From assembly GCA_958496175.1 (NCBI GenBank), contig OY292279.1, positions 16,740,001-16,804,000 on the forward strand: a stretch of 64,000 nucleotides of DNA, written 5' to 3'. This DNA is from Sisyra terminalis (Eukaryota; Arthropoda; Insecta; Neuroptera; Sisyridae). The first letter of the stretch is position 1; every line of letters begins with the position of its first letter. The notes beneath the pieces were generated by a model. It was not told the origin of the DNA and did no database searches. It worked only from the letters and a program-made list of their open reading frames with translations. Made by a program: the position numbers and the translations under genes. Shown piece after piece: positions 1-64,000 of this stretch.

Positions 1-1500
1 ACTAGACAAGAAGATAAAAGAAACTTGATTTGAATAAAGAAGAATCTGGAATATTTGGATCATCATATCTTTATAGAAGTTTAGACGCCCATGAATATTT
101 CTCGACTCTATGACTCGGTGAAAAATGATTTTAATTTTTTTACAAATAAATGGAGACCTATTTTATGACATACTTCAGGAGTAGTAAATTATGTAAACCT
201 TTAATCCACACCCAAGTACAAGGAAGTCATAGAAAATCATTTGGCAACCGCATCGGATTTTTAAAAGTCAATCAAGGATTGATTAAAGTTAAAAAATTAC
301 TCTGTTTTGAAATTTTTCAGAATTAAATCTTTGGTATCCATTGATTGGTCAAATATTAAAACTTTCTTGGACCACAAATATTTATTATGATTACGAAAGT
401 TTTATTTATTTTTCACAGTAGGTCTGAAAAATGAATAATTAAAAGCTCTACTCTGTGCTTGATTTTTAGTTTTACCATTGTGAAAAATCGGTTCGTGTGA
501 AGTGGGAAGAAAACTTGGCAAATTTTTGCGAACAAATCATACACCTGTGTATATGTATATTTTATGTGTGTCTATTTATTTTACGTATCACATTGTAAAA
601 TGATGCCTTGACGGCGTCTCTTTTGTCGCCTCGAAGAGGATAGGATATCAAATTTAGTATGTAGGCAGCCAAATAGCGAACGTCTGTATTCCCTAATGCA
701 ACAAGAAGGCCAAAGTGTGCCCTAAGGACACGTGCCATCTCCTAGTCTCCGGCCGCACATCCGCTCCTCGTCCATATATTTCAAGTCACAAATATTTATT
801 TTACACTTTCTTTTTGGAATATAAATAAGACCATATTTATACATATATGAAGATCCTCCAACACATACCCACACACACTTACTGTGTCGAACAATTTTTA
901 TCTTCATCTCTTATATATATACATCCCCCGCCTGATTTCCACCCCGTTCATCTACGTAACTTAGATGCGCATATTTCGATGACTTTTCAATAAATAAAAT
1001 ATGAGAATATAGCATTTCGTATGACTAAAATGAATAAATATTGATGTTGAAAAATAGAAACGTAATTTTTTTCAAAAAAATAAAATAAAATAAAATATAT
1101 GTTTAAGATCGAGCGAGAAAGAAACGCGTATATCTTATTTATTGACATTATTATTTGTTATGGAAAATAAAATTCTCATGATAAATCATTTTACCAGCAG
1201 GTATTGAATAATAAAGAATATATTTTATTAGAGGTATCCCCTATAATTTTCACCCTTGCCATTCAACGTAATTTAATAGGTCAATTGCATAACTTATGCT
1301 AATGAAAAAATCAGATTTATATCTGTCGTAAATCTTTGCACATATTTAGTAAAAAGATTAAACAAATAAAACAGAATTATAAAAAGATCAAAACATTTAT
1401 TTTAAAAGCAAAAGATGATAAAATTCATATCTCAGCTTTTATTAAATAAGAAGGCAATTTAGATTGTTTAAGGTGGGTTTTTTTATTTAATGTTTCTTAA
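1..1500. other. Unassigned A+T-rich DNA
   Basis: No gene, long open frame or repeat family recognised. There is a slightly more G+C-rich patch near 600-790 with no coding signal I trust. Confidence 0.6.
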
Positions 1501-1503
1501 TAT

Positions 1504-1556
1504 TGAAATTAGCTACGTTTCGTTACGTATCGTAACTTCATCAGGCTTCTATTTCA
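1504..1556 (-). ncRNA. Hammerhead ribozyme-like motif (complete architecture)
   Basis: Read on the minus strand, the order is stem I strand, CTGATGA core (1538-1544), one extra A, stem II GTTACG-ATA-CGTAAC (six perfect pairs), GAAA (1518-1521), then CGTA and the second stem I strand. Stem I pairs as AGC/GCT next to the core and TGAAAT/ATTTCA further out, separated by a small internal loop, as in natural type I hammerheads. The predicted cleavage triplet is GTA, after the A at 1514. Stem III is only the self-complementary ACGT, so activity would probably need a dimer. The extra A after the core departs from the canonical motif. It resembles the tails of the Penelope-like copies elsewhere in the window; no coding part is visible beside it. 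Confidence 0.6.
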
Positions 1557-1559
1557 TCT

Positions 1560-4500
1560 TCTATGATCTTCAAAGCAATCACAATTCAATGAGTATGGTC
1601 ACATTATGGAGGTAATTACCGATAAAAATGTTTAGCTAATGGAAATTTGGTTTTTGAAATGTCATTCCTCATTAAATTTACTTTTCTATTCTTTAAAAGC
1701 CTGAAACCACTAAAGGAAACTTTAGGGACAGAATATTAAAGGATTAATTGCCATTGTAAAAATATTATTTTCAAAGTGTAATAATAACACTTTAAATATT
1801 ATTAAATATTATTATATGCATACCTGCTATGTACATAGGTAGGGTAGTCGTACGTATTATGGAAAATGCATCTAAAGAAAATTTTAGAATCGCTTTTTCT
1901 TAAAAATACAATAAAATAAAAGCTTAGTTACTAGAACTAAGAAATTGCATTACAAACATCCTAAAGTAAACGACCATTGAACCTACAAAAGAATTAGAAT
2001 TTCAAAAAAATATTCCGTGAAATTTTTCGTTTAAATCTCCCTTTATTGATTGTTATGATATTTTTACACAACGCTGTAATTGTAAAATTCAATGTTTCTA
2101 GTAATTCAAGAATTCAAAAAAGTATTAAAAGAACTCAAAAGAGTCTCACATCAACAGGTTCAGCGAAAAAGTGCTTCAGATTATCAAGGAAGGTTTTTTT
2201 TCATGATTTTTGCTGCTAAAATCAATATTTTCAAAAATATAGTAATGTTCCCTAAAACTGAATTGAACAATGGTAATCTTGATGGTAAGTTTCAAAAGAT
2301 ATAAAGGGGGGGGGGAAGATATAATGATATTCTGCTGATATAATCAAAATATGGAATACTACGAGTCGCTAAGAAAGGTATTTTTTATGTTTCACAAACA
2401 TCATTTTAATAAAATTCAATTTGTTATTTACTTTTTCTATCCTTATAGACTGGCAAAACAACTTGTATCAAGTTCAAGTGGTTCAGCGACAGACGACTAA
2501 TTAAGTTAATTATTAATGTTATCGTCAAATGAATGAAGACATAAATATTGCATTACTTTATACTATCCACAAATAGATTTATTTTTGATGAATGATTAAA
2601 TCCAATCAAAGCTTCTCTACTCCCATTTTACAAAGTTTGATGTTGGTATATAAATATATGAAATCCAAAATATTATTAACAATAATACCCTCTTCAGTTA
2701 ATTTTGTCTGCATTAGCATATTCAACCCACACTTTTGCAACTATGAAGATTAACATTTTCTAGTGCACTCTTCGGTCATTCAATTAAATATCCGGCGAAT
2801 TCATAAACACAGGCGAAAAGCACCTGAAGAGAGAATTATAATCAATTATTATCAGATTTCATTTATAATGTTATATTCAGTTTTGCGATACAATGGCAGA
2901 AAAACAATGGCTAGATTAAACTAGGCTTAGCTATAATATAGTTTTTTAATTGTTAATTAAGCAATTTGTTCAAAAAATATGTTTTAATATTTTTTTTTTT
3001 TTGAATATTGAAACTTTTTGTTGATTTAAAAATCAAACTTTGACTAATATTTAACATGTATAGGTAGTAGTTTTTGATTGATACATCGCTGTTTTTGGTT
3101 GATTATCGGTAAAATGTAAAGAGCTTTCAATTATAAATTAATTAACTGATTATTATTTTGTATACTTCTTAGTTAACACAAAACGTATTTAATAGTTCTT
3201 CATTATATTGTTTACTATGTATGAAAATTAATATCCATTAACAATGTATAAATTTTAGCTCATACGTCAATTATTTAAACATATTGGCAAGTACAAATTG
3301 ATAATGTAATGAATCTATTCAGAAATGTGTAACAATATGTTCAAATTTGAATTAATATTGAATAATTCTATGGCCAAAATTATTTTTTAAATATAAAGGC
3401 AAAATGCTAGAGGCGTTTATACAATAACTGTTATAGTATTTCAACAAGTTAACGTACAACTTTAAATTTAATGGTACTAATAAAATATGTGAGGGAGAAT
3501 CAATTGCCTATAGTGAATCAAAAATCCAAAAGTCATTAAAGATCTCTTATTAATGGATAAAAATATTCAAGTTTTTGCTTTAATACGTTTTTATGTGATA
3601 TTTGATATGTTACTACAAATTAAAGAAGGATTCACTTGTGAGAGGAGGAAAACTTATATACTTGAAAAATTTACATTATATAGCATTTCTATAGTCAGAA
3701 GTCGACAAATTAATTTTTTAGTAATCTTTGTTTTTGACCATAATAAAAAAAAATCTTTTGGATAGTAAGATAAAATATAATAATTTTTGTCGCATATGTT
3801 CTATATAGAAGGTACCAAAAAATACTCAAAAAAGATTTTATACAAATGATTAAATCACAAACTTGTCATATATTCCAATTTTTTTACTAAAACGACAAGT
3901 TTCAAAAGAAATGAAAAATTCATTAAAGCAAAACAATATTAATATAATCAAAACAAATTGATATATTTAAATCTTGCAATCCCATTGGCTAATAGCCTTT
4001 TGTATTGGAGCAGTTGTGCTTTCATTAGATAGCCAATAGACCCTCATTGCTTTCTTCAATGAATATAATATAGTAACCTCCGAATAGTATTAGACTTTTG
4101 AAGTTTGTAAAAAATAAATACGAAATATTTTGTTTATTTAGTTTTTCGAAAGTTCCGGAAGAATTTTTTTTAATTTCGAAATTTAGATCTTTTATAAAAC
4201 AAAAACGATTTTCTTACGCTAATAATTGACGTTTCTTTGTCGTTTGAGAATATTGAATGAAAAAATCAGATTGTTTTCATATTGGAACTCAAATTAAACA
4301 ATTTTTTAACTTCCGTAAAATCAATTTTGTTGCTCCATTTTGGTGCTTTTTCTGTTGCCCAAGGGCTCTACAAAAACAGATTTATTGCTCTTTTTTTTCA
4401 AAAAATCACTATTTTTTGAAAAAGGCTTATTTTAGTCATTTGTTAAGTATTGAAAATTATTTTTTCTGTGGAAAAAAATGGTGCTAACTAGCAACAGGAA

Positions 4501-6260
4501 AGAAGTTAGGGATGACGGTTTTAGTTTTTAAGCTCTACAATAATAAGGTTCCATAAAATATGATTTTAAAGATAAAATAGGTAATCAATTCAACAATCTA
4601 ACTATTTAATATCGATTTTTTAGAATCTCTCGTTGTAGACCTGAAGAAACTCCGAAAAATAAAGAAGCAATTTGGAGCTTTTTTGGAGCAATTTGGTCCA
4701 AATAAGAGAGTTTTATCATTTTTAATAGAACCATGTTTGATTTTCAATAATCAAGCTTCAAAATAAAAATTTTCAGAAACTAACGGTAATGGATCCAAGA
4801 AAGTAAAATTTTCCTCGCAAGTTCTACAGCATAATTTTTAGTATAAAAAAATAAAATTTTAATTTATGGAATATGTTAAAATGGAACTTTATATGTTAAA
4901 ATCGAGCTTTTACTGTAAATAGAATTTTTCCGTACATTATACGAACGATAAAGTGTTTTATTCAATAACTTTTGGATGACAAAGAAACATCAAAATATAA
5001 GGTTATTATTTTTCACAAATTTTAAAAGTATAATGCTAATTTGTATGTCAATTTTTGTTTTTTCAAAATTTTCATTCTAAAAAATTACACTGATCAATGG
5101 CGCAAATATTTCTTGACTAATCCAATATTTGAAAAAAGTTCCAAATTGAGCTTTTTACGGTGTTTTCATGGAAAAAAATTGAGTGGAAATAATATTGTAG
5201 ATTTTTTTTCCTTTAAATCTTTCGAGCTTCAAAATCACCTCAATTATTGGCATATATAAAAAAACCAAACTTTTGTTATTTATAGAAAAGCTTTGATCGA
5301 CAACCAACTAAGCCATAATAAGATTTTCTGAAAAAAATGAGAACAACAATTTTTTTCTTTGATATTTCTTAAATCACAAAAAAATATTATCATAGTTTGG
5401 AGTTCATTTTAACAAATTTAAAAATTGTATCGCTAGCTTGATAAACGTAAATCATATTAAATTTTCTAATATTTTTCTTTATTTTTTTTTATTTTCACAA
5501 AAACAACTTGAGATAATGATCTGACCCTATTATAATACTACTCAGTATCTTAACAATTCATTAAAATATATTTCCTGGGTCAATTAAAGCTCTTATTGTT
5601 CAATATGGAAAACTTAGCGATTTTTATAGAAATATCGAAGAAAAAACAATAAAAAATCCACCTCTATTTTAATTTGATTTTACATTTGATTTCTCTTTTT
5701 ATATATATAAAAATCAATTCCATAAAATTATTTTGTAATTTACTCGGTAACGTCTACATCATAAATCAAACGTAATTCGATACACCCCTTGTTGCCTGTA
5801 AATTGGAAAACATTACCTTTGACTATAACCATAAACTAATATTTCTTTTGTGTGAAAACAATAGATTTATCTTTGCATTATCTATAATACAATTTCTAAG
5901 CTTTTTATGCGAATGTTCATAAATACATTAGTTAGTGGCCGTGGGAGTCAATTTTCAAAATATAATTGACATAAATGTTTTGTACCACACTGACCCTTGT
6001 AAATCAATACGATCGTTATCTATAAATTTTTCGAATAACAATGAATATTTGCTCTATTCAATGAGATTGAAAAAAAATTACAATTTATTTTTGAAGCGAT
6101 AAATTTTAAAAAATTTTTTTCTACCAAAATACTTGATCAACATCTGAGCTTTCACTAAAAAACTAATTATGACTGTGCTTCTTTATCAATCTTTAGGTAA
6201 TAAAATTAATATGCTTTTCAAATCCAAATAAGATTTTTTCGCTGACTTTGAACAGTTATA
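1560..6260. other. Unassigned A+T-rich DNA
   Basis: No gene recognised. There is a G run at 2306-2315 and long A/T runs. The short open frames at 2.1, 3.6, 4.3 and 5.0 kb show no family resemblance and look like chance. Confidence 0.55.
4225..5000. repeat. Weak inverted repeat, possible old foldback element
   Basis: The segment around 4225-4262 reappears inverted around 4958-5000, sharing TTGAYGTTTCTTTGTC and a nearby ATTGAATRAAA. The interior holds no recognisable protein. It may be a decayed TIR element; mismatches are frequent and the ends are not defined. Confidence 0.3.
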
Positions 6261-6477
6261 CTGTGTATACAATATATAAAATATATTGCAGTTCAATTTA
6301 TGTAGTATAATTTAACACAATAATATACAAAATCAATACAATAATATACAAATTTAATATAATAATATACAAATTTAATATAATAATATATAAACTCAAT
6401 ATAATAATATTTAAAAAATCATACCTCCAACATAAATTTGAACAGAAGTTCAAACAAAAATATTCGTGACGTATTAC

Positions 6478-6518
6478 CCAGATACGTATTTCGATTGCCA
6501 AGCAATCTTCATCAGTGG
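6478..6518 (-). ncRNA. Hammerhead ribozyme-like motif, left arm of palindrome
   Basis: Exact mirror of the motif at 6601-6641, read outward on the minus strand. It has the CTGATGA core, an extra A, stem II of six pairs with a TTG loop, GAAA, the self-complementary ATACGTAT segment and an ATC cleavage triplet. Confidence 0.6.
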
Positions 6519-6600
6519 TCATCGAGTAGCTTGGATCACTCCGTAACTTCTATGTGAATCATCACATAGAAGTTACGGAGTGATCCAAGCTACTCGATGA

Positions 6601-6641
6601 CCACTGATGAAGATTGCTTGGCAATCGAAATACGTATCTGG
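6601..6641 (+). ncRNA. Hammerhead ribozyme-like motif, right arm of palindrome
   Basis: The CTGATGA core is at 6604-6610, followed by an extra A. Stem II is GATTGC-TTG-GCAATC (6612-6626, six Watson-Crick pairs), then GAAA (6627-6630). Next comes a segment completing the self-complementary 8-mer ATACGTAT, ending in the ATC triplet at 6636-6638. Stem I is CCA (6601-6603) with TGG (6639-6641), plus two further pairs after a mismatch. All invariant core bases are present. The extra base before stem II and the loopless palindromic stem III are the unusual points. A decayed relative is at 23.03-23.11 kb. Confidence 0.6.
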
Positions 6642-6718
6642 GTAATACGTCACGAATATTTTTGTTTGAACTTCTGTTCAAATTTATGTTGGAGGTATGA
6701 TTTTTTAAATATTATTAT

Positions 6719-6815
6719 ATTGAGTTTATATATTATTATATTAAATTTGTATATTATTATATTAAATTTGTATATTATTGTATTGATTTTGTATATTATT
6801 GTGTTAAATTATACT
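6719..6815 (+). repeat. Short tandem array in palindrome arm (about 21-bp unit)
   Basis: Four to five imperfect copies of an A+T-rich unit built around TATATTATTATATTAAATT. The mirror image lies at about 6304-6400 in the other arm. Confidence 0.7.
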
Positions 6816-7008
6816 ACATAAATTGAACTGCAATATATTTTATATATTGTATACACATGCTTTTCAAAGTTATGATTCTTTATTTTTTCACAGTCGAAAA
6901 CTTTTGCCAATTCGGATGAATTTTTCTCAATTGTTGTTGTTTTTCAATCGCACATTGCAATTTACTTCTTAATGATGTTTCCAGCTAAAATATTAGGCTC
7001 AAACGTAC

Positions 7009-7207
7009 TTAAGCACACCCACAGTCTGGCAACGTTACATTTTCGACTTTGTTTTTAATTTAATTCGCGAGATTTTTGTTGATTCAGTTCTAATATGGTA
7101 TAATTCTCTCTTTTATGACTAAATTTTCATTATGGATCGATTTAATCGCGAATTAAATTAAAAACAAAGTCGAAAATGCAACGTTGCCAAATTGTGGGTG
7201 TGCTAAA
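7009..7207. mobile_element. MITE with about 60-bp terminal inverted repeats
   Basis: The left arm (about 7011-7070) and right arm (about 7145-7205) are near-perfect reverse complements. Both begin AGCACACCCACA from the outside and include GGCAACGTT and CGACTTTGTTTTTAATTTAA. The spacer is about 75 bp and noncoding. The flanks read TTAA and TAAA, so a TTAA-type target (piggyBac-like) is possible but not shown. One diverged arm recurs at 21.92-21.97 kb. Confidence 0.75.
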
Positions 7208-7219
7208 TTACACTTGAGC

Positions 7220-8850
7220 TAAATATTACATAAGATTATGTATGTGTGCATATTGTGTGAAACAAAGGCCATGCATTTAGCGTCTTGCTGTGTGCTCACC
7301 GAACCATAAAAATAAATGAAGAGGGAATGGCTAAGCGCAATAAGATGAAAAATGAACTAGATATTTCCTTAAAGATATTTCATTTGGGGAAAAATTGGAA
7401 AGGAATTTAAATTATGGTTGAAAGCACTAGAAATTGAAAAATTCAGAGATTTGAACCATCCAGAGCCAGTATAAATCATTATGAAAAGGTTGACCGCAGG
7501 TGGAGGACAATCAATTGTAGTTGATGATTATTTAACATTAAACAATCAGGTTTAAACAATTAGTCATAGTGTTAAATAAATAAATAAACGATTGTTGTTA
7601 ATAAATCAATAAGCGTGTAATATGAAATAAAGCGACTAATGAAAAATGAATTAAATTTGGTACTGTTGTAGGTCCTGAAACACAAATTGAAGTTCTGAAT
7701 CAAATGTACATAAATCAAAGTCAAATATAATTACAAACAAAAGTTACAAAACGTAAAAATGTTAGAACTCTTTAATGTTTAGCTATCAAGAAAATAGTTA
7801 AAACATTAACCCATCCATTTTGTCGTGGAAAAAAGCTTCGTGTTCTATAGTTCTTTAAAGAATTTCTATAAAGAAAATTTGATAATTTCTAGCACTATTC
7901 TATCATCCCTTTATACTTCTATCATTCTCGGCTATTAAGATTGCTTAAGAAGAAAATCACAAGCAATGAGAAAAAATTGAAATTTATGCTGTAGGTAGTC
8001 AACTATTTGAGCTATGTTTTTGTAAAATTTCAAGTCGATTTGGGGCTTATTAACGGAGTAAAAAAATCATAAAGTTTTGTAATTTTGAACTGCATTACAA
8101 AATGTAAATGGATAAAGTTATGAGAGATGGCAATCAATTCTTGAGAGTTCTTTTCGTAAAAATGAAATTTTTTGGAAAAAATAGTAATGCATTCTTTGAA
8201 ATATTCCTCTTCCATCAATACTACAATCATCATTATTTGGGGGTTTCAAAGCAAAATATTTCAACGTAAAGTGAGAAAATCGTGCCAAAATTCAATCCGA
8301 GTGCCTAAAAGCTTGGCATAAATATATGTAACTCCTACTCATAAACATTAGGAAATTCCCCTTATTTTCATAATTCTGCACCGCATTTCTAAACATCCTT
8401 AAGCTTTAAGCTTTTAATTCTTACCCTACGGTGGTCATTGATTATAGCTTCCTTAAACTAATGCTAATATAATATTTTAAAGGCAATAGCCGTATACAAA
8501 AATTTTTTAAGCAATGATATTTCGGTTTAACTATATTTTTTCTAAAGTTGGAACACAAAGGAGTGAGTTCTTGTCACTTTAATTCCGCGTTACGTAGATG
8601 AAGTTCCAGGTATTAGCAATTCTAGAGGAAAAACAGAAAATAATTTTGTATCTATTTCTCGATGCTTCGTGAATAAATGTTCTTCTGGACGACCTCTTGA
8701 AATTTTCATTCATGTCTCGCAAGTTTTCTCGTAATTTAATAGCATTTCCTTTTATTTTAAATTTATCGAATATATTTAGAAAGTTGTACATTTGCTAAAA
8801 GAAACAATTTATATTTCACAATCTAATCTCGAATGTGTGACGGGCAAACT
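7220..8850. other. Unassigned A+T-rich DNA
   Basis: No gene or repeat family recognised. Short open frames at 8.0 and 8.6 kb have no supporting features. Confidence 0.55.
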
Positions 8851-8918
8851 CGACAGGGTTATAGATGTCCGGGTCAATTTCTCATTCCCAAGTGCCAACT
8901 TCTCTAAGCGTTTACGGT

Positions 8919-8931
8919 CACGTGACACGTG
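8919..8931. promoter_or_regulatory. Two CACGTG E-boxes 7 bp apart
   Basis: CACGTG occurs at 8919-8924 and 8926-8931 inside a patch (about 8830-9080) noticeably richer in G+C than its surroundings. CACGTG is the classic bHLH-zipper site. No start site or gene is visible beside it, so function is only suggested. Confidence 0.3.
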
Positions 8932-9779
8932 ACATGACTAAAATGATCATCTGTTGTCCGTTCCCGACTCCGTTATCCCTTGACATCGCTGTCACATCTT
9001 CATTTCGCGTCCCACTTATCCTCATTTCGTTCTCGAGGAAAAAAAGGGAGCGTTGCCTAAAGGAGCTGCTTGAAAAATTCAAAATACAAAACGATATCAA
9101 ATAAACGAGCACCCATTTATCTATTCAATATTGTTCAGGCGTTGCGAACCCCTAAAAAACGAAAACCCAATTTTTGCTAACAAAACGAATTGCCCGAACT
9201 CGGCTTGTTGGGCCGTTAAAAATAATTGTCCATGGCAAATGTTTGCTTCTATTAAACATTAATTTTATTCGGGAACAGTGAAATGAGCGCATGGAAAAAT
9301 GACACGACCTATATAATGGATAATATTAATAACAATTAAACTTAAATACAAGAACATGATCTCTCATTTGTTCCTTTTGAACGCTGAAATGTCTTAAACA
9401 GTTTTGTGGTTTTGACTTAATTATCTGGACAGAAAATTCAAATTGCACAAAGCGAGTGAAACAAGCTCTATTGGTTTTCATATGCAAATTAAATTACTCG
9501 AATTGAGATGGATTTTTACCCCGCATACTGTACTTCTAACTATGGTAATATATCTCTGGTATAGTAACATTTATCTCAAAAACCTTATTTTTATTTCATT
9601 AATATATTGTTTTTTTTTTTTGTAAAAGTTTTACATACCATTTTTGTCGCTCAAAAATTGAAGACCCAACAAGCCTTTAGCGTAAGGATTTCACTAATGC
9701 AACAGTAATCTTCCGAGTCATGTTCTGAAAAAGTTTTTAATAACCAGGTGAAGAAAATATTCAACACCTACACAAAATT

Positions 9780-10007
9780 GGCAAAGAATAGGAAATTTTG
9801 AAGATCATACAGATGCAAAAGTTTAAGTGCCTTGGACTGATGCGCAACGATAAATACCAAATACCTGAAATCATCATGCAAAGAAAGAATCAAGGAAAAG
9901 CAAGCAAAGAACGTTAGCCAGGACTTCCTGGCCAAAAAATCTACGAAAATGGTTCAACTAACCGCTGTTCAATCGACTAGTTCCACGTCACAGCTTCAAA
10001 AGCCAAA
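9780..10007 (+). pseudogene. LINE ORF2 C-terminal fragment (RTE-like type)
   Basis: One frame reads KFKCLGLMRNDKYQIPEIIM, matching the LGHIMRND...ellqlIl stretch near the C-terminus of common insect endonuclease-reverse transcriptase LINEs. After a frameshift it continues as RTSWPKNLRKWFN and a stop, the family's RTSWLKNLRxWFN motif. Only the last part of the protein survives, with frameshift and stops. It ends directly against the target duplication of the SINE at 10,017. Clade assignment is from motif resemblance only. Confidence 0.65.
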
Positions 10008-10016
10008 TAAGTTGTA

Positions 10017-10189
10017 TTTTTTTAATTGTTATTTACCGTCACTTTATTACTACTAAGGTTCGTTAGCGACTCTAGGGTTAATTAAATTCGTTATCGAGAA
10101 ATATTGAAAATTTGCACGATACGAGGATCGAACTCACTACTTACTGGTTTTGGAGCGGTCACCTAGACCACTCGGCTACCAGTAGGCTT
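10017..10189 (-). mobile_element. tRNA-derived SINE with target duplication
   Basis: On the minus strand the head has an A box (TAGCCGAGTGGTC, complement of 10166-10178) and a B box (GAGTTCGATCC, complement of 10125-10135), as in a tRNA-like pol III promoter. It is followed by a unique body and an A-rich 3' end. AAGTTGTA flanks it on both sides (10009-10016 and 10190-10197). The body ending TTAGTAGTAATAAAGTGAC recurs at 61.2 kb, proving a dispersed family. It is not a functional tRNA: no anticodon arm or acceptor pairing is convincing. Confidence 0.8.
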
Positions 10190-10224
10190 AAGTTGTAATT
10201 ATTTCCTATCTTTTGAAAGCAGGA

Positions 10225-10790
10225 GGAACTTGTAAAAATATGGTTTCCTACATGGTTGAATAATTTTCACCGACTATCTCTAATGAGATAGTCTCTTTCT
10301 ATTTCTAACAAGCGAAGGATTTCAATTCACCTTCTTTTCTTTCTCTTGGAGTATTTTAGTTTCCTTTATATAATATATAGAATGCATTCTTTTTCTATGA
10401 GAATTTTACATTTTTCATGAACATTTCTTCTTTCCTTCCTAACCATCAATAAAAGTTATCACTTAGTTTACTCTTCTCAATACTTCTATGAGTGTAGGAA
10501 CTTGAATAGAAACCAGAAGAAGAAAAAGTGGCCCTAGTTTTCCGCATGGTTGAATTGTTTCCACCATAACCAAAAAATCTTCAGTAGGGTAATCTACTTC
10601 CATGTTTAATAAGCTTAGGATTTCAATTCGTCTTCTTGTTTTTTCTTGGAGTTTTTCAATATATCTTGTACAACATCAAGCGTGCATTCTTTTTCTATGA
10701 AAATTGTACCTATCCTGTTAACTTTTCTTCTAAATTTCTAATAACCACATCAATAATCGTTATTATTTCGATTATTCTTTTCTATAATTT
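10225..10790. repeat. Tandem direct duplication, unit about 310 bp
   Basis: The sequence from about 10,245 to 10,480 recurs at about 10,550-10,790. Shared blocks include CATGGTTGAAT, AGGATTTCAATTC and TGCATTCTTTTTCTATGA. On the minus strand the right copy can be read as a short open stretch (KLQEKTRRRIEIL...); the left copy is broken. I do not recognise the protein. It may be a decayed exon duplicated locally. Confidence 0.6.
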
Positions 10791-10799
10791 GACGTTTGT

Positions 10800-11375
10800 G
10801 ACCCAATCCGTTCATTACTTTTCTTCATTTTTCTCCAGCATCTCATTGCCAAGCTCTTCAAATATCTCCTTTCTTGTTATCTTAGACTTTTCCAGGTAAT
10901 CTTAAAATATATTTTCTTTAAAATTTGCTGGAGAAAAAAAATATTTAAAACAAAACAAATATCTATTGAATCTTCAAAATTTTATTACTTTTACATAACA
11001 CCAAGGCCATGAGTACGTTAGGCAAGTTTTTACTGATCAATTTTTATAACGATTTTGAATATAAGCTCCGGTGTGTTTAATTGATTAACCATCCATTATT
11101 GAATAACTATAATGAAAAATTTGAATTTCAAAATTTAACCTCTAGCCATTATCAACGCACTCATGGTCTTGGCTTTATAAAGATCCGATAAACTTTTTGG
11201 AGATCCAATAGGCAAATCTTTCACCTTTAATATCGCTATGGGCTTGAACAATGAAATTGAAGTGTAATGGTTTGAAATTCAAGTATCAACTAATACACAA
11301 ATGTCTCTGTTGAAAAATCAATCAAAATTTTGAATTATAATCTAATAACATCAAAAATATATAATTACCTGGTAA
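10800..11375. other. Unassigned, with a short inverted repeat
   Basis: CCAAGGCCATGAGTACGTT (11002-11020) is matched in inverted form with two mismatches at 11153-11171. The rest may be the decayed 5' part of the Penelope-like copy that follows, but no motif is clear. Confidence 0.4.
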
Positions 11376-11379
11376 TCAA

Positions 11380-12498
11380 CGACTTAATGAACTTCTTAAC
11401 CACCATCTTACAATAAAACTATTTCAATTTCAATCAAAAATTTTATCACCAAAAGGAAGGCTTGGCCATGGGTTTCCCTTTATCAGGACTACTAGCCAAC
11501 ATTTGCATGAATCACTTTAAAAATAAATATATTATGAACAAAACCTACAAAAATTGAATAACATTTTATGGAAGATATGTAGACGATACATTTGTATTAT
11601 TTAATGGAACTATCCGACAAACTGACAATATGGTATCCGATCTGAACAAAATTAACCCAAAAATAAAATTCACTTCAGAACACGATCTAAATGGAATAAT
11701 TAACTTATTAGACACAACGATCACCAATGATAATGGAAAGTTGTTATACAATATATACAGAAAACCATCAACAACGAATTCAACCATACATAAAACATCA
11801 TTTAACCCAAGAAACCAAAAAATGGCAGCTTACAATAGTCAAGTGTTCAGAGCAATCAAGTTCCCTCTTAGCACCAAAACTTGCGAAGAAAAGTTTAAGA
11901 TAAACATATAGCCATTACTAACGAATACAGCAGCTCAATCATAGACAAAATAATATTAAAATTTACTAAAAATTCCATTCTTCCAACTCCACCAAAAGAA
12001 AACAAAAAATATATTAAATCAAACGTCAATAATATATTAAGTTTTACAATCGTCAACTTCCTAAAGAGAAATAACTTCAAAATCGCATTTTCAACAAACA
12101 ACAACACGATGATAACTCTTAAGCCATTGGAACAACTAAATTACAACGAAAAACAAAACCGGAATATATAAAATTAAATGTGGTTTCTATGAAAAACTCT
12201 ACATTGGCCAAACTGGTAGACCTTTCGGAACAAGATATAAGGAACATACACCCAAGAAATTTACATCAACAATAACTTCAAATTTTACAAAACACCTTTA
12301 TGACGAAAATCATCAATGCTTAAATTTCGAAACAAATTTTAAGTCATTACATAAATTTGCAAGAAAGGATCACATATGAACACCCTAGAAGAGTATGAAA
12401 TATACAAAGCACACAAACTAGATCCAAATAACATTCTTAACGGCAAACTATATAAAACAAACAACCTATATGAAATTTGTTTACAATTGACAAAATAA
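11380..12498 (+). pseudogene. Penelope-like element copy 1: reverse transcriptase + GIY-YIG endonuclease
   Basis: The reverse transcriptase region reads KEGLAMGFPLSGLLANICM, the family's GLAMGSPLSPLLANIFM motif. It then has RYVDDTFVLF with the catalytic YVDD (11575-11586), a LLDTTI motif and a YRKPSTTNSTIHKTS motif, diagnostic of Penelope-like enzymes. Further on, in another frame, come GIYKIKCGFYEKLYIGQTGR (GIY-YIG nuclease core) and LEEYEIYKAHKLDPNN, then the natural stop at 12496-12498. It is broken by a stop in the fingers/palm region (11557), frameshifts after 11,910 and inside the nuclease, and loss of most of the N-terminus. Copy 2 at 59-60.4 kb is close enough to check every break. 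Confidence 0.9.
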
Positions 12499-12834
12499 TC
12501 ATTATAGTCCGGTCAATTTAGACATTCGAAGCTACATAAATTCCCACCAAGCTGAAAATCAGTAAGATTGTTTAAAATATGATTAAAAATAAAATTTCAA
12601 AGTTCCTCATCTTTCACCTGTATGGAAAATTTTTTATTCAAGGTCAAAGGTAAAAAAAATAAGTTTTTCGCAATTTTCAGCAAAACGGTTTGTTTTATTA
12701 ACAAATGTTTCAAACAAAAAATGTAGATCATAAAATTATCTAAAAAAATTCTTTTATATTTTTTTTCCTACAAGCCATCGTTTTTGAGATATAACGATTT
12801 AAAAAGTTGTAAAAGTTGGATTCGTCATAATATG

Positions 12835-13030
12835 CATGAGTACTGCAAAAAGGGGTGCAGTGCTAAATGTGGTTGCAAAAATCGGACTATTTTGTCAAGG
12901 CCGGTCGTGCTCTAATATTAAATCATTGACAGTGGAGGATCCATTTGATTCCAACGAGGCGACATGCGATACATCGCTATTAACGCAGTTTACATATACT
13001 CAGGATGAAGATGCAGAAGAACAAGAATGA
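12835..13030 (+). pseudogene. Cysteine-rich (CXC-like) protein fragment, C-terminal end
   Basis: It begins YCKKGCSAKCGCKN, then is frameshifted by a deletion of about 18 bases relative to the inverted copy next door. In the new frame it runs GLFCQGRSCSNI, an acidic tail (DEDAEEQE) and a stop at about 13,028. The Cys pattern resembles the C-terminal cysteine cluster of large uncharacterised insect proteins often carried by transposons. Function is unknown; the fragment alone cannot be expressed sensibly. Confidence 0.6.
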
Positions 13031-13040
13031 TATAAGAGTG

Positions 13041-13155
13041 ATTCAATATTAGAGCACGATCGGCCTTGACAATGTGTACATGCCAGAGAACAAAACAGTC
13101 CGACTTTTTTGCAACCACATTTAGCACTGCACCCCTTTTTGCAGTTGCAAAAAAT
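13041..13155 (-). pseudogene. Cysteine-rich (CXC-like) fragment, inverted partner
   Basis: The minus strand encodes the cluster uninterrupted, with spacing C-x1-C-x3-C-x3-C-x1-C-x6-C-x3-C-x2-C-x4-C, including CKKGCSAKCGC and GLFCSLAC. It is the inverted duplicate of 12835-12915, with only about 125 bp between the copies, so the transcript would fold back. It keeps the bases that the plus-strand copy lost. Confidence 0.65.
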
Positions 13156-13292
13156 TGTATTAAGGAGTTTTTCCAGCGCAAGTGGAAGTATGGACTGGTT
13201 CTAATGAATTGTTAACCAACTTCCAACCCCAGTCTGTAGGGTCTAGCTGATAACCAAGCCACACTTGGACTTGGTAATATACCCGAAAAAGA

Positions 13293-13339
13293 TGTTACCT
13301 GATGATGACAGTCAAAAACTGTTGAAACGCGTCGTAATA
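13293..13339 (+). ncRNA. Hammerhead ribozyme-like motif in Penelope copy 1 tail
   Basis: The CTGATGA core is at 13299-13305, followed by an extra T. Stem II is GACAG/CTGTT (five pairs, one wobble). GAAA is at 13324-13327, then CGCGTC with the cleavage C at 13333. Stem I is TGTTAC (13293-13298) with GTAATA (13334-13339). ACGCGT is self-complementary, as expected for a dimeric stem III. The tail continues AAGAAGAAATTGAGT, shared with the other copies. Confidence 0.65.
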
Positions 13340-13389
13340 AAGAAGAAATTGAGTTATAGGAAATATATTATTATTCATTAATTTATAAA

Positions 13390-15280
13390 GACTACATTTT
13401 TAAATAGTTAAAGAATTTAAAGGTGTTGAACTTCTTACTAATTTTCTGGACCTATAATGAAAATAGGGGCGGCAAATTTCCGGTCGGTCCCGAGCAAAAA
13501 CTCACATTACGCCATTGTTCTAGATGAAACTAGAGTGTACCATAATGTTGGAACCATAAGATGTAATTTTACATTGCACATACTCAATAGTTATTTAATA
13601 TCAAACTACTAGTTTGAAAAATTTTCAAGTAGTATTAGTATGGATTTTGATGTCAGGATAAAAAATAAAATAAAAGCATTCTGTGAGTTTCATTATGGGA
13701 GAAAAAAAGTGATTTTTTTAGTAAAAAATATAATGTGAAATTTTTCCTTTAACCTTCTTAAATTAAAGTGATATATGATGTGGTCGTAATATGATAACCA
13801 ATTAACTTAGCCATTACTTATTCATGCATTTCACGAACGTTTTCTACACAAGCACTGTGAAGACGATGGCCATAATTCCTGAGAGGCATCTAATTTAAAT
13901 CTTTTCAAGATAGGAATTTTCACACGCGTGTATAAAAGATGACGAGTACTTACACTATTTTAATATCATGTTTTCCATTTTTCATTATGATTCAAAAAGC
14001 TGCTTTAAAATGTATTGCTTTTCGTTCTCATTTTTACGAGCGAAGGAAATTAAACAGCCTAGGTAGCTGGAATTTATTTTTGTTTTGTTATTAAAATATT
14101 TTCTCATATTTTCCAAAAAAAAATATCTTTTTACTTGTAAGCTTGAGGGTTTTGTGATGTACATTGAACTTGCATTGATGAGTCCACATTTTCCTGTTGA
14201 CATTTTCGCAGCAATCATTTGGTGTTATAGTGGAATCAAACGCTAAATCGGGTTGACTATACACAACACATATAAAAAAGCTCGCAGAACATAATCACGT
14301 ATTCATTTTGTATTCACAAAAATTTTCTGTTTGGTATCTCTTTTCGGTGCTCGTAAAACCCAATCACATTTGTCGCTTGTTTTGCATTCCGTTTTAGCCC
14401 AGAGAACGAAATCCAATTTTGTTTTGTTTTATTGAAATCGAGTTACAAACTATAAATTTGCTACAAAGAATAATATATCTGATCAAAATTCTTTGAAAGA
14501 CTTGCTCGAAAAAACTTCGAATTTGGCGCGTTTGTTTTCAAGTAAGTTTCCAGTAAGTGGTACACGAACTAGGAATATATTTAGAGTTAGTCGAATTCAA
14601 TTTTAATTGAATAGTACAGGTATTCCGTCAGCTTATTGCATTGAATTTAAATAGACTTAAAAAATCGGTAACCTCAAATTAAATTTAAAATCAGATCATT
14701 AGAAAATAAGCTTTTCGTAATTGGTGCAGTTTTAAAGTCATTACCCAGTAATTGACTAACTCAATCAATTGAAGGTCCGGAAGTAACTGTCGTGTTACAT
14801 TGCCGTCAACCCCACACTTAACACCCTCGTCTCGTGCCTCAAACATCATCAAATACGATATAGAACTCATTCAATGTGGGACTTTACACGTAATAATATA
14901 AGTAAAGGTGTAAAATGGCACTTGCAAGTTCAAAGAGTAAAATTTATATGTCCGCTTTCGGACAAATTGGAGCTCATCGTGCTAACAACCCCAGGGGCAC
15001 CACGTCTTCTCCGTATATATACATGTACATGTGCTCATATCTATGGAGCATCGTTTGTCACGTCTAACGCTAAAACGGCAGATGCTCCTCGTCTTTATAA
15101 ATATATTCTACAAAACCTTTGCTTTTCTTCATTACGCATTTGACTATAAAAAACTCACCCTTAAAAACAAATTAACTATTTGTATATTATTAAACAATGT
15201 TTAATTTTGTTATAATCTGTCCCCGGACATTAAACAAATGGGATAAGAGAACAAGTAGGAGAAAACCGCACTATTTAAGA
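13390..15280. other. Unassigned DNA
   Basis: No gene recognised. A more G+C-rich patch at about 14,760-15,110 contains an 89-codon frame at 14874 on the plus strand with no recognisable domain; I do not call it a gene. Confidence 0.5.
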
Positions 15281-15284
15281 AAGA

Positions 15285-15740
15285 TACCTTAAGGTATTAT
15301 AGGGTCTCTGAATGGTAGCTCCAGAAAAGAAACGCGATTCAGCCTTTGATTGTGGTTCGAATTGTCCAGAAGATTGACAATCATATAGTTGGGAAGTTTT
15401 TCCAATCTTTTCAGGTATTTTTGGTTATCTTCACTGGCTATTTCACTCTTTACCGTAGCCTCTTTGAAGTCCTTGTGTATGACGTAGTTAGTTACGTACC
15501 AAGAGGTGTCCGTGATTGATCTCAGGATTTTCAGCTAAAAGCTCTGAATCTTTTTCACATTGGAGCCATTGGAGGCTTCTCAGAATTGTATTCCATTTGT
15601 CCATATGAGTTAAAATATGAACTTGTTGATAGTTAACTAGCTGTTCAGGGACAATTGCGATTTTCCATTCAAGAGCCACTCCACGTTTCGAAAGGTTTTT
15701 GATAATTGATAGAAAAAATATAAACTCCGGAGACAATGAC
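15285..15740 (-). pseudogene. Jockey-type LINE, reverse transcriptase C-terminal fragment
   Basis: On the minus strand one frame reads IWTNGIQF, a stop, EASNGSNVKKIQSF, a stop, LKILRSITDTSWYVTNYVIH, and onward to a YLKRLEKLPNYMIVNLLD stretch. This matches the Jockey C-terminus (PIWTYGIQLWG...IQxFQSKxLRxItnAPWYVxN...IhxDL...RLxxHPN...LLD). At least three stop codons interrupt it, and the polymerase core is absent. Two other Jockey-type copies lie at 29.7-31.4 kb on the same strand. Confidence 0.8.
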
Positions 15741-15799
15741 GAAAATTCTAAGTGTAGTTTGTAGCATTGGAAATCTGGACCCTAAAAACAAGAAATAAA

Positions 15800-17265
15800 A
15801 TATTTGGTTCAATCAAAGCACAGAGATGAAAAAATTAAGAAGATTCAACGAAAAAGGAATTATTATCGATGAAGAGATGAACAAAGTATTGTAATAGGTT
15901 TTATTTTGAGAAGAAAAGTATTGATACTTGATGTTCTGGAAAGAAAACTGACAAACCTCAAGAAAAACAGAAGAAGTTAAGTTAAATCCAATAATTGATG
16001 AAATATGGATGGACTACCCCCCCTCCCAGAACCTTTTTGGAGTAGAAGATGCTAGGTGCAACAATTCAATTATTTGGAAAGTTAAACCAGGAAACAAGTC
16101 GAAAAAAAGATTCAAAGTTTCCAATCGCTACAATTTTATATTGCTTAGATAAATTAGACAACTCTTAAGAGTTTAATATGATAAATTAACGATTTTCAAA
16201 TTCCGGTCACTGTTTCCTGATCTTCTATTATCCAGATCTGTATCATGTTCTGAACTAAAGATTTGTTATGTATTAACTCTAACCAACTGGATACAATGAC
16301 TTTTAAATTGTTTCCAGATAATAACAATTGCTCTTCATTCGGTCTGCGAACTTGTAAAATTTTAAGCAATCTAGGAATAATTATTACTATAATAATTTTA
16401 GTAGATAAGTTTGGACTTAAACTGAAATCTTTCTTCGATCTAAGACGGCAGATGAAGCTGCTATAGGTACCGAAACGTCGCTAATTTGGGAAATTAAAAA
16501 ATACCAGAACGTAATAGCAGATCTTAAGCTGCCTGAGCTTTTTTAATTATTTTAACAAAGCTGAGATCTGAGATTTATCATCAAGTGCTTTTACTTTACC
16601 ATGAATGTGTCCTTTGGGTCGCAGTGGAAGTAAAAATCTTAAATATGAACCATTCCAAAATTATTTTGAACACCCCTGGTGTAGACAATATTGTTATAAA
16701 TATGTGCAATTCATTCTTCATTTTATAGGCTAGAATTTTACTTTTCTTCTTCCTTTGTCCTTGGGTTTCATTATTAGAGTACCACATCGTTTGCGATTTT
16801 CAAGACATTGATGTATCATTAAATCAATACAAAGTATACGTTAATGTATTCCGTTAGTAGGAAAAACGAACCGATACGAAGTTTAAAAGTGAGATCTAAA
16901 TAACAGTAATTATTCCTGTTATCTATTGGCTTTAGTTCCCCGGTTTTGGCGGAAAAAACTAGTTTTGGACGGACCGTAGTATATGTATTTTTCCAGAACT
17001 TTATTTTATAATCATTCATCTGGTGGATTTTAAATAAAATTAAAGATTCATATAAATTATTTTTGGTTGACTCATTTTCCGTTTTGTTTTTTTGCTCTTG
17101 ATGTTTCCTCGATTTTCTAGTAGTATTTTTATTACTACTAGGTATCTACTTATTTGACGTTATTTGAAATAATAAATTTTAAATGCGTTAATTTAAAATT
17201 ACGTATTTTTCTCAACAAAAGTTTGTGTTGTAAAAATTAGAGTCAAATTCCCGTTTTTAATAATT
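15800..17265. other. Unassigned A+T-rich DNA
   Basis: No gene recognised apart from the hammerhead-like motif at 16.45 kb. Short frames at 16.3, 16.6 and 16.8 kb look like chance. Confidence 0.5.
16445..16487 (+). ncRNA. Degenerate hammerhead-like motif
   Basis: CAGATGA replaces CTGATGA (one core change). It is followed by A, a GCTGC/GTACC stem II with one mismatch, GAAA (16472-16475) and CGTCGCTAATTT. The sequence after GAAA resembles the tail at 1.5 kb (CGTAGCTAATTT), so the two are probably from one family. The core change should abolish cleavage. Confidence 0.4.
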
Positions 17266-17267
17266 AT

Positions 17268-17327
17268 TAACGAGTTCAAGTTACCTGAGGAAGTCACGAT
17301 ACGTGAAGAAACGTTACAGAATTGAAA
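17268..17327 (+). ncRNA. Hammerhead ribozyme-like motif
   Basis: The core is CTGAGGA (17285-17291; the seventh-position base is variable in hammerheads). Then come an extra A and a stem II of GTCACG-ATA-CGTGAA, five pairs with only the closing pair lost. GAAA is at 17308-17311, then CGTTAC. An outer stem I helix TTCAA/TTGAA is possible; the inner stem is weak. Compared with 1.5 kb, stem II differs by T to C on one side and A to G on the other, which preserves pairing. Confidence 0.5.
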
Positions 17328-17329
17328 AA

Positions 17330-20300
17330 ATCAAATAAAATGATACATGAAAAGTTTGGATACGAAGAAACTAGAATTTTAAATTATTAAATGGGATTTG
17401 ATGAAAATAACATTAAAAAAATACAAGAAACTAAAAACAGTAAACACTAAAATTCTGTTTAATCAATACTTATAAACGGAGGGAACTGAAAATGTGAAAA
17501 TCAAAATACAAGATAATTTTTTTTTTCGTTTTGTTGATTTCAAGAGGTAGTATTTTTATCCAAACGAAAAACTTTAGAAAACTTATCAAACAAAAGTATT
17601 TCTACAGCTTCAATTGCCTCTTATCAGTTTCAAATGGGGTTTCTCTGTGATTGAGACATACATTTTCCCCGTCGATTTTAAGTTTAACCGAATTAAATCA
17701 AAGAACTTATTATCTCGTCTCATCTTTGATCTCTGATTTAAATCCCCTTTAATACTAATTTAGCAATTATTTACTCGCAATCATAATCTAATTACGTGCA
17801 CAAAGTAAATTTTTGAATTTAATTAGCAACAAGATTGTGTTATTTGAGCAATGAACATCAAATATTAATATAATTAGTTCCCACAAACACCTTTAAAAAT
17901 AAGAATAGAATTAAGAACTTAACCGAGACTAATACGGAAAATCGTTAGCGGTTGACTTATTGGCTTTTGTGGCTGAATTACGTGTACATAACAAATGCGT
18001 GCATGGAAAATATTTTTGCTGAAATTGAACAACGAAATGGTTACGGTTGGAGGTCTATGAAAATCACAAGGTTATTTTATGTGGTTAATTTGATGCTATG
18101 ATTACATTGAGCTTTCATTCTAAATAGCAGGAATAAATGAGGACGCACCCATACAAATACGGGTGGTTTATACATACAAACGTATTTGTTCAGATTTGGA
18201 TAAATTTTATGGTATTTGCATATTTGGTTACAGTGTTTGTGTAATATTATTATCTAAACATACATTAGAAAGTTAAAGCTCGTATTTAATTATTTTTTGG
18301 TTACAATTATTTGGTTGATTAATGAGAATATTTCTGTATGTTTAAGAGGTAAACAATGATTTAATTTTTTTTTTCTAATCAAATATAATTCATTCACAAA
18401 ATTTCTCCTGTAGGATACTAAACTTCACTTTTTAAGGCGCGTTGGAATGGGGTCACTTTAATGTAACACAATGAAATAAGAACCTTAAATTTTTATATCG
18501 TCTCGTTTCACCAAAAATTGATTTATGAATACCAATAAAATGTTGACTCGCCAGAAATCAGAAAAACAAACGGTATTGAAGAGGTCACAAAGATATATCT
18601 AGGAACATTAAGGGTGAAAACCAAATGGAGTTTTACTATAAGTAGAACTGCAGCGGTGAAAATATGGAAAAGTATATCCATTCGGAAAAACCATAGCGCT
18701 GATTTTTCCACTCGCCATATAAGTCTGTGAAATTTGGTAATAAAAGAACCGACAAAAATGAAATCAAATTTTGAGCATGTACATAGAAAGCGCTTGTTAC
18801 TAGCGCTTATTTTTGTAGACTGGCGCTCATCAGTACTGAAATTTTTCTTAGTTTCTATTGGACGTTATGTCCATATATATTCATATCAATGCTGGGCGAT
18901 TATTACTTCTAGGATATTTAGCAGAGGACAGGAAGAGAGGGATGATCGTAACACTAAGCCCAAAGAGTTGAAAGTACAAAGGAAAGAAATAACCTAAAAT
19001 TGATTTGTTGAAATTGATTCATGGGGGAGAAAAAACTCAGTAAAAGAGTTCCAAGAGCACTTTATTAAAATTTAACTCTTATTTTCTTTACATGAACAAG
19101 TTCTATAAATCAAATTACTTCTTCTAAATTATCCTTGAATGTGGTTTACGAAAATTCTTATATCAATACTTTTAAGATACTGCTTTTCTGATTATTTCTG
19201 GAAACCTCTCTATAAGATAAGCTTTTCTGCAGTACGACTTTAAAGAAATATTAGGGTACTGGTTGACCTAATAGTATATAAATTTTGATTAGGGGAAGAA
19301 AAACTTTCTTTATTGTTCAAATATGGTGCTTTGGCTTTTTGGAGATTCAAAATACTAGGAATAATATAAGGCAGATCTGAACTTATTACGCAGTATTACT
19401 CTACTTAATACATGTAGAAATTTGCTAAGATTTTTGTCCTGGAGTAGTTGAAATAAGGGTTTAGATATCTAATAGTATAAAAGCTTCGATGTTAATACTT
19501 TCTTAGTTTCAACTCTATGTAGTATTTGTTATAAAAAAGGATCACCAAAAAGTTTTCTTTTAAAAAAAATCTTTGGAAGAAAAAGCAAAACAAACCTTTA
19601 TAAAGAAAACTAAAACTACAAATTGTAATGCTTAAATCTTCAAAAGTTTGTATAACTCCAAAATTCTGTACATGATTAGAGTTCATCTATAATTTAATAA
19701 ATTAAGTTTCATGATTTTGATAGTTTGTAACTTCTGCCTCCCTTTATTACCCATGAGTCAAATTTGGGTACCTTATCATTCCATAGCCATTTCTTTCCAA
19801 ATGACGTAACAGTACATGCCATTTCTACCTCCATATGTAAAATTTTGAAATTTTAATGTATATAACTGGCTAAAGTAGCGTTGGTCCCACAAAAAGGAAT
19901 CAAAAAATGAGCATAAGTTGATTTTTTAATTCTTTTATATTGATAATACCCAATACTTCTCTGACATATTTTCATCCCAACATGGAAATAACTTATAATT
20001 TATTTACAGGTTATTTATTTTATGAATTTCTCTTTTAGGAAAAAGTTATCATTTTCCAAGCTCTTTTCAAAATGCAAATGGAAGTCATTTTTACTGTAAT
20101 TGTAAAATTTATTTTAAGTATTGCAAATTTTCTGCGCATTTATCATAGATTTTCAGATTATTGAAGGTCAATGTCATACACTTCAAAAAATTCAGTCCTA
20201 GGTTTGCTAAAAGTTGTACATTTTAGGTAAGGGGAAAGTTTTCTTAATGCTCCCAGTAGAAGCGATTTAGCTCATAATATTAAATGTTTGCATGCACAAT

Positions 20301-20540
20301 CTATTCCCATTTTTGTAACATGTAAAGGGATGAAAATCTTCATGACGCCTTTTCATTTCATTAAGCTCCTGTACAATAAACAAAATTTACATATTTCAAA
20401 GAGATGAAATCGAAAAATTGCTCTTTTTCTTCGAAAAGATAAATGAATTCTTTGCTTGAAAAATCAAAGTGAAATACATAGTTAAGAAATTCATAGAGCT
20501 GCTGGTGTTTCTGGAATTGAGTTTTTGTAATGGTGGTTAA
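17330..20540. other. Unassigned A+T-rich DNA
   Basis: Nothing recognised. The frames at 18.5 (minus), 18.7 (plus) and 19.5 kb (minus) show no domain or codon pattern that I trust. Confidence 0.5.
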
Positions 20541-20544
20541 TTAA

Positions 20545-20880
20545 CGCTATTCGTATGAAAAGAGTTAGTGAGGGTAGGTATGACAATGACGTTTCTAATT
20601 TGTCCCTTTTACAAGCGACGGGAGTCATTCTTTCAAAGACAAAAGCTACAAATCTTATAATTCATACAAATGAACATTTATCTAAAACAATAAAGCTAAA
20701 TAAAGCCGGCGTATCGTTAGTGCAGAGAATACAGCGACGTAATATAATATTTTGTTATAGTCGGTGCAAAACAAACGTTTGTATAGCGGCGGCACGTATT
20801 TTAATAAAGATTTCTTGTGCACAACAGAAAGAGACGGAAAGGGGTTCGAAAGTGTGAAGTGTCGGATAAATACGTATACC
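20545..20880 (+). other. Open frame of 100 codons, coding status unclear
   Basis: An ATG frame at 20555-20857 lies in DNA richer in G+C than its flanks. The translation has no domain, signal or membrane segment I recognise. It could be an exon or chance; no clear splice sites frame it. Confidence 0.2.
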
Positions 20881-20894
20881 AAACACATCCTAAA

Positions 20895-21056
20895 AAGCCC
20901 CCGCGTCGTTCCAACGGGAAAATAGTGGCGTTACGGGTATCCGAACCACAGACTCCGAAATGAGAAATTCACTAGCAATGACACATGGACCAGGTCACTC
21001 CTGCTATAATAATTCACGGTTGAACTCACGCGGCAAGCACGCCACTGTGCCACACA
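20895..21056 (-). repeat. Possible tRNA-derived SINE head
   Basis: The minus strand has TGGCACAGTGG, an A-box match, and about 90 bases later GGTTCGGATACC, close to a B box. The spacing is longer than in a tRNA and no second copy is visible here, so this stays tentative. Confidence 0.3.
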
Positions 21057-21059
21057 AAC

Positions 21060-22870
21060 AACAAAACAAAACCCCTATAATTTTCCGAGACTATTTCCTC
21101 AACGTAAAGCACAGATATCAGTGATAGGCTCACGCATACTTTACCTACTTTATGCAACCTGAAATCTTTGAAAACCTGATTTTTTTTTTTTGGTTTTCTT
21201 TTATTTTATTGTTTGCTTTATCAATCGTACAAATTTCTGTCTTGTTTTGCGGTAAGTCATACGTTTTCATATCCATGCAAAAACATCTGCGGGAAAATTA
21301 ATGAATTTTAGGGCGTTGTAGGCGTTTCTGGAATATCAAGAATATAATCTAGCATATGCGAAGCATATGAGTTATAATTAAATTTCATGAAAGATAAAGT
21401 ATAAATTAATTGAAAAATAATTTCATTGAAGCAATTTTTTAGTAATTACATTAATTAATAGGGTTAGGAAACAGGAGTTGGAGCCGAAGCACGGATCTAC
21501 GGGGTCGGAATCATCAAAATTTATAGTAGCTCCAGTTCCTTAACAATCTTATGTTATATAATAATAGGTACTACAAATACTTAGAAACTACTTTTTTATA
21601 ATTTAACATATTTAATCAAGTCTCAGTGCAATGAAATTGGATTTAAAGGTGTATGACTTATAATCACTAAAGAGTTGGTATTTTATCATCATTTTTGTAC
21701 TTCAAATATAAAATTATGATTATTTTCAATAGTTTTTTGAACTTAATATTTAATAAAAAAATTATATGGCGGTCGTTGGAGCCTTAAAAAATGCGGTTTT
21801 TGTTACGTAACTAATTTAATTGTTTTTAGTTCGTGAATTAAAAACGGCCGAAATGAAATGAAAACTTCACTTCAAAATAGAAAATTATATCATATAAAAA
21901 TTGAATAAACAAAAAGTCAAAAAAAACGCGAGTCAAATTAAAAACCAAGTCGAAAATGTAACATTACCAAATTTGGTGATTCGAAAAGGGATATAAACCC
22001 AAAAAAAAAAAATAATTTACGTTTTTCTTAGTAGTATTATAAAATAAATTGTATTACATACTCGTAGAAGTTAATATTTTGAATCATTATTGAAACCAGG
22101 ATCAAAAAGTATCTCCAAGACCGAAACTTTGAAAAGCTTAAGTTTAAAAAGTCCCCAGTCTTAATTATATCAGATCATAAGATGGAGGTACCAACTTTAA
22201 GGCCTATTTATTCCCTTATCTTTGATTTTTATACGAATGTTAAAGTATACATGCACTTTTATATATCAAGAAGCATGTTAACAAATGAAATTCATTAATT
22301 TATAGTATCCGATTGAAATTAGTTTTTATACCCGAAAACAAAACTGAATCTGAAATCGAAACTTCCCTATAAGGTAATGTTTTTGTAAAAAAAAGTTAAC
22401 CATTATTTGTCAGTCCTTACTTTTAAATCCTATAGGTAATCATTCATCATTTAGCATTAAATATTTGAGCTAATTATTAACATTACTTATTATCATTTAT
22501 TTTATCAAATAATTTATTTATGCTGAAATACGGAGTTGATTTAAAGAAATGCATCTAATATTTCTTCTTAATATTAGTTACAAATAATATAAAATAATGA
22601 AAAAAGTTACTAAACAAAATTAATTTTTACCTGATATGTTTATAGATACACAAAATAGAGTGTACTCTTTCGTATATCTTAAAAAAAATTAATTTCTTCT
22701 TAACTTTGCTCAGCTTTCTTCCGAACTGAAAATAAAAATATAAAAGTTAATATTAAATAAAATTTTCATGAACTGATAGTAAACAGTATTCATAATTGAA
22801 GAATCAAATAATAAGTGAAAAACAAAAATTTTTTATCATTTTTATCTCACGAATTTAGTTTCGGTTGCGG
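21060..22870. other. Unassigned DNA with one MITE relic
   Basis: At 21,915-21,968 the sequence AAAAACCAAGTCGAAAATGT and its neighbours match one arm of the MITE at 7.0-7.2 kb. Nothing else is recognised. Confidence 0.5.
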
Positions 22871-23025
22871 TCGTAGTTTCGGCGTGACGACAGCCGAAAC
22901 CATGCAGTGCAAAAATTGGTATTAAAAACTCGTCTCGTGCAATGGAAAACTGTGCAATGAAAACTCGTGCAGTTGGAGAGATAACTATAATTTATGAAAA
23001 TTCAAGCAAATGTATTACTGAAATA

Positions 23026-23110
23026 TATTGCTCAGATATGTATTTCGATTGTCAAGTAATTCTCCTCAGTGGTTATCAAGTAGTGTTGGATCGCTCTGTA
23101 ACTTTTCACC
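23026..23110 (-). mobile_element. Decayed relative of the 6.3-6.9 kb palindrome arm
   Basis: The minus strand reads CACTGAGGAGAATTAC, TTG, ACAATCGAAATACATATCTG, aligning base for base with the hammerhead region of the palindrome. Upstream, the match continues through the sequence equivalent to GTAACTT...GATCCAAC. Three of the six stem II pairs are lost and the core is CTGAGGA, so any ribozyme is probably dead. There is only one arm. Confidence 0.6.
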
Positions 23111-23679
23111 ATAGTTTACTATTGTAAATTATGTTACACAAATATGACTACAATAAATTTTTATATACTTTATTATCAGATGTATACTTGATTTAATTTT
23201 CAAACATTGTAGTTCAAATACAAAGGAAGTTTAAAAATAATTCGCCTTAAACAGCAAATATATAACAAAAACGCTCAAAAAAATAATCGAAAACAAAAAA
23301 CATGTTACTCCTCATTCTTATCTAGTTTCACCATTAAAAAGAGTAAAAAAGTGACCTACTAATACTGACAAATCGGGTTAAAAACGTAAAAAAAGCTATT
23401 ACAAGAATCTATATTTAGAAAGGTCGTACAAAGATTACATATAAGACTTATGAGTTGAAAAAAAAAGTACTGAAATCATAGAGCTTTCAAAAAGCTTTTC
23501 TACCTTTTCATGTAAAGGCTACGCAATTATAGACAACTAACAAGCCAACGCAAACGCTCAATTTTACTGACCAGAGATGAAAAATTATTTTCAATTTTCT
23601 AAAAAAAATATATTTGCTATATAAAAATATATAAATATGTATATATTTGCTTATATATTTATTTTCTATGAGCTATGTA

Positions 23680-23906
23680 GAATTAGGAATAAGTTCTGGA
23701 CTAAGTATTCAGAAGTCATTTCAACTATACCAATTTTTTTTTTTGATAAATGTGACTATAAATATCAGCTTTGTTTATTTAAATTAAATAAGATCAAAAG
23801 TTCTAGCTTTGATATAAAACTTCTTATTAAAAATCCAGACGTTTCTAATAAATTTTATCAATTTGAAGGCAATTATAGTCCACTAAATAACATACGTAAC
23901 GTATGA
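23680..23906 (+). pseudogene. Possible LINE fragment (linker before reverse transcriptase)
   Basis: The open frame contains SSFDIKLLIKNPDVSNKFYQ, resembling the RFDxxKLKDPEVxxxF stretch that follows the endonuclease in common insect LINEs of the type at 55.6 kb. The match is short and from memory of the family pattern. Its surroundings are A+T-rich. Confidence 0.35.
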
Positions 23907-24193
23907 CATTGTTGTGTGATAAGAAAGCTTACTTAATTTCTTGCACATCTTAAGAACTAATTACCAATTTTATTTTACACTTACCAAAGATATTTAGAGA
24001 GAATGCTTGTTTATGTAACTATAACCCCAATTTTTTCAAATGAAAAAGAAATCTAATTTTCTCGCCTTTCCAGTAATTCTGGTTAGATAACTTTCCATTA
24101 CATTTGAATTGGTAAAAAAAGTTCAAAACTTTTCAAATACCAAGAGCTCATACCAGGTTCTATAGTTTGACAAGTAATTTTTAACTGCATTCA

Positions 24194-24916
24194 GGGGTTA
24201 TATACAGTTAGAAGGCCAAAAAAAGCGAATTTTCCAAAATTTGTTCCGCAAAAGCTTTTGAATTTATTGATCTAAAAATTTGTACACATATTATGGTACC
24301 TTTTAACTGTATTTTAAGACTTAGTTTTAGTAAAAATATTTATTTGGAAAGGAGCTACAGCTGATCCCCGAGAGCTCCTCTCAAAAAAGACGTTTTGCGG
24401 TGACCACTATATCTCTGAACTGGATCTTCTGAATTTAAAAAACCAAACAGATTTCGTTAGAGTAATGTTAAATCTAGTAATTAATCGAAGGAATAAGCAA
24501 AATACATTTTTTTGGCAAAATGACGGTTTTTCAAAAAAAAATCGACTTTTGACCAAAATTTTAGCCTTCTATTATTTATAAAAAAAATATATATTTATCG
24601 GTGGGAAAAAATCTTCGATTAATTACTAAAAAATATATTTAAAAAGCTCGCGTTAAAATTTGGGGCTAATTGGTTTAGCCGTTTTGGAGTAATGTTGGTC
24701 ACCGACTTTGAAAACACCATTTTGAAAAAAAACGCGTTTAAAGTTTGAAAAGCACTTTACATAGGAAAAAACACCTTTTCAAATTTGCGTGTAACTTCGA
24801 AAATATTCACCGGAACGATATGAAATTTTCTGTATGTGTTCTTAAATATGTGTACATTAAGAAAATAAAATTAAAAAAAAATAGTTTTTTTGAAAATTCT
24901 AACTGTATATAACTCC
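24194..24916. mobile_element. DNA element with TIRs GGRGTTATATACAGTTAGAA and TTCA target duplication
   Basis: The left end (24194-24213) and right end (24897-24916) are inverted copies. TTCA flanks both sides (24190-24193 and 24917-24920), consistent with a 4-bp target duplication. The interior has no open frame and contains many runs of A and T, so it is non-autonomous. Superfamilies with 4-bp duplications include Sola and Chapaev; I cannot assign it. Confidence 0.6.
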
Positions 24917-25691
24917 TTCATAAGAAGCTCGGATATATTGATATTGTTAATATTAAATATCAAACTGGATTTTCTTTAAATCCAGAAAATGTTTCAAATT
25001 TTGCATTTTTTTTTAATAATCACTAAAATTAAACAACCAGTGTTAAATACGGTACCGATAGAAGCTAAATTTGTTGCCATGAAAAGCACAAGTAATAACA
25101 AGCAGTTAATTATAAATGGTTTGTGGGCAACAAAGGCCTTTTCAATTAGATAAACAATTCACCCGTTAAATACGAATTAAAACACTTTATTGTAATAGCG
25201 AACTGAACGAGAAATCGAGAAAGTAAACGAATTGGCAACGAAGAGGAATGAGGTGGGGTGGAAAAGAAACGGAACTGGACGCGAAAGGAAAAAAGGGGAT
25301 AGATAAAGAAGGAAGGAATTTTGGCATCGCTTACCCCAGCTAATCAATGTACTCATTAGAGACGTGTTTGTCTGTCCAATTAATAACAACTAGAGATATT
25401 CGTTTTGTGTCGAGAACTTTGGAGAATTCACACTTTGCCGTGTTCACTGACCAATGAAATGATACTGTCGGCTCTTTTGCACTTCTATGATTTCGGCTTT
25501 TTCTGTTTTTACACGTTTCTGATTAACGCATGAATTGTTTCAGTTTATTACTGAAGTTATACTTCTTAGGATGTGCTATAAAAGATGAAGCTTCTTGCTA
25601 CAAGACTACCAACCAAATATAAATATTGGCTGCAAACATTTACATACATTTAGTAACTAGGTCTATGTACAAATTATTTGTAGGTTTAGGG

Positions 25692-26018
25692 CAGCGGTTA
25701 GGAAGCCAGGAAATATTGCCCCAAATGGAGTATTTTTTTTTTTTTTTTTGCGTAATAGGGAAATTTTTCTTATATTTCTATTGCTAATTCATAAACGTAT
25801 TAGTATGTTTATACTATATATGTTTATATTAAATCAAACATGAAGCAACATCATTTTCCCAAAACCTAAACTACAAATATGTGAATGTAAATAAATTCAA
25901 TAAATAATGTTTCTTTAAAATTTACATTGATTGTTTTCTTTTCAGAATGGAGGGAGAGTAATATCGTCTTAAGCAAATTTTTTTTGAGGTAATAGTTAAA
26001 AAAGTTCCCCGACCGCTG
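25692..26018. mobile_element. hAT-like MITE
   Basis: The ends are CAGCGGTTAGGAA (25692) and TTCCCCGACCGCTG (to 26018), imperfect inverted repeats with CAGNG termini typical of hAT. The flanking octamers GTTTAGGG and TACTAGGG share TAGGG, a possible worn 8-bp duplication. There is no coding capacity. Confidence 0.6.
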
Positions 26019-26194
26019 TACTAGGGATATAACGCTGAAGGGTTTAACAGAACTTAACTAGGTGAAGTAGGGACCCAAAAAGCTCAATTTTCCTTGAGGT
26101 TGCAGTGTTGAGGCTTAACGAACCTCATCTTGGAAAACCCAATTTATTAATTTAGAAATAACCCATCTGTATTTAAATAGTACTTACGTATTGT

Positions 26195-26480
26195 TCGAAA
26201 GTTTCAATCTTTTGCTGGTCGGATTTTTTAATGATCAAGTTTCAGAGATCTATATGACATTAGGGAAAACTGGCGCGTTTGCTAACATTACTTTAGTATT
26301 ATTCCGGACCGATGTACTTTCCCATATTTTTGTTAGTCTTGGTTATTGCAATAGGATGCTTAATTTTTTCACTTCATTTTCCACTGTTAGGAGTTTCATA
26401 CTTCCTAGGTGTATGCTCTTTAGGATTACTTCGCAACTGCTTATTACTCTGTTTTTTGATGAGTTAATGATTGGTTTATC
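26195..26480 (-). pseudogene. LINE ORF2 fragment (RTE-like type)
   Basis: The minus strand reads ILKSIHLGSMKLLTVENEVK...PRLTKIWESTSVRNNTKVML...NAPVFPNVI, matching the FIYLGSxIxxxGxxxxEIxxRI...LTKIWKxxxIsxxTKxRLxxxxVFPvxxYGxETW block of these LINEs. Two stops interrupt it. The catalytic core upstream is not seen. Confidence 0.55.
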
Positions 26481-26984
26481 ATTAAAAATCTAAATTAGTT
26501 CTAACAATACTTGTACAACTCACTAAAATGTAGTGAATCTTACCATTTGGGGAAAAAATAAATAAATTAAAGAGTAGTGTTTTTAAGGAACTGTAAGATT
26601 TAAAACACTGATATTTTAAACTGTAAACTTTAACCAGCAGAAATTAAAAAAAAGCAATGGTTATGGTTATTAATTCTTAAAAAGTACAATAGGAAAAAGA
26701 AACGACCAATGATTAAGTTATGGTTAATGGTTTATCATAAATTTTGACTTATTTTGGAGATTTAATGAATCAATTACTTCAGAAAATCTTGAAAAATATG
26801 TTTTGAGACCATATTTAAAAAAAATAATTTAATTTCATATAGACGATTTTCTACTGTAAGACCGTGATACCTATACCTATTTTGATAAGTATTAAAATCA
26901 TTTTTTGTAGAAAACCTAATTTTTTGTTCGTTTGAATATAAATAATATATTCGTAAAGCATAATTATGATCACGTGCATGTCAC

Positions 26985-27205
26985 CAGCCTGCCCAAATCT
27001 TACTTTGGAAAATGAAGTGCACCATAATTTTGTTCAAATTTTGTACAATTTTGTACAAGAAAAAAAATTTTGTACAACTTAAAAAAATCTCTTAATTATT
27101 TATTTAAAAAGTTATAAACAATTATGCCGCCAGCATGCCCCCTATCTAAATCATTTTCTTTTGAAAAACTGATCCTTGAATTTTGTACAATTTTGTACAA
27201 CAAAA
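26985..27205. repeat. Diverged two-copy tandem repeat
   Basis: ATTTTGTACAATTTTGTACAA ends both units (near 27,040-27,062 and 27,180-27,200). Each is preceded by an ACCAGCCTGCCC / GCCAGCATGCCC block, so the unit is about 140 bp. Noncoding. Confidence 0.55.
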
Positions 27206-27979
27206 ATTTTTTTGTTTGCTACTTAACATTTCGTGTAAATTGAGTCGTTTAATTTGATAGTGGAGTAAGTCATTGGTTTAAAACACTCATTATATTTTAA
27301 ATCTACCGTTTTATTTTTGAACTATAATAATAATAAATAAAAGTAATAATAATAAATAGGAAATTCGGTAATATTATTGAAACATGAAATATTTTACAAA
27401 ACTATTACAAAACTATATTCATACATATTTTTCCAAAAACTGTAGGTGCTAATTTAATGTTTTATGAATGATTTAATCATATTAAAAGAAATCTATATTC
27501 ATAACATTTTGATTTGTAAAGTTGACATAAAAGCGTATACAGTCCCAAAAGTTAGTTCAAAATTGTCTAATTTTTTTGGTGTTTCTTATTTTGTTTAAAA
27601 ATTTTGGTGAAATTTCCGATTTTCTCTTAAACTATAAACAGTTTTTTAAGTATCGACCTATTTATTATATACCTTAATGTATGCTAAAAGACTTAACTAT
27701 TCACGGATTCTTATTTTCATGTACTTTTGTCTCCAACTGTACCGTGTTGTAATCTTGGTCGTGTAAAACTGATACCTTTTCTATTTATTTTAAACACTGG
27801 TATCAAGCATAGTTATATTTATGTGCATTTAATTCGCTTTAGAATTCAATTAAATGGCAATACTTTAGAGAACTAAATACAATATTCATAAAAGTTGAAA
27901 CAAAATTCTGCAATATCCAATCTTTAAGAATTTCAGGATCTGTAGGTATCTTTATGTCAAAGTAATGTCCGATGCAAAG

Positions 27980-28265
27980 ATCTGAAGATTAACCATCCCT
28001 GAAAGTAACTGCAGAAATACTTGGCAGTCATAGTGGTAACGAGCCTAAATGGTCACTGAGGACAGAGAAAGCACATGCATAAGATGGGACTGCATATATG
28101 GTGACCCAAAATGCAGATTGTGCCAGTTAGAGGATAAAACCACTTCACATGTTTTGTGGGAATGCGGTACTCTGAATAAATGGAGATATGAGGAACCGGG
28201 GACATTAAGCTCTGGAACTAAAATAGTAGAACACCTGGTGTATAGGTTACTGAGGTAGAGGTCTA
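27980..28265 (+). pseudogene. LINE fragment: RNase H end and CCHC-type knuckle
   Basis: The frame reads AEILGSHSGNEPK, like the GHSGxxGNE motif of LINE RNase H. The next frame has CRLCQLEDKTTSHVLWEC, the C-x2-C-x8-H-x4-C knuckle found at the C-terminus of many LINE proteins. It is short, frameshifted, and has no polymerase region. Confidence 0.5.
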
Positions 28266-28299
28266 GATTGCTTCATTACATCCTTAAGAATCATTTGGA

Positions 28300-29570
28300 C
28301 GCCTGAAAAGAGAATACTCATACGTTTTGAATTATTTAACCAACAATTAACTCTTTTTCTTGATTTGTACTGCGAATAGTGGCATTAAAAAAAATCGCGA
28401 CATTTTAAGTTTGGTAAATAGAATTTTTCAATCAAAAATATATTGTTCGTGTTTCTTAAAACCAGTATTTCATAAAAAAGTGTTTTCTGTATAATTGTAT
28501 GATTTAAAGTTGAAATAAAACAGTTTTTCAAATTAAAAATTATTCATGCGTTTTATTTGTACTTTATTTTGCCACAAAAGCATTTCAACAAAAAGAAAGT
28601 TAAAAAAATCGAATTTGTGTGCCAAGTGGAAGTATTTAATCAAAGTTAATGAGTCGATTTTTTCTGTGCAAAACTGACAATACATTAAAAAGCTAGAGCA
28701 TTGTATTGTCACATTATGCGAATAAGTCTGTCGATTATTTCATCGCATGAATTTTACAATGTATACAATTCCATTCTCTTTCTGCGTCCATTGTTTCATT
28801 AATTTGATCAACAACAAAAAAAGGGGTGAAAAACTCTTTAGAAATCAGAACGAATGAACCACCTAATATAAAATCTCATTCATTAATTTTCTGACCAAAC
28901 AAAACGCTCGTGGAAAAGTTATATCGTGCACGAAGACGCTTTTAGTCCCAGTCGAGCTTTTTGCGCTCGTGAAAATTGTCTACCTATAAAGTTTTTATTG
29001 AAACAAAACGCTACAGGAACCGTCGCTTTTGTATACCGAAGGTAGCTTGGTGTGTGTACACAATGAGAATTGTCTGTACAAATTGCACAATGAAATTGGA
29101 GCAGATATTGAGATAGAGATAGATTCTTTGTAACGGTACAAGATGACGTTTCCGTGCACTTCTACGCCACTAAAAAAAACCCGGAGCTTTCAGAGCTTTT
29201 TATATTGAGTTAACCACAATAGAGCTATATAATTTTTGTGTTTAATGAAAAGCAGTTGCATTTTCTGTTAACAACTTCTTTTATAATCAGAAAAAGAAAA
29301 AAACTATCACCGAAACGTAGTGGCACATGTACCATGTGTTCTTTGCCTACGTTCTTTATTAACTTACGAAAAAAAACAATGCGTATATTCACGGAAGTTG
29401 TGCTTTTTAAAAAGGTACTTCTATTAAGAAAAATAACTTCTTAGTAATAGGTGCACCAGAAAAGAATATCGAGATATCAATCTACATTATTGTAAAAAAA
29501 GGAACCGATTATTTTTTATCCTAGTGCTTTGAATATTTTATCAATCTATTACAATCTACATTTTTTTTTA
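28300..29570. other. Unassigned A+T-rich DNA
   Basis: No gene recognised. The 68-codon frame at 29.24 kb has no recognisable content. Confidence 0.5.
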
Positions 29571-29574
29571 TAAA

Positions 29575-30660
29575 TTTATATAAATCGGCCATCAGGATCT
29601 AGGTCCTATAATCTGATTTGATGACCGGAGCTGACGTGATGGAGATCACTCCCAGTGGAGGAATCTCCCTATGCCTCTACTTGATCACTAGACACTTTTC
29701 TTTTTAGCCTTCTTTCATTTTTGTGCTCCAAAAGTGGCGGAATCAGGGGTTTGAGTGTTGACTCAACTTTCCAAAATGATTGGTGGTACGTAGGGTAATA
29801 GAGTCGGTGACTGATGAGATGTGGAAGTCTCTTCGGAGAGTCTCATTTGTGACATACCATGGAGCATCTGCCAACTGTCTTAGGATCTTTGATTGGGTGA
29901 CCTCGATTAATTTAATGCTTGACTTGCTGGCAGAGCCCCACAGCTCAATACCGTACGACCAGATTGGAACTATTCCTGCTTTGTATACAAGTAGTTTATC
30001 CTCAAGGGCAACTTTAGAGCTCCTACCTAACAGCCAGTATAACTGTTTGAACCTCTTGTTGATGTATTTTCGTTTTTGGATGATGTGAAGTTTCCAGGTC
30101 AGCCTCCTGTCCAGATGCACACCAAGGTATTTGACGGTGTCGGACGATGGGATCTCAGTTGAGTCCAGATTGACCGGGGGGCCCGTTCCTTTTCTGAGAG
30201 TGAAGATCACTTGGACTGATTTGGACTTATTGATAGTGATTTTCCATTTTTCAGCCCAAGTGCCCAGTAGGTTTAGATGGTGCTGGAGGTACTGAGAGGC
30301 AATTTCGGCGTCCTTGTGAGTAGCCATAATCACCGTATCGTCCGCGAATGTCCCCGTCAAGGTGTTATCTGTGGTAGGCAGATCCGAGGTGAATAATAAG
30401 TATAGTAGGGGCCCTAAAACACTACCTTGAGGTACTCCCGTTTTAATCGGAAAGGAGTCAGAGCACTCATGGCCTACTCTTGTATTAAAGAATCGATCCT
30501 GAAGATACAATCTGAATAGTTTCCAGAGGTGAGGCATACACTTCTTTATTTTGAAAAGCAGGCCGTCGTGCCAAACCCTGTCGAACGCCTGGCTAATGTC
30601 TATAAATACTAAGTGGCAGTATTTTTTTTGTTCAAAGGCTAATCTACAATTAAACACAAA
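29575..30660 (-). pseudogene. Jockey-type LINE reverse transcriptase, 5'-truncated
   Basis: The open stretch 29743-30660 encodes about 304 residues: the fingers/palm (FIDISQAFDRVWHDGL), GVPQGSVLGPLLYLLF, the catalytic FADDTVIM (about 30335-30358), KYLGVHLDRRLTW, and the C-terminal IWSYGIELWGSASKSSIK and LADAPWYVTNETL. Every motif expected after the first third of the polymerase is intact. The endonuclease and N-terminus are missing: an in-frame stop lies just upstream, and the first codon is GTG, so there is no real start. At the C-terminus a one-base shift near 29,746 moves the last 27 or so codons (LIPPLLEHKNERRLKRK) to another frame. A 3' UTR follows towards 29,575. It is a dead-on-arrival copy, probably recent. 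Confidence 0.9.
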
Positions 30661-30720
30661 ATTTTGTTACAACTATTGATTTTAAATCATTGTTATATTC
30701 AACCTCAATAGTATCACTGT

Positions 30721-31404
30721 TTTTTTTTACCAAGTGTACAAATTTTTAATGTCGTATAAGTATTTTTTTATTTAAAATTATCGCCTTCTATACAAAATTC
30801 TAGTATAATATGTAATATGTGCTCAAAATAAAATAAAATAAATCTGTACCCTTAGTGAGGAGTGATCCTTCACCAGGGACAGTTGCATTTGGAAGTTGTT
30901 GAAAGAACCCAACCATTGTTGGGACTCTCTATTAATCATTTAGTAGATCTCGCGGCCATTGGCGTTTTAATCGCCATGGAGGATTATTTGGATGGGATGT
31001 AGAAGAAAAGATTTGAGCGTTGGGGTTTGGATGGTTGTGCAGCTTGTTGTGAATTTTTTGGAACCGGTCTTGGATTAGGTTATTGATAAAGGGAATTTTG
31101 ATATCATTATGTATTACTTTATTTTTAACGTAGTAGGGAGCATTTAAAATACGGCGGAGAAGTTTTGATTGGATTCGTTGGATGTTGGAGTACTTGGCAG
31201 AACTCCACAGCTCTACCCCGTATGTCCAAATGGGTTGAATTAAGGATTTACATATTGTTAATTTGTTTTTAGTGTCAAGAGTAGAAGTAGGTCTTAATAA
31301 CTTGCGTAACAGTCCGTACCGTCTATTTAATTCCTGTCTTTTTCTTTTGATATGTGTCGTCCCCGTGTGGTGATTGTCTAGATAGAAAAGTAAAAATCAA
31401 TGGA
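30721..31404 (-). pseudogene. Second Jockey-type LINE, C-terminal part with 3' UTR and poly(A)
   Basis: The minus strand is open for about 155 codons to TAA at 30932-30934, with no methionine codon. It reads HIKRKRQELNRRYGLLRKLL, PIWTYGVELWSSAKYSNIQ, LNAPYYVKN and a basic PPWRLKRQWPRDLL end. It aligns with the C-terminal third of the neighbouring Jockey copy but is a different family. The stop is followed by about 200 bp of 3' UTR ending in an A run (complement of 30721-30728). 5' truncation is at about 31,400. Both copies lie head to tail, about 60 bp apart. Confidence 0.85.
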
Positions 31405-31409
31405 TTTAC

Positions 31410-33240
31410 TAAGGAAAATATCAAAAAATTATATTTTGAACATCACTAAAATTTTCAATTCTTTTACCACTTAGTAAATGTTGTAATGGTTAAAATAAAT
31501 AGAAATTCGATGAAATAACTTTTGACGATTATAGTGGGTATGGCAATACCACCTCCTCCTTAATAAATTAATTTTTCTAGGGCTTTTCTTCTGCCGAGAG
31601 ATTTCCATTACTGAGTTGCAGCATAGAATTTTATCTGTTAACAGTTTTTGGGTATTTGGCCGATCGATTAAGATTGAGTAGGATTATTTGACGGATCTTC
31701 AACTTTCTGGTATTAAATTGGTTCCATTTCCCCCTAAACTTTATATTTGTTAAATTTTTTGTTATATTTTGTTGGTAGCAGTTGGAGAAATGAAGATTAT
31801 CGAATTTGAACTTAAAAAAACACATTTGACATTGAAGAACTCCTAATGCACTTAGATAAACATTAAAAATGTTTTTAGTAACAACTTTGCGTCGCTATCC
31901 TGTGAAACTTGGTAAACTTACTATACAGAGTTTATATTCTTTCGGGTTTTTGGTTCTACCATTTCAATAAAAAATTCGGGATAAAAAATATTTTGTAATT
32001 TTTACGGAACTGATAAATTACTCGAATCATAAAATGTCATTAGTACCAATAGGAAATATTTTATAAGCAGATAAAAGCCAATTGATTAAATATTTGTTTA
32101 AAAACCGACATTTTTTTCCGATACACCTAATAAATGATAATAAATATGGTTGCAAATACTAAATCAAATCAATTCAATTTCAAGATTAAAACTTTTTTAA
32201 GCAATAAATTTAAATAGTTAAGAAGCTTAGAAACTAAGTATTTTACCTCCAAAAAGCTACTATAATTTTATTTTATGTAATTTAGGCTGTGTTATATTTT
32301 TAAGTTCATCAAAGCCTTATTTTTAATGGTGGATAATATAGGTAATAGCCTAATAATAATGTCGGCAAATAAACTTGCCAGGAGTCTTGGAAATTAACAT
32401 GAATAAATGTTTGAAATTATTCAACCGTTAACATTGGGGAGATTTCGAAAATAAACAAAGTGGTTGTTGTTGCAGCTATATTGAGCAACAATTATAACTT
32501 AAGTTAGCACTAGTTTCGTTAGTGTAAATATTATCAATGTGATCTGTAAAAGTTAAGTGATGTAATTTCATTTTGAGAGAAATTTCAAAAATGATTTAAA
32601 TTTTAGAAATTAAATATCAAAGGTTTATAAAGAGAAGTGTTATAGTCGTTTTAAAACCAAAAATTACGAAAACGTAAATCAGAAATAATATTAATTTTTA
32701 ATACGAAGACTTGTACTCTTAAAAAACTCTACTATAATACCAAATTTTCACCACTTTTTTCAATTCCACTTTTAAAACATAATTTGATTAAAACATTTTT
32801 TTGCTCGCAAATAAACGTGAAATGTTAAACGACAAATTACACAGATATGAAACAGACTTTGATGCAGGGGGAAAAGCTGGTTTCTGTCTGGTTGATATGA
32901 AAGGATTACAAGTCGCGACGTTGTTGTAAAAAATGTAGACAATAACATTCGCGTGAATCTTCTAAATTGAGGTCTTAATTTGTACGCTTGTCGGCGTTTT
33001 TGAAGAAAAGAAAAACCGAGGATGAAGAAATGGCAATCGAATTCAATGGCAATTCATTACTTGCATAGATCGTCCTAGCGACTTAATCCTAACGATTTTG
33101 AAATACCTTACGAGTATACCATCAGAACAAATTAAAGCTTTCGTTATAACAATCGATGTTTGAAGACAAAAATTTTACTAAAAATGGATATGTGAGGTCA
33201 ACGGGATATTTTCGTCCATTGCTATGATAACAATAACGTC
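31410..33240. other. Unassigned A+T-rich DNA
   Basis: No gene recognised. The last 400 bp may include the lost N-terminal part of the mariner pseudogene but give no clear motif. Confidence 0.5.
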
Positions 33241-33253
33241 AATGATATTTGTT

Positions 33254-34300
33254 TGGACCATGTTAGTCCGAGATCCTTTTTTGGCAACATTGGAGGTCGC
33301 AGAAAAGCTTAATTCAGCTGAGCAAACCATTTCAAAACAAATTCAGAAAATAGGATTGGTGAGGAAATATTTAAGATGAGTGCCGTATGAAGAAATTAAA
33401 AGGTCCAAGTGATTCGTTTTGAACCGAATGATAACTGGAGATGAAAAGTGGATGACTTATGATAGCGTTATAAGGAAAAGAGCAAATTGTGAACTCAGAA
33501 AGCCAGACCTTTTCACCTATAAACCAAATTTGATAATAAATAAAGAAATGTGGGTTATATGATGGGACTTTCGAGGACCTATTCACTTTGAGCTTTTAAA
33601 ACCAAATCAAAAGCTCAATTTGGAGAATTATTGTAATATCAGGTAACGACTGGTTAACTTAAAGACAGCAGTCCAAAAAAAGGACGGCAATGTTTGATAG
33701 GAAAGAAATTATAGAGCATCATGAGAAAAGTGGATTATTTTTGATAGCATTATAAGGAAAACAGCGTATTGTGAACCCAGAAAACCAGGCTCTTTCACAT
33801 CTAAACCAAATTTAACTCTAAATAAATGAATTTTGTGTTTATGGTGGGACATTCAAGGACCAATACGATATAAGCTTTTCAAACCAAACAAAAAGCTCGA
33901 TTCGGAGAAATTTGGCTAACAAATGGTTAACTTAAAGACAGCAGTTAAAAAAAAGGACGGCAATGTTCAATAAGAAGGACATCATAAGGCATCATGATAT
34001 TACCAGACCACATGCTGCTTTGGGGACTCGTCAAAAAATTGCAGAGCTACGCTGAGAAATTGTATCGTTTCCACCATATTTTCCAAAAATAGTAATCTCT
34101 AACTACCACTTCTTTTTGTCTTTACTAAATTTTTTGGCGGGCAAAAAACTCAAAAATGAAGAAGACATCAGTTTAGCAATGGTTGAATTTTTCAAATCAA
34201 ATGATAAATTTTTTTTCAAAAATGGGATAAATTATTTGCCTTCACGCTGATAAGAAATCATTAATGACGATTAAATTATCGAATAAAGTTATTTTTTTGA
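33254..34300 (+). pseudogene. mariner transposase with internal tandem duplication
   Basis: The order is a helix-turn-helix stretch (LATLEVAEKLNSAEQTISKQ), TGDEKWMTYDS with the first catalytic Asp, and WDFRGPIHFELLKPNQKLN. Then a second copy of the same block starts at 33725 (EKWIIFDS...WWDIQGPIRYKLFKPN). It continues into RHHDITRPHAALGTRQKIAE with the second Asp and a C-terminus containing KKLKNEEDISLAMVEFF. The block 33444-33724 (about 281 bp) is repeated at about 80% identity, joined where HHD meets DEKW. The third catalytic Asp (SPDLAPSDYH in the family) is replaced (FPKIVISNYH). Many stops and frameshifts; inactive. Confidence 0.85.
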
Positions 34301-34315
34301 GGATTTCTCATTTTT

Positions 34316-34640
34316 AAATAATTTACACATTGTTATTTTTGCGCAACGTTTCGCAATTTATAACTGCTTTTTCAAGCGATTATAAATAATAGTAAAATGT
34401 ATAAACAATAAGTTTTTAACAAAATGTCAATTATGTAGATATAATAATTAATTACTAATAATTTAAATTTACCAAAGTACCATACCGATTTATTACTACA
34501 TCAACATAAATGACATTCTTCATCAAAAACCTTATTCTTTATACATGTTACTGTTATTTATCATCACTTGAAAAAGTAGTAATAAACTGCGAAACGTTGC
34601 GCAAAAATAACAAAATGAAAATGATTTAAAAATAAAAGAT
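34316..34640. mobile_element. Divergent pair of Penelope-type tails with hammerhead-like motifs
   Basis: The left arm (about 34316-34390, minus) and right arm (about 34540-34640, plus) both read CTTGAAAAAG, a short hairpin, GCGAAACGTTGCGCAAAAAT. The left hairpin is GCAG/TTGC. The core CTTGAAA departs from CTGANGA, so cleavage is doubtful, but the layout (core, stem II, GAAA, self-complementary ACGT) is the same as in the clearer copies. The 150 bp between the arms is noncoding. Confidence 0.55.
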
Positions 34641-34644
34641 CCTG

Positions 34645-36540
34645 AGAATACCTTGGAACTACAACAAATTGAAGGTAAACCACAGAATCAGAATCAATAA
34701 TAATTGTATAAGAAAAATTAGTATTTTTTCAATGCCAAAAATGGACAGAACTTTTCGGTAGACTAATTATTTATGTATATCAAGTTTAACTTAAAAATAT
34801 TCATAAGAACATGGTTTCTAACTTTGCAAGGATCGTTACAGCAAATGAAGTATACATCCTTAGCCATGTATGTTGCTTTCTAACTGTATATAGTTTTAGA
34901 TAATCTTTGACGTCGACTTAGCCTACTTTCAAAATAAACTGATCTCAAATGTTAAATGGAAATTTTTTTAGCTTTAACTTAGCTGCTTTGGGAGCGAAGT
35001 GAGCAAGAAAGAGGAAGATTGGTGAACTAATCAAGCATTAACTGATCCTTAATCCCACTTGTTTTTTGTAATAGTTTCAAAGTAAACACAAAAAAAAACA
35101 GTCAATAAGATAAAAACCTATATATCAAATTGCAAAAAAAAAATTTTTTTGTTATAAATTGTAAGTATTATTATAAGTATGGAACACAATTATATTTTGT
35201 CGTTAAAATGTTATAATTCCAAACACTTATTAAAGCTCACCACTGTTGATATTTGTTTTGGTAAATAATTATTCAATTGAATACATTACGATTTAATTAG
35301 GTTCTAAGTATACACGTAAGTATGGAACTTTTTACTGCCATGAGATTGAATTATTTTTCCAGAAGAAAAAAATATACGAAATAAATAATAAATTATCAAA
35401 TCTTGAACAAAAAATGCTATGCCGTTTTAATTTGCTGTGTTTTTTCCAGACATTGAATCTGCATATGGGTGCTCGTGCACATTTTAAAATGAAACCAAAG
35501 GTATGATTTCGAATACAATACGACTCGTTTAGTTTAATAAAATATTACGACATTGTTCCATATTATTTTTCTCAGGTAACATTTTCCTATAGACAAACGT
35601 TTATTCATACAACGACCTCCGTCTATACACATACCCACCCTGACCTCTTCTTCTACGTTATAGCAAATTTCCGCTATTCCCCCTTAAACTAAACTCTTAT
35701 AAACATGACGTTATGAAAATTCATGAATACAGCAGAAGAATAAACTGCAATAATATTGTCGTTGTAGCTCCCGTTATTTTTTTTTATGTTTTTTTTTTTT
35801 TATTTATTTGCATACATTTGTTCATGCAGTATTTGAAGTGGAAATGATTTTTTCAGACATTTAACCGAACAGGATGTGTTCATGGCTGGTGAAGGGGGTA
35901 ATCGGAAATTCAGCAGGACATGAGGGATAAAAAGGTCATTTATTTTAGATAAATAACATTGAAAATTCATTGTAAATTCATCCGCATAGATCTGTAGACC
36001 ATTATGTAAAATATTTCACATTGATCTTTCACGTTGTTGGTTGTTGGTTTGAAAAAAGAATTCAAATAAGATCAAACGAAATGATAATAAATTAAAGCAA
36101 ATAAATAGAATTAAAACTTTGTGTTCTTGTCTTTAAAATCGTATTTGTCTGGTTTGTTCCTTCTTTTTTTTTGTCGAGGTACAAGAAATTTGCAATTCTC
36201 TTTGAGAGGATTAGTTTCGAAATTCTTCTTGTTCAGTAGTTTGATTAAAAAAAATATCTTCAACTCTTGAATTTATTAAATTTTGGTCTAACATGTAGAC
36301 ATGTAAAAGCTTGAAAATAAAATTAGTCAGTTTAAATATAAAATTCAATATATAATTCAATTAAATTTTTTGTTCCGTTTATGATTTTATTAGAAGAGTT
36401 ATTGTTTTTGGGAGAAATACCGAAAATATGAATTAACTGTCTTTTATATGTATAAGGATAATTAAGTTAATATGTTTGTATATACTTAATAACATACCCA
36501 TAAGTATGAGAAGGTTAGGGAGAAAAATAGCTAATTTGAA
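34645..36540. other. Unassigned A+T-rich DNA
   Basis: No gene or repeat family recognised; long T runs occur near 35,778-35,802. Confidence 0.5.
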
Positions 36541-36626
36541 GCTGTAGTCAATGGGTTTTTATTAGCCATAATGTCACCTGAAGGAGGGAAATAATTACTT
36601 TTAAGCAGAGAATTAATTCTAATAAT

Positions 36627-36737
36627 TTAATAGTTAATGTGCAATTCCTCCACCATATTGGAATCCTTTTCAACTTTGTATTGTTTGTTTTTAGCTTGCA
36701 ACTTATTTTTTGAGCTTTTAGAGCTTTCATAAAGTCC
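36627..36737 (-). pseudogene. Second copy of membrane-protein C-terminal tail
   Basis: The minus strand reads SSKNKLQAKNKQYKVEKDSN, then MVEELHINY and a stop at 36627-36629. It is a close paralogue of the end of the fragment at 37.7-38.1 kb. Only the tail remains; upstream the similarity stops at about 36,737. Confidence 0.55.
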
Positions 36738-36824
36738 AAAAAGCTGCTCGACCGCTTCGTTTTACACGTCACTCATTTGGACCCTGTACCGAGAGGTACT
36801 CCCCTAATCGCTTATAAGGGGGCA

Positions 36825-37443
36825 TTCATAAATGATGTAAGACGTTTAGGAGGGGGGGGATCGAATAAAATCTTACTCAACTCACATGGGAAAGGTGATA
36901 GTGTCGGCAAATATCACGTAAAATTTCGTAAAATACAAGTAAACTGTATAAAATAAATGTATTTAATTAAGTATTAAATGCTTCTCCACTACATATGCCT
37001 TAATCATATATTTTAATAATCATTGCGATTTAAGTGTTCTATTATTACGGTAACTGAAAATAGTATGGACATATTACTTCCAGTAATCACTCATGAAATC
37101 ATACATAAATCTCCGTAGATTGAATAAGAGAGAATATTCTTTTACGAATTATAATACTTCCTATTTAAGTACTTCATTGTTTGATTTTCCCATTGTGATT
37201 CTATTCTACGACATTAGAATCCTAATTATTAGTCTTAAATAAATAAAAAAAATAAGAAAATTATTTTTTTTAAATAAATCTAATGTAATCGAAGCACAGA
37301 TGAAGTCATTTACATTACAAATACGCATTTTAAAAAATCTTATATGAGATAAGGGAAGAGGGAACGAACAAAATCTCACACCAAGAGGGAGAAGGGTTGA
37401 AGAATATCCAAATTTGTCTCGCCTTATTAATGGATGCCTCCTA
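36825..37443. mobile_element. TIR element with ends like GGGGGCATTCATAAAT
   Basis: The left end GGGGGCATTCATAAATGATG and the right end (complement of GCCTTATTAATGGATGCCTCC) are imperfect inverted repeats. Each is followed by a G-rich stretch and an AATCTCAC/AATCTTAC motif. Such GGGGNCATTCATAAATTACG ends are common in insect DNA transposons. There is no coding sequence inside. It separates the two copies of the local duplication at 36.6-38.2 kb. Confidence 0.5.
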
Positions 37444-37485
37444 ACCTTTTAACTAGTTGCAATTTTGATTTTAAATGTTAAGATT

Positions 37486-38236
37486 ATATTTTTGAATAGT
37501 TTTACAAGTGATTTATGGAGAAAAAAAATGAATTATTTTGAAGTATTTTCACCAATTTCCACCCTTAATTTTTAGCCCTTATAAAACAACAGTATAAAAT
37601 CAATAAAAACAGACAAGTCGATATTATAGTTCTAATGTCACCTAAAGGAGGGAATTAATGAATTTGAAGCAGTAGTGAATTAATTCTTAAATTTACTAGT
37701 TATTGGGCAATTCTTGTACCATGTTGGAATCCTTTTCAGCTTCATATTCTTTGTTTATAGCTTTCAACCTGTTTTTTGAGCTTTCATACAGTTCACCGAT
37801 TCACTTTGATTTCTGGAATGTAATTTACGGTGGTTACTCAACTTCTTCAGAGACATTACTAAAAGTGTTGCAACCAATAGAACGATTAAAGCAATTCCGA
37901 TGATTAGTAGAACAAAACTATTTTTTCTTCCACTTTTGAACTGGCAATTACTGATTGACTTGACGCCATGAATGGTTCATCTGTTGGATATGGTTCAATT
38001 TTTGGTACAGTATACTTGGAGGTAGTTGATTTCTTGTAAAATGTTGTACTAACTATTGGTTTTTTGTCGTTGGAATAGTTATTACTGAACTGGATATATA
38101 TTTTTGAATAGTTTTACAAGCGATATTTGAAGAAAAATAATTGATTTTTTTTATGCTTCTATACCTATTTTTCCCCTTAATTCTTAGCAGTTATAAAAAA
38201 ATATGTATAATCAATAAAAACAGAGAAGTAAATGAT
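37486..38236. repeat. Segmental duplication (blocks repeated at 37.5 and 38.1 kb)
   Basis: The block 37486-37622 (TTTGAATAGTTTTACAAG through AAATCAATAAAAACAGA) recurs at 38098-38236. The tail block at 36.57-36.74 recurs at 37.64-37.79. Order and orientation are kept, so a unit of about 0.6-1.1 kb was duplicated in tandem and one copy then took up the TIR element. Confidence 0.65.
37696..38095 (-). pseudogene. C-terminal part of an unidentified single-pass membrane protein
   Basis: On the minus strand an extracellular-looking Ser/Thr/Pro-rich stretch (KKPIVSTTFYKKSTTSKYTV) is followed, after a one-base shift in an A run, by SFVLLIIGIALIVLLVATLL, a strong membrane segment, then the basic MSLKKLSNHRK. 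After a second frame change it ends KNRLKAINKEYEAEKDSNMV, QELPNN and a stop at 37696-37698. A type I membrane protein tail fits. I do not recognise the family; a retroelement envelope or a host receptor are both possible. The two frameshifts suggest a pseudogene unless an intron explains them. Confidence 0.5.
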
Positions 38237-38239
38237 ACT

Positions 38240-40160
38240 GAAAGTTTTTTATTCTTAAGAATGTTAACAAAACTTAAATGTGCAATTGCATTTAATATCA
38301 ATTTTGTTTTTTTCCCTTCTTATATCAAATGAAATTATAAGAACTGGAGCTTTAGAAGTTTTATTTGTTGTGTGATAACAATACATATGTTCCATTTCAT
38401 CATAAAACTCCACCATTTTCTCGTCAAGGCATTTCTCTATCTACTCTTCAGCATTATTTCCCGACTTATACTTGTATAGCGCTTCGAAAGAATTTCCGCT
38501 TTTATTCTCTTATTTTGTGACAATTATGAAGAAAATGAAAACTACAAAGTCATTTCCCAATTATTTGTCACCAAAAAAAAAATGGCTGTCGCGGAAAAGT
38601 GTTGGGAGAATTTTCATTTGATATTTTTGAGCTTTTCACGCATCAAATACGTTTTATTCGAGTTATAGAAGAGTTGACCTTAAGGGCTGTTTTGGTGATT
38701 GAAAGAAGTTGCGCTTCATACATATGTAAAACTTTTATTGGTTCTGTTAGCGTTTGTTGCGATTGAACAAAGGAAATTTTCTTTTTGATATTACATTTTC
38801 CGCAAAGAAATATTATTGTTTTCTTTAAAATTGGTTCGCTTCTGTTTTATGATTAATTCATCTGATTGAGCGTCATCTGTTTTCATAAAACATAACAACA
38901 TTGATGTCTGTTTAAAATCATCTTATCCTTCCGTTTCCAAAAAAAAAAAGAATTATATAATATTTTAATGAACAAAATTCCCTTTAAACGCTAACGAATT
39001 TCAAAAGCAATTGTTCAAAGCTCTAAAAGAAAAAGCTGAAGCTTTTTTTTTGTGGAGCAAATGATCAAGATATCAATTATTCAAAAAGTCATTCAGGTAA
39101 AATGTTTTATTTAACTCTTTTGGTCTTCTTTCTATTATTCTTAATTCTTTTCAAATATCCATTAAGTTCGTTCGCTTAATCGTTAATATTCCTCTTTTAT
39201 TTCTTTGTTTCATTTTATCAGTAATTAATATTCGCTATTCAGGCGAACGATCAAAGCGTCAATTTAGTTTCAAATTAAATAAGAAAGATATTAGTGAGTT
39301 GAAACAAAACGACTTGGAACAGTATTAAGTGAAAGAGATTATTTCACTAATTGTTAATTAATATCGAATGTTTCGAACATGAGTGCAAAAAGTTTTCAAT
39401 TTTAAATGTTGACCCGGTTTTCATTAGAGCTAATAATTTTAAGATGAGAGCATAAAAAACCTAATGAATCTAGGAACAATTCTGTAAGTAAAACTGAACT
39501 ATTTTAACCCGTTTTTTTGTTTCTTCTTTAAAAAGAAAATTAATTAGATTTTTGTCTGCTATTTTTTATTTATAACTCAAATACATTGTATCTCTGGTCT
39601 AAAAATAATCTAATTTTAAGACTCCCCAAACATATTTGAGTAAGAAAATCGATGAAAACATTTTGAGCAGTAAGTAATGTGAATTTTTTATGGTTCTGTT
39701 TCCAAACTTTATACCAATTTGGATCAATTGAAAAACCAATAGTTTTATTAGTATGTCTCTTTATTGGACCAACATCAAAATAGCCACAGCTTTATGATCC
39801 AAATCTGCTCCTAATTTGAATCAACAATCAGTTACTAAAGCTCAGTTCTCAGTTCCCATTGGTTCTTTTGCTTAATTATTTTGTTTCAATATTTTTTAAT
39901 TAGTTTGGTTCTTTTATTTTGTTTAATCTTTCTTATACTTTAAAAAGTTCTGAGACTACCGTTTTTATCGCCCCTATATCCAGCAAGAGAGTTCGTTGTT
40001 TCCCATCAACACTCCCGGCGACAAAATTTTTCTGGACTCATGTCCTAACGAGGTTACAGTGGCTTCCTTTCCTTTCCTTTTCTACCACGAATGTGTTTAC
40101 AAAGTTGTTTCTCTGTCTTTGCCAATTTTCATACAATTGACACATTTTTACCATTTATTA
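38240..40160. other. Unassigned A+T-rich DNA
   Basis: No gene recognised. The frames at 39.9-40.2 kb on the plus strand have no domain. Confidence 0.5.
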
Positions 40161-40167
40161 TATTGGT

Positions 40168-40985
40168 ATATAAAGGCTGTTTCAATAAGAACGCAATATT
40201 TGAATTGCGCGCCATGTTTAATAGTTATAATGTCACATGATTATCACCTGACAAATCGAAAGTAGTTAGATGGGAGTTAGTAAACATGAAATAGTAGATC
40301 ATGACTAGCAAAAAGAATTCCCCAATTGGATCCTTGAACTAACTGCTGATTTGGAAACAAAATCATTTTCAGTAATGAGGCCATTTTCACCTCGATGGCT
40401 TCGTGAATAGGCAAAACTCTCACATTTGGGGCTTAGAAAATCCACGAATAATTCATCAGAAATCAATTCATCCACAACGGGTCACTGTCATCCACAACTG
40501 TATGGTGTGCATTATGGTCTGGAGGAATAATTGGACCGTTTTTCTTCAAAAACGATGAAAGTAATGCAGTAACGGTGAATGGCAAACGTTATCGTGATAT
40601 GATAACAGTTTCTTGGGCCACATTTGAAAGCTATCGCTCTTAACGACATGTGGTGTCATCAGGACGGTGCCACATACCATATCGCCGTGAAACATTGACG
40701 ATCTTGCACAAGTTTGCTCCTGGTCGTGTCATTTCCCGATTTGGTGGCCAGAATTGGCCTCCATGCTCTCGCGATTCAACGCCTTTAGATTTCTGGCTGT
40801 AGGATTATCTGAAATTACAGGTATAAGCCTGCAACCATCGAGGCATTGAAAGCTGAAATAAGACGCTGTATCAATGATATACCACCACATAACGTATTCA
40901 AAAAAGTTATTCAAAATTTCGTCGAATTGGGTATGCTAAGCCAGGAAAGCCGGAGCATTTAAGAAAAATTTGTTTCATACATAAT
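40168..40985 (+). pseudogene. Tc1/mariner-superfamily transposase, second family
   Basis: Pieces in changing frames read AIFTSMAS...WGLENPRIIHQ, DMWCHQDGATYH (second Asp), SRDSTPLDFWL (third Asp) and PATIEALKAEIRRCINDIPP. They match the DDE domain of a widespread insect mariner-like group (QDGATCHTA..., TPLDYFLWG..., PATIEALKAEI). The left terminus at about 40,170 reads GGCTGTTTCAATAAGAACGC, similar to this group's ends; the right end is not clear. The helix-turn-helix N-terminus is deleted and there are several frameshifts. The first-Asp region (SDEAHFHLDG in the family) is changed. Confidence 0.75.
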
Positions 40986-41087
40986 TTCCAAATGTATATT
41001 TTCTAAATCAACAAATATTTCAATACTTTGCTACAGAAAACCATGTTTTATTGATTACTTAAATCTTGCGATCTTATTAAACCATCC

Positions 41088-41280
41088 TTTTGTTCACAAA
41101 CTTGATCCTATCAATATTTTTAGCAACTAATCCTTTACAATAAACACCATCTATGAAATTTGTTTACAATTGACAAAATTAAATAATACCTGACGATGAC
41201 AGCTAAAAGTTATTGAAATGCTTTGCAAAAAAAGAGTGTAATACGATGTGAATAATAATTTATTATTTGTAAAACAGCAT
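41088..41280 (+). pseudogene. Penelope-like 3' fragment with decayed hammerhead
   Basis: It begins HKLDPINIF and continues IYEICLQLTK, the last residues of the GIY-YIG protein of copies 1 and 2. The tail follows as CTGACGA (41195), TGACAG, a worn stem and GAAATGC. The stem II partner strand has changed, so pairing is poor. Confidence 0.75.
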
Positions 41281-41284
41281 TTAG

Positions 41285-43890
41285 CCTACGAGCATTGCAT
41301 TAGAAACTAGGGTCCTTATGTGTTCTTTATGTGCAAATTTGCAGAGGTGTATATTCGAAGCTTCAGAATTTATTTATTTCTTTTTGCTGGGTATAAAAAA
41401 ATAGCCGTTTTAAACTTATTCAAAAAAATTTAATAACCGTTATAATGGATTTACAATTCCAAGAATGTGAAGTTATTATAATCTGAACTACTATATGTGT
41501 TAGCAAAATGAGTTTTTCTTAGAAACCTGGAGATTTTTTCTAATCAATATTTGAAATATGTTTTCCAGTTTTCAAGAAAAATACTAATAAAGGGTTGTTA
41601 CAATGACAGTGCTTCCATATAATACTTAACTTTTATATAATAAATTCCTACATTGCGTTTCATTATTTACATTTTTCATGGAAAATAATTTATTTTTCTT
41701 TTCAATATTTTCTCTGAACACTTAATCTGTAACTGAATAATTAGTATATATGCATATAATTTTTCTTGAATAAAGAAACCAACGATAAAAACATCATGAC
41801 ATACTAAAATCCTTTTCACTTACTAAATGACACTATAACACGTGTATTATATTTAAATATTTTCTTATAACTTTTGTATTATGTAAAATAATAAATAAAT
41901 ATAAAATTGGTGTATGAATCTTTTTATATTTACTATAAAAGCTGCTACAAAGCTCCATTACCAAGGTTGTTCATTTCATGCACAGTAACAGGCATTTGAG
42001 CTTTTCATTAGAATATAAAAAAAGAAGACATGAAACAATTTCGTTGCATTTTTTAAAAAAAGATATTTTTTATGTTCAAGTAAATTTAAATTTTTAATTG
42101 GCATGTCTTAAAAAATTAATTCTTTGTCAAGTTAAAACATCACAACTTTTAAATTTTAAATGACTTCAAAAAGCATTATTTATTTAAGTAGCTAATTAAT
42201 TTTTTATTGAGAAAATATTTGTTTTCTGAAATTTTGTTTTGTTGTTAAGAGATGGCGTGTCAGCTATAACTTTCTTAGCGGTAGTTAGGTCGCTTCATTA
42301 ATCTTGTTCGGTGAACTTGTAATACAGTTTGAAACTTACGAAACTTTGGATGCTAGTTTAAAGGTTAAAAATGATCCATTGGTTCTATTTTCAATTAAGT
42401 GGGATTACAAATGTACAATCGAAAAACGTTTAATAGAAAAACTTGAGAAGATTCATTCGGACAGATTTCCAGTATATGGAGCTTAATCATCTAAAAGCTC
42501 AATCAATATGTATCTCACTTGGATTTTATAAGATTGAAACGAAAAAATAAATAAAATTTGTGAAATGAAATAAAACGGGACATTAATTTGTTTTATGTAA
42601 ATTTTTGTGAATCGTTTAATTAATGAAGAAAACAGGAAAACTGTTTCTGTTTTTTTTGAAGTTCACTGGAGCTCAAACAAGGGTTATTTATGGACTTCAT
42701 TTTATTTAATTAAAGCCTTTTGAGAATGAAACGTATAATCAATTTTAGTTTAACAGATGCTTTTTTCATTAATTTATAAATAATGTTAACGTTTGTACAA
42801 ATGCGATAAAATTTTTACTTGTCTAATGATTTACGATTCAAGCGAAATCAGTAACAGATTTTTTTTTGGCAAAAAGCTCTCAAATTTAATACGAATTTGA
42901 TCAACACTAACTTGAAAATGATTCCATTGAAAAGAAAACCAATATTGCTTAATGAAAAGAAGATATCTTCATCAACTGAATCAATAACCTGAAATTATTA
43001 TATAGTCTTCTTTAAAAAATTGTTTTTTTTTTTTAATTTATGTTATAATTGTTAATTTTTTTCCGTGATAATTATATCAATGAATTGAAATTAATTGCTT
43101 CAAATAAAAAAAATAAAAGCTCGGCAGTTATTTTCCATTGATTGAATCTTTTTATTAACGTAAACGATTCTTTTTAAAAAAAAAAACGTGAAATTAACAT
43201 TTGAATCTTTTTATTTACGCTTTAAAGCTTTAAATAGGCGGAAAAATTTTAATACCAACACCCGTACCAAATACAATTTATAAATGAATTGAACGCCATT
43301 TTTAATTAAGATATATTTGTTCCAATATATAATTGATGAAGTGCAAGTACCAAGGTAGTAATTATTTTTATATGATAAAGACGAAAGTTAAATCGAATTT
43401 TTCTCACTTGTATGTAGATGGATTTTAAAAGCTTAGCCAAAAATTTTATTAAAAAAAAATTGTATGTGTACTTGTACGCACGTGAGAAGTAAAACTTCTT
43501 TGGTATGATTAAAAAGATGTTTTCAATCCACTGCCGTAGCCTCTTCCGGTAGTGCTTAAACTGGCATATCAGTTATATGTGGCTTATGATAACTAAAATA
43601 TGACACAATTATGAACAAAATTTGTTTTAATATCAAAATATATAGAAAACAAACGTATGTGTTGTGGCAAAGACAAGGACAAAGCATATAAAATTATAAA
43701 CTCATCCATATATGTGGTATACAAATAAAATAATTAGTGTCACAAATTTGAGCTATCATGTCATTAGTTTCAACTGTCACTTCGATTTCATTCAATTACT
43801 AATTTTAACCACTTGTCAGTTATATAAGTGTTGAGCTGTGAATATTTCATGGAAAGTTATTGGTTTTCAAAAAAAAGATTAAATTGGCTT
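41285..43890. other. Unassigned A+T-rich DNA
   Basis: No gene recognised except the possible exon at 42.28-42.49 kb. Confidence 0.5.
42280..42486 (+). CDS. Possible terminal exon, unidentified
   Basis: After a GTTAG acceptor-like site there is an open stretch of about 65 codons with no methionine at its start (VASLILFGELVIQFE..., ...LEKIHSDRFPVYGA), closed by TAA at 42484-42486. AATAAA-type signals follow from about 42,546. The residue composition looks more protein-like than the neighbouring frames. No domain is recognised and no partner exon found, so this is only a candidate. Confidence 0.2.
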
Positions 43891-43892
43891 TT

Positions 43893-44671
43893 TATGCTCC
43901 TTAATAAGGGTGTTTTTGAATTTCATTGGGCCTATAGGCTTAAGTGCTTCCAAATAGATAAAAAAAAAATCTCTTAGACTTTGAGCTCTTAATATTAGCT
44001 TTAAGATAGTCCGATTTTAAACAGAAGTTTCTTATGGAAATAACGTGGGAAAAATTAAATTTTTTCTTTAGAATTCCATACCTCAGCGAAAAATGAATTG
44101 AAAATAACTAATCTCGTCATGTTTATTGTAAATTTAATGCTCTACAAAAAATAGCTCTTATAATTTTTCGCTAAATCTATTGGCTTAAGAGTGATTCGAG
44201 CTCAAAGTTTAATTACTATATAATTTTTAATATTATCAAGTATAATTATTAAGTTTATACTTATTTTTACAAAATATATCAAATGTCTTATCAAAATTTG
44301 TGTTTATGATCGAAAAGAAGCAAATACAATTCTATTCTTATGATCCTTCATTTTTTGTACTTGTTCATTATCATCAGATTCAATATTAGCTATGTAACCA
44401 ACTCTACCATCTTTCCATTGTTCGGTTAAAAAAGGCATCAAATTTTCATTGACCACAAGTGCTGAGGTACTTTTCGCTGAGGTATGGAATTCTAGACAAA
44501 AAATTACATTTTTCCCACGTTATTTCCATAAGAAACTTAAATTGGAAAGTGGACTATCTTAAAGTTAATATTAAGAGCTGAAATTTTCAGGATTTTTTTT
44601 TATTAATTTGGAAGCATTTGAGCCCATGGAAGCAAATAAATTCGAAAACACCGTTATTAAGGACCACCCTA
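43893..44671. mobile_element. DNA element with about 200-bp terminal inverted repeats
   Basis: The arms 43893-44096 and 44470-44671 are inverted copies sharing TCCTTAATAA, GTGCTTCCAAAT, CTCTTAATATTA and CCATACCTCAGCG. The right end finishes ...CACCCTA, as in the element at 56.85-57.82 kb; the left end has lost those last bases. The 370-bp centre is noncoding. It is probably a non-autonomous member of the TAGGGTG group. Confidence 0.7.
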
Positions 44672-44829
44672 ATGTAAACACAGATGGCTGTCTAGTAATA
44701 TATAAAGCTGTAAGGCTATGAAGTAAAAAATTAATAGACCATATACTCGGAAACAAGTATCTTTAACGATATCATCGAGATCTGGATCTGGAAGATTGGA
44801 AGAAATAAGTCAAGATTAAAGTGTAAAAA

Positions 44830-45085
44830 ACCCTGGGACAGTAAAGAGTAGAATACATCCCAAAAATTGGCTACGTTTAGGGATTCAGTCCAGGATATAT
44901 CCTTGAATACTTGCCTAGGAAACTATACAGTGGCTATAACGGGATTCAGAATAGGTCATACAAGGATAACGCACCAACCTATAATGCCAGGTGAGCCTTA
45001 ATTTTGACGATTGTGTAGAAATGCTAACCATTCATCATCTTCTTATCGACATCAATGGATTACGATACGATTTTTGAAATATACT
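44830..45085 (+). pseudogene. LINE C-terminal fragment (RNase H-bearing type)
   Basis: One frame reads NYTVAITGFRIGHTRITHQP, then DDCVEMLTIHHLLIDI, matching the LTRLRIGHTRLTHxYLL...CxxCxxxLTVxHILxxC block of I/R1-type LINEs. The cysteines are mostly gone. Upstream coding is not recognised. Confidence 0.6.
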
Positions 45086-45099
45086 TGGGAAGAGGAAGG

Positions 45100-46240
45100 A
45101 AGTAGGAAAGACCATAAAGTTTTTAAAAGAGTTTTTATTTCAATAACTATAAATACCAATTGAATGTCTATAGGTTTAAAAACAATATTACTTTCCGGTT
45201 CCCCAAAACTATTTTAAATTTGTTTTAAAATATTTATTGGACGTTTTGAGTGAATAAGATGTATTAGACAAAAATGAGAGAAAACAACTTTGTTGTATAG
45301 ATCATAAAATAATGTGGTCCACAATTTATGAAGTGTCCGTATTTGGAAATCTTATACATATTTTATATTTTCATTTGTCGCTTGAATGATCTTGTACTAC
45401 TTTAATTATTGTGCTTTGAGAGCTTTAATAACTTTCATACACAAGCCAATCAACTTATAATTTAAATAATAAATCAAAATGGAAATCAAGAGATTTGAGA
45501 TGTGAAAAATTCGTAAAGTTTCACAACAATTACAGTTCCAATTACGAGCTGATTGTTTTAACCATATCAATCAAAAGTGTTCCTTGAACTTTTGCAATAT
45601 TAATGGATATTGATCATCATAAAATATGAAAATATTTGCACGTAACAAACGCGATTGCTTATGAAATAATAACATTAACATGAAAAGGGACATATGCATT
45701 ATGGATATCACGACGGCGATGATATAGAACGAGTGGGGTGAAAATCTGCTGGTCGCTAAGGGATGGGTTGTGTGTTTTGAGCTTTATGGAATGATGGGTA
45801 AGGTTCAGATTACACCTGGGTACGGCACGTACGTGAATAAATCACACACATGCCGATGATGATGATGATGATTTTATGCCATACAAAAGCTCCCACAAAC
45901 CCCATTCTAGCCCCATCCCTCCATCCCCAAAACGTACAATGGAACCGTCATTCTTGTTGTCCACGAGATTGTGTCACGTGTCACCAATACAACTGACAAA
46001 CCAAAACAATTTTTATTGACAATTTCTATCGTGATTTCGCACCAATAGCCGTTTTCTCATATCCCACCCATTCTTGACCAATAAAATTTCAAAATGTCAT
46101 TTCCACTATTTTTACAACGATAGTCTTTAAAAATGTCCAAATCAAAATGTAAACATGAAACAAATAAAGAAAATCAAACATAATTCTTCAAAACTACCGT
46201 TATGTCTCGATAATATTCCACAAAATCCATAGGCCATCTC
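45100..46240. other. Upstream region of the two-exon gene
   Basis: A+T-rich, then moderately G+C-rich from about 45,700. It includes a (GAT)n run at 45855-45872 and one CACGTG near 45,977. It may hold the promoter of the gene at 46,247; no TATA or initiator can be fixed. Confidence 0.35.
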
Positions 46241-46246
46241 GAAACA

Positions 46247-46534
46247 ATGATAACGTGCCCCAAAAGAAGTGGCTGCCGACCATTCAAAAAACCCTGCCGA
46301 GCCGTTCGAGAATATGAAAAGGACAAAAAGCTAAATCATCGAGTTATAATAAATGGAATTAATATCACATATGAAGGGAAAACCATTTACGTAATAGGAG
46401 GGTTTGCTGAAAAGCGATATGAAGAGTATTGTAAAACTTCAACTTTAACACTACCTTTAAATTTATGGATTTCTGGTATCGATCAAACACTATGTGGCAT
46501 TACAAATCGCATTATTGGAGGATATTATGGAGAC
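46247..46534 (+). CDS. Unidentified host gene, exon 1 (residues 1-96)
   Basis: The start is the first ATG after an in-frame TAA at about 46,212. It encodes MITCPKRSGCRPFKKPCRAV and continues to GGYYGD, where the frame ends exactly on a GTAAGT donor (46535-46540), phase 0. The N-terminus is basic and Cys-containing, with no signal peptide or membrane segment. Residues about 33-56 form the first of four similar units (VIINGINxxxxGKTIYVIGGF). An upstream exon is possible, because CCATAG|GCC at 46,234 could be an acceptor. Codon use and the clean frame set it apart from the transposon debris around it. The protein family is not recognised. Confidence 0.65.
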
Positions 46535-46967
46535 GTAAGTTAAAAAATTAAAATGTGGGCTTACATCCAAAATCACTACCAAATTTATAGTTTAATTTTT
46601 ACAGTATTTACAAGTAGGATGATTTATAACAGGAGTAGGTAAACGGTCGATCGCAGGCATTTTAAATTGAAATATTTTTTTACGTAAATTTCAAATCTTT
46701 TAATTGGATATGTGTACTAAAAATTTTAGCAGACAATGAAACTTGAATATAAAATTAAACACACATATCTTCTATAACGATTACCGATTCTCAAATAGTG
46801 CTTCTAATACTCCCTGCAACTCATTCTCACTTTAAATTTGAATTAGTTTTTAATTTAATCTATTTTTCGAAGTGGATCGCGTATAGATAAGAAAAATTGT
46901 TGTCGATTATACCAGTATTATGTTTGTCCACCCCTAATTTATAACAGTAGGATTTGATAATTCAGTT

Positions 46968-47200
46968 TTTTTTTGGCGTGCAGCCCTTCACAAACTGATG
47001 AGCTTTAAAGCTTATTGGGGTGATACCAAATTACAATATAGACCGGGCATATTTCATCTTTCTTTAGATTTCTACTTTCTTTTCCTCTTTCTAATTTGGG
47101 AAAAACCAAAGACAATGAGATAAAGAACATTAGAATATATCCAATTTTATGTACTTGATCAATACGAGTTCTTCTTAAAGGAGGCACTGCCAAATTGGCT
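46968..47200 (-). pseudogene. Probable LINE 3' end with A tail
   Basis: On the minus strand an open stretch ends in a stop after WYHPNKL, followed by a short UTR (GGGCTGCACGCC) and an A run (complement of 46968-46975). It contains VPPLRRTRIDQ and the basic ERGKESRNLKKD. The A tail and layout point to a retrotransposon; the family is not identified. Confidence 0.45.
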
Positions 47201-47707
47201 AATTCACGTAGATTTTCCCATTATTAAATTAATTTCTTATTATTTGAAGTTTTAAAATTTTAAAATATCACCAGCTCATTCCATTATGACAATGCTACAA
47301 AATTTCATAATGTCATCGATGGTGATACAATAAGGTTCATCAATGTTATCCTTATTACTATATTTGTTACCAAATCCTTGATTTGGTTGATTTGGACCTA
47401 TCATTGCCTCGAAAACGGATCGATAAATTTTCGAAAAATAGGTATTTTTAGGAATTGAAAAAATTATTACTTTCAAAATTAGAGTTGGCGCAATAGATAT
47501 TATCAACCCTTACTAGAGAAATCAGTTGTTTGGTTATCTAGTATAGCATTAAGCGAACGGTGTTCATAAAGGCCGAAGAAAGGAATTTAGCTGTAGTTAG
47601 TAAATTTAAATAATATTAAGCAATGTGACCTTATTATGTCAAATTGTGAGTTTAGGCTAGGACACAATATTCGTCGCCATATACATAGCTCAACACATAT
47701 TCTATAT

Positions 47708-48478
47708 CAGAGGGTCCCAAACTTTTTCGATTTCCGGCGCCCTTAATGGATCAGAAGTATTCCGTGGCGCCCCATATCAAAGATCAGGGAAAACAAATGC
47801 ATAAAAAATAGATTTGCAACAGAATACAGTATTCATTGCCCAATACAAAGTTCGAGACATGTTCTATACCAAGAGTTCCCAAACTTTTTCGATTTCCGGC
47901 ACCCTTAATGTATCAGAATTATTCCGCGGCACCCCATATCAAATATCAGGGAAAACCGAAACAATTAGATTTGTAACTGTTCCTTACACTTAATCGTATC
48001 AAGGATGACACACTTGGACACTAAGATTTCCCGTTAAGCGCTCTTACCAAATTATTCACTCCAGCGTAGCTTACATCAGAGATCGGGAACCTTTATGGTT
48101 TGAGATATCAAATTTTGATGAATTTTATTTCTTTATAGAAAAAGACAGCCTCATATTTCTTATCACTAAAATTGAAAAAAAAAACAAATTTAATTGCATA
48201 TTTATTATTTTTTATGAAATTGGTTTTTATTGCTAGCTTATCCTTCTATTTTTTAGTTTAATAGTTGAAATTTAGAGTTTGGCAATTAAAAAACCATTGA
48301 ATTAGGGTCAAAGAGCCGTAGGTTCCCATAGGATCTAATTTACCTTGGTCTGAGTAAAATTTTATAAAGAACCAATATTAACTTACTACTCAGATAGCAG
48401 AATTTTCATGGTGCCTCAATAGAAAAGCTGTGGTTCTCCAGGGCACCGGGGCGCTATTTTTTCGGGTAGACTGCTCTG
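47708..48478. mobile_element. hAT-like non-autonomous element with tandemly duplicated left end
   Basis: The left terminus CAGAGGGTCCCAAACTTTTT (47708) and the following GCGCCC block recur about 168 bp downstream (47876, AGAGTTCCCAAACTTTTT), where the sequence runs on into the body. The right end is near 48,478 (...CTGCTCTG), weakly complementary to the left. The body matches the relic at 61.85-62.4 kb, including a GATGAATTTTATTTCTTT block. The target duplication is not recoverable. No coding. Confidence 0.6.
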
Positions 48479-48644
48479 AATGAAATTCATTAACAAAACC
48501 ATATGTTTTCCTTGAAACTATTGTTGCAGTATTTGAAAAATATCAAGTACCTCAAAAAGGGGACTCTTTTGGTCTGAAGCCTCAATTCTAAATAATTGCA
48601 ATTTCAACTATAACGAATTATCTTTTAAATTCGATTGTTTTTAG

Positions 48645-49079
48645 GTTACAAAAGATCCAAATTCGATAATTGTCGGAGGAGTACGATGGACTGCAAGAAA
48701 AAAGCCAATTTATATTATATCGGGGGTGAAACAAACACCGCCGAAATGTATAGAAATAAGAAAACCGAGGCCCATACCAGCGTTCACTCCTCGGACAATA
48801 ATCGGCGGTGTCGTTTTGAGAAACGGAAAGGAAATATTTATTTTTAATGGAATCCACGCCGAGACCAATGAACGAAAGCTGCACTTGCAAATGATGATTG
48901 AAAACAGATATGAAATCACTCGCCATATTAGATGTGTCGGTGGAGTGACATCCGAAGAAAATTCCCTGCGAAAACCGATATTGGTTCATAATGGTTTTGT
49001 TACTTATCGGGAATGGGTTCGCCTCGATTTATTTTGCAACTGCATACAACATGTCATTATTTCTGCATTCCGCAAATAA
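48645..49079 (+). CDS. Unidentified host gene, exon 2 (residues 97-240)
   Basis: It opens in phase 0 after the AG acceptor and runs 144 codons to TAA (49077-49079), giving a 240-residue protein with exon 1. Three more units of the same pattern follow: IIVGGVRWTARKKPIYIISG, TIIGGVVLRNGKEIFIFNGI, and a divergent CVGGVTSEE...PILVHNGF. Each looks like two beta strands joined by a short turn, so the protein may be a small beta-repeat protein. It ends with a hydrophobic/Cys stretch (LDLFCNCIQHVII). Frames on the other strand here are shadows. AATAAA occurs at 49,458; a nearer polyadenylation signal is not obvious. Confidence 0.65.
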   Translation, partial: VTKDPNSIIVGGVRWTARKKPIYIISGVKQTPPKCIEIRKPRPIPAFTPRTIIGGVVLRNGKEIFIFNGIHAETNERKLHLQMMIENRYEITRHIRCVGGVTSEENSLRKPILVHNGFVTYREWVRLDLFCNCIQHVIISAFRK

Positions 49080-49084
49080 CATTA

Positions 49085-50180
49085 TGGCTAACCTGGCAAG
49101 AAAATGTGTCACTCGAACTATTTAAATATTCCACCGATAAACATGACAATATGAAATGTAAATTATATCATCTGGTGGCCGTTCCGTGAGAAAATGTGGG
49201 GAAAACGTTCGCAAAAGAACGATATTATTTAACACATGATCGTCGATACTAATAGTATTTACAATTTAAATGTGTCTAACGGCAAACGTTCTAGCTGATA
49301 TAGGAAATGAAATAGAAAATATTTCGACAATGTCAAGCACTGGTGGCATGTTTGACATTATAAATTTAAGTGTCAAAAATCTAATAACTGTGATAACATG
49401 TTTGACAAGAAATTTGGAAAAAATACGAAAAAAATCATTTAATGTCGAATTCCTTAAAATAAATATTTTTCTTCCACTTTCAAAGCTTTTTTCTTAGTTG
49501 TGTCTATAATAATTCGACTTCAGTAAATCCCAAATATTGAAATTAATTAAATTGGTTATTAATAAATCTAACTGAAAATTTATCAACGTAAACATGAAAA
49601 ATCATCAAACAATTTTTTTACAAGATTCAACTATGAATGCTAAATATTTGATCTCACAATGTGTTTTCCGAGCGATACGAGGACTGAAGGTAGTTCCAAA
49701 TAGATCATTTACTCAGAACTAATGATTTGAAGTTTCCTGCAATTATATCCATCCTATTCTTTTTACTGTTTCATAGTTTCAAAGGATAAAAAGGAGTCCT
49801 TATAAGATCACTTCGTAGTCCATGCGTCTACCAGTCTTTTCCTTAAGGAAACAGTTCTATTTCACTATGTTGAAATTGATATCACACCATGGTAATATTT
49901 GCAATTCCTTAAACCAGGGAAAAATCAAGCTTGAACCTTTAAATCACCGTTAGTTGCAAATATTAACACTTGAAAATAATATGATCAACTTAGGTAGACA
50001 AAGGTAGATTATCTGAAATTTGAGGCGATTTGTTAAGCCATTTAGAAAACATTGGTTATATTCACCCCGATGAAAGATAGTTCAATTTTGAATTTGCCAT
50101 TTTAATTCTCAATCAATCTACTCGAACCTGGGTTCGTTTAAATATTGAAAGTTTTATTTTGAATGATGAAAGTATAAAAG
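49085..50180. other. 3' flank of the two-exon gene; otherwise unassigned
   Basis: No further gene recognised. It may include the 3' UTR up to the AATAAA at 49,458. Confidence 0.45.
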
Positions 50181-50414
50181 AAGGTATTCCAATCTTGCAT
50201 TGCATAATGGGAAATGCATTTAGATGTGGCGTTACCACTAGTGTGTCTGGAATACTAATTTAAACTGGAACCATTAACGATATATACCTCTATGTATTGC
50301 TATGTACTTTCATGTAGGGTAACCAATGGTAATTTAAGTTAGTACTCTAGATACACATGTGGTGGTACCACATCTAAACGCATTTTATATTATTCAATAA
50401 GATTGGAATACCTT
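50181..50414. mobile_element. Palindrome-like MITE, copy 1
   Basis: The ends AAGGTATTCCAATCT (50181) and AGATTGGAATACCTT (to 50414) are perfect inverted repeats. Inner blocks such as TTTAGATGTGGCGTTACCAC are matched by GTGGTACCACATCTAAA near the other end. It is 234 bp, noncoding. A second copy lies at 51.47 kb. Confidence 0.8.
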
Positions 50415-50705
50415 AATACCTTAAATACTCCCTTAAAATAATGTAAAGTCAATTAAATTAACTGTATAATATGTTAAATAAAAATTAATTTTAATACTTA
50501 GACATTAACGGGAAAAAATAATAAAAATGTTTTTATTATTTTTTGTTTAATAACGACTGACCGGAGTAGAAGTGTAGTAAGACCGCTGGGTAGTAAATCA
50601 ACAAATAGTTCTGTCCTCTAAAAGCCATTACCAAGAACATTTTATCTTTTGTAAATGCAAAAAGTATTTTCGTTCAAATAACATTGAATAAAAAATTTCG
50701 AACCT

Positions 50706-50750
50706 TATTGGTGACCGAGTGGTCAAGGTGACCGCTTCAAAACTGGTAGA
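50706..50750 (+). mobile_element. SINE head fragment
   Basis: ATTGGTGACCGAGTGGTCAA and GGTGACCGCTTCAAAACTGG match the 5' part (A box) of the SINEs at 10.0 and 60.8 kb. The B box and body are missing. Confidence 0.65.
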
Positions 50751-50821
50751 TGTTGAATATAATAACGGAGTATAGATATAAAAAGTCCAAACGGTATAGG
50801 CTTTTTCACAGTATTCATGTA

Positions 50822-51376
50822 TAAAAAGGTGTGAAAATTATTAGACTCAAAAGAAGAATTTTACTTTCTTCCAACAATGTATCACCCAGGCTGTAAAACA
50901 TCCAACGTCAGTTATGGTTTAGAGCTGCATGTCAGTAAAGGATACCGGTAGGATATACATTGTGAAAGGTACTATGAAGCACGACTAATATTTTGAAGTC
51001 TTGGAAACGAGGTTATTACCTCAAACTGAAGAGTGATTTCCGGAAGAAAACTTTATCTTTTGCAGGGTGGAGTTCCTTGCCAATAAACCAAAAAAGTTAT
51101 GCATTTCCTCAAAAATGCTAATACTAATGTGCCTCCTTGGTCAGAAAATACTCCTGATGCTAATTACATTAAAATTCTTGGGCCATTGTGAAAATAAACT
51201 ATTACAACACGGGTGGATCTGATTACCGAACTCAATAAGATTTGGCATCATAATAAAATATAAATGAAAAAAATAGTATAGAGCATGCCAGGATGAGAAA
51301 AATAAATTATCAACAATAAAATAATAATTTTTTTTTCTCTTAAGTTGTCTTAAGTCTAATAATTTTCACACCTCTG
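50822..51376 (+). pseudogene. Tc1-like transposon with terminal repeats and decayed transposase
   Basis: Terminal inverted repeats share AGGTGTGAAAATTATTAGACT (left from 50827, right to 51373) and are flanked by TA on both sides (50820-50821, 51377-51378). Between them frames read QCITQAVKHPTSVMVWSCMS, GTMKHD, QGGVPCQ...KKVMHFLKNANTNVPPW and NTPDANYIKILG, the Tc1 DDE block. The second Asp (QDGAPCHT in the family) is Gly, and the SPDLNPIE Glu is Lys. The N-terminal DNA-binding part is deleted. It lies between the two MITE copies. Confidence 0.85.
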
Positions 51377-51464
51377 TACAATAACAGACCCAAACCATAG
51401 TTCTCTTTTCTGTCACTTACAGCGCAAGTATTCAGAATAAACTAAAGGTGGCTAAGGTTTTAAG

Positions 51465-51656
51465 AAGGTATTCCAATTTTGCAATGCATGAAGGGAAATA
51501 TATCAAAATGTGGCGCTGCTATTAGTGTGTTTGCAGAACTAACTTAAATCAACACTTCTAAAAAGGAACTTAGGTAACTTAACTTAGTAGTGCAGTTACT
51601 CTTGTGGCAGCACCATATCTTGGTACTTTTCCCATCGTGGAGTAGATTGGAATTTT
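51465..51656. mobile_element. Palindrome-like MITE, copy 2
   Basis: It starts AAGGTATTCCAATTTTGCA and ends ...GATTGGAATTTTT. Blocks ATGTGGCGCTGCTATTAGTG and GTGGCAGCACCATAT parallel copy 1. It is shorter (about 192 bp) and its right end is worn. Confidence 0.7.
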
Positions 51657-51659
51657 TAA

Positions 51660-53515
51660 TTTTTAATAACAACAACAATTTCTTTGTAATGATTCTGTGA
51701 AGTGTAGTATGCTCTATCATTACTAGATCTTAAGCTGATGGAATTTTTTGAGCATTACCTTCGGACTCCTTGTATCTATGGTATGCGCCATGGTTCGTTC
51801 TCTGCTGCTAATATTCAGCATCATTATCTAACTAATTGTCGCGCATGTGCACCAGAGAAGAGTCTCTCTTCTCTGATCTAAACAATTAAATTTCAAAATG
51901 TCATATTTTTTGGTATCCTTAAAATTGTCTAATAACAGTATTTCTCCACTATTTAATGGATGTTATTATACATATAAACCTTTCTCTTTAATCACTCTAT
52001 CTATTAAAAAAACCTCATCGAAATCCGTTGCGTAATTTTAAAGATTTAAGCGAATAAAGGGATATAGGGACAGAAAAAGCGACTTTGTTTTATACTATGT
52101 ACTGATTCCAGTTTTGTAATGATTATTGTAGGCGTATAGTTATGTAGTTTGATTGAATATTTACTATGTTTTGTTACCGAATAAATGGAAAATCAACAAA
52201 TTTTAACAATAATTATGCTTTTTTCCAAATATCAATTATATTTTTAATATTTACTTTAAGTGAAAAACAAACAAGATTTTATCTGGACAAACATCAAATT
52301 ATATTCGCTATGATTTCACAATGGTTGAAATATATTCATCCATTTTTCTATTTATTTTTTCAATAAAAGAGTATAGAAAAGTTGAAAAATAATGAAAAAA
52401 ATTGCAGTGGAGTTAGCATTTGAGAATTGTTTGAGTACTTATGTAATGTTTGTCTAGTTTTCAAAGTTTGTGCGAGGTTATATTGACACGAAAGTTGCAA
52501 TTGTCATGGAAACAGAACGATTTACGTCTGGAAATTCGAAAAAAAAGAGTTATGAGCTGGTTTTGTTGATCGCTCATACATGGTTTTTCATTTGAACAAA
52601 TAAAACGAGAACAGGAAAAAAAAACCTGGTGGATTTTTTGCTGAGACTTATGAGACTTTTCCCTTAAACAACAATAAAAGCGAGACATGAGTGCCAATTT
52701 AAAATTGTAGATTAAAAATATTTCGCTTAAGAGGTTTCAGCACATAACAAGCATAAAATATCATAGAGCTAGTTGAGTCAAAGACGGAAAAATAACGTCT
52801 TATTTTTAATCATTGCATGTGTCACGCGCGCCGCAACAATTCCAGAAAACTTTCCAGCATAAATATCGTATGTCTCGTTATAAAGTATAATAATTCGTTT
52901 GATGACTTTTACAAAGTTTGTGCTGGAAGAATCTCCGTCGAGTACTCCAATTTGAAACGTCTTTTTTGTCTGTCGGTCTGTGCATTACGTGTTTGTAATA
53001 TTTTGCTTTCATTGCAGATGCAGAAAACTAGGCGACGCGTTACACTGTTCAAGTGGAATATCATGTACGAAAGCAGCAGTAGCGAAAAAAAAAACAAAGA
53101 ACTAAAACAATCTGAAACGAAATGAAAACTATGATTAAATAAGAACGAGAATGCATAATTAACTTTCGTCGAAAAGCTTTCACAACCAGAGATTAGATCA
53201 ATTCAAATTCATAACAGTGTAAGCCGTATATTAGCTAAACTTATTAAAGCACGTTAGTTAAGTATTCATTAAAAATAACCATTAGGTTACTATATAACAG
53301 GAAAATTATAAGCATTTACCCTGCGGAGATATTACTAAGAAAATGTTTGTATCGGGTTATAGTGATGTTGAGCTCATTATAATAAATTTCTGTGAAAATT
53401 CTTGTCAAGAAAACAAAAAAAGCACATTATTTGTATAAGCTATGTTTTTTTTTCCCACGAAAGAAATTAGTTTTTTATGCGAATTTTCATTCCAGGAAAT
53501 CCCATTTTTCTAATT
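51660..53515. other. Unassigned, with one possible exon
   Basis: No repeat family recognised. The possible exon at 53.03-53.13 kb is listed separately. Confidence 0.45.
53028..53125 (+). CDS. Possible short exon after a good acceptor
   Basis: TTTTGCTTTCATTGCAG is a strong acceptor-like sequence, immediately followed by a basic frame (MQKTRRRVTLFKWN) ending in a stop at 53123-53125 after a Glu/Lys/Ser-rich tail. The frame also stays open upstream to 52,817. No domain is recognised. Confidence 0.2.
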
Positions 53516-53516
53516 T

Positions 53517-55330
53517 ACTAGCTAAACCCGGCAGACGTTGTCCTGCCAGCCAATAGTTCTAAATAGATAAATTGAATTTAGGAAAAAAAAGCTTGAGAAT
53601 TATTAGAATCACCTTACTTATCATCCTGTAGAATCCCTCGTTATACCAATTATAACTCACCTTCAATATATACATTGATCAATTACGTTTTGAGAAGCTC
53701 TACCTCTAAAAATCACTATACGATCATAACAATAAAGTATTGACAGTTAACGATTATTGTATTGACCGTTGAAAAAGCCGTTTTTTTGTGCTCGCTAAAA
53801 TGTGTACATTTTATAATGAATATAGTGGTGAAAATCAATATATTATAAATGTTCATAGTGTATCTAAATTTAATATGGAGAATTTGAGATATAACTTCAA
53901 TGGTGGCTCGCGGAGTAATGATGCATTTCCGAAGTGATCCGCAATACAATTTGGGTTGGCCACTCCTGATTTAAAATATGCTGATTGTTTGATATTTAAA
54001 AAAAGAACACATATATTTAATTAAAGAGTCCAATTTACATTCAATTAATGGGTGTCCATTTAATTTATTTAATTGTGGTTCTTCTAAATGCAACTTTTAT
54101 TATTAATAATTAAACGTAAATAGGCAACCTTTTCTTCCGTAGAAAAATTATTTGAACTTAATTACGAAGTTTCTATCAAAACAGTTAAGCTGCCTTTAAA
54201 TTGGATTCGAAAAAAAAAAAACAGAATAATATATTAGTACAACTATTTAGATTAGACTTGTTTGTGACCTTTATACTTATTTTTGGCGAAACACGCCTAA
54301 GATGTACCTGAAAACAATCTACTATCAAAATCAATAAACCTGTTATTGAATCATGCGAAAGAATGCAGGTAGGCAGAAATTTACGTTCGAATTATCGACC
54401 CTTGATCCATAATGATCAATATTGTGACCGAAACCGGCTTAATTCCAAGGTGGTATGAAATTGCAAACAATTTTCTACCTGCTATCAACGGGTGGTATAA
54501 AATAGTAAAAACTTGAAGGCCAAAATGTGTGAAAAAGGTAAGCTCAAAGGTGTTACTAATGGATTTGGTAACAATGTAATTATAGTTGCTAACAAATAAT
54601 AAATTCCTCAAACTGGTTCCAAATTCCTTAACCAATATATTTAAAGCTGCCATTCTCTAATTTTGACCTCATATGCAAACGAAAAATCCTTAAATTCTCA
54701 CCTATTTATGAGTTTAAAGACAAACATAGATATTTATTAACATATTTTGGTATTTGTCTATTTATGTCTTTCAAAAATGAATTGTTTTTTTCACCAATTC
54801 GATCCAAAGATCGCTATTAATCAGGGACTGGAAGCTTACTGGAAATATTCCTGTTTTCTTTAGTACTTCCTTAAACATATTTGTTTTATGGACGAAACGA
54901 TATCATTTGTAAACTATTATTTAGTTTTTGAATTTTGGTCAAGGAGTTTTTACAATCATTTCCTATCCCATACACTAATGAGCGTAACGGATCTAGTGTT
55001 GGGAACAATTGGGGCAATTTTACTTTTCCACCAGTATAACATAACCCAGTAGATTCACCGCTGTATTTTAACGCCTTACAATATTGGCAAATGATAGTCA
55101 TTTCCCCAATTGTTCCATATTACAATAAATATTAAGTAAAATTTGTAAATAAGACATAAATGAAATAAATAAAAATGCCAAATTCAAACGTTGCTAAGCT
55201 TTTTTCAAAATAAATCACAGGCATCAATGATTACAAATGGTATATAGGCAAGTAAGCGTTAAAATTTGCAGAAGATGTCGAGGTACATCTTAATCTTCTA
55301 GAGGTATAAAATATACTTTATATCCGATTT
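53517..55330. other. Repeat-like start motif, then unassigned DNA
   Basis: CTAGCTAAACCCGGCAGACG followed by TTGTCCTGCC (53519-53549) is a sequence type I remember as recurring in insect genomes at the end of dispersed elements. A matching end may be the GGTCCAGCCGTTCTTCAGTT near 55,380. No coding sequence is recognised between. Confidence 0.35.
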
Positions 55331-55331
55331 C

Positions 55332-55499
55332 CATGTCTAGCGAATATACATAGAAAATTTCATAAAAATTGGTCCAGCCGTTCTTCAGTTATAAATAGTA
55401 TAACTAACACGACTTACACGACTGCGAGTTACACTAATTATAACTCAAGAACGGCTGGACCAATTTTTATATGAAATTTTCTATGTATATTCGGTAGAC

Positions 55500-55503
<4 letters not shown>
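55332..55503. repeat. Inverted repeat with GGTCCAGCCGTTCTT arms
   Basis: The arms 55332-55393 and 55441-55503 are nearly perfect reverse complements, including ATGTCTAGCGAATATACATA and AATTGGTCCAGCCGTTCTT. A 47-bp spacer separates them. It borders the TA microsatellite. Confidence 0.75.

Positions 55504-55554
<51 letters not shown>
55503..55554. repeat. (TA)n microsatellite
   Basis: About 26 uninterrupted TA units. Confidence 0.97.
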
Positions 55555-55557
<3 letters not shown>

Positions 55558-55629
55558 TATTTTGGGCATGTAATCAAAAATTTAAATTAAAAATCTATAT
55601 GAGGGCTTGAAAGCAGTGGTAAAGATTAA

Positions 55630-56335
55630 AAACACCCCCTTGGCGTACGACAGGGTTGTATTCTTGCAACCTTAAGTTTTAAAGTATACAGTGAGATTAT
55701 AATGCGATTCCCATTGAAGAAGTGGAATGGTGGAATTAAAATTCGTAGGAAACGATTCTCTAAACTTCGGTTTGCAAACGATACAACCTAATTGTGAACA
55801 ATGAAAAGGAGATGTTGGAACACATTCGAAAGACTGATGTCATGGCCAAAGATTTAGGTCTAAAAATTAACGCCAAAAGGGTCAAAATGCCAAAATACTG
55901 ATCATAGACCGTGCAAACGAACATCAAAGTCAATCGAAAAGAATAAGCCCCTTCTTAGTTGTGGATAGCTTTGTTTTTCTGGACCTCATGATTCATAAAT
56001 CTGGATAAGGCGAGCACGAAATTAGACGGCCTATCGAAATTTCTAGATCTGCCGTGAAACAACTGTCCAAAGTATGGAAAGATCGCAAGATATTAAAAGC
56101 CACTAAAATCGGATTGGTTGTTACTCTGATTTTTCCTATTTTCTTCTACGCTTTCGAAACTTGGGCTATCCATGCAGCTGATCGGCGACGAATTGATGCC
56201 TTCGAAATGTTGGTCTGGAGGAGAATGCTGCGGATCTCATGGACGGCTAAAAGAACTTTAAAAGGCTAAAAGAAGTCTTTATTTTGACCTAGGTTTGGCC
56301 AATCCAAAGACTCTCTTCATTGATGTACGGACTAT
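55630..56335 (+). pseudogene. LINE reverse transcriptase, 3' half (RTE-like type)
   Basis: In shifting frames: VRQGCILATLSFKVYSEIIM (family GVRQGCILSPLLFNIYSE), GGIKIRRKRFSKLRFANDTT (catalytic FADD changed to FAND), MAKDLGLKINAKR, and then an open stretch KQLSKVWKDRKILKATKIGL...FPIFFYAFETWAIHAADRRR...RMLRISWTAKRT. At least one stop and several frameshifts occur, and the polymerase cannot work. It is a longer copy of the type seen as scraps at 9.8, 23.7 and 26.2 kb. Confidence 0.85.
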
Positions 56336-56689
56336 GATTAAAATATGATAAAAAATACTTTATTAGTATTGGTTACCGTCGCCTTCGTCGATGTGGCCCA
56401 TTATTAAGTCAACCATTGTTTTTCTAAAACGAAGAAAACCCGATTCATTTCTGACAGATAAGATTCAATGACGGTATGGCCTATAAAAACCATTTCCTTA
56501 CTTTCAAAGAAAAATCGTCCTTTTAATTCATCTAAATTTAGTATATTTTAGGGACCACAATATTGGAAAAATCAAGCTACAGAAATACTGCAAAGTTGAC
56601 AAGACAAAAAAACTTTTTTAAAAAAAAGTAAATAATGAAAAGTCAATAAATAAATAATTAGGTATGTCCTGTGGTTTAATTTTTTTCTT

Positions 56690-56737
56690 GATTATAACAC
56701 GTTTCAATAGTTTTTGGCTGTCATCATCAGGTAATGA
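56690..56737 (-). ncRNA. Hammerhead-like motif, minus member of pair
   Basis: CTGATGA (complement of 56724-56730) and GAAA (complement of 56702-56705) are intact. Stem II is GACAG/CTATT with one mismatch, and the sequence after GAAA has drifted (CGTGTTATAA). Probably inactive. Confidence 0.5.
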
Positions 56738-56776
56738 TTATTTTGATAATAAATATTGTTAATAACAAAAAATAAT

Positions 56777-56823
56777 CATTACCTGATCATGACAGCCAGA
56801 AACTGTTGAAACGCGTCGTAATA
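56777..56823 (+). ncRNA. Hammerhead-like motif, plus member of pair
   Basis: Stem I ATTAC/GTAAT, stem II GACAG/CTGTT, GAAA (56808-56811) and CGCGTC are all present. The core reads CTGATCA (56783-56789): the G that acts in catalysis is C, so this copy should not cleave. Confidence 0.55.
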
Positions 56824-56848
56824 AAGAAGAAATTGAGTCATAGAACAT

Positions 56849-57817
56849 TAGGGTGTCTGTGATTTCCCAAATTGATTTTTTTACAGCGATCGCCCCCTAA
56901 ATTTTTAGCTTAAGATAGAAAAAAAAATATCCAATACAATTAAGCTCTTACTTTCTTGATTAAACCGTGTCGGAGTCATGTTACTTTTACCATTTAAATA
57001 ACATGGGATTATTTGACATTTTATTATTAATTTTTTTCTTAGAAACAAATGGATGACAAGATTTAAGATCAAATTATTCTGACGTAAAATTTAACGCTCT
57101 ACAAAAAAGGTCTGTTATGATTTTCGATTTAATCACTCCATTAAAAGTTATTCAACATTTAACTTGTACCTAATATAAATATTGCAATATTTTCAACTTT
57201 TTGCTCATTTATATTTTTTTTAATTATAAAATCATTGGAAGAGAAGAAAAAAATTACTATCATTAGAGCGCAAGTGATTATTTGTGTTAATTTTATGGCT
57301 TGAATTGAAAATTAAACAAAAAAATCATTTTTGGACAATTAAAACAGGTGACATAAGATCCGAATTCGCTATAGTCGTGAAATTCAATTTATCCAGGATA
57401 AATTTTCGCACTTTAATCAATATTTTGTTCCTACGAAGTGAATTTCATACTAATTAATGAGATTATCGACAAAAGTACAGTTATTATTCAAATTTTTACC
57501 ATTTCAAGTTAAAAAGTTTAATGTCGAATAACTTTTAATGGAATGATTTAATCGAAAATTTATAAGAAACCTTTTTTGTAGAGCGTTAAAGTTTACGTCA
57601 GAATAATTTAACCTTAAATCTTGTCATCCATTTGTTTCTGAAAAAAAATCAAAATAAAAAGTCAAATAATCTCATGTTATTTAAATGGTAAAAGTAACAT
57701 GATTCCGGCACGGTTTAATCAAGAAATTAAGAGCTTAATTGTATTGCATAATTTTTTTTAAAAATTACGGGGGCGATCGCTGTAATAAAATCAATTTGGG
57801 AAATAACGGACACCCTA
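56849..57817. mobile_element. 969-bp DNA element, about 315-bp TIRs, exact 8-bp target duplication
   Basis: It starts TAGGGTGTCTGTGATTTCCC and ends in the inverted counterpart ...CGGACACCCTA. TAGAACAT flanks both sides (56841-56848 and 57818-57825). Arms run 56849-57166 and 57505-57817, with a noncoding centre. It sits in the Penelope tail, whose sequence resumes across the gap. The 8-bp duplication and TARGG-type end fit hAT, although such long TIRs are unusual there; P or MULE-type origins are alternatives. Relatives are at 43.9 and 59.2 kb. Confidence 0.9.
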
Positions 57818-57829
57818 TAGAACATACAT

Positions 57830-58995
57830 TATTATTCATTAATTTTTGTTCTACCAAATTTCAAAATTTGGTGAGAATCACCCAAGGTTTGTAAATTACA
57901 CAGGTTGCTCCATTAGAAAAAAAAATGATGTCACGAAGAATTTTGAAATTGATCAGTCTGAAGATATGTACGAATTTCTTCTGGATACGTCACGTATCCA
58001 TCACGTAGCTACCATGAGGCCACCTGTGTATTTTATAAACCTTGAAAATCACCCACATATGTTTCAGTAGTGGTATCGTTGAATGTATGTTTATTTTTAG
58101 TACTCCAAATGATATTAATATGTTCTTTTGTGCTGGGAAGCTTATCATTTTTTAAGGCAAGTAAAACTTGAATATTTGACGGTAATTATTTTGCTAGATT
58201 TAGTTGAGCCATCTTTTGATAAATATAAATCTTTTTGATTAAAAATTTCATCAAAGAATCACTTTGTTATTAAAAAGGTGTCAAAAAAACCAGGCAAGGT
58301 GACCAAATTATCCTTGTCGGTATTCATCTGGTCTAATAGCCATCTGGTATGGTGATGTATTAAAGCATAGCTGAAAACTGTTGCTCAACAAAAGTGATAC
58401 CCTCGTTGAACTCGTCAAATGAAAATTCACTTTGTAAGTGAGAAATACTTGAAACGTCAATGAAGAACGGCGAACAAACGTGCACCAGGATCTTCTCATT
58501 CTTGCCAATCCTCGTATAAAGGTAACTTTGTCGTTGCCGTCATTTCCATTTTGTATGCTCCACGTACTATCACTAGGTAGGTAGGTTGAGTTTTCTTTCT
58601 CTCGAACGCTAACATTGTTATTTTAACTCATCCGTGCTTCTCTATCTCACTGGATGTGTCGTTCGTCTTGTCGGTGAGCTTTTAGAGTTTCCGTTTCGTT
58701 TTATTTCGAAAAACTTATTTATACATTAAATAAATACGTACAATGTGAATAAAGAACGAACAACTGTCAACTTTTTCAAGTTCTACTATTAGGACTATTC
58801 ATGACTGGAAAGTTGAAATGATACTCTTAATGCACAAGCTGACACTATAAAAAGTATAAGTGACTGCTTTCATTTTAATTTCCCAACAAAAAATATATAC
58901 ATTTCTACCCCATTACGGAAAATTCATTATCTTCATTATCGAGTTTACAATTGGTGGTTGACAAAAAAAAGATGTTGTGCTACCCGAAAAAAAAT
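57830..58995. other. Unassigned DNA
   Basis: A 74-codon frame at 57846-58070 (plus) and a 66-codon frame at 58308-58508 (minus) have no recognisable domains. Around 58,500-58,700 the DNA is richer in G+C. Confidence 0.4.
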
Positions 58996-59074
58996 TGTAA
59001 CCAATAAATTATTGAATAATCATATATCTCCTATGACTCAATTTCTCTTTTATTATGACGTGTTTCAACAATAT

Positions 59075-60375
59075 TTGAACAATTCATACAGAAAACCAAC
59101 AACAATGAACACAACCACCCATAAAACATCATTTTACCCTAGAAACCAAAAAATGGCAGCTTACAAGAGTCTAGTTTATAGAGCGATCAAGTTCCCTCTT
59201 AGCACCAAAGCTCGTGAAGAAGAACTTAAGATAATTTAATATATAGCCTAGGGTGATTTTTTTTTGACTTTTTTTTTTTGGTCTCATTGTGAAATTTTGT
59301 TGGAAATACCAAAAAAAAAAATTCTCTGAAAGTTTGAGCCCTTAATATTAATTTTAAGTCCTCGACGAAGACGTGTAAAGATTTCCCATTGAAAATACAT
59401 AGAAACTCTGTTTTTTTATTTTTAAATTTCTATATCTCAGCGGCATTTCATGGGATCGCTTTTACCGAAGATGGTTTTTTCTCAGAATTAAACGCTCTAC
59501 AAAAGTGCCCATTGCGACAAAGTCGTAACTCACACCGGTGAGGTAGTACGGGCCACTGAACCTGATTTTTCCATAAAATTCGCGTTTTTTTTGCATTTAT
59601 CTCGTAAATAACAAGAGCTACGGAAAAATTATAAATAAAAAAACTTGTAGAGAATTTGTTTTCCTACAAAAAGGTCCTGTAGACCAAATCACTAAGATCA
59701 ATATTAAACGAGATATTATGCCTTGAATTGATTTTTCTGTGAAATTTTTGCCGAACATTGATTTAAACTTTTAGTCAAAAGTCATCTAGCCACTACTAAC
59801 GGATACAATAGCTCAATCTTAGACAAAATAATATCGAAATTTACTAAAAAATCCATTCATCCAACTCCACCAAAAGAAAACAAAAAGTATATAAAATCAA
59901 ACTTCAATAATATATTTAATTTTACAATCGCTAACTTCCTAAAGAAAAATAATTTCAACATTGCATTTTCAACAAACAACAGCATGATGAAAATTCTTTA
60001 GCCATTTGAGAACAACCAAATCTCAACGAAAAATAAAACCGGAATATATAAAATTAAATATGGTTACTGTGAAAAATTTTATATTGGCCAAACTGTTAGA
60101 TCTTTCGGAACACGATATAAGAAACATACACCAAAGAAACCTACTTCAAAAACAACTTTAAATTTTACAAAACACCTTTATGACGAAAATCATCAATGCT
60201 TAAATTTCGAAACAAATTTTAAGCCACTGCATATTTGCAAGAAAGGATCACATATGAACACTCTAGAAGAATATGAAATATACAAATCACACAAACTAGA
60301 TCCAAATAACATCCTTAACGACAAACTATATAAAACAAATAACCTATATGAAATTTGTTTACAACTGACAAAATA
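59075..60375 (+). pseudogene. Penelope copy 2 protein: RT end + GIY-YIG endonuclease
   Basis: It starts NSYRKPTTMNTTTHKTSF, the end of the RT region. After the insertion it continues in one frame (SSILDKIISKFTKK...FSTNNSMMKIL). A single TAG at about 60,000 interrupts it. Then 124 open codons encode KTGIYKIKYGYCEKFYIGQT (GIY and YIG motifs), a conserved Arg in RSFGTRYKKH, Glu in MNTLEEYEIYK, and LYEICLQLTK before TAA (60373-60375). The nuclease domain looks structurally complete. The GIY-YIG enzyme makes the nick used for target-primed reverse transcription. Confidence 0.85.
59249..59783. mobile_element. 535-bp insertion related to the TAGGGTG elements
   Basis: It begins TAGGGTGATTTTT and carries TTTGAGCCCTTAATATTA, ATATCTCAGCG and AACGCTCTACAAAA, blocks shared with the elements at 43.9 and 56.8 kb. 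Flanking octamers ATATAGCC (59241-59248) and ATCTAGCC (59784-59791) differ at one base, and copy 1 shows the uninterrupted site. The right end lacks the expected CACCCTA, so that terminus may be deleted. Confidence 0.75.
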
Positions 60376-60377
60376 AT

Positions 60378-60424
60378 CATAACCTGATGATGATAGCCAA
60401 AAACTGTTGAAACGCGTCGTAATT
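60378..60424 (+). ncRNA. Hammerhead ribozyme-like motif in Penelope copy 2 tail
   Basis: The CTGATGA core is at 60384-60390, followed by an extra T. Stem II is GATAG/CTGTT, pairing through wobbles. GAAA is at 60409-60412, then CGCGTC with cleavage after 60418. Stem I is ATAAC with GTAAT, one mismatch. All core bases are intact. Confidence 0.6.
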
Positions 60425-60821
60425 AACAAGAAATTGAGTCATAGGACATATATTATTATTCCTTGATTTATTAATTTTGAGTGGGAAAGAAATAAAATAT
60501 TTATCAATGTTAAATTTAACCAATAACTCATAAACTTTATAAAACGCAAATACTTATCAATTGTTACTTAAGAGAACTATTTCAATTTCAACTTCCGGTA
60601 ACTGATCAATAAATCAAACTCAAGCATTGCGTTTGCCGTAATAAACCATCGTCCGTTTTATAGGAATTAATACCACCTTTGTTATTGTTAAGGGGGCAGT
60701 GAGTTCCAAAAAAAAAGTACAATTTTTTCACATTTTCCAATTAAAATTTCTCTTAATTACGTTGTATTAAAATACAGTAACATAATAAAAAATTATAAAA
60801 TTTAAATTAAAAAAAGCTGTA

Positions 60822-61240
60822 TTGGTGGCCGAGTACTTTTCCCGAGTACTAAAAATGATCTATAGATCATGGGTCGGCAACCTGCGGCCCGCGAGACATC
60901 TTGGTGCGGCCCGCAAGATGCTCGCCGCAACACACATGACGGACACATAGAGTTTTATTATTGAAACTAAAATATTTGTACATAAAGATTGTAGGTATAC
61001 CTACTGTAAGTGCGGCCCGCACTGATTCCCATGAAAAATATTTGGCCCTTTTACAACAAAAGGTTGCCGACCCATGCTCTTGATGACCGCTCTAAAATCG
61101 GTGGTCTTGGGTTCAATCCTCAAATCGAGCAAATTTTTGATATTTATCGATTTCAGATTTTTACTAACGCTAAAGTCACTGAAGATCTTAGTAGTTATAA
61201 AGTGACAGAAAATATCAATTAAAAAAAAAAAATAAAAAAT
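60822..61240 (+). mobile_element. tRNA-derived SINE interrupted by a hAT MITE
   Basis: The A-box region (GGTGGCCGAGTAC, 60824-60836) is separated from the B box (GGGTTCAATCC, 61109-61119) by the insertion at 60868-61076. The body (CTTAGTAGTTATAAAGTGAC) and A-rich tail match the SINE at 10.0 kb. Confidence 0.8.
60868..61076. mobile_element. hAT MITE, 209 bp
   Basis: The ends CATGGGTCGGCAACCT and AGGTTGCCGACCCATG are perfect 16-bp inverted repeats. The flanking octamers CTATAGAT and CTCTTGAT agree at six positions. The interior is rich in GCGGCCCGC, as in common insect hAT elements. Confidence 0.85.
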
Positions 61241-61275
61241 TATTGGTGAAAATATCTTGCAACAAATCTTTTGTA

Positions 61276-61500
61276 CAGTGTTTCTCAACCTCTTAATTGA
61301 ACCGCTCCTCTTTGAACTAGAAAATAGATCTCCGCACCTCATTGAAAAATGTGTATCGTTTTTTAGTGAAGAAAAATACATTCGTTGCGAAATCTATTAT
61401 AAACATTTTCATAATTTTTATTGTTAGTAGGTTCTCCCGCCCCCCATAAATACTTTTCTGTACTCACAGGGGTATGGGAATCCCAGGTTACGAAGCACTG
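61276..61500. mobile_element. hAT-like MITE, about 225 bp
   Basis: The ends CAGTGTTTCTCAACCT and AGGTTACGAAGCACTG are inverted with a few mismatches; CAGTG termini are typical of hAT. The target duplication is not clear. Confidence 0.7.
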
Positions 61501-61849
61501 CTCTAAAGTAATAACGACTCAAATACCAATTTTATTTTTGAAAACAAAGTACAATATTTAGGTTTAGTTATTTCCGGTTTTTTGAAATAAGCACACGTGC
61601 TATATCCCTAACCATGGGTAATTTTTAGGATGCATTTATTTTTATACTATCCCCGGTTCTTTAGAGTTGAATCTTGATTTGTTTCTTATATTCTTCCAAT
61701 TTCAGCTCCTGGTTCTTGAGTAGTTCTTGGGTCGTTAACCTTTTTGCCGCTTTCTTCGATTGCTCAATGCTATCTATTCCATAATGCCCTGGTTTCAAAA
61801 TTAGTCTAAGAAGATACATACTTGTTTCCGAGAATATGGTATATTGAAG

Positions 61850-62405
61850 GGGTTCCTAAACTTTTTAGGTTTTCGGCACTCTAAATGTATCAAAATTATT
61901 CCGCAAGGTTCCACATCAAATCCCAAGGCAAAATAATGCACAAAAATCTAACTCACAACTGTCCTTTACACTAAATCATAGCAGGGATGCCACACTTGGG
62001 CACTAAGGGCACTTATCCGTTAAGCGCTCATTCCAAGTTATTCCCTCCGGCATAGCTTACATGATAGGTCGGGAATTTTAATGATTTAAGGAACCACATT
62101 TTGATGAATTTTATTTCTTTTTGGGAAAGTGAGCCTCATGTTTCTGATCACTAAAACTGAAATAAAAAATCCAATCTAATTTTATTTCTAAGTTTGTTTT
62201 TTTCAATAGTTGAAAATCTTGAGATCTTTACATTTAAAAAGCTATTGAGTAAGGGTCAAAGAGCGTAAACGTAAAGAGATTAACGTTTTACAAACTAAAA
62301 ATTTTAACAATGTTCTACTCTGTATAGCAAAATTTTCGCGACGCCTCAATAAAAGAGCCGTAGCTCCCCAGGGTGCCATGGAGCACAAATTGGGAAAGAT
62401 TGGTT
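61850..62405. mobile_element. hAT-like relic, relative of 47.7-48.5 kb
   Basis: It begins GGGGTTCCTAAACTTTTTAG and ends near AGCACAAATTGGGAAAGATT, which is roughly complementary. The body shares GATGAATTTTATTTCTTT and several other blocks with the intronic copy. Noncoding. Confidence 0.65.
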
Positions 62406-62409
62406 CATT

Positions 62410-62930
62410 GTTTTTTGTATGCATATTTTTACTATGCCTATATCTTAGATCTTTAAGGCTATGCCAGTGAGTTCGAATAGATGACTGATGGATTATTTTT
62501 GGGCTTTTTTCGATGGTTTCAAAATTGAAAATTGAGGTTTCATCTTTTAGTCAAAAGGAAATTTTTCGGTTGTTTCTTACGATGACACATTTCGATGGAC
62601 CGTTTAATACCAATTCATCAGTGTAGAATCCTTGGTATTTTTGATGTCTATTTTGGATTTCCATGTTAGTTTTACAAACTGAAAATGAGTTCATTATTAA
62701 ATTTTGGTTTTCCTTTAGTTTCCAAACACATTTGTGTCACTGTTGCTAAATTATTTTTTATCATTACAAAAAAAAACCATTAAGTCTTTATCTTAAGCTC
62801 TTATTGCTTAAGTGAAAATTGAGTATCAATTTTTCCTTTGCCAATTGTTTCAATTTTTTTTTCATTTTTCTTATCTATGGTTAATATAATATTACAATAA
62901 ATTAATATCTTTTATTGGATTTTAAATACT
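62410..62930. other. Unassigned A+T-rich DNA
   Basis: No gene or repeat recognised. Confidence 0.5.
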
Positions 62931-62934
62931 TCAT

Positions 62935-63130
62935 CAGGTTTTAGAACATACAGTAACAGGTTAATTATATAAATATACATAATTAATCAGTTAAAATTAA
63001 ATTAACAGATTAAAATACACTGATTAATTGTATATATTTATATAATTAACCTGTTACTGTATGTTGTAGTACCTGATGAAGGTACGAAAATAGCGAAACG
63101 TTGTGCAAAGATTAAATAAAAACATCAAAT
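62935..63130. mobile_element. Divergent tail pair, fourth family
   Basis: TTCATCAGGTTTTAGAACAT...ACAGTAACAGGTTAATTATA (62935-62975) is matched in inverted order by ...TATAATTAACCTGTTACTGT and TACCTGATGAA (63033-63080), making a foldback of about 60-bp arms. The right member continues through GAAA; the left has lost about 50 bases after CTGATGAAG. Confidence 0.7.
63055..63110 (+). ncRNA. Degenerate hammerhead-like motif
   Basis: CTGATGA (63073-63079) is followed by A, a worn stem GGTA/TAGC, GAAA (63095-63098) and CGTTGTGC. One stem II pair is lost and stem I is not convincing. Confidence 0.4.
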
Positions 63131-63293
63131 TTTTAATATCCAAAAAAAGAGATTCATTTTCTGTTATATTATATTTTTTTTTATTTTCCCAATTGTAAAT
63201 AAATCATTGAGAAACATAAAAGTATTTAAGTGTTCATCAATAGTAATGCCTTATTCGAGAAAAACATTGCACACAAGAAAAGCACTTAATGTT

Positions 63294-63314
63294 AAAAAAA
63301 AAAAAAAAAAAAAA
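63294..63314. repeat. A21 homopolymer
   Basis: Uninterrupted A run, possibly the tail of an old retroposed sequence; nothing recognisable lies upstream. Confidence 0.9.
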
Positions 63315-63319
63315 TTGTG

Positions 63320-64000
63320 CTTTACAAGAACATTGCATTAGTTCATACCTATTTCCATTACGAAAAGTTAATGTTTTTAATCTTCTTTTGTGTTAATTAT
63401 TCAATAAATGATTAAATTTTACAAAACTAGTTGGTCAAAAGTATGATTGGTTTATTTGATATTTTATTGCGTGTTGCTACACCACAGTGGAAAAATAAAG
63501 ATAATAATTTCAAATTTGGTTTATGTAATACGATAGTCGAGACATTAATTCATATTTCACATTAAGAAAAGGCTTCTGTAACAAATTTGCCCAACTGTGA
63601 CCTACTTGTACCACTGTGGCATTGTTTTAACTTTCGAATTTTCCTAACTCCATTTCCCAATTCGCAGGAAATTCAAACGAAATTTAATTACAATACAACC
63701 CTTCTTCGTATTTATCAAGAGGAAACGCAAATAGTTTGCATTAGTAAACATTGTTTCAATCACTAAACGAAGATAAAAGTAGTTCAAATAATGCATTTGT
63801 ATGATTAACCTCTGTCACACAAATTATATTTATGTCTCTATGTAAAGCGCGACCTATACGAAGCTTTTCGTCTCGTAAGATATTATTTGAGCTTAAGCCC
63901 GTTTGTTTGAGAAAACCCTTATAATTAACTGGTGGTTGCTGACTGATCTGAAGCATAAATCCCCTTGAGCTGCACCCTCTTGTCGCGTATTTCTAGGAGC
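63320..64000. other. Unassigned DNA
   Basis: No gene recognised. The 66-codon minus frame at 63.76 kb has no domain. Confidence 0.45.

Follow-up and report, generated by a model that had tools for sequence, protein, structure and literature searches.

Predicted hammerhead ribozymes in head-to-head end repeats of Penelope-like elements suggest insertion from both target strands

Introduction

A 64,000-nt stretch of the Sisyra terminalis genome (hereafter the window) carries a dispersed set of motifs resembling hammerhead ribozymes. Are these motifs real, what carries them, and how did their copies come to be arranged as they are? The initial annotation, made from the sequence alone, listed eight intact and six worn motifs, placed several in the tails of Penelope elements and suggested that others might define small non-autonomous elements. 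The association of hammerheads with Penelope end repeats (pLTRs) is already known. We find that the copies suggest an insertion process that starts from both cut target strands, with one end usually slightly longer than the other.

Results

Hammerhead-like motifs in the window

The window contains 22 matches to CTGANGA-N8-38-GAAA, compared with 4.37 expected from 100 shuffles (largest count, 10). A strict descriptor, devised after the motifs had been seen and comprising core, stem II, stem III, NUH site and stem I, identified six complete sites (6604+, 6515−, 13299+, 1544−, 56783+ and 60384+). The mean in 200 dinucleotide shuffles was 0.07 at a threshold of 8, and no shuffle reached six. All six sites show type I features, namely a CUGANGA ... 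GAAA core, stem II and an NUH site beside stem I. Genome-wide, the pattern matched 19,315 times and its reversed form 4,838 times. The existence of the dispersed set is borne out in part. These hammerhead-like motifs are real, and their self-cleavage is a prediction. In minimum-energy folds, the hammerhead appeared for the 1.5 and 13.3 kb motifs, not for those at 6.6 or 60.4 kb.

When one well-formed copy from each of six families was considered, all 30 of 30 stem II pairs were formed despite differing sequences, and exchanging strands between families left at most 19/30 (265 deranged pairings). The result held with each real family D arm (30/30 kept; maxima 19 and 18). Worn copies pair more poorly than well-formed ones. 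With them included, the own-strand mean was 3.87/5 pairs, a value lowered by the 34.4 kb core being set one base off and by a core-less row (59.07 kb), compared with 2.55 for exchanged strands. GAAA was misplaced in the MAFFT alignments that took in every family, so this comparison was made by script and our covariance model was restricted to families A and E.

The covariance model was trained on 10 family A and family E motifs, all from outside the window. It reported 11 window sites at E<0.05, every one within the elements described below. The sites at 13.3, 60.4, 56.8, 56.7, 41.2, 1.5, 63.1, 6.5 and 6.6 kb had E values from 8e-18 to 0.003, and those at 62.9(−) and 59.05(−) kb were weaker (about 0.03–0.04). 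The 34.4 and 34.6 kb motifs scored E=0.39 and 1.3, and nothing was listed at E≤10 for 16.4, 17.3 or 23.0 kb. Seven of the eight motifs annotated as intact therefore passed and the one at 17.3 kb failed; among the six called worn, those at 41.2 and 63.1 kb passed and those at 16.4, 23.0, 34.4 and 34.6 kb did not. The sites at 16.4, 17.3, 23.0, 34.4 and 34.6 kb remain putative hammerheads, supported through homology or weak scores. No Rfam hammerhead model matched in the stretches searched, even at permissive thresholds, which returned microRNA-hairpin and other unrelated models only. Covariance support, for which the Rfam families had been the suggested source, thus came instead from same-genome relatives, and the Rfam models missed this hammerhead class in the stretches searched.

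Families with coding partners

Family A encodes RT and GIY-YIG. Its copies in the window are as follows.

11399–13426, forward strand: Penelope copy with RT/GIY-YIG remnants (tblastn to GIY-YIG proteins); hammerhead at 13293–13339 (E=8e-18)
41095–41230, forward strand: 3' end of a Penelope copy (GIY-YIG comparison); hammerhead at 41184–41230 (E=1.8e-5)
56639–56848: head-to-head pLTR pair; hammerheads at 56690–56736 (reverse, E=1.2e-11) and 56777–56823 (forward, E=1.1e-14)
56849–57826: unrelated terminal-inverted-repeat element within the right arm of that pair; inverted-repeat arms at 56919–57124 and 57556–57759
59002–60516, forward strand: Penelope insertion; hammerhead at 60378–60424 (E=7.5e-17)

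In L087, L091 and L092, the GIY-YIG match stops 11–24 nt ahead of the motif. The family A motifs in the window had been placed directly in the 3' tail of a GIY-YIG Penelope element, and this holds at 41.2 and 60.4 kb. The 13.3 kb motif belongs to such a copy but is separated from the ORF end by about 0.8 kb of other DNA (about 12503–13294), and the 56.7/56.8 kb motifs form an end-repeat pair without an adjoining GIY-YIG match. The copy at 11399–13426 is flanked by the 11-nt repeat TGAACTTCTTA (11388–11398 and 13427–13437; as long in 3/3000 random pairs). The insertion at 59002–60516 consists of a truncated inverted arm with a short end (59003–59077), coding sequence to 60376 and a long tail to about 60509, and is flanked by the 10-nt repeat TAACCAATAA (58998–59007 and 60517–60526; as long in 6/3000 random pairs). 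The right arm of the 56.7 kb pair is broken off at 56849; reading of the sequence gave an 8-nt duplication, TAGAACAT, for the terminal-inverted-repeat element, and a search of the flanks of the pair found no target-site duplication. One family A stretch had no match in phages.

Family B is represented by one complete pair and one worn arm.

6223–6857: head-to-head pLTR pair, one insertion (arms and L093 alignment)
6211–6222, forward strand: left copy of the target-site duplication ATGCTTTTCAAA; right copy at 6857–6868
6223–6261, reverse strand: 39-nt long tail on the left arm alone, matching L093 to position 349
6475–6521, reverse strand: hammerhead (descriptor score 14.9; E=0.003)
6598–6644, forward strand: hammerhead (descriptor score 14.9; E=0.003)
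22998–23104, reverse strand: worn single arm with a decayed hammerhead, 77.6% identical to 6446–6549; no match to our model

The left arm of the pair is 99.7% identical to L093:13–349 and the right arm 98.4% identical to L093:4–325, the latter alignment extending a few bases beyond the arm. Position 349, where the long tail ends, lies 8 nt upstream of the first ATG of the ORF, and the right arm ends at the short site. A duplication of equal length to that of ATGCTTTTCAAA, which spans 12 nt, was seen in 4/4000 random pairs and in 1/3000 in a second test. Elsewhere in the genome, two motifs of a family B element lie exactly 2,800 nt apart around an uninterrupted 839-aa ORF. This ORF matched RVT_1 at 1.8e-8 and showed GIY-YIG similarity by tblastn; against the Pfam GIY-YIG model it fell short of E 0.01. 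The two motif-bearing pLTR copies are identical at 151/151 bases in the stretch compared, in keeping with pLTRs that derive from tandem units; this comparison covered family B only. The motif lies just past the stop codon, near the pLTR start, and the probable RT start sites lie at the opposite pLTR end, just ahead of the first ATG. A search of IMG/VR with one exact motif of family B gave no match.

The window sites of family C, or resembling it, are the following.

1404–1568, reverse strand: pLTR copy with a long tail, apparently one-armed (bounds approximate, by eye); hammerhead at 1501–1550 (score 12.5; E=1.9e-5)
16443–16485, forward strand: worn family-C-like hammerhead with a CAGATGA core; stem II 4/5 pairs; no match to our model
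17279–17321, forward strand: worn family-C-like hammerhead; stem II 4/5 pairs; no match to our model

The likeness of the two worn motifs to the 1.5 kb family was judged by eye. Relative to family C, stem II at 17.3 kb shows a T-A to C-G double change and has lost its first pair. Degenerate GIY-YIG coding of the same family was present in 3/65 family C loci (L014, L055 and L058). The placing of hammerhead-type motifs in several families of Penelope-like elements is supported, with coding partners for families A, B and C. The suggestion that the families at 6.5 and 1.5 kb form small non-autonomous elements in their own right is not supported, since the arms at 6.5 kb are 98–99.7% identical to the pLTR of an RT/GIY-YIG element and the 1.5 kb family has its own GIY-YIG remnants.

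Two further palindromic pairs were present in the window.

34300–34643: family D pair with decayed hammerheads (E=0.39 and 1.3), 79.5% self-complementary over 344 nt
62929–63110: pair 83.7% self-complementary; hammerhead at 63067–63108 (forward, E=0.0005) and a partial one at 62920–62943 (reverse, E=0.027)

Both family D arms read TTGAAAA where CTGANGA is expected. Searches of the flanks found no target-site duplication for the family D pair and no clear one for the 63 kb pair. Seven family E loci and one family F locus showed no coding next to the motif, and a protein search for relatives returned seven unnamed fragments.

Head-to-head pairs with one long and one short end

The initial annotation had missed that the motifs at 6.5, 34, 56.7, 59–60.4 and 63 kb sit in head-to-head inverted pairs. 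Most copies that we read were such pairs, many within one target-site duplication. Inverted pLTRs, an optional tail and a target-site duplication are Penelope features, and they were seen across families A, B and C. Among the matches listed, with about 100 sites to a listing, neighbours within 2.5 kb were divergent in 16/16 cases for family C (by script) and, from direct reading, in 19/19 for family B and 10/10 for family E, so that none of these 45 close pairs was head-to-tail. Thirteen of 64 family C insertions were one-armed within the fetched flank and six had an incomplete partner, while 7 of the 16 family B insertions seen showed one end or none. Asymmetric arms could stem from later deletions.

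The outer ends of the arms fall at two sites about 30–40 nt apart, and 60 of 63 typed insertions of families A, B, C and E combined one long with one short end. For family C the count was 38/41 by script, or 42/45 when L007/8, L013, L038 and L058 were added from direct reading; the counts for families B (9/9), E (6/6) and A (3/3) were made by eye from match tables. In 7 of the 38 long-and-short pairs, one arm had the outer tail but lacked an inner part present in the other arm, which argues for independent priming of the arms. The arms within a pair were more alike than reshuffled partners (0/1000 reshuffles), pointing to the same source for both, and the partner was the closest relative for just 8/38 arms. 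Both arms spanned the motif in 33/41 family C pairs.

A shared flank of at least 9 nt was found in 33 of 57 two-armed insertions, compared with 1.3% of 3,190 mismatched flanks, and was absent from the other 24. Target-site duplications reached 14 nt. Those of family B were weak, with 9 nt or more in 2/8 insertions and not even 8 nt in 6/8.

Discussion

We propose, with a probability of roughly 0.8, that the pLTRs of these Penelope-like elements bear predicted hammerheads and that head-to-head insertion primed from both strands explains the pairs. The motifs would be hammerhead ribozymes in the pLTRs of several families. The endonuclease would cut the two strands of the target at positions offset by a few bases, and each 3' end would prime one cDNA, from the distal (long) or the proximal (short) start site. 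The two cDNAs would then be joined head-to-head, and repair would leave the target-site duplication. Reverse transcription would begin at the pLTR end near the ATG and cover little beyond the pLTR, which would account for most of the copies being short. The pairing of long with short outer ends is consistent with cDNAs primed by each target strand at the two known Penelope RT start sites. Three points are inferred: each strand acts as a primer, a single RNA is the template for the two cDNAs, and most template RNAs escaped ribozyme cutting, the last because most partner cDNAs read straight across the ribozyme.

A narrower version, which we hold tentatively and at somewhat less than even odds, is that the two RTs of a dimer start at adjacent sites on one RNA, primed by the top and bottom strands, and thereby give one long and one short end each time. 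For Anolis PAc, both target strands were cut and extended in vitro, with two adjacent RT start sites (PMC11167929, as far as the text available to us goes). The two strands showed no start-site difference there, which counts against the proposed long/short scheme; that 2024 study left later steps for validation. Under the narrower version, self-cleavage would strip the RNA 3' end of the start sites, since these are downstream of the hammerhead, and the ribozyme would then divide tandem transcripts between a cut messenger form and an uncut template form.

Self-priming, in which the cDNA or an antisense template folds back and copies the inverted arm, has been proposed for rotifer Penelope elements, and the Adineta vaga authors (2013) favoured it on an antisense template (PMC3846280, in the part available). 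We regard it as an unlikely source of the pairs here. It would readily produce the perfect palindrome at 6.5 kb, whose arms (6262–6557 and 6562–6857) are 296 nt long, 100% complementary and separated by a 4-nt spacer. It also suits the 11 of 34 scored centres that are 85–99% self-complementary and the long-and-long case L017, where the arm match continues past the tail into the flank. However, an arm copied in this way should end anywhere, yet the short arms stop close to a single position and have long arms as their partners. In L003, L018, L031 and L064, moreover, the short arm extends further inward than the long arm and so is not its copy, and the tail of the long arm cannot be copied from the short one. 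Later deletion could mimic the arm pattern of these four loci.

It is considerably less probable that the non-coding families are independent small retrozyme-like elements, mobilised in trans and replicated through circular RNA. The scarcity of own-family GIY-YIG remnants in family C, the lack of coding beside the motif at family E and F loci and the numbers of exact motif copies in the genome (1,143 for C, 992 for B and 195 for E) would suit such elements. Families B and C nevertheless have coding relatives, and the family B arms in the window end near the ORF end. For a metazoan retrozyme, tandem repeats of 170–400 nt are expected, whereas all 45 close neighbours of families C, B and E among the matches listed were divergent. 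Finally, it is hardly credible that chance produced the motifs or that they are palindromic hairpins of no significance as ribozymes, as the unrelated Rfam hits might suggest, given six complete sites against 0.07 expected, the genome-wide excess over the reversed pattern and stem II pairing maintained in six families.

The one-long/one-short rule, as a footprint in the genome, is relevant both to second-strand synthesis and to the formation of inverted ends in Penelope elements, and it can be checked in any Penelope-rich genome. We did not meet the rule in the Penelope literature searched, beyond a remark on an optional tail in rotifers; this search was incomplete, covered sources in part, and the rule may be published. 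Our results also advise caution: coding copies with the same pLTR should be sought before coding-free hammerhead units are called new small elements.

LINE-1 twin priming, in which reverse transcription is primed by the second target strand as well and yields inverted copies, affects a minority of insertions and is internal. Second-strand priming and inverted copies are shared with the process proposed here, which differs in that the arms start near two fixed sites. PAc, a Penelope/Poseidon-type element with a hammerhead at the pLTR-ORF junction, is alike in its RT and GIY-YIG ORF, tandem units and hammerhead, and the interval between its two RT start sites corresponds to the optional 30–40 nt tail (PMC11167929). 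The PAc start reportedly lies 111–118 bp into the ORF, whereas family B ends lie about 8 and 47–54 nt before the first ATG; the pairing of long and short ends, present in nearly every typed insertion here, was not met as a rule for PAc in the portion of that paper available (PMC11167929). The Penelope elements of Adineta vaga have a low copy number, compared with about 200 to 1,100 exact motif copies per family in three families here, and their tail, at one of the inverted pLTRs, is termed optional (PMC3846280, in part). Metazoan retrozymes are likewise short, AT-rich genomic units that carry type I hammerheads and no coding, but as far as the available text describes them they are tandem repeats of about 170–400 nt, whereas the units described here are head-to-head pLTR pairs with coding relatives for families B and C (PMC7229834).

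Hammerhead motifs of the window

The hammerhead motifs of the window (C6:16740001-16804000, in a genome of 376.6 Mb on 11 contigs) are, as the initial annotation had proposed, real rather than due to chance. A loose pattern occurred 22 times against 4.37 expected. A strict descriptor, composed after the motifs had been seen and requiring the core, stem II, stem III, an NUH site and stem I, found 6 window sites; 200 shuffles averaged 0.07 sites, and no single shuffle yielded as many as 6. Genome-wide, CTGATGA...GAAA had 19,315 matches while the reversed control pattern had 4,838. When one well-formed copy from each of six families was examined, stem II was fully paired with family-specific sequence (30/30 pairs); exchanging strands between families lowered this to 15.0 pairs on average and 19 at most. 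This pairing was reduced in worn copies. The covariance support came from our own model, trained on 10 family A and E motifs from elsewhere in the genome: it identified 11 window sites at E<0.05, every one within described elements, and also picked up family B, family C and the 63 kb family, none of which was in its training set. The Rfam hammerhead families gave no match in the Rfam searches. The motifs were assigned as follows.

1.5 kb, and probably 16.4 and 17.3 kb: family C motifs
6.5, 6.6 and 23.0 kb: family B motifs
13.3, 41.2, 56.7, 56.8 and 60.4 kb: family A motifs, with a truncated arm at 59.05 kb
34295-34648: family D, the 34 kb palindrome

The GC content of the window is 26-36% in 4-kb steps, and remnants of non-LTR retrotransposons and Penelope elements are present; the sequence is probably of animal origin. 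An RVT_1 match at 29743-30666 (-) (E=1.5e-27) is a fragment of a non-LTR retrotransposon reverse transcriptase, and a second RT-like piece was seen by eye at 30932-31396. The ORFs at 46214-49079 (+) carry repeated GG[VI]/NG motifs, apparently from a gene family duplicated locally; the two that were tested had no match in Pfam. Palindromes with no evident hammerhead lie at 6989-7227, 50181-50414 and 55311-55519, the last overlapping Rfam's MIR2630 call. The inverted ends GGGTCGGCAACCTGCGGCCCGCG bound a GC-richer stretch at 60870-61075, which we take to resemble a known short DNA transposon.

Coding partners of the families

Family A is a Penelope-like element. Its window copies have GIY-YIG coding at 12.15-12.49 and 59.95-60.37 kb, and at loci elsewhere in the genome (L087, L091 and L092) the similarity to GIY-YIG stops 11-24 nt short of the motif. 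Genome-wide, there were 150 scored matches among 2,846 candidates. In the 56.8 kb pair, a ~980-bp element (56849-57826) with terminal inverted repeats of ~200 bp and an 8-nt duplication, TAGAACAT, breaks up the right arm; from the duplication length, it is presumably hAT-like.

The 35-nt family B motif has 992 exact genome copies. At one locus (L093), a pair of these copies spaced by exactly 2,800 nt encloses an uninterrupted 839-aa ORF with an RVT_1 domain and GIY-YIG similarity. The left arm of the window pair matches positions 13-349 of the L093 unit at 99.7% identity and the right arm positions 4-325 at 98.4%, the latter alignment extending a few bases beyond the arm. The centre of the palindrome lies in the ORF's final codons; the tail of the left arm stops 8 nt upstream of the ORF's first ATG, taken as the start. 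The 33-nt family C motif has 1,143 exact genome copies. The 100 sites listed are all on contig C1, and stretches around 77 of these were covered; 30 loci, with 5 second arms dropped, and 40 further ones gave a set of 65 loci. L007 and L008 belong to a single insertion, which brings the number of insertions to 64. At 3 of the 65 loci (L014, L055 and L058), the family's own stretch holds remnants of GIY-YIG coding from a second Penelope family. These coding relatives identify both B and C as Penelope elements. The copies that lack coding are pLTR-only or 5'-truncated insertions, not the separate small elements suggested initially for 6.5 and 1.5 kb.

There are 195 exact family E motif copies in the genome; neither the 7 family E loci covered nor the 1 family F locus showed coding next to the motif. 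In the 34 kb palindrome, the two arms carry identical core changes (TTGAAAA), as if the motif had been dead before it was copied in.

Paired arms mostly combine one long and one short end

Close neighbours point away from each other: those within 2.5 kb were divergent in 16/16 cases for family C (among the 100 sites listed), and 19/19 for B and 10/10 for E (among the matches listed, counted by eye). The 64 family C insertions comprise 45 with two typed arms (41 by script; L007/8, L013, L038 and L058 by eye), 6 with an incomplete partner (L009, L016, L032, L050, L051 and L054) and 13 that are one-armed within the fetched flank. Arms have outer ends of two kinds, short ones at q144-174 and long ones at q183-198, the latter with a ~30-40-nt tail. 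One long and one short end were combined in 38 of the 41 script-typed pairs, against an expected half for independent ends (binomial p 5e-9), and in 42/45 once the by-eye pairs are added. The exceptions are L017 and L029 (long+long) and L061 (short+short). In L017, the inverted match continues beyond the tail into the flank, possibly as a true inverted duplication.

Because the class limits were fixed after family C had been inspected, families B, E and A are cleaner though small tests. Judged by eye from hit tables, long+short pairs numbered 9/9 in B (window, L009, L016, L074, L080, L081, L083, L084 and L085; 7 other insertions show one end or none), 6/6 in E (L073-L078; L079 is one-armed) and 3/3 in A (L087, L090 and window 59-60.5; L088 is incomplete), making 60/63 over these three families and C. 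A flank of at least 9 nt was shared in 33/57 two-armed insertions compared with 1.3% of 3,190 mismatched flank pairs, so at least those pairs inserted as one event. Family B flanks are weak, as 2/8 share 9 nt and 6/8 fall short of 8 nt.

Template use and the possible role of the ribozyme

The element's 3' end appears to have been joined to each of both target strands. Paired arms are more alike than reshuffled partners, with 0/1,000 reshuffles reaching the observed mean of 0.933; the partner was the closest arm in only 8/38. The use of each of two start sites once per insertion suggests that both arms were copied from one shared template. In some pairs, one arm may be a fold-back copy of the other, as 11 of the 34 centres scored are at least 85% self-complementary. 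However, the outer end of a short arm made by fold-back would not fall near a fixed site, nor could it outreach the long arm inward as it does in L003, L018, L031 and L064, a pattern that later deletion could imitate.

The motif is spanned by both arms in 33/41 family C pairs: 10 carry it exactly in both arms, and in 23 of the other 31 the partner arm begins upstream of the core. Because loci were selected through one exact motif, the information here comes from the partner arms alone. We infer that the template RNAs of spanning pairs were uncut at the predicted ribozyme site. The predicted cut lies upstream of the start sites, so cleavage would strip them off the RNA 3' end; the cut RNA may serve as messenger and the uncut RNA as template. 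In L053 and L064, the partner arm starts no more than 3 nt from the predicted cut, too few cases to carry meaning; the L053 right arm starts exactly at it.

Relation to known Penelope elements

The published accounts, as far as consulted, already describe hammerheads in Penelope elements, as well as inverted pLTRs that have palindromes at their junctions and an optional tail (PMC11167929; PMC3846280; PMC7229834; PMC8969392). The elements themselves fit known biology, and the new point is that both start sites are used once each per insertion; no statement of a strict long+short rule or of this reading was found in the portions of the Penelope literature searched. In the part consulted of the work on the lizard Penelope enzyme, both strands are cut and extended from two adjacent start sites with no strand difference (PMC11167929), and these two sites match the two outer ends seen here.
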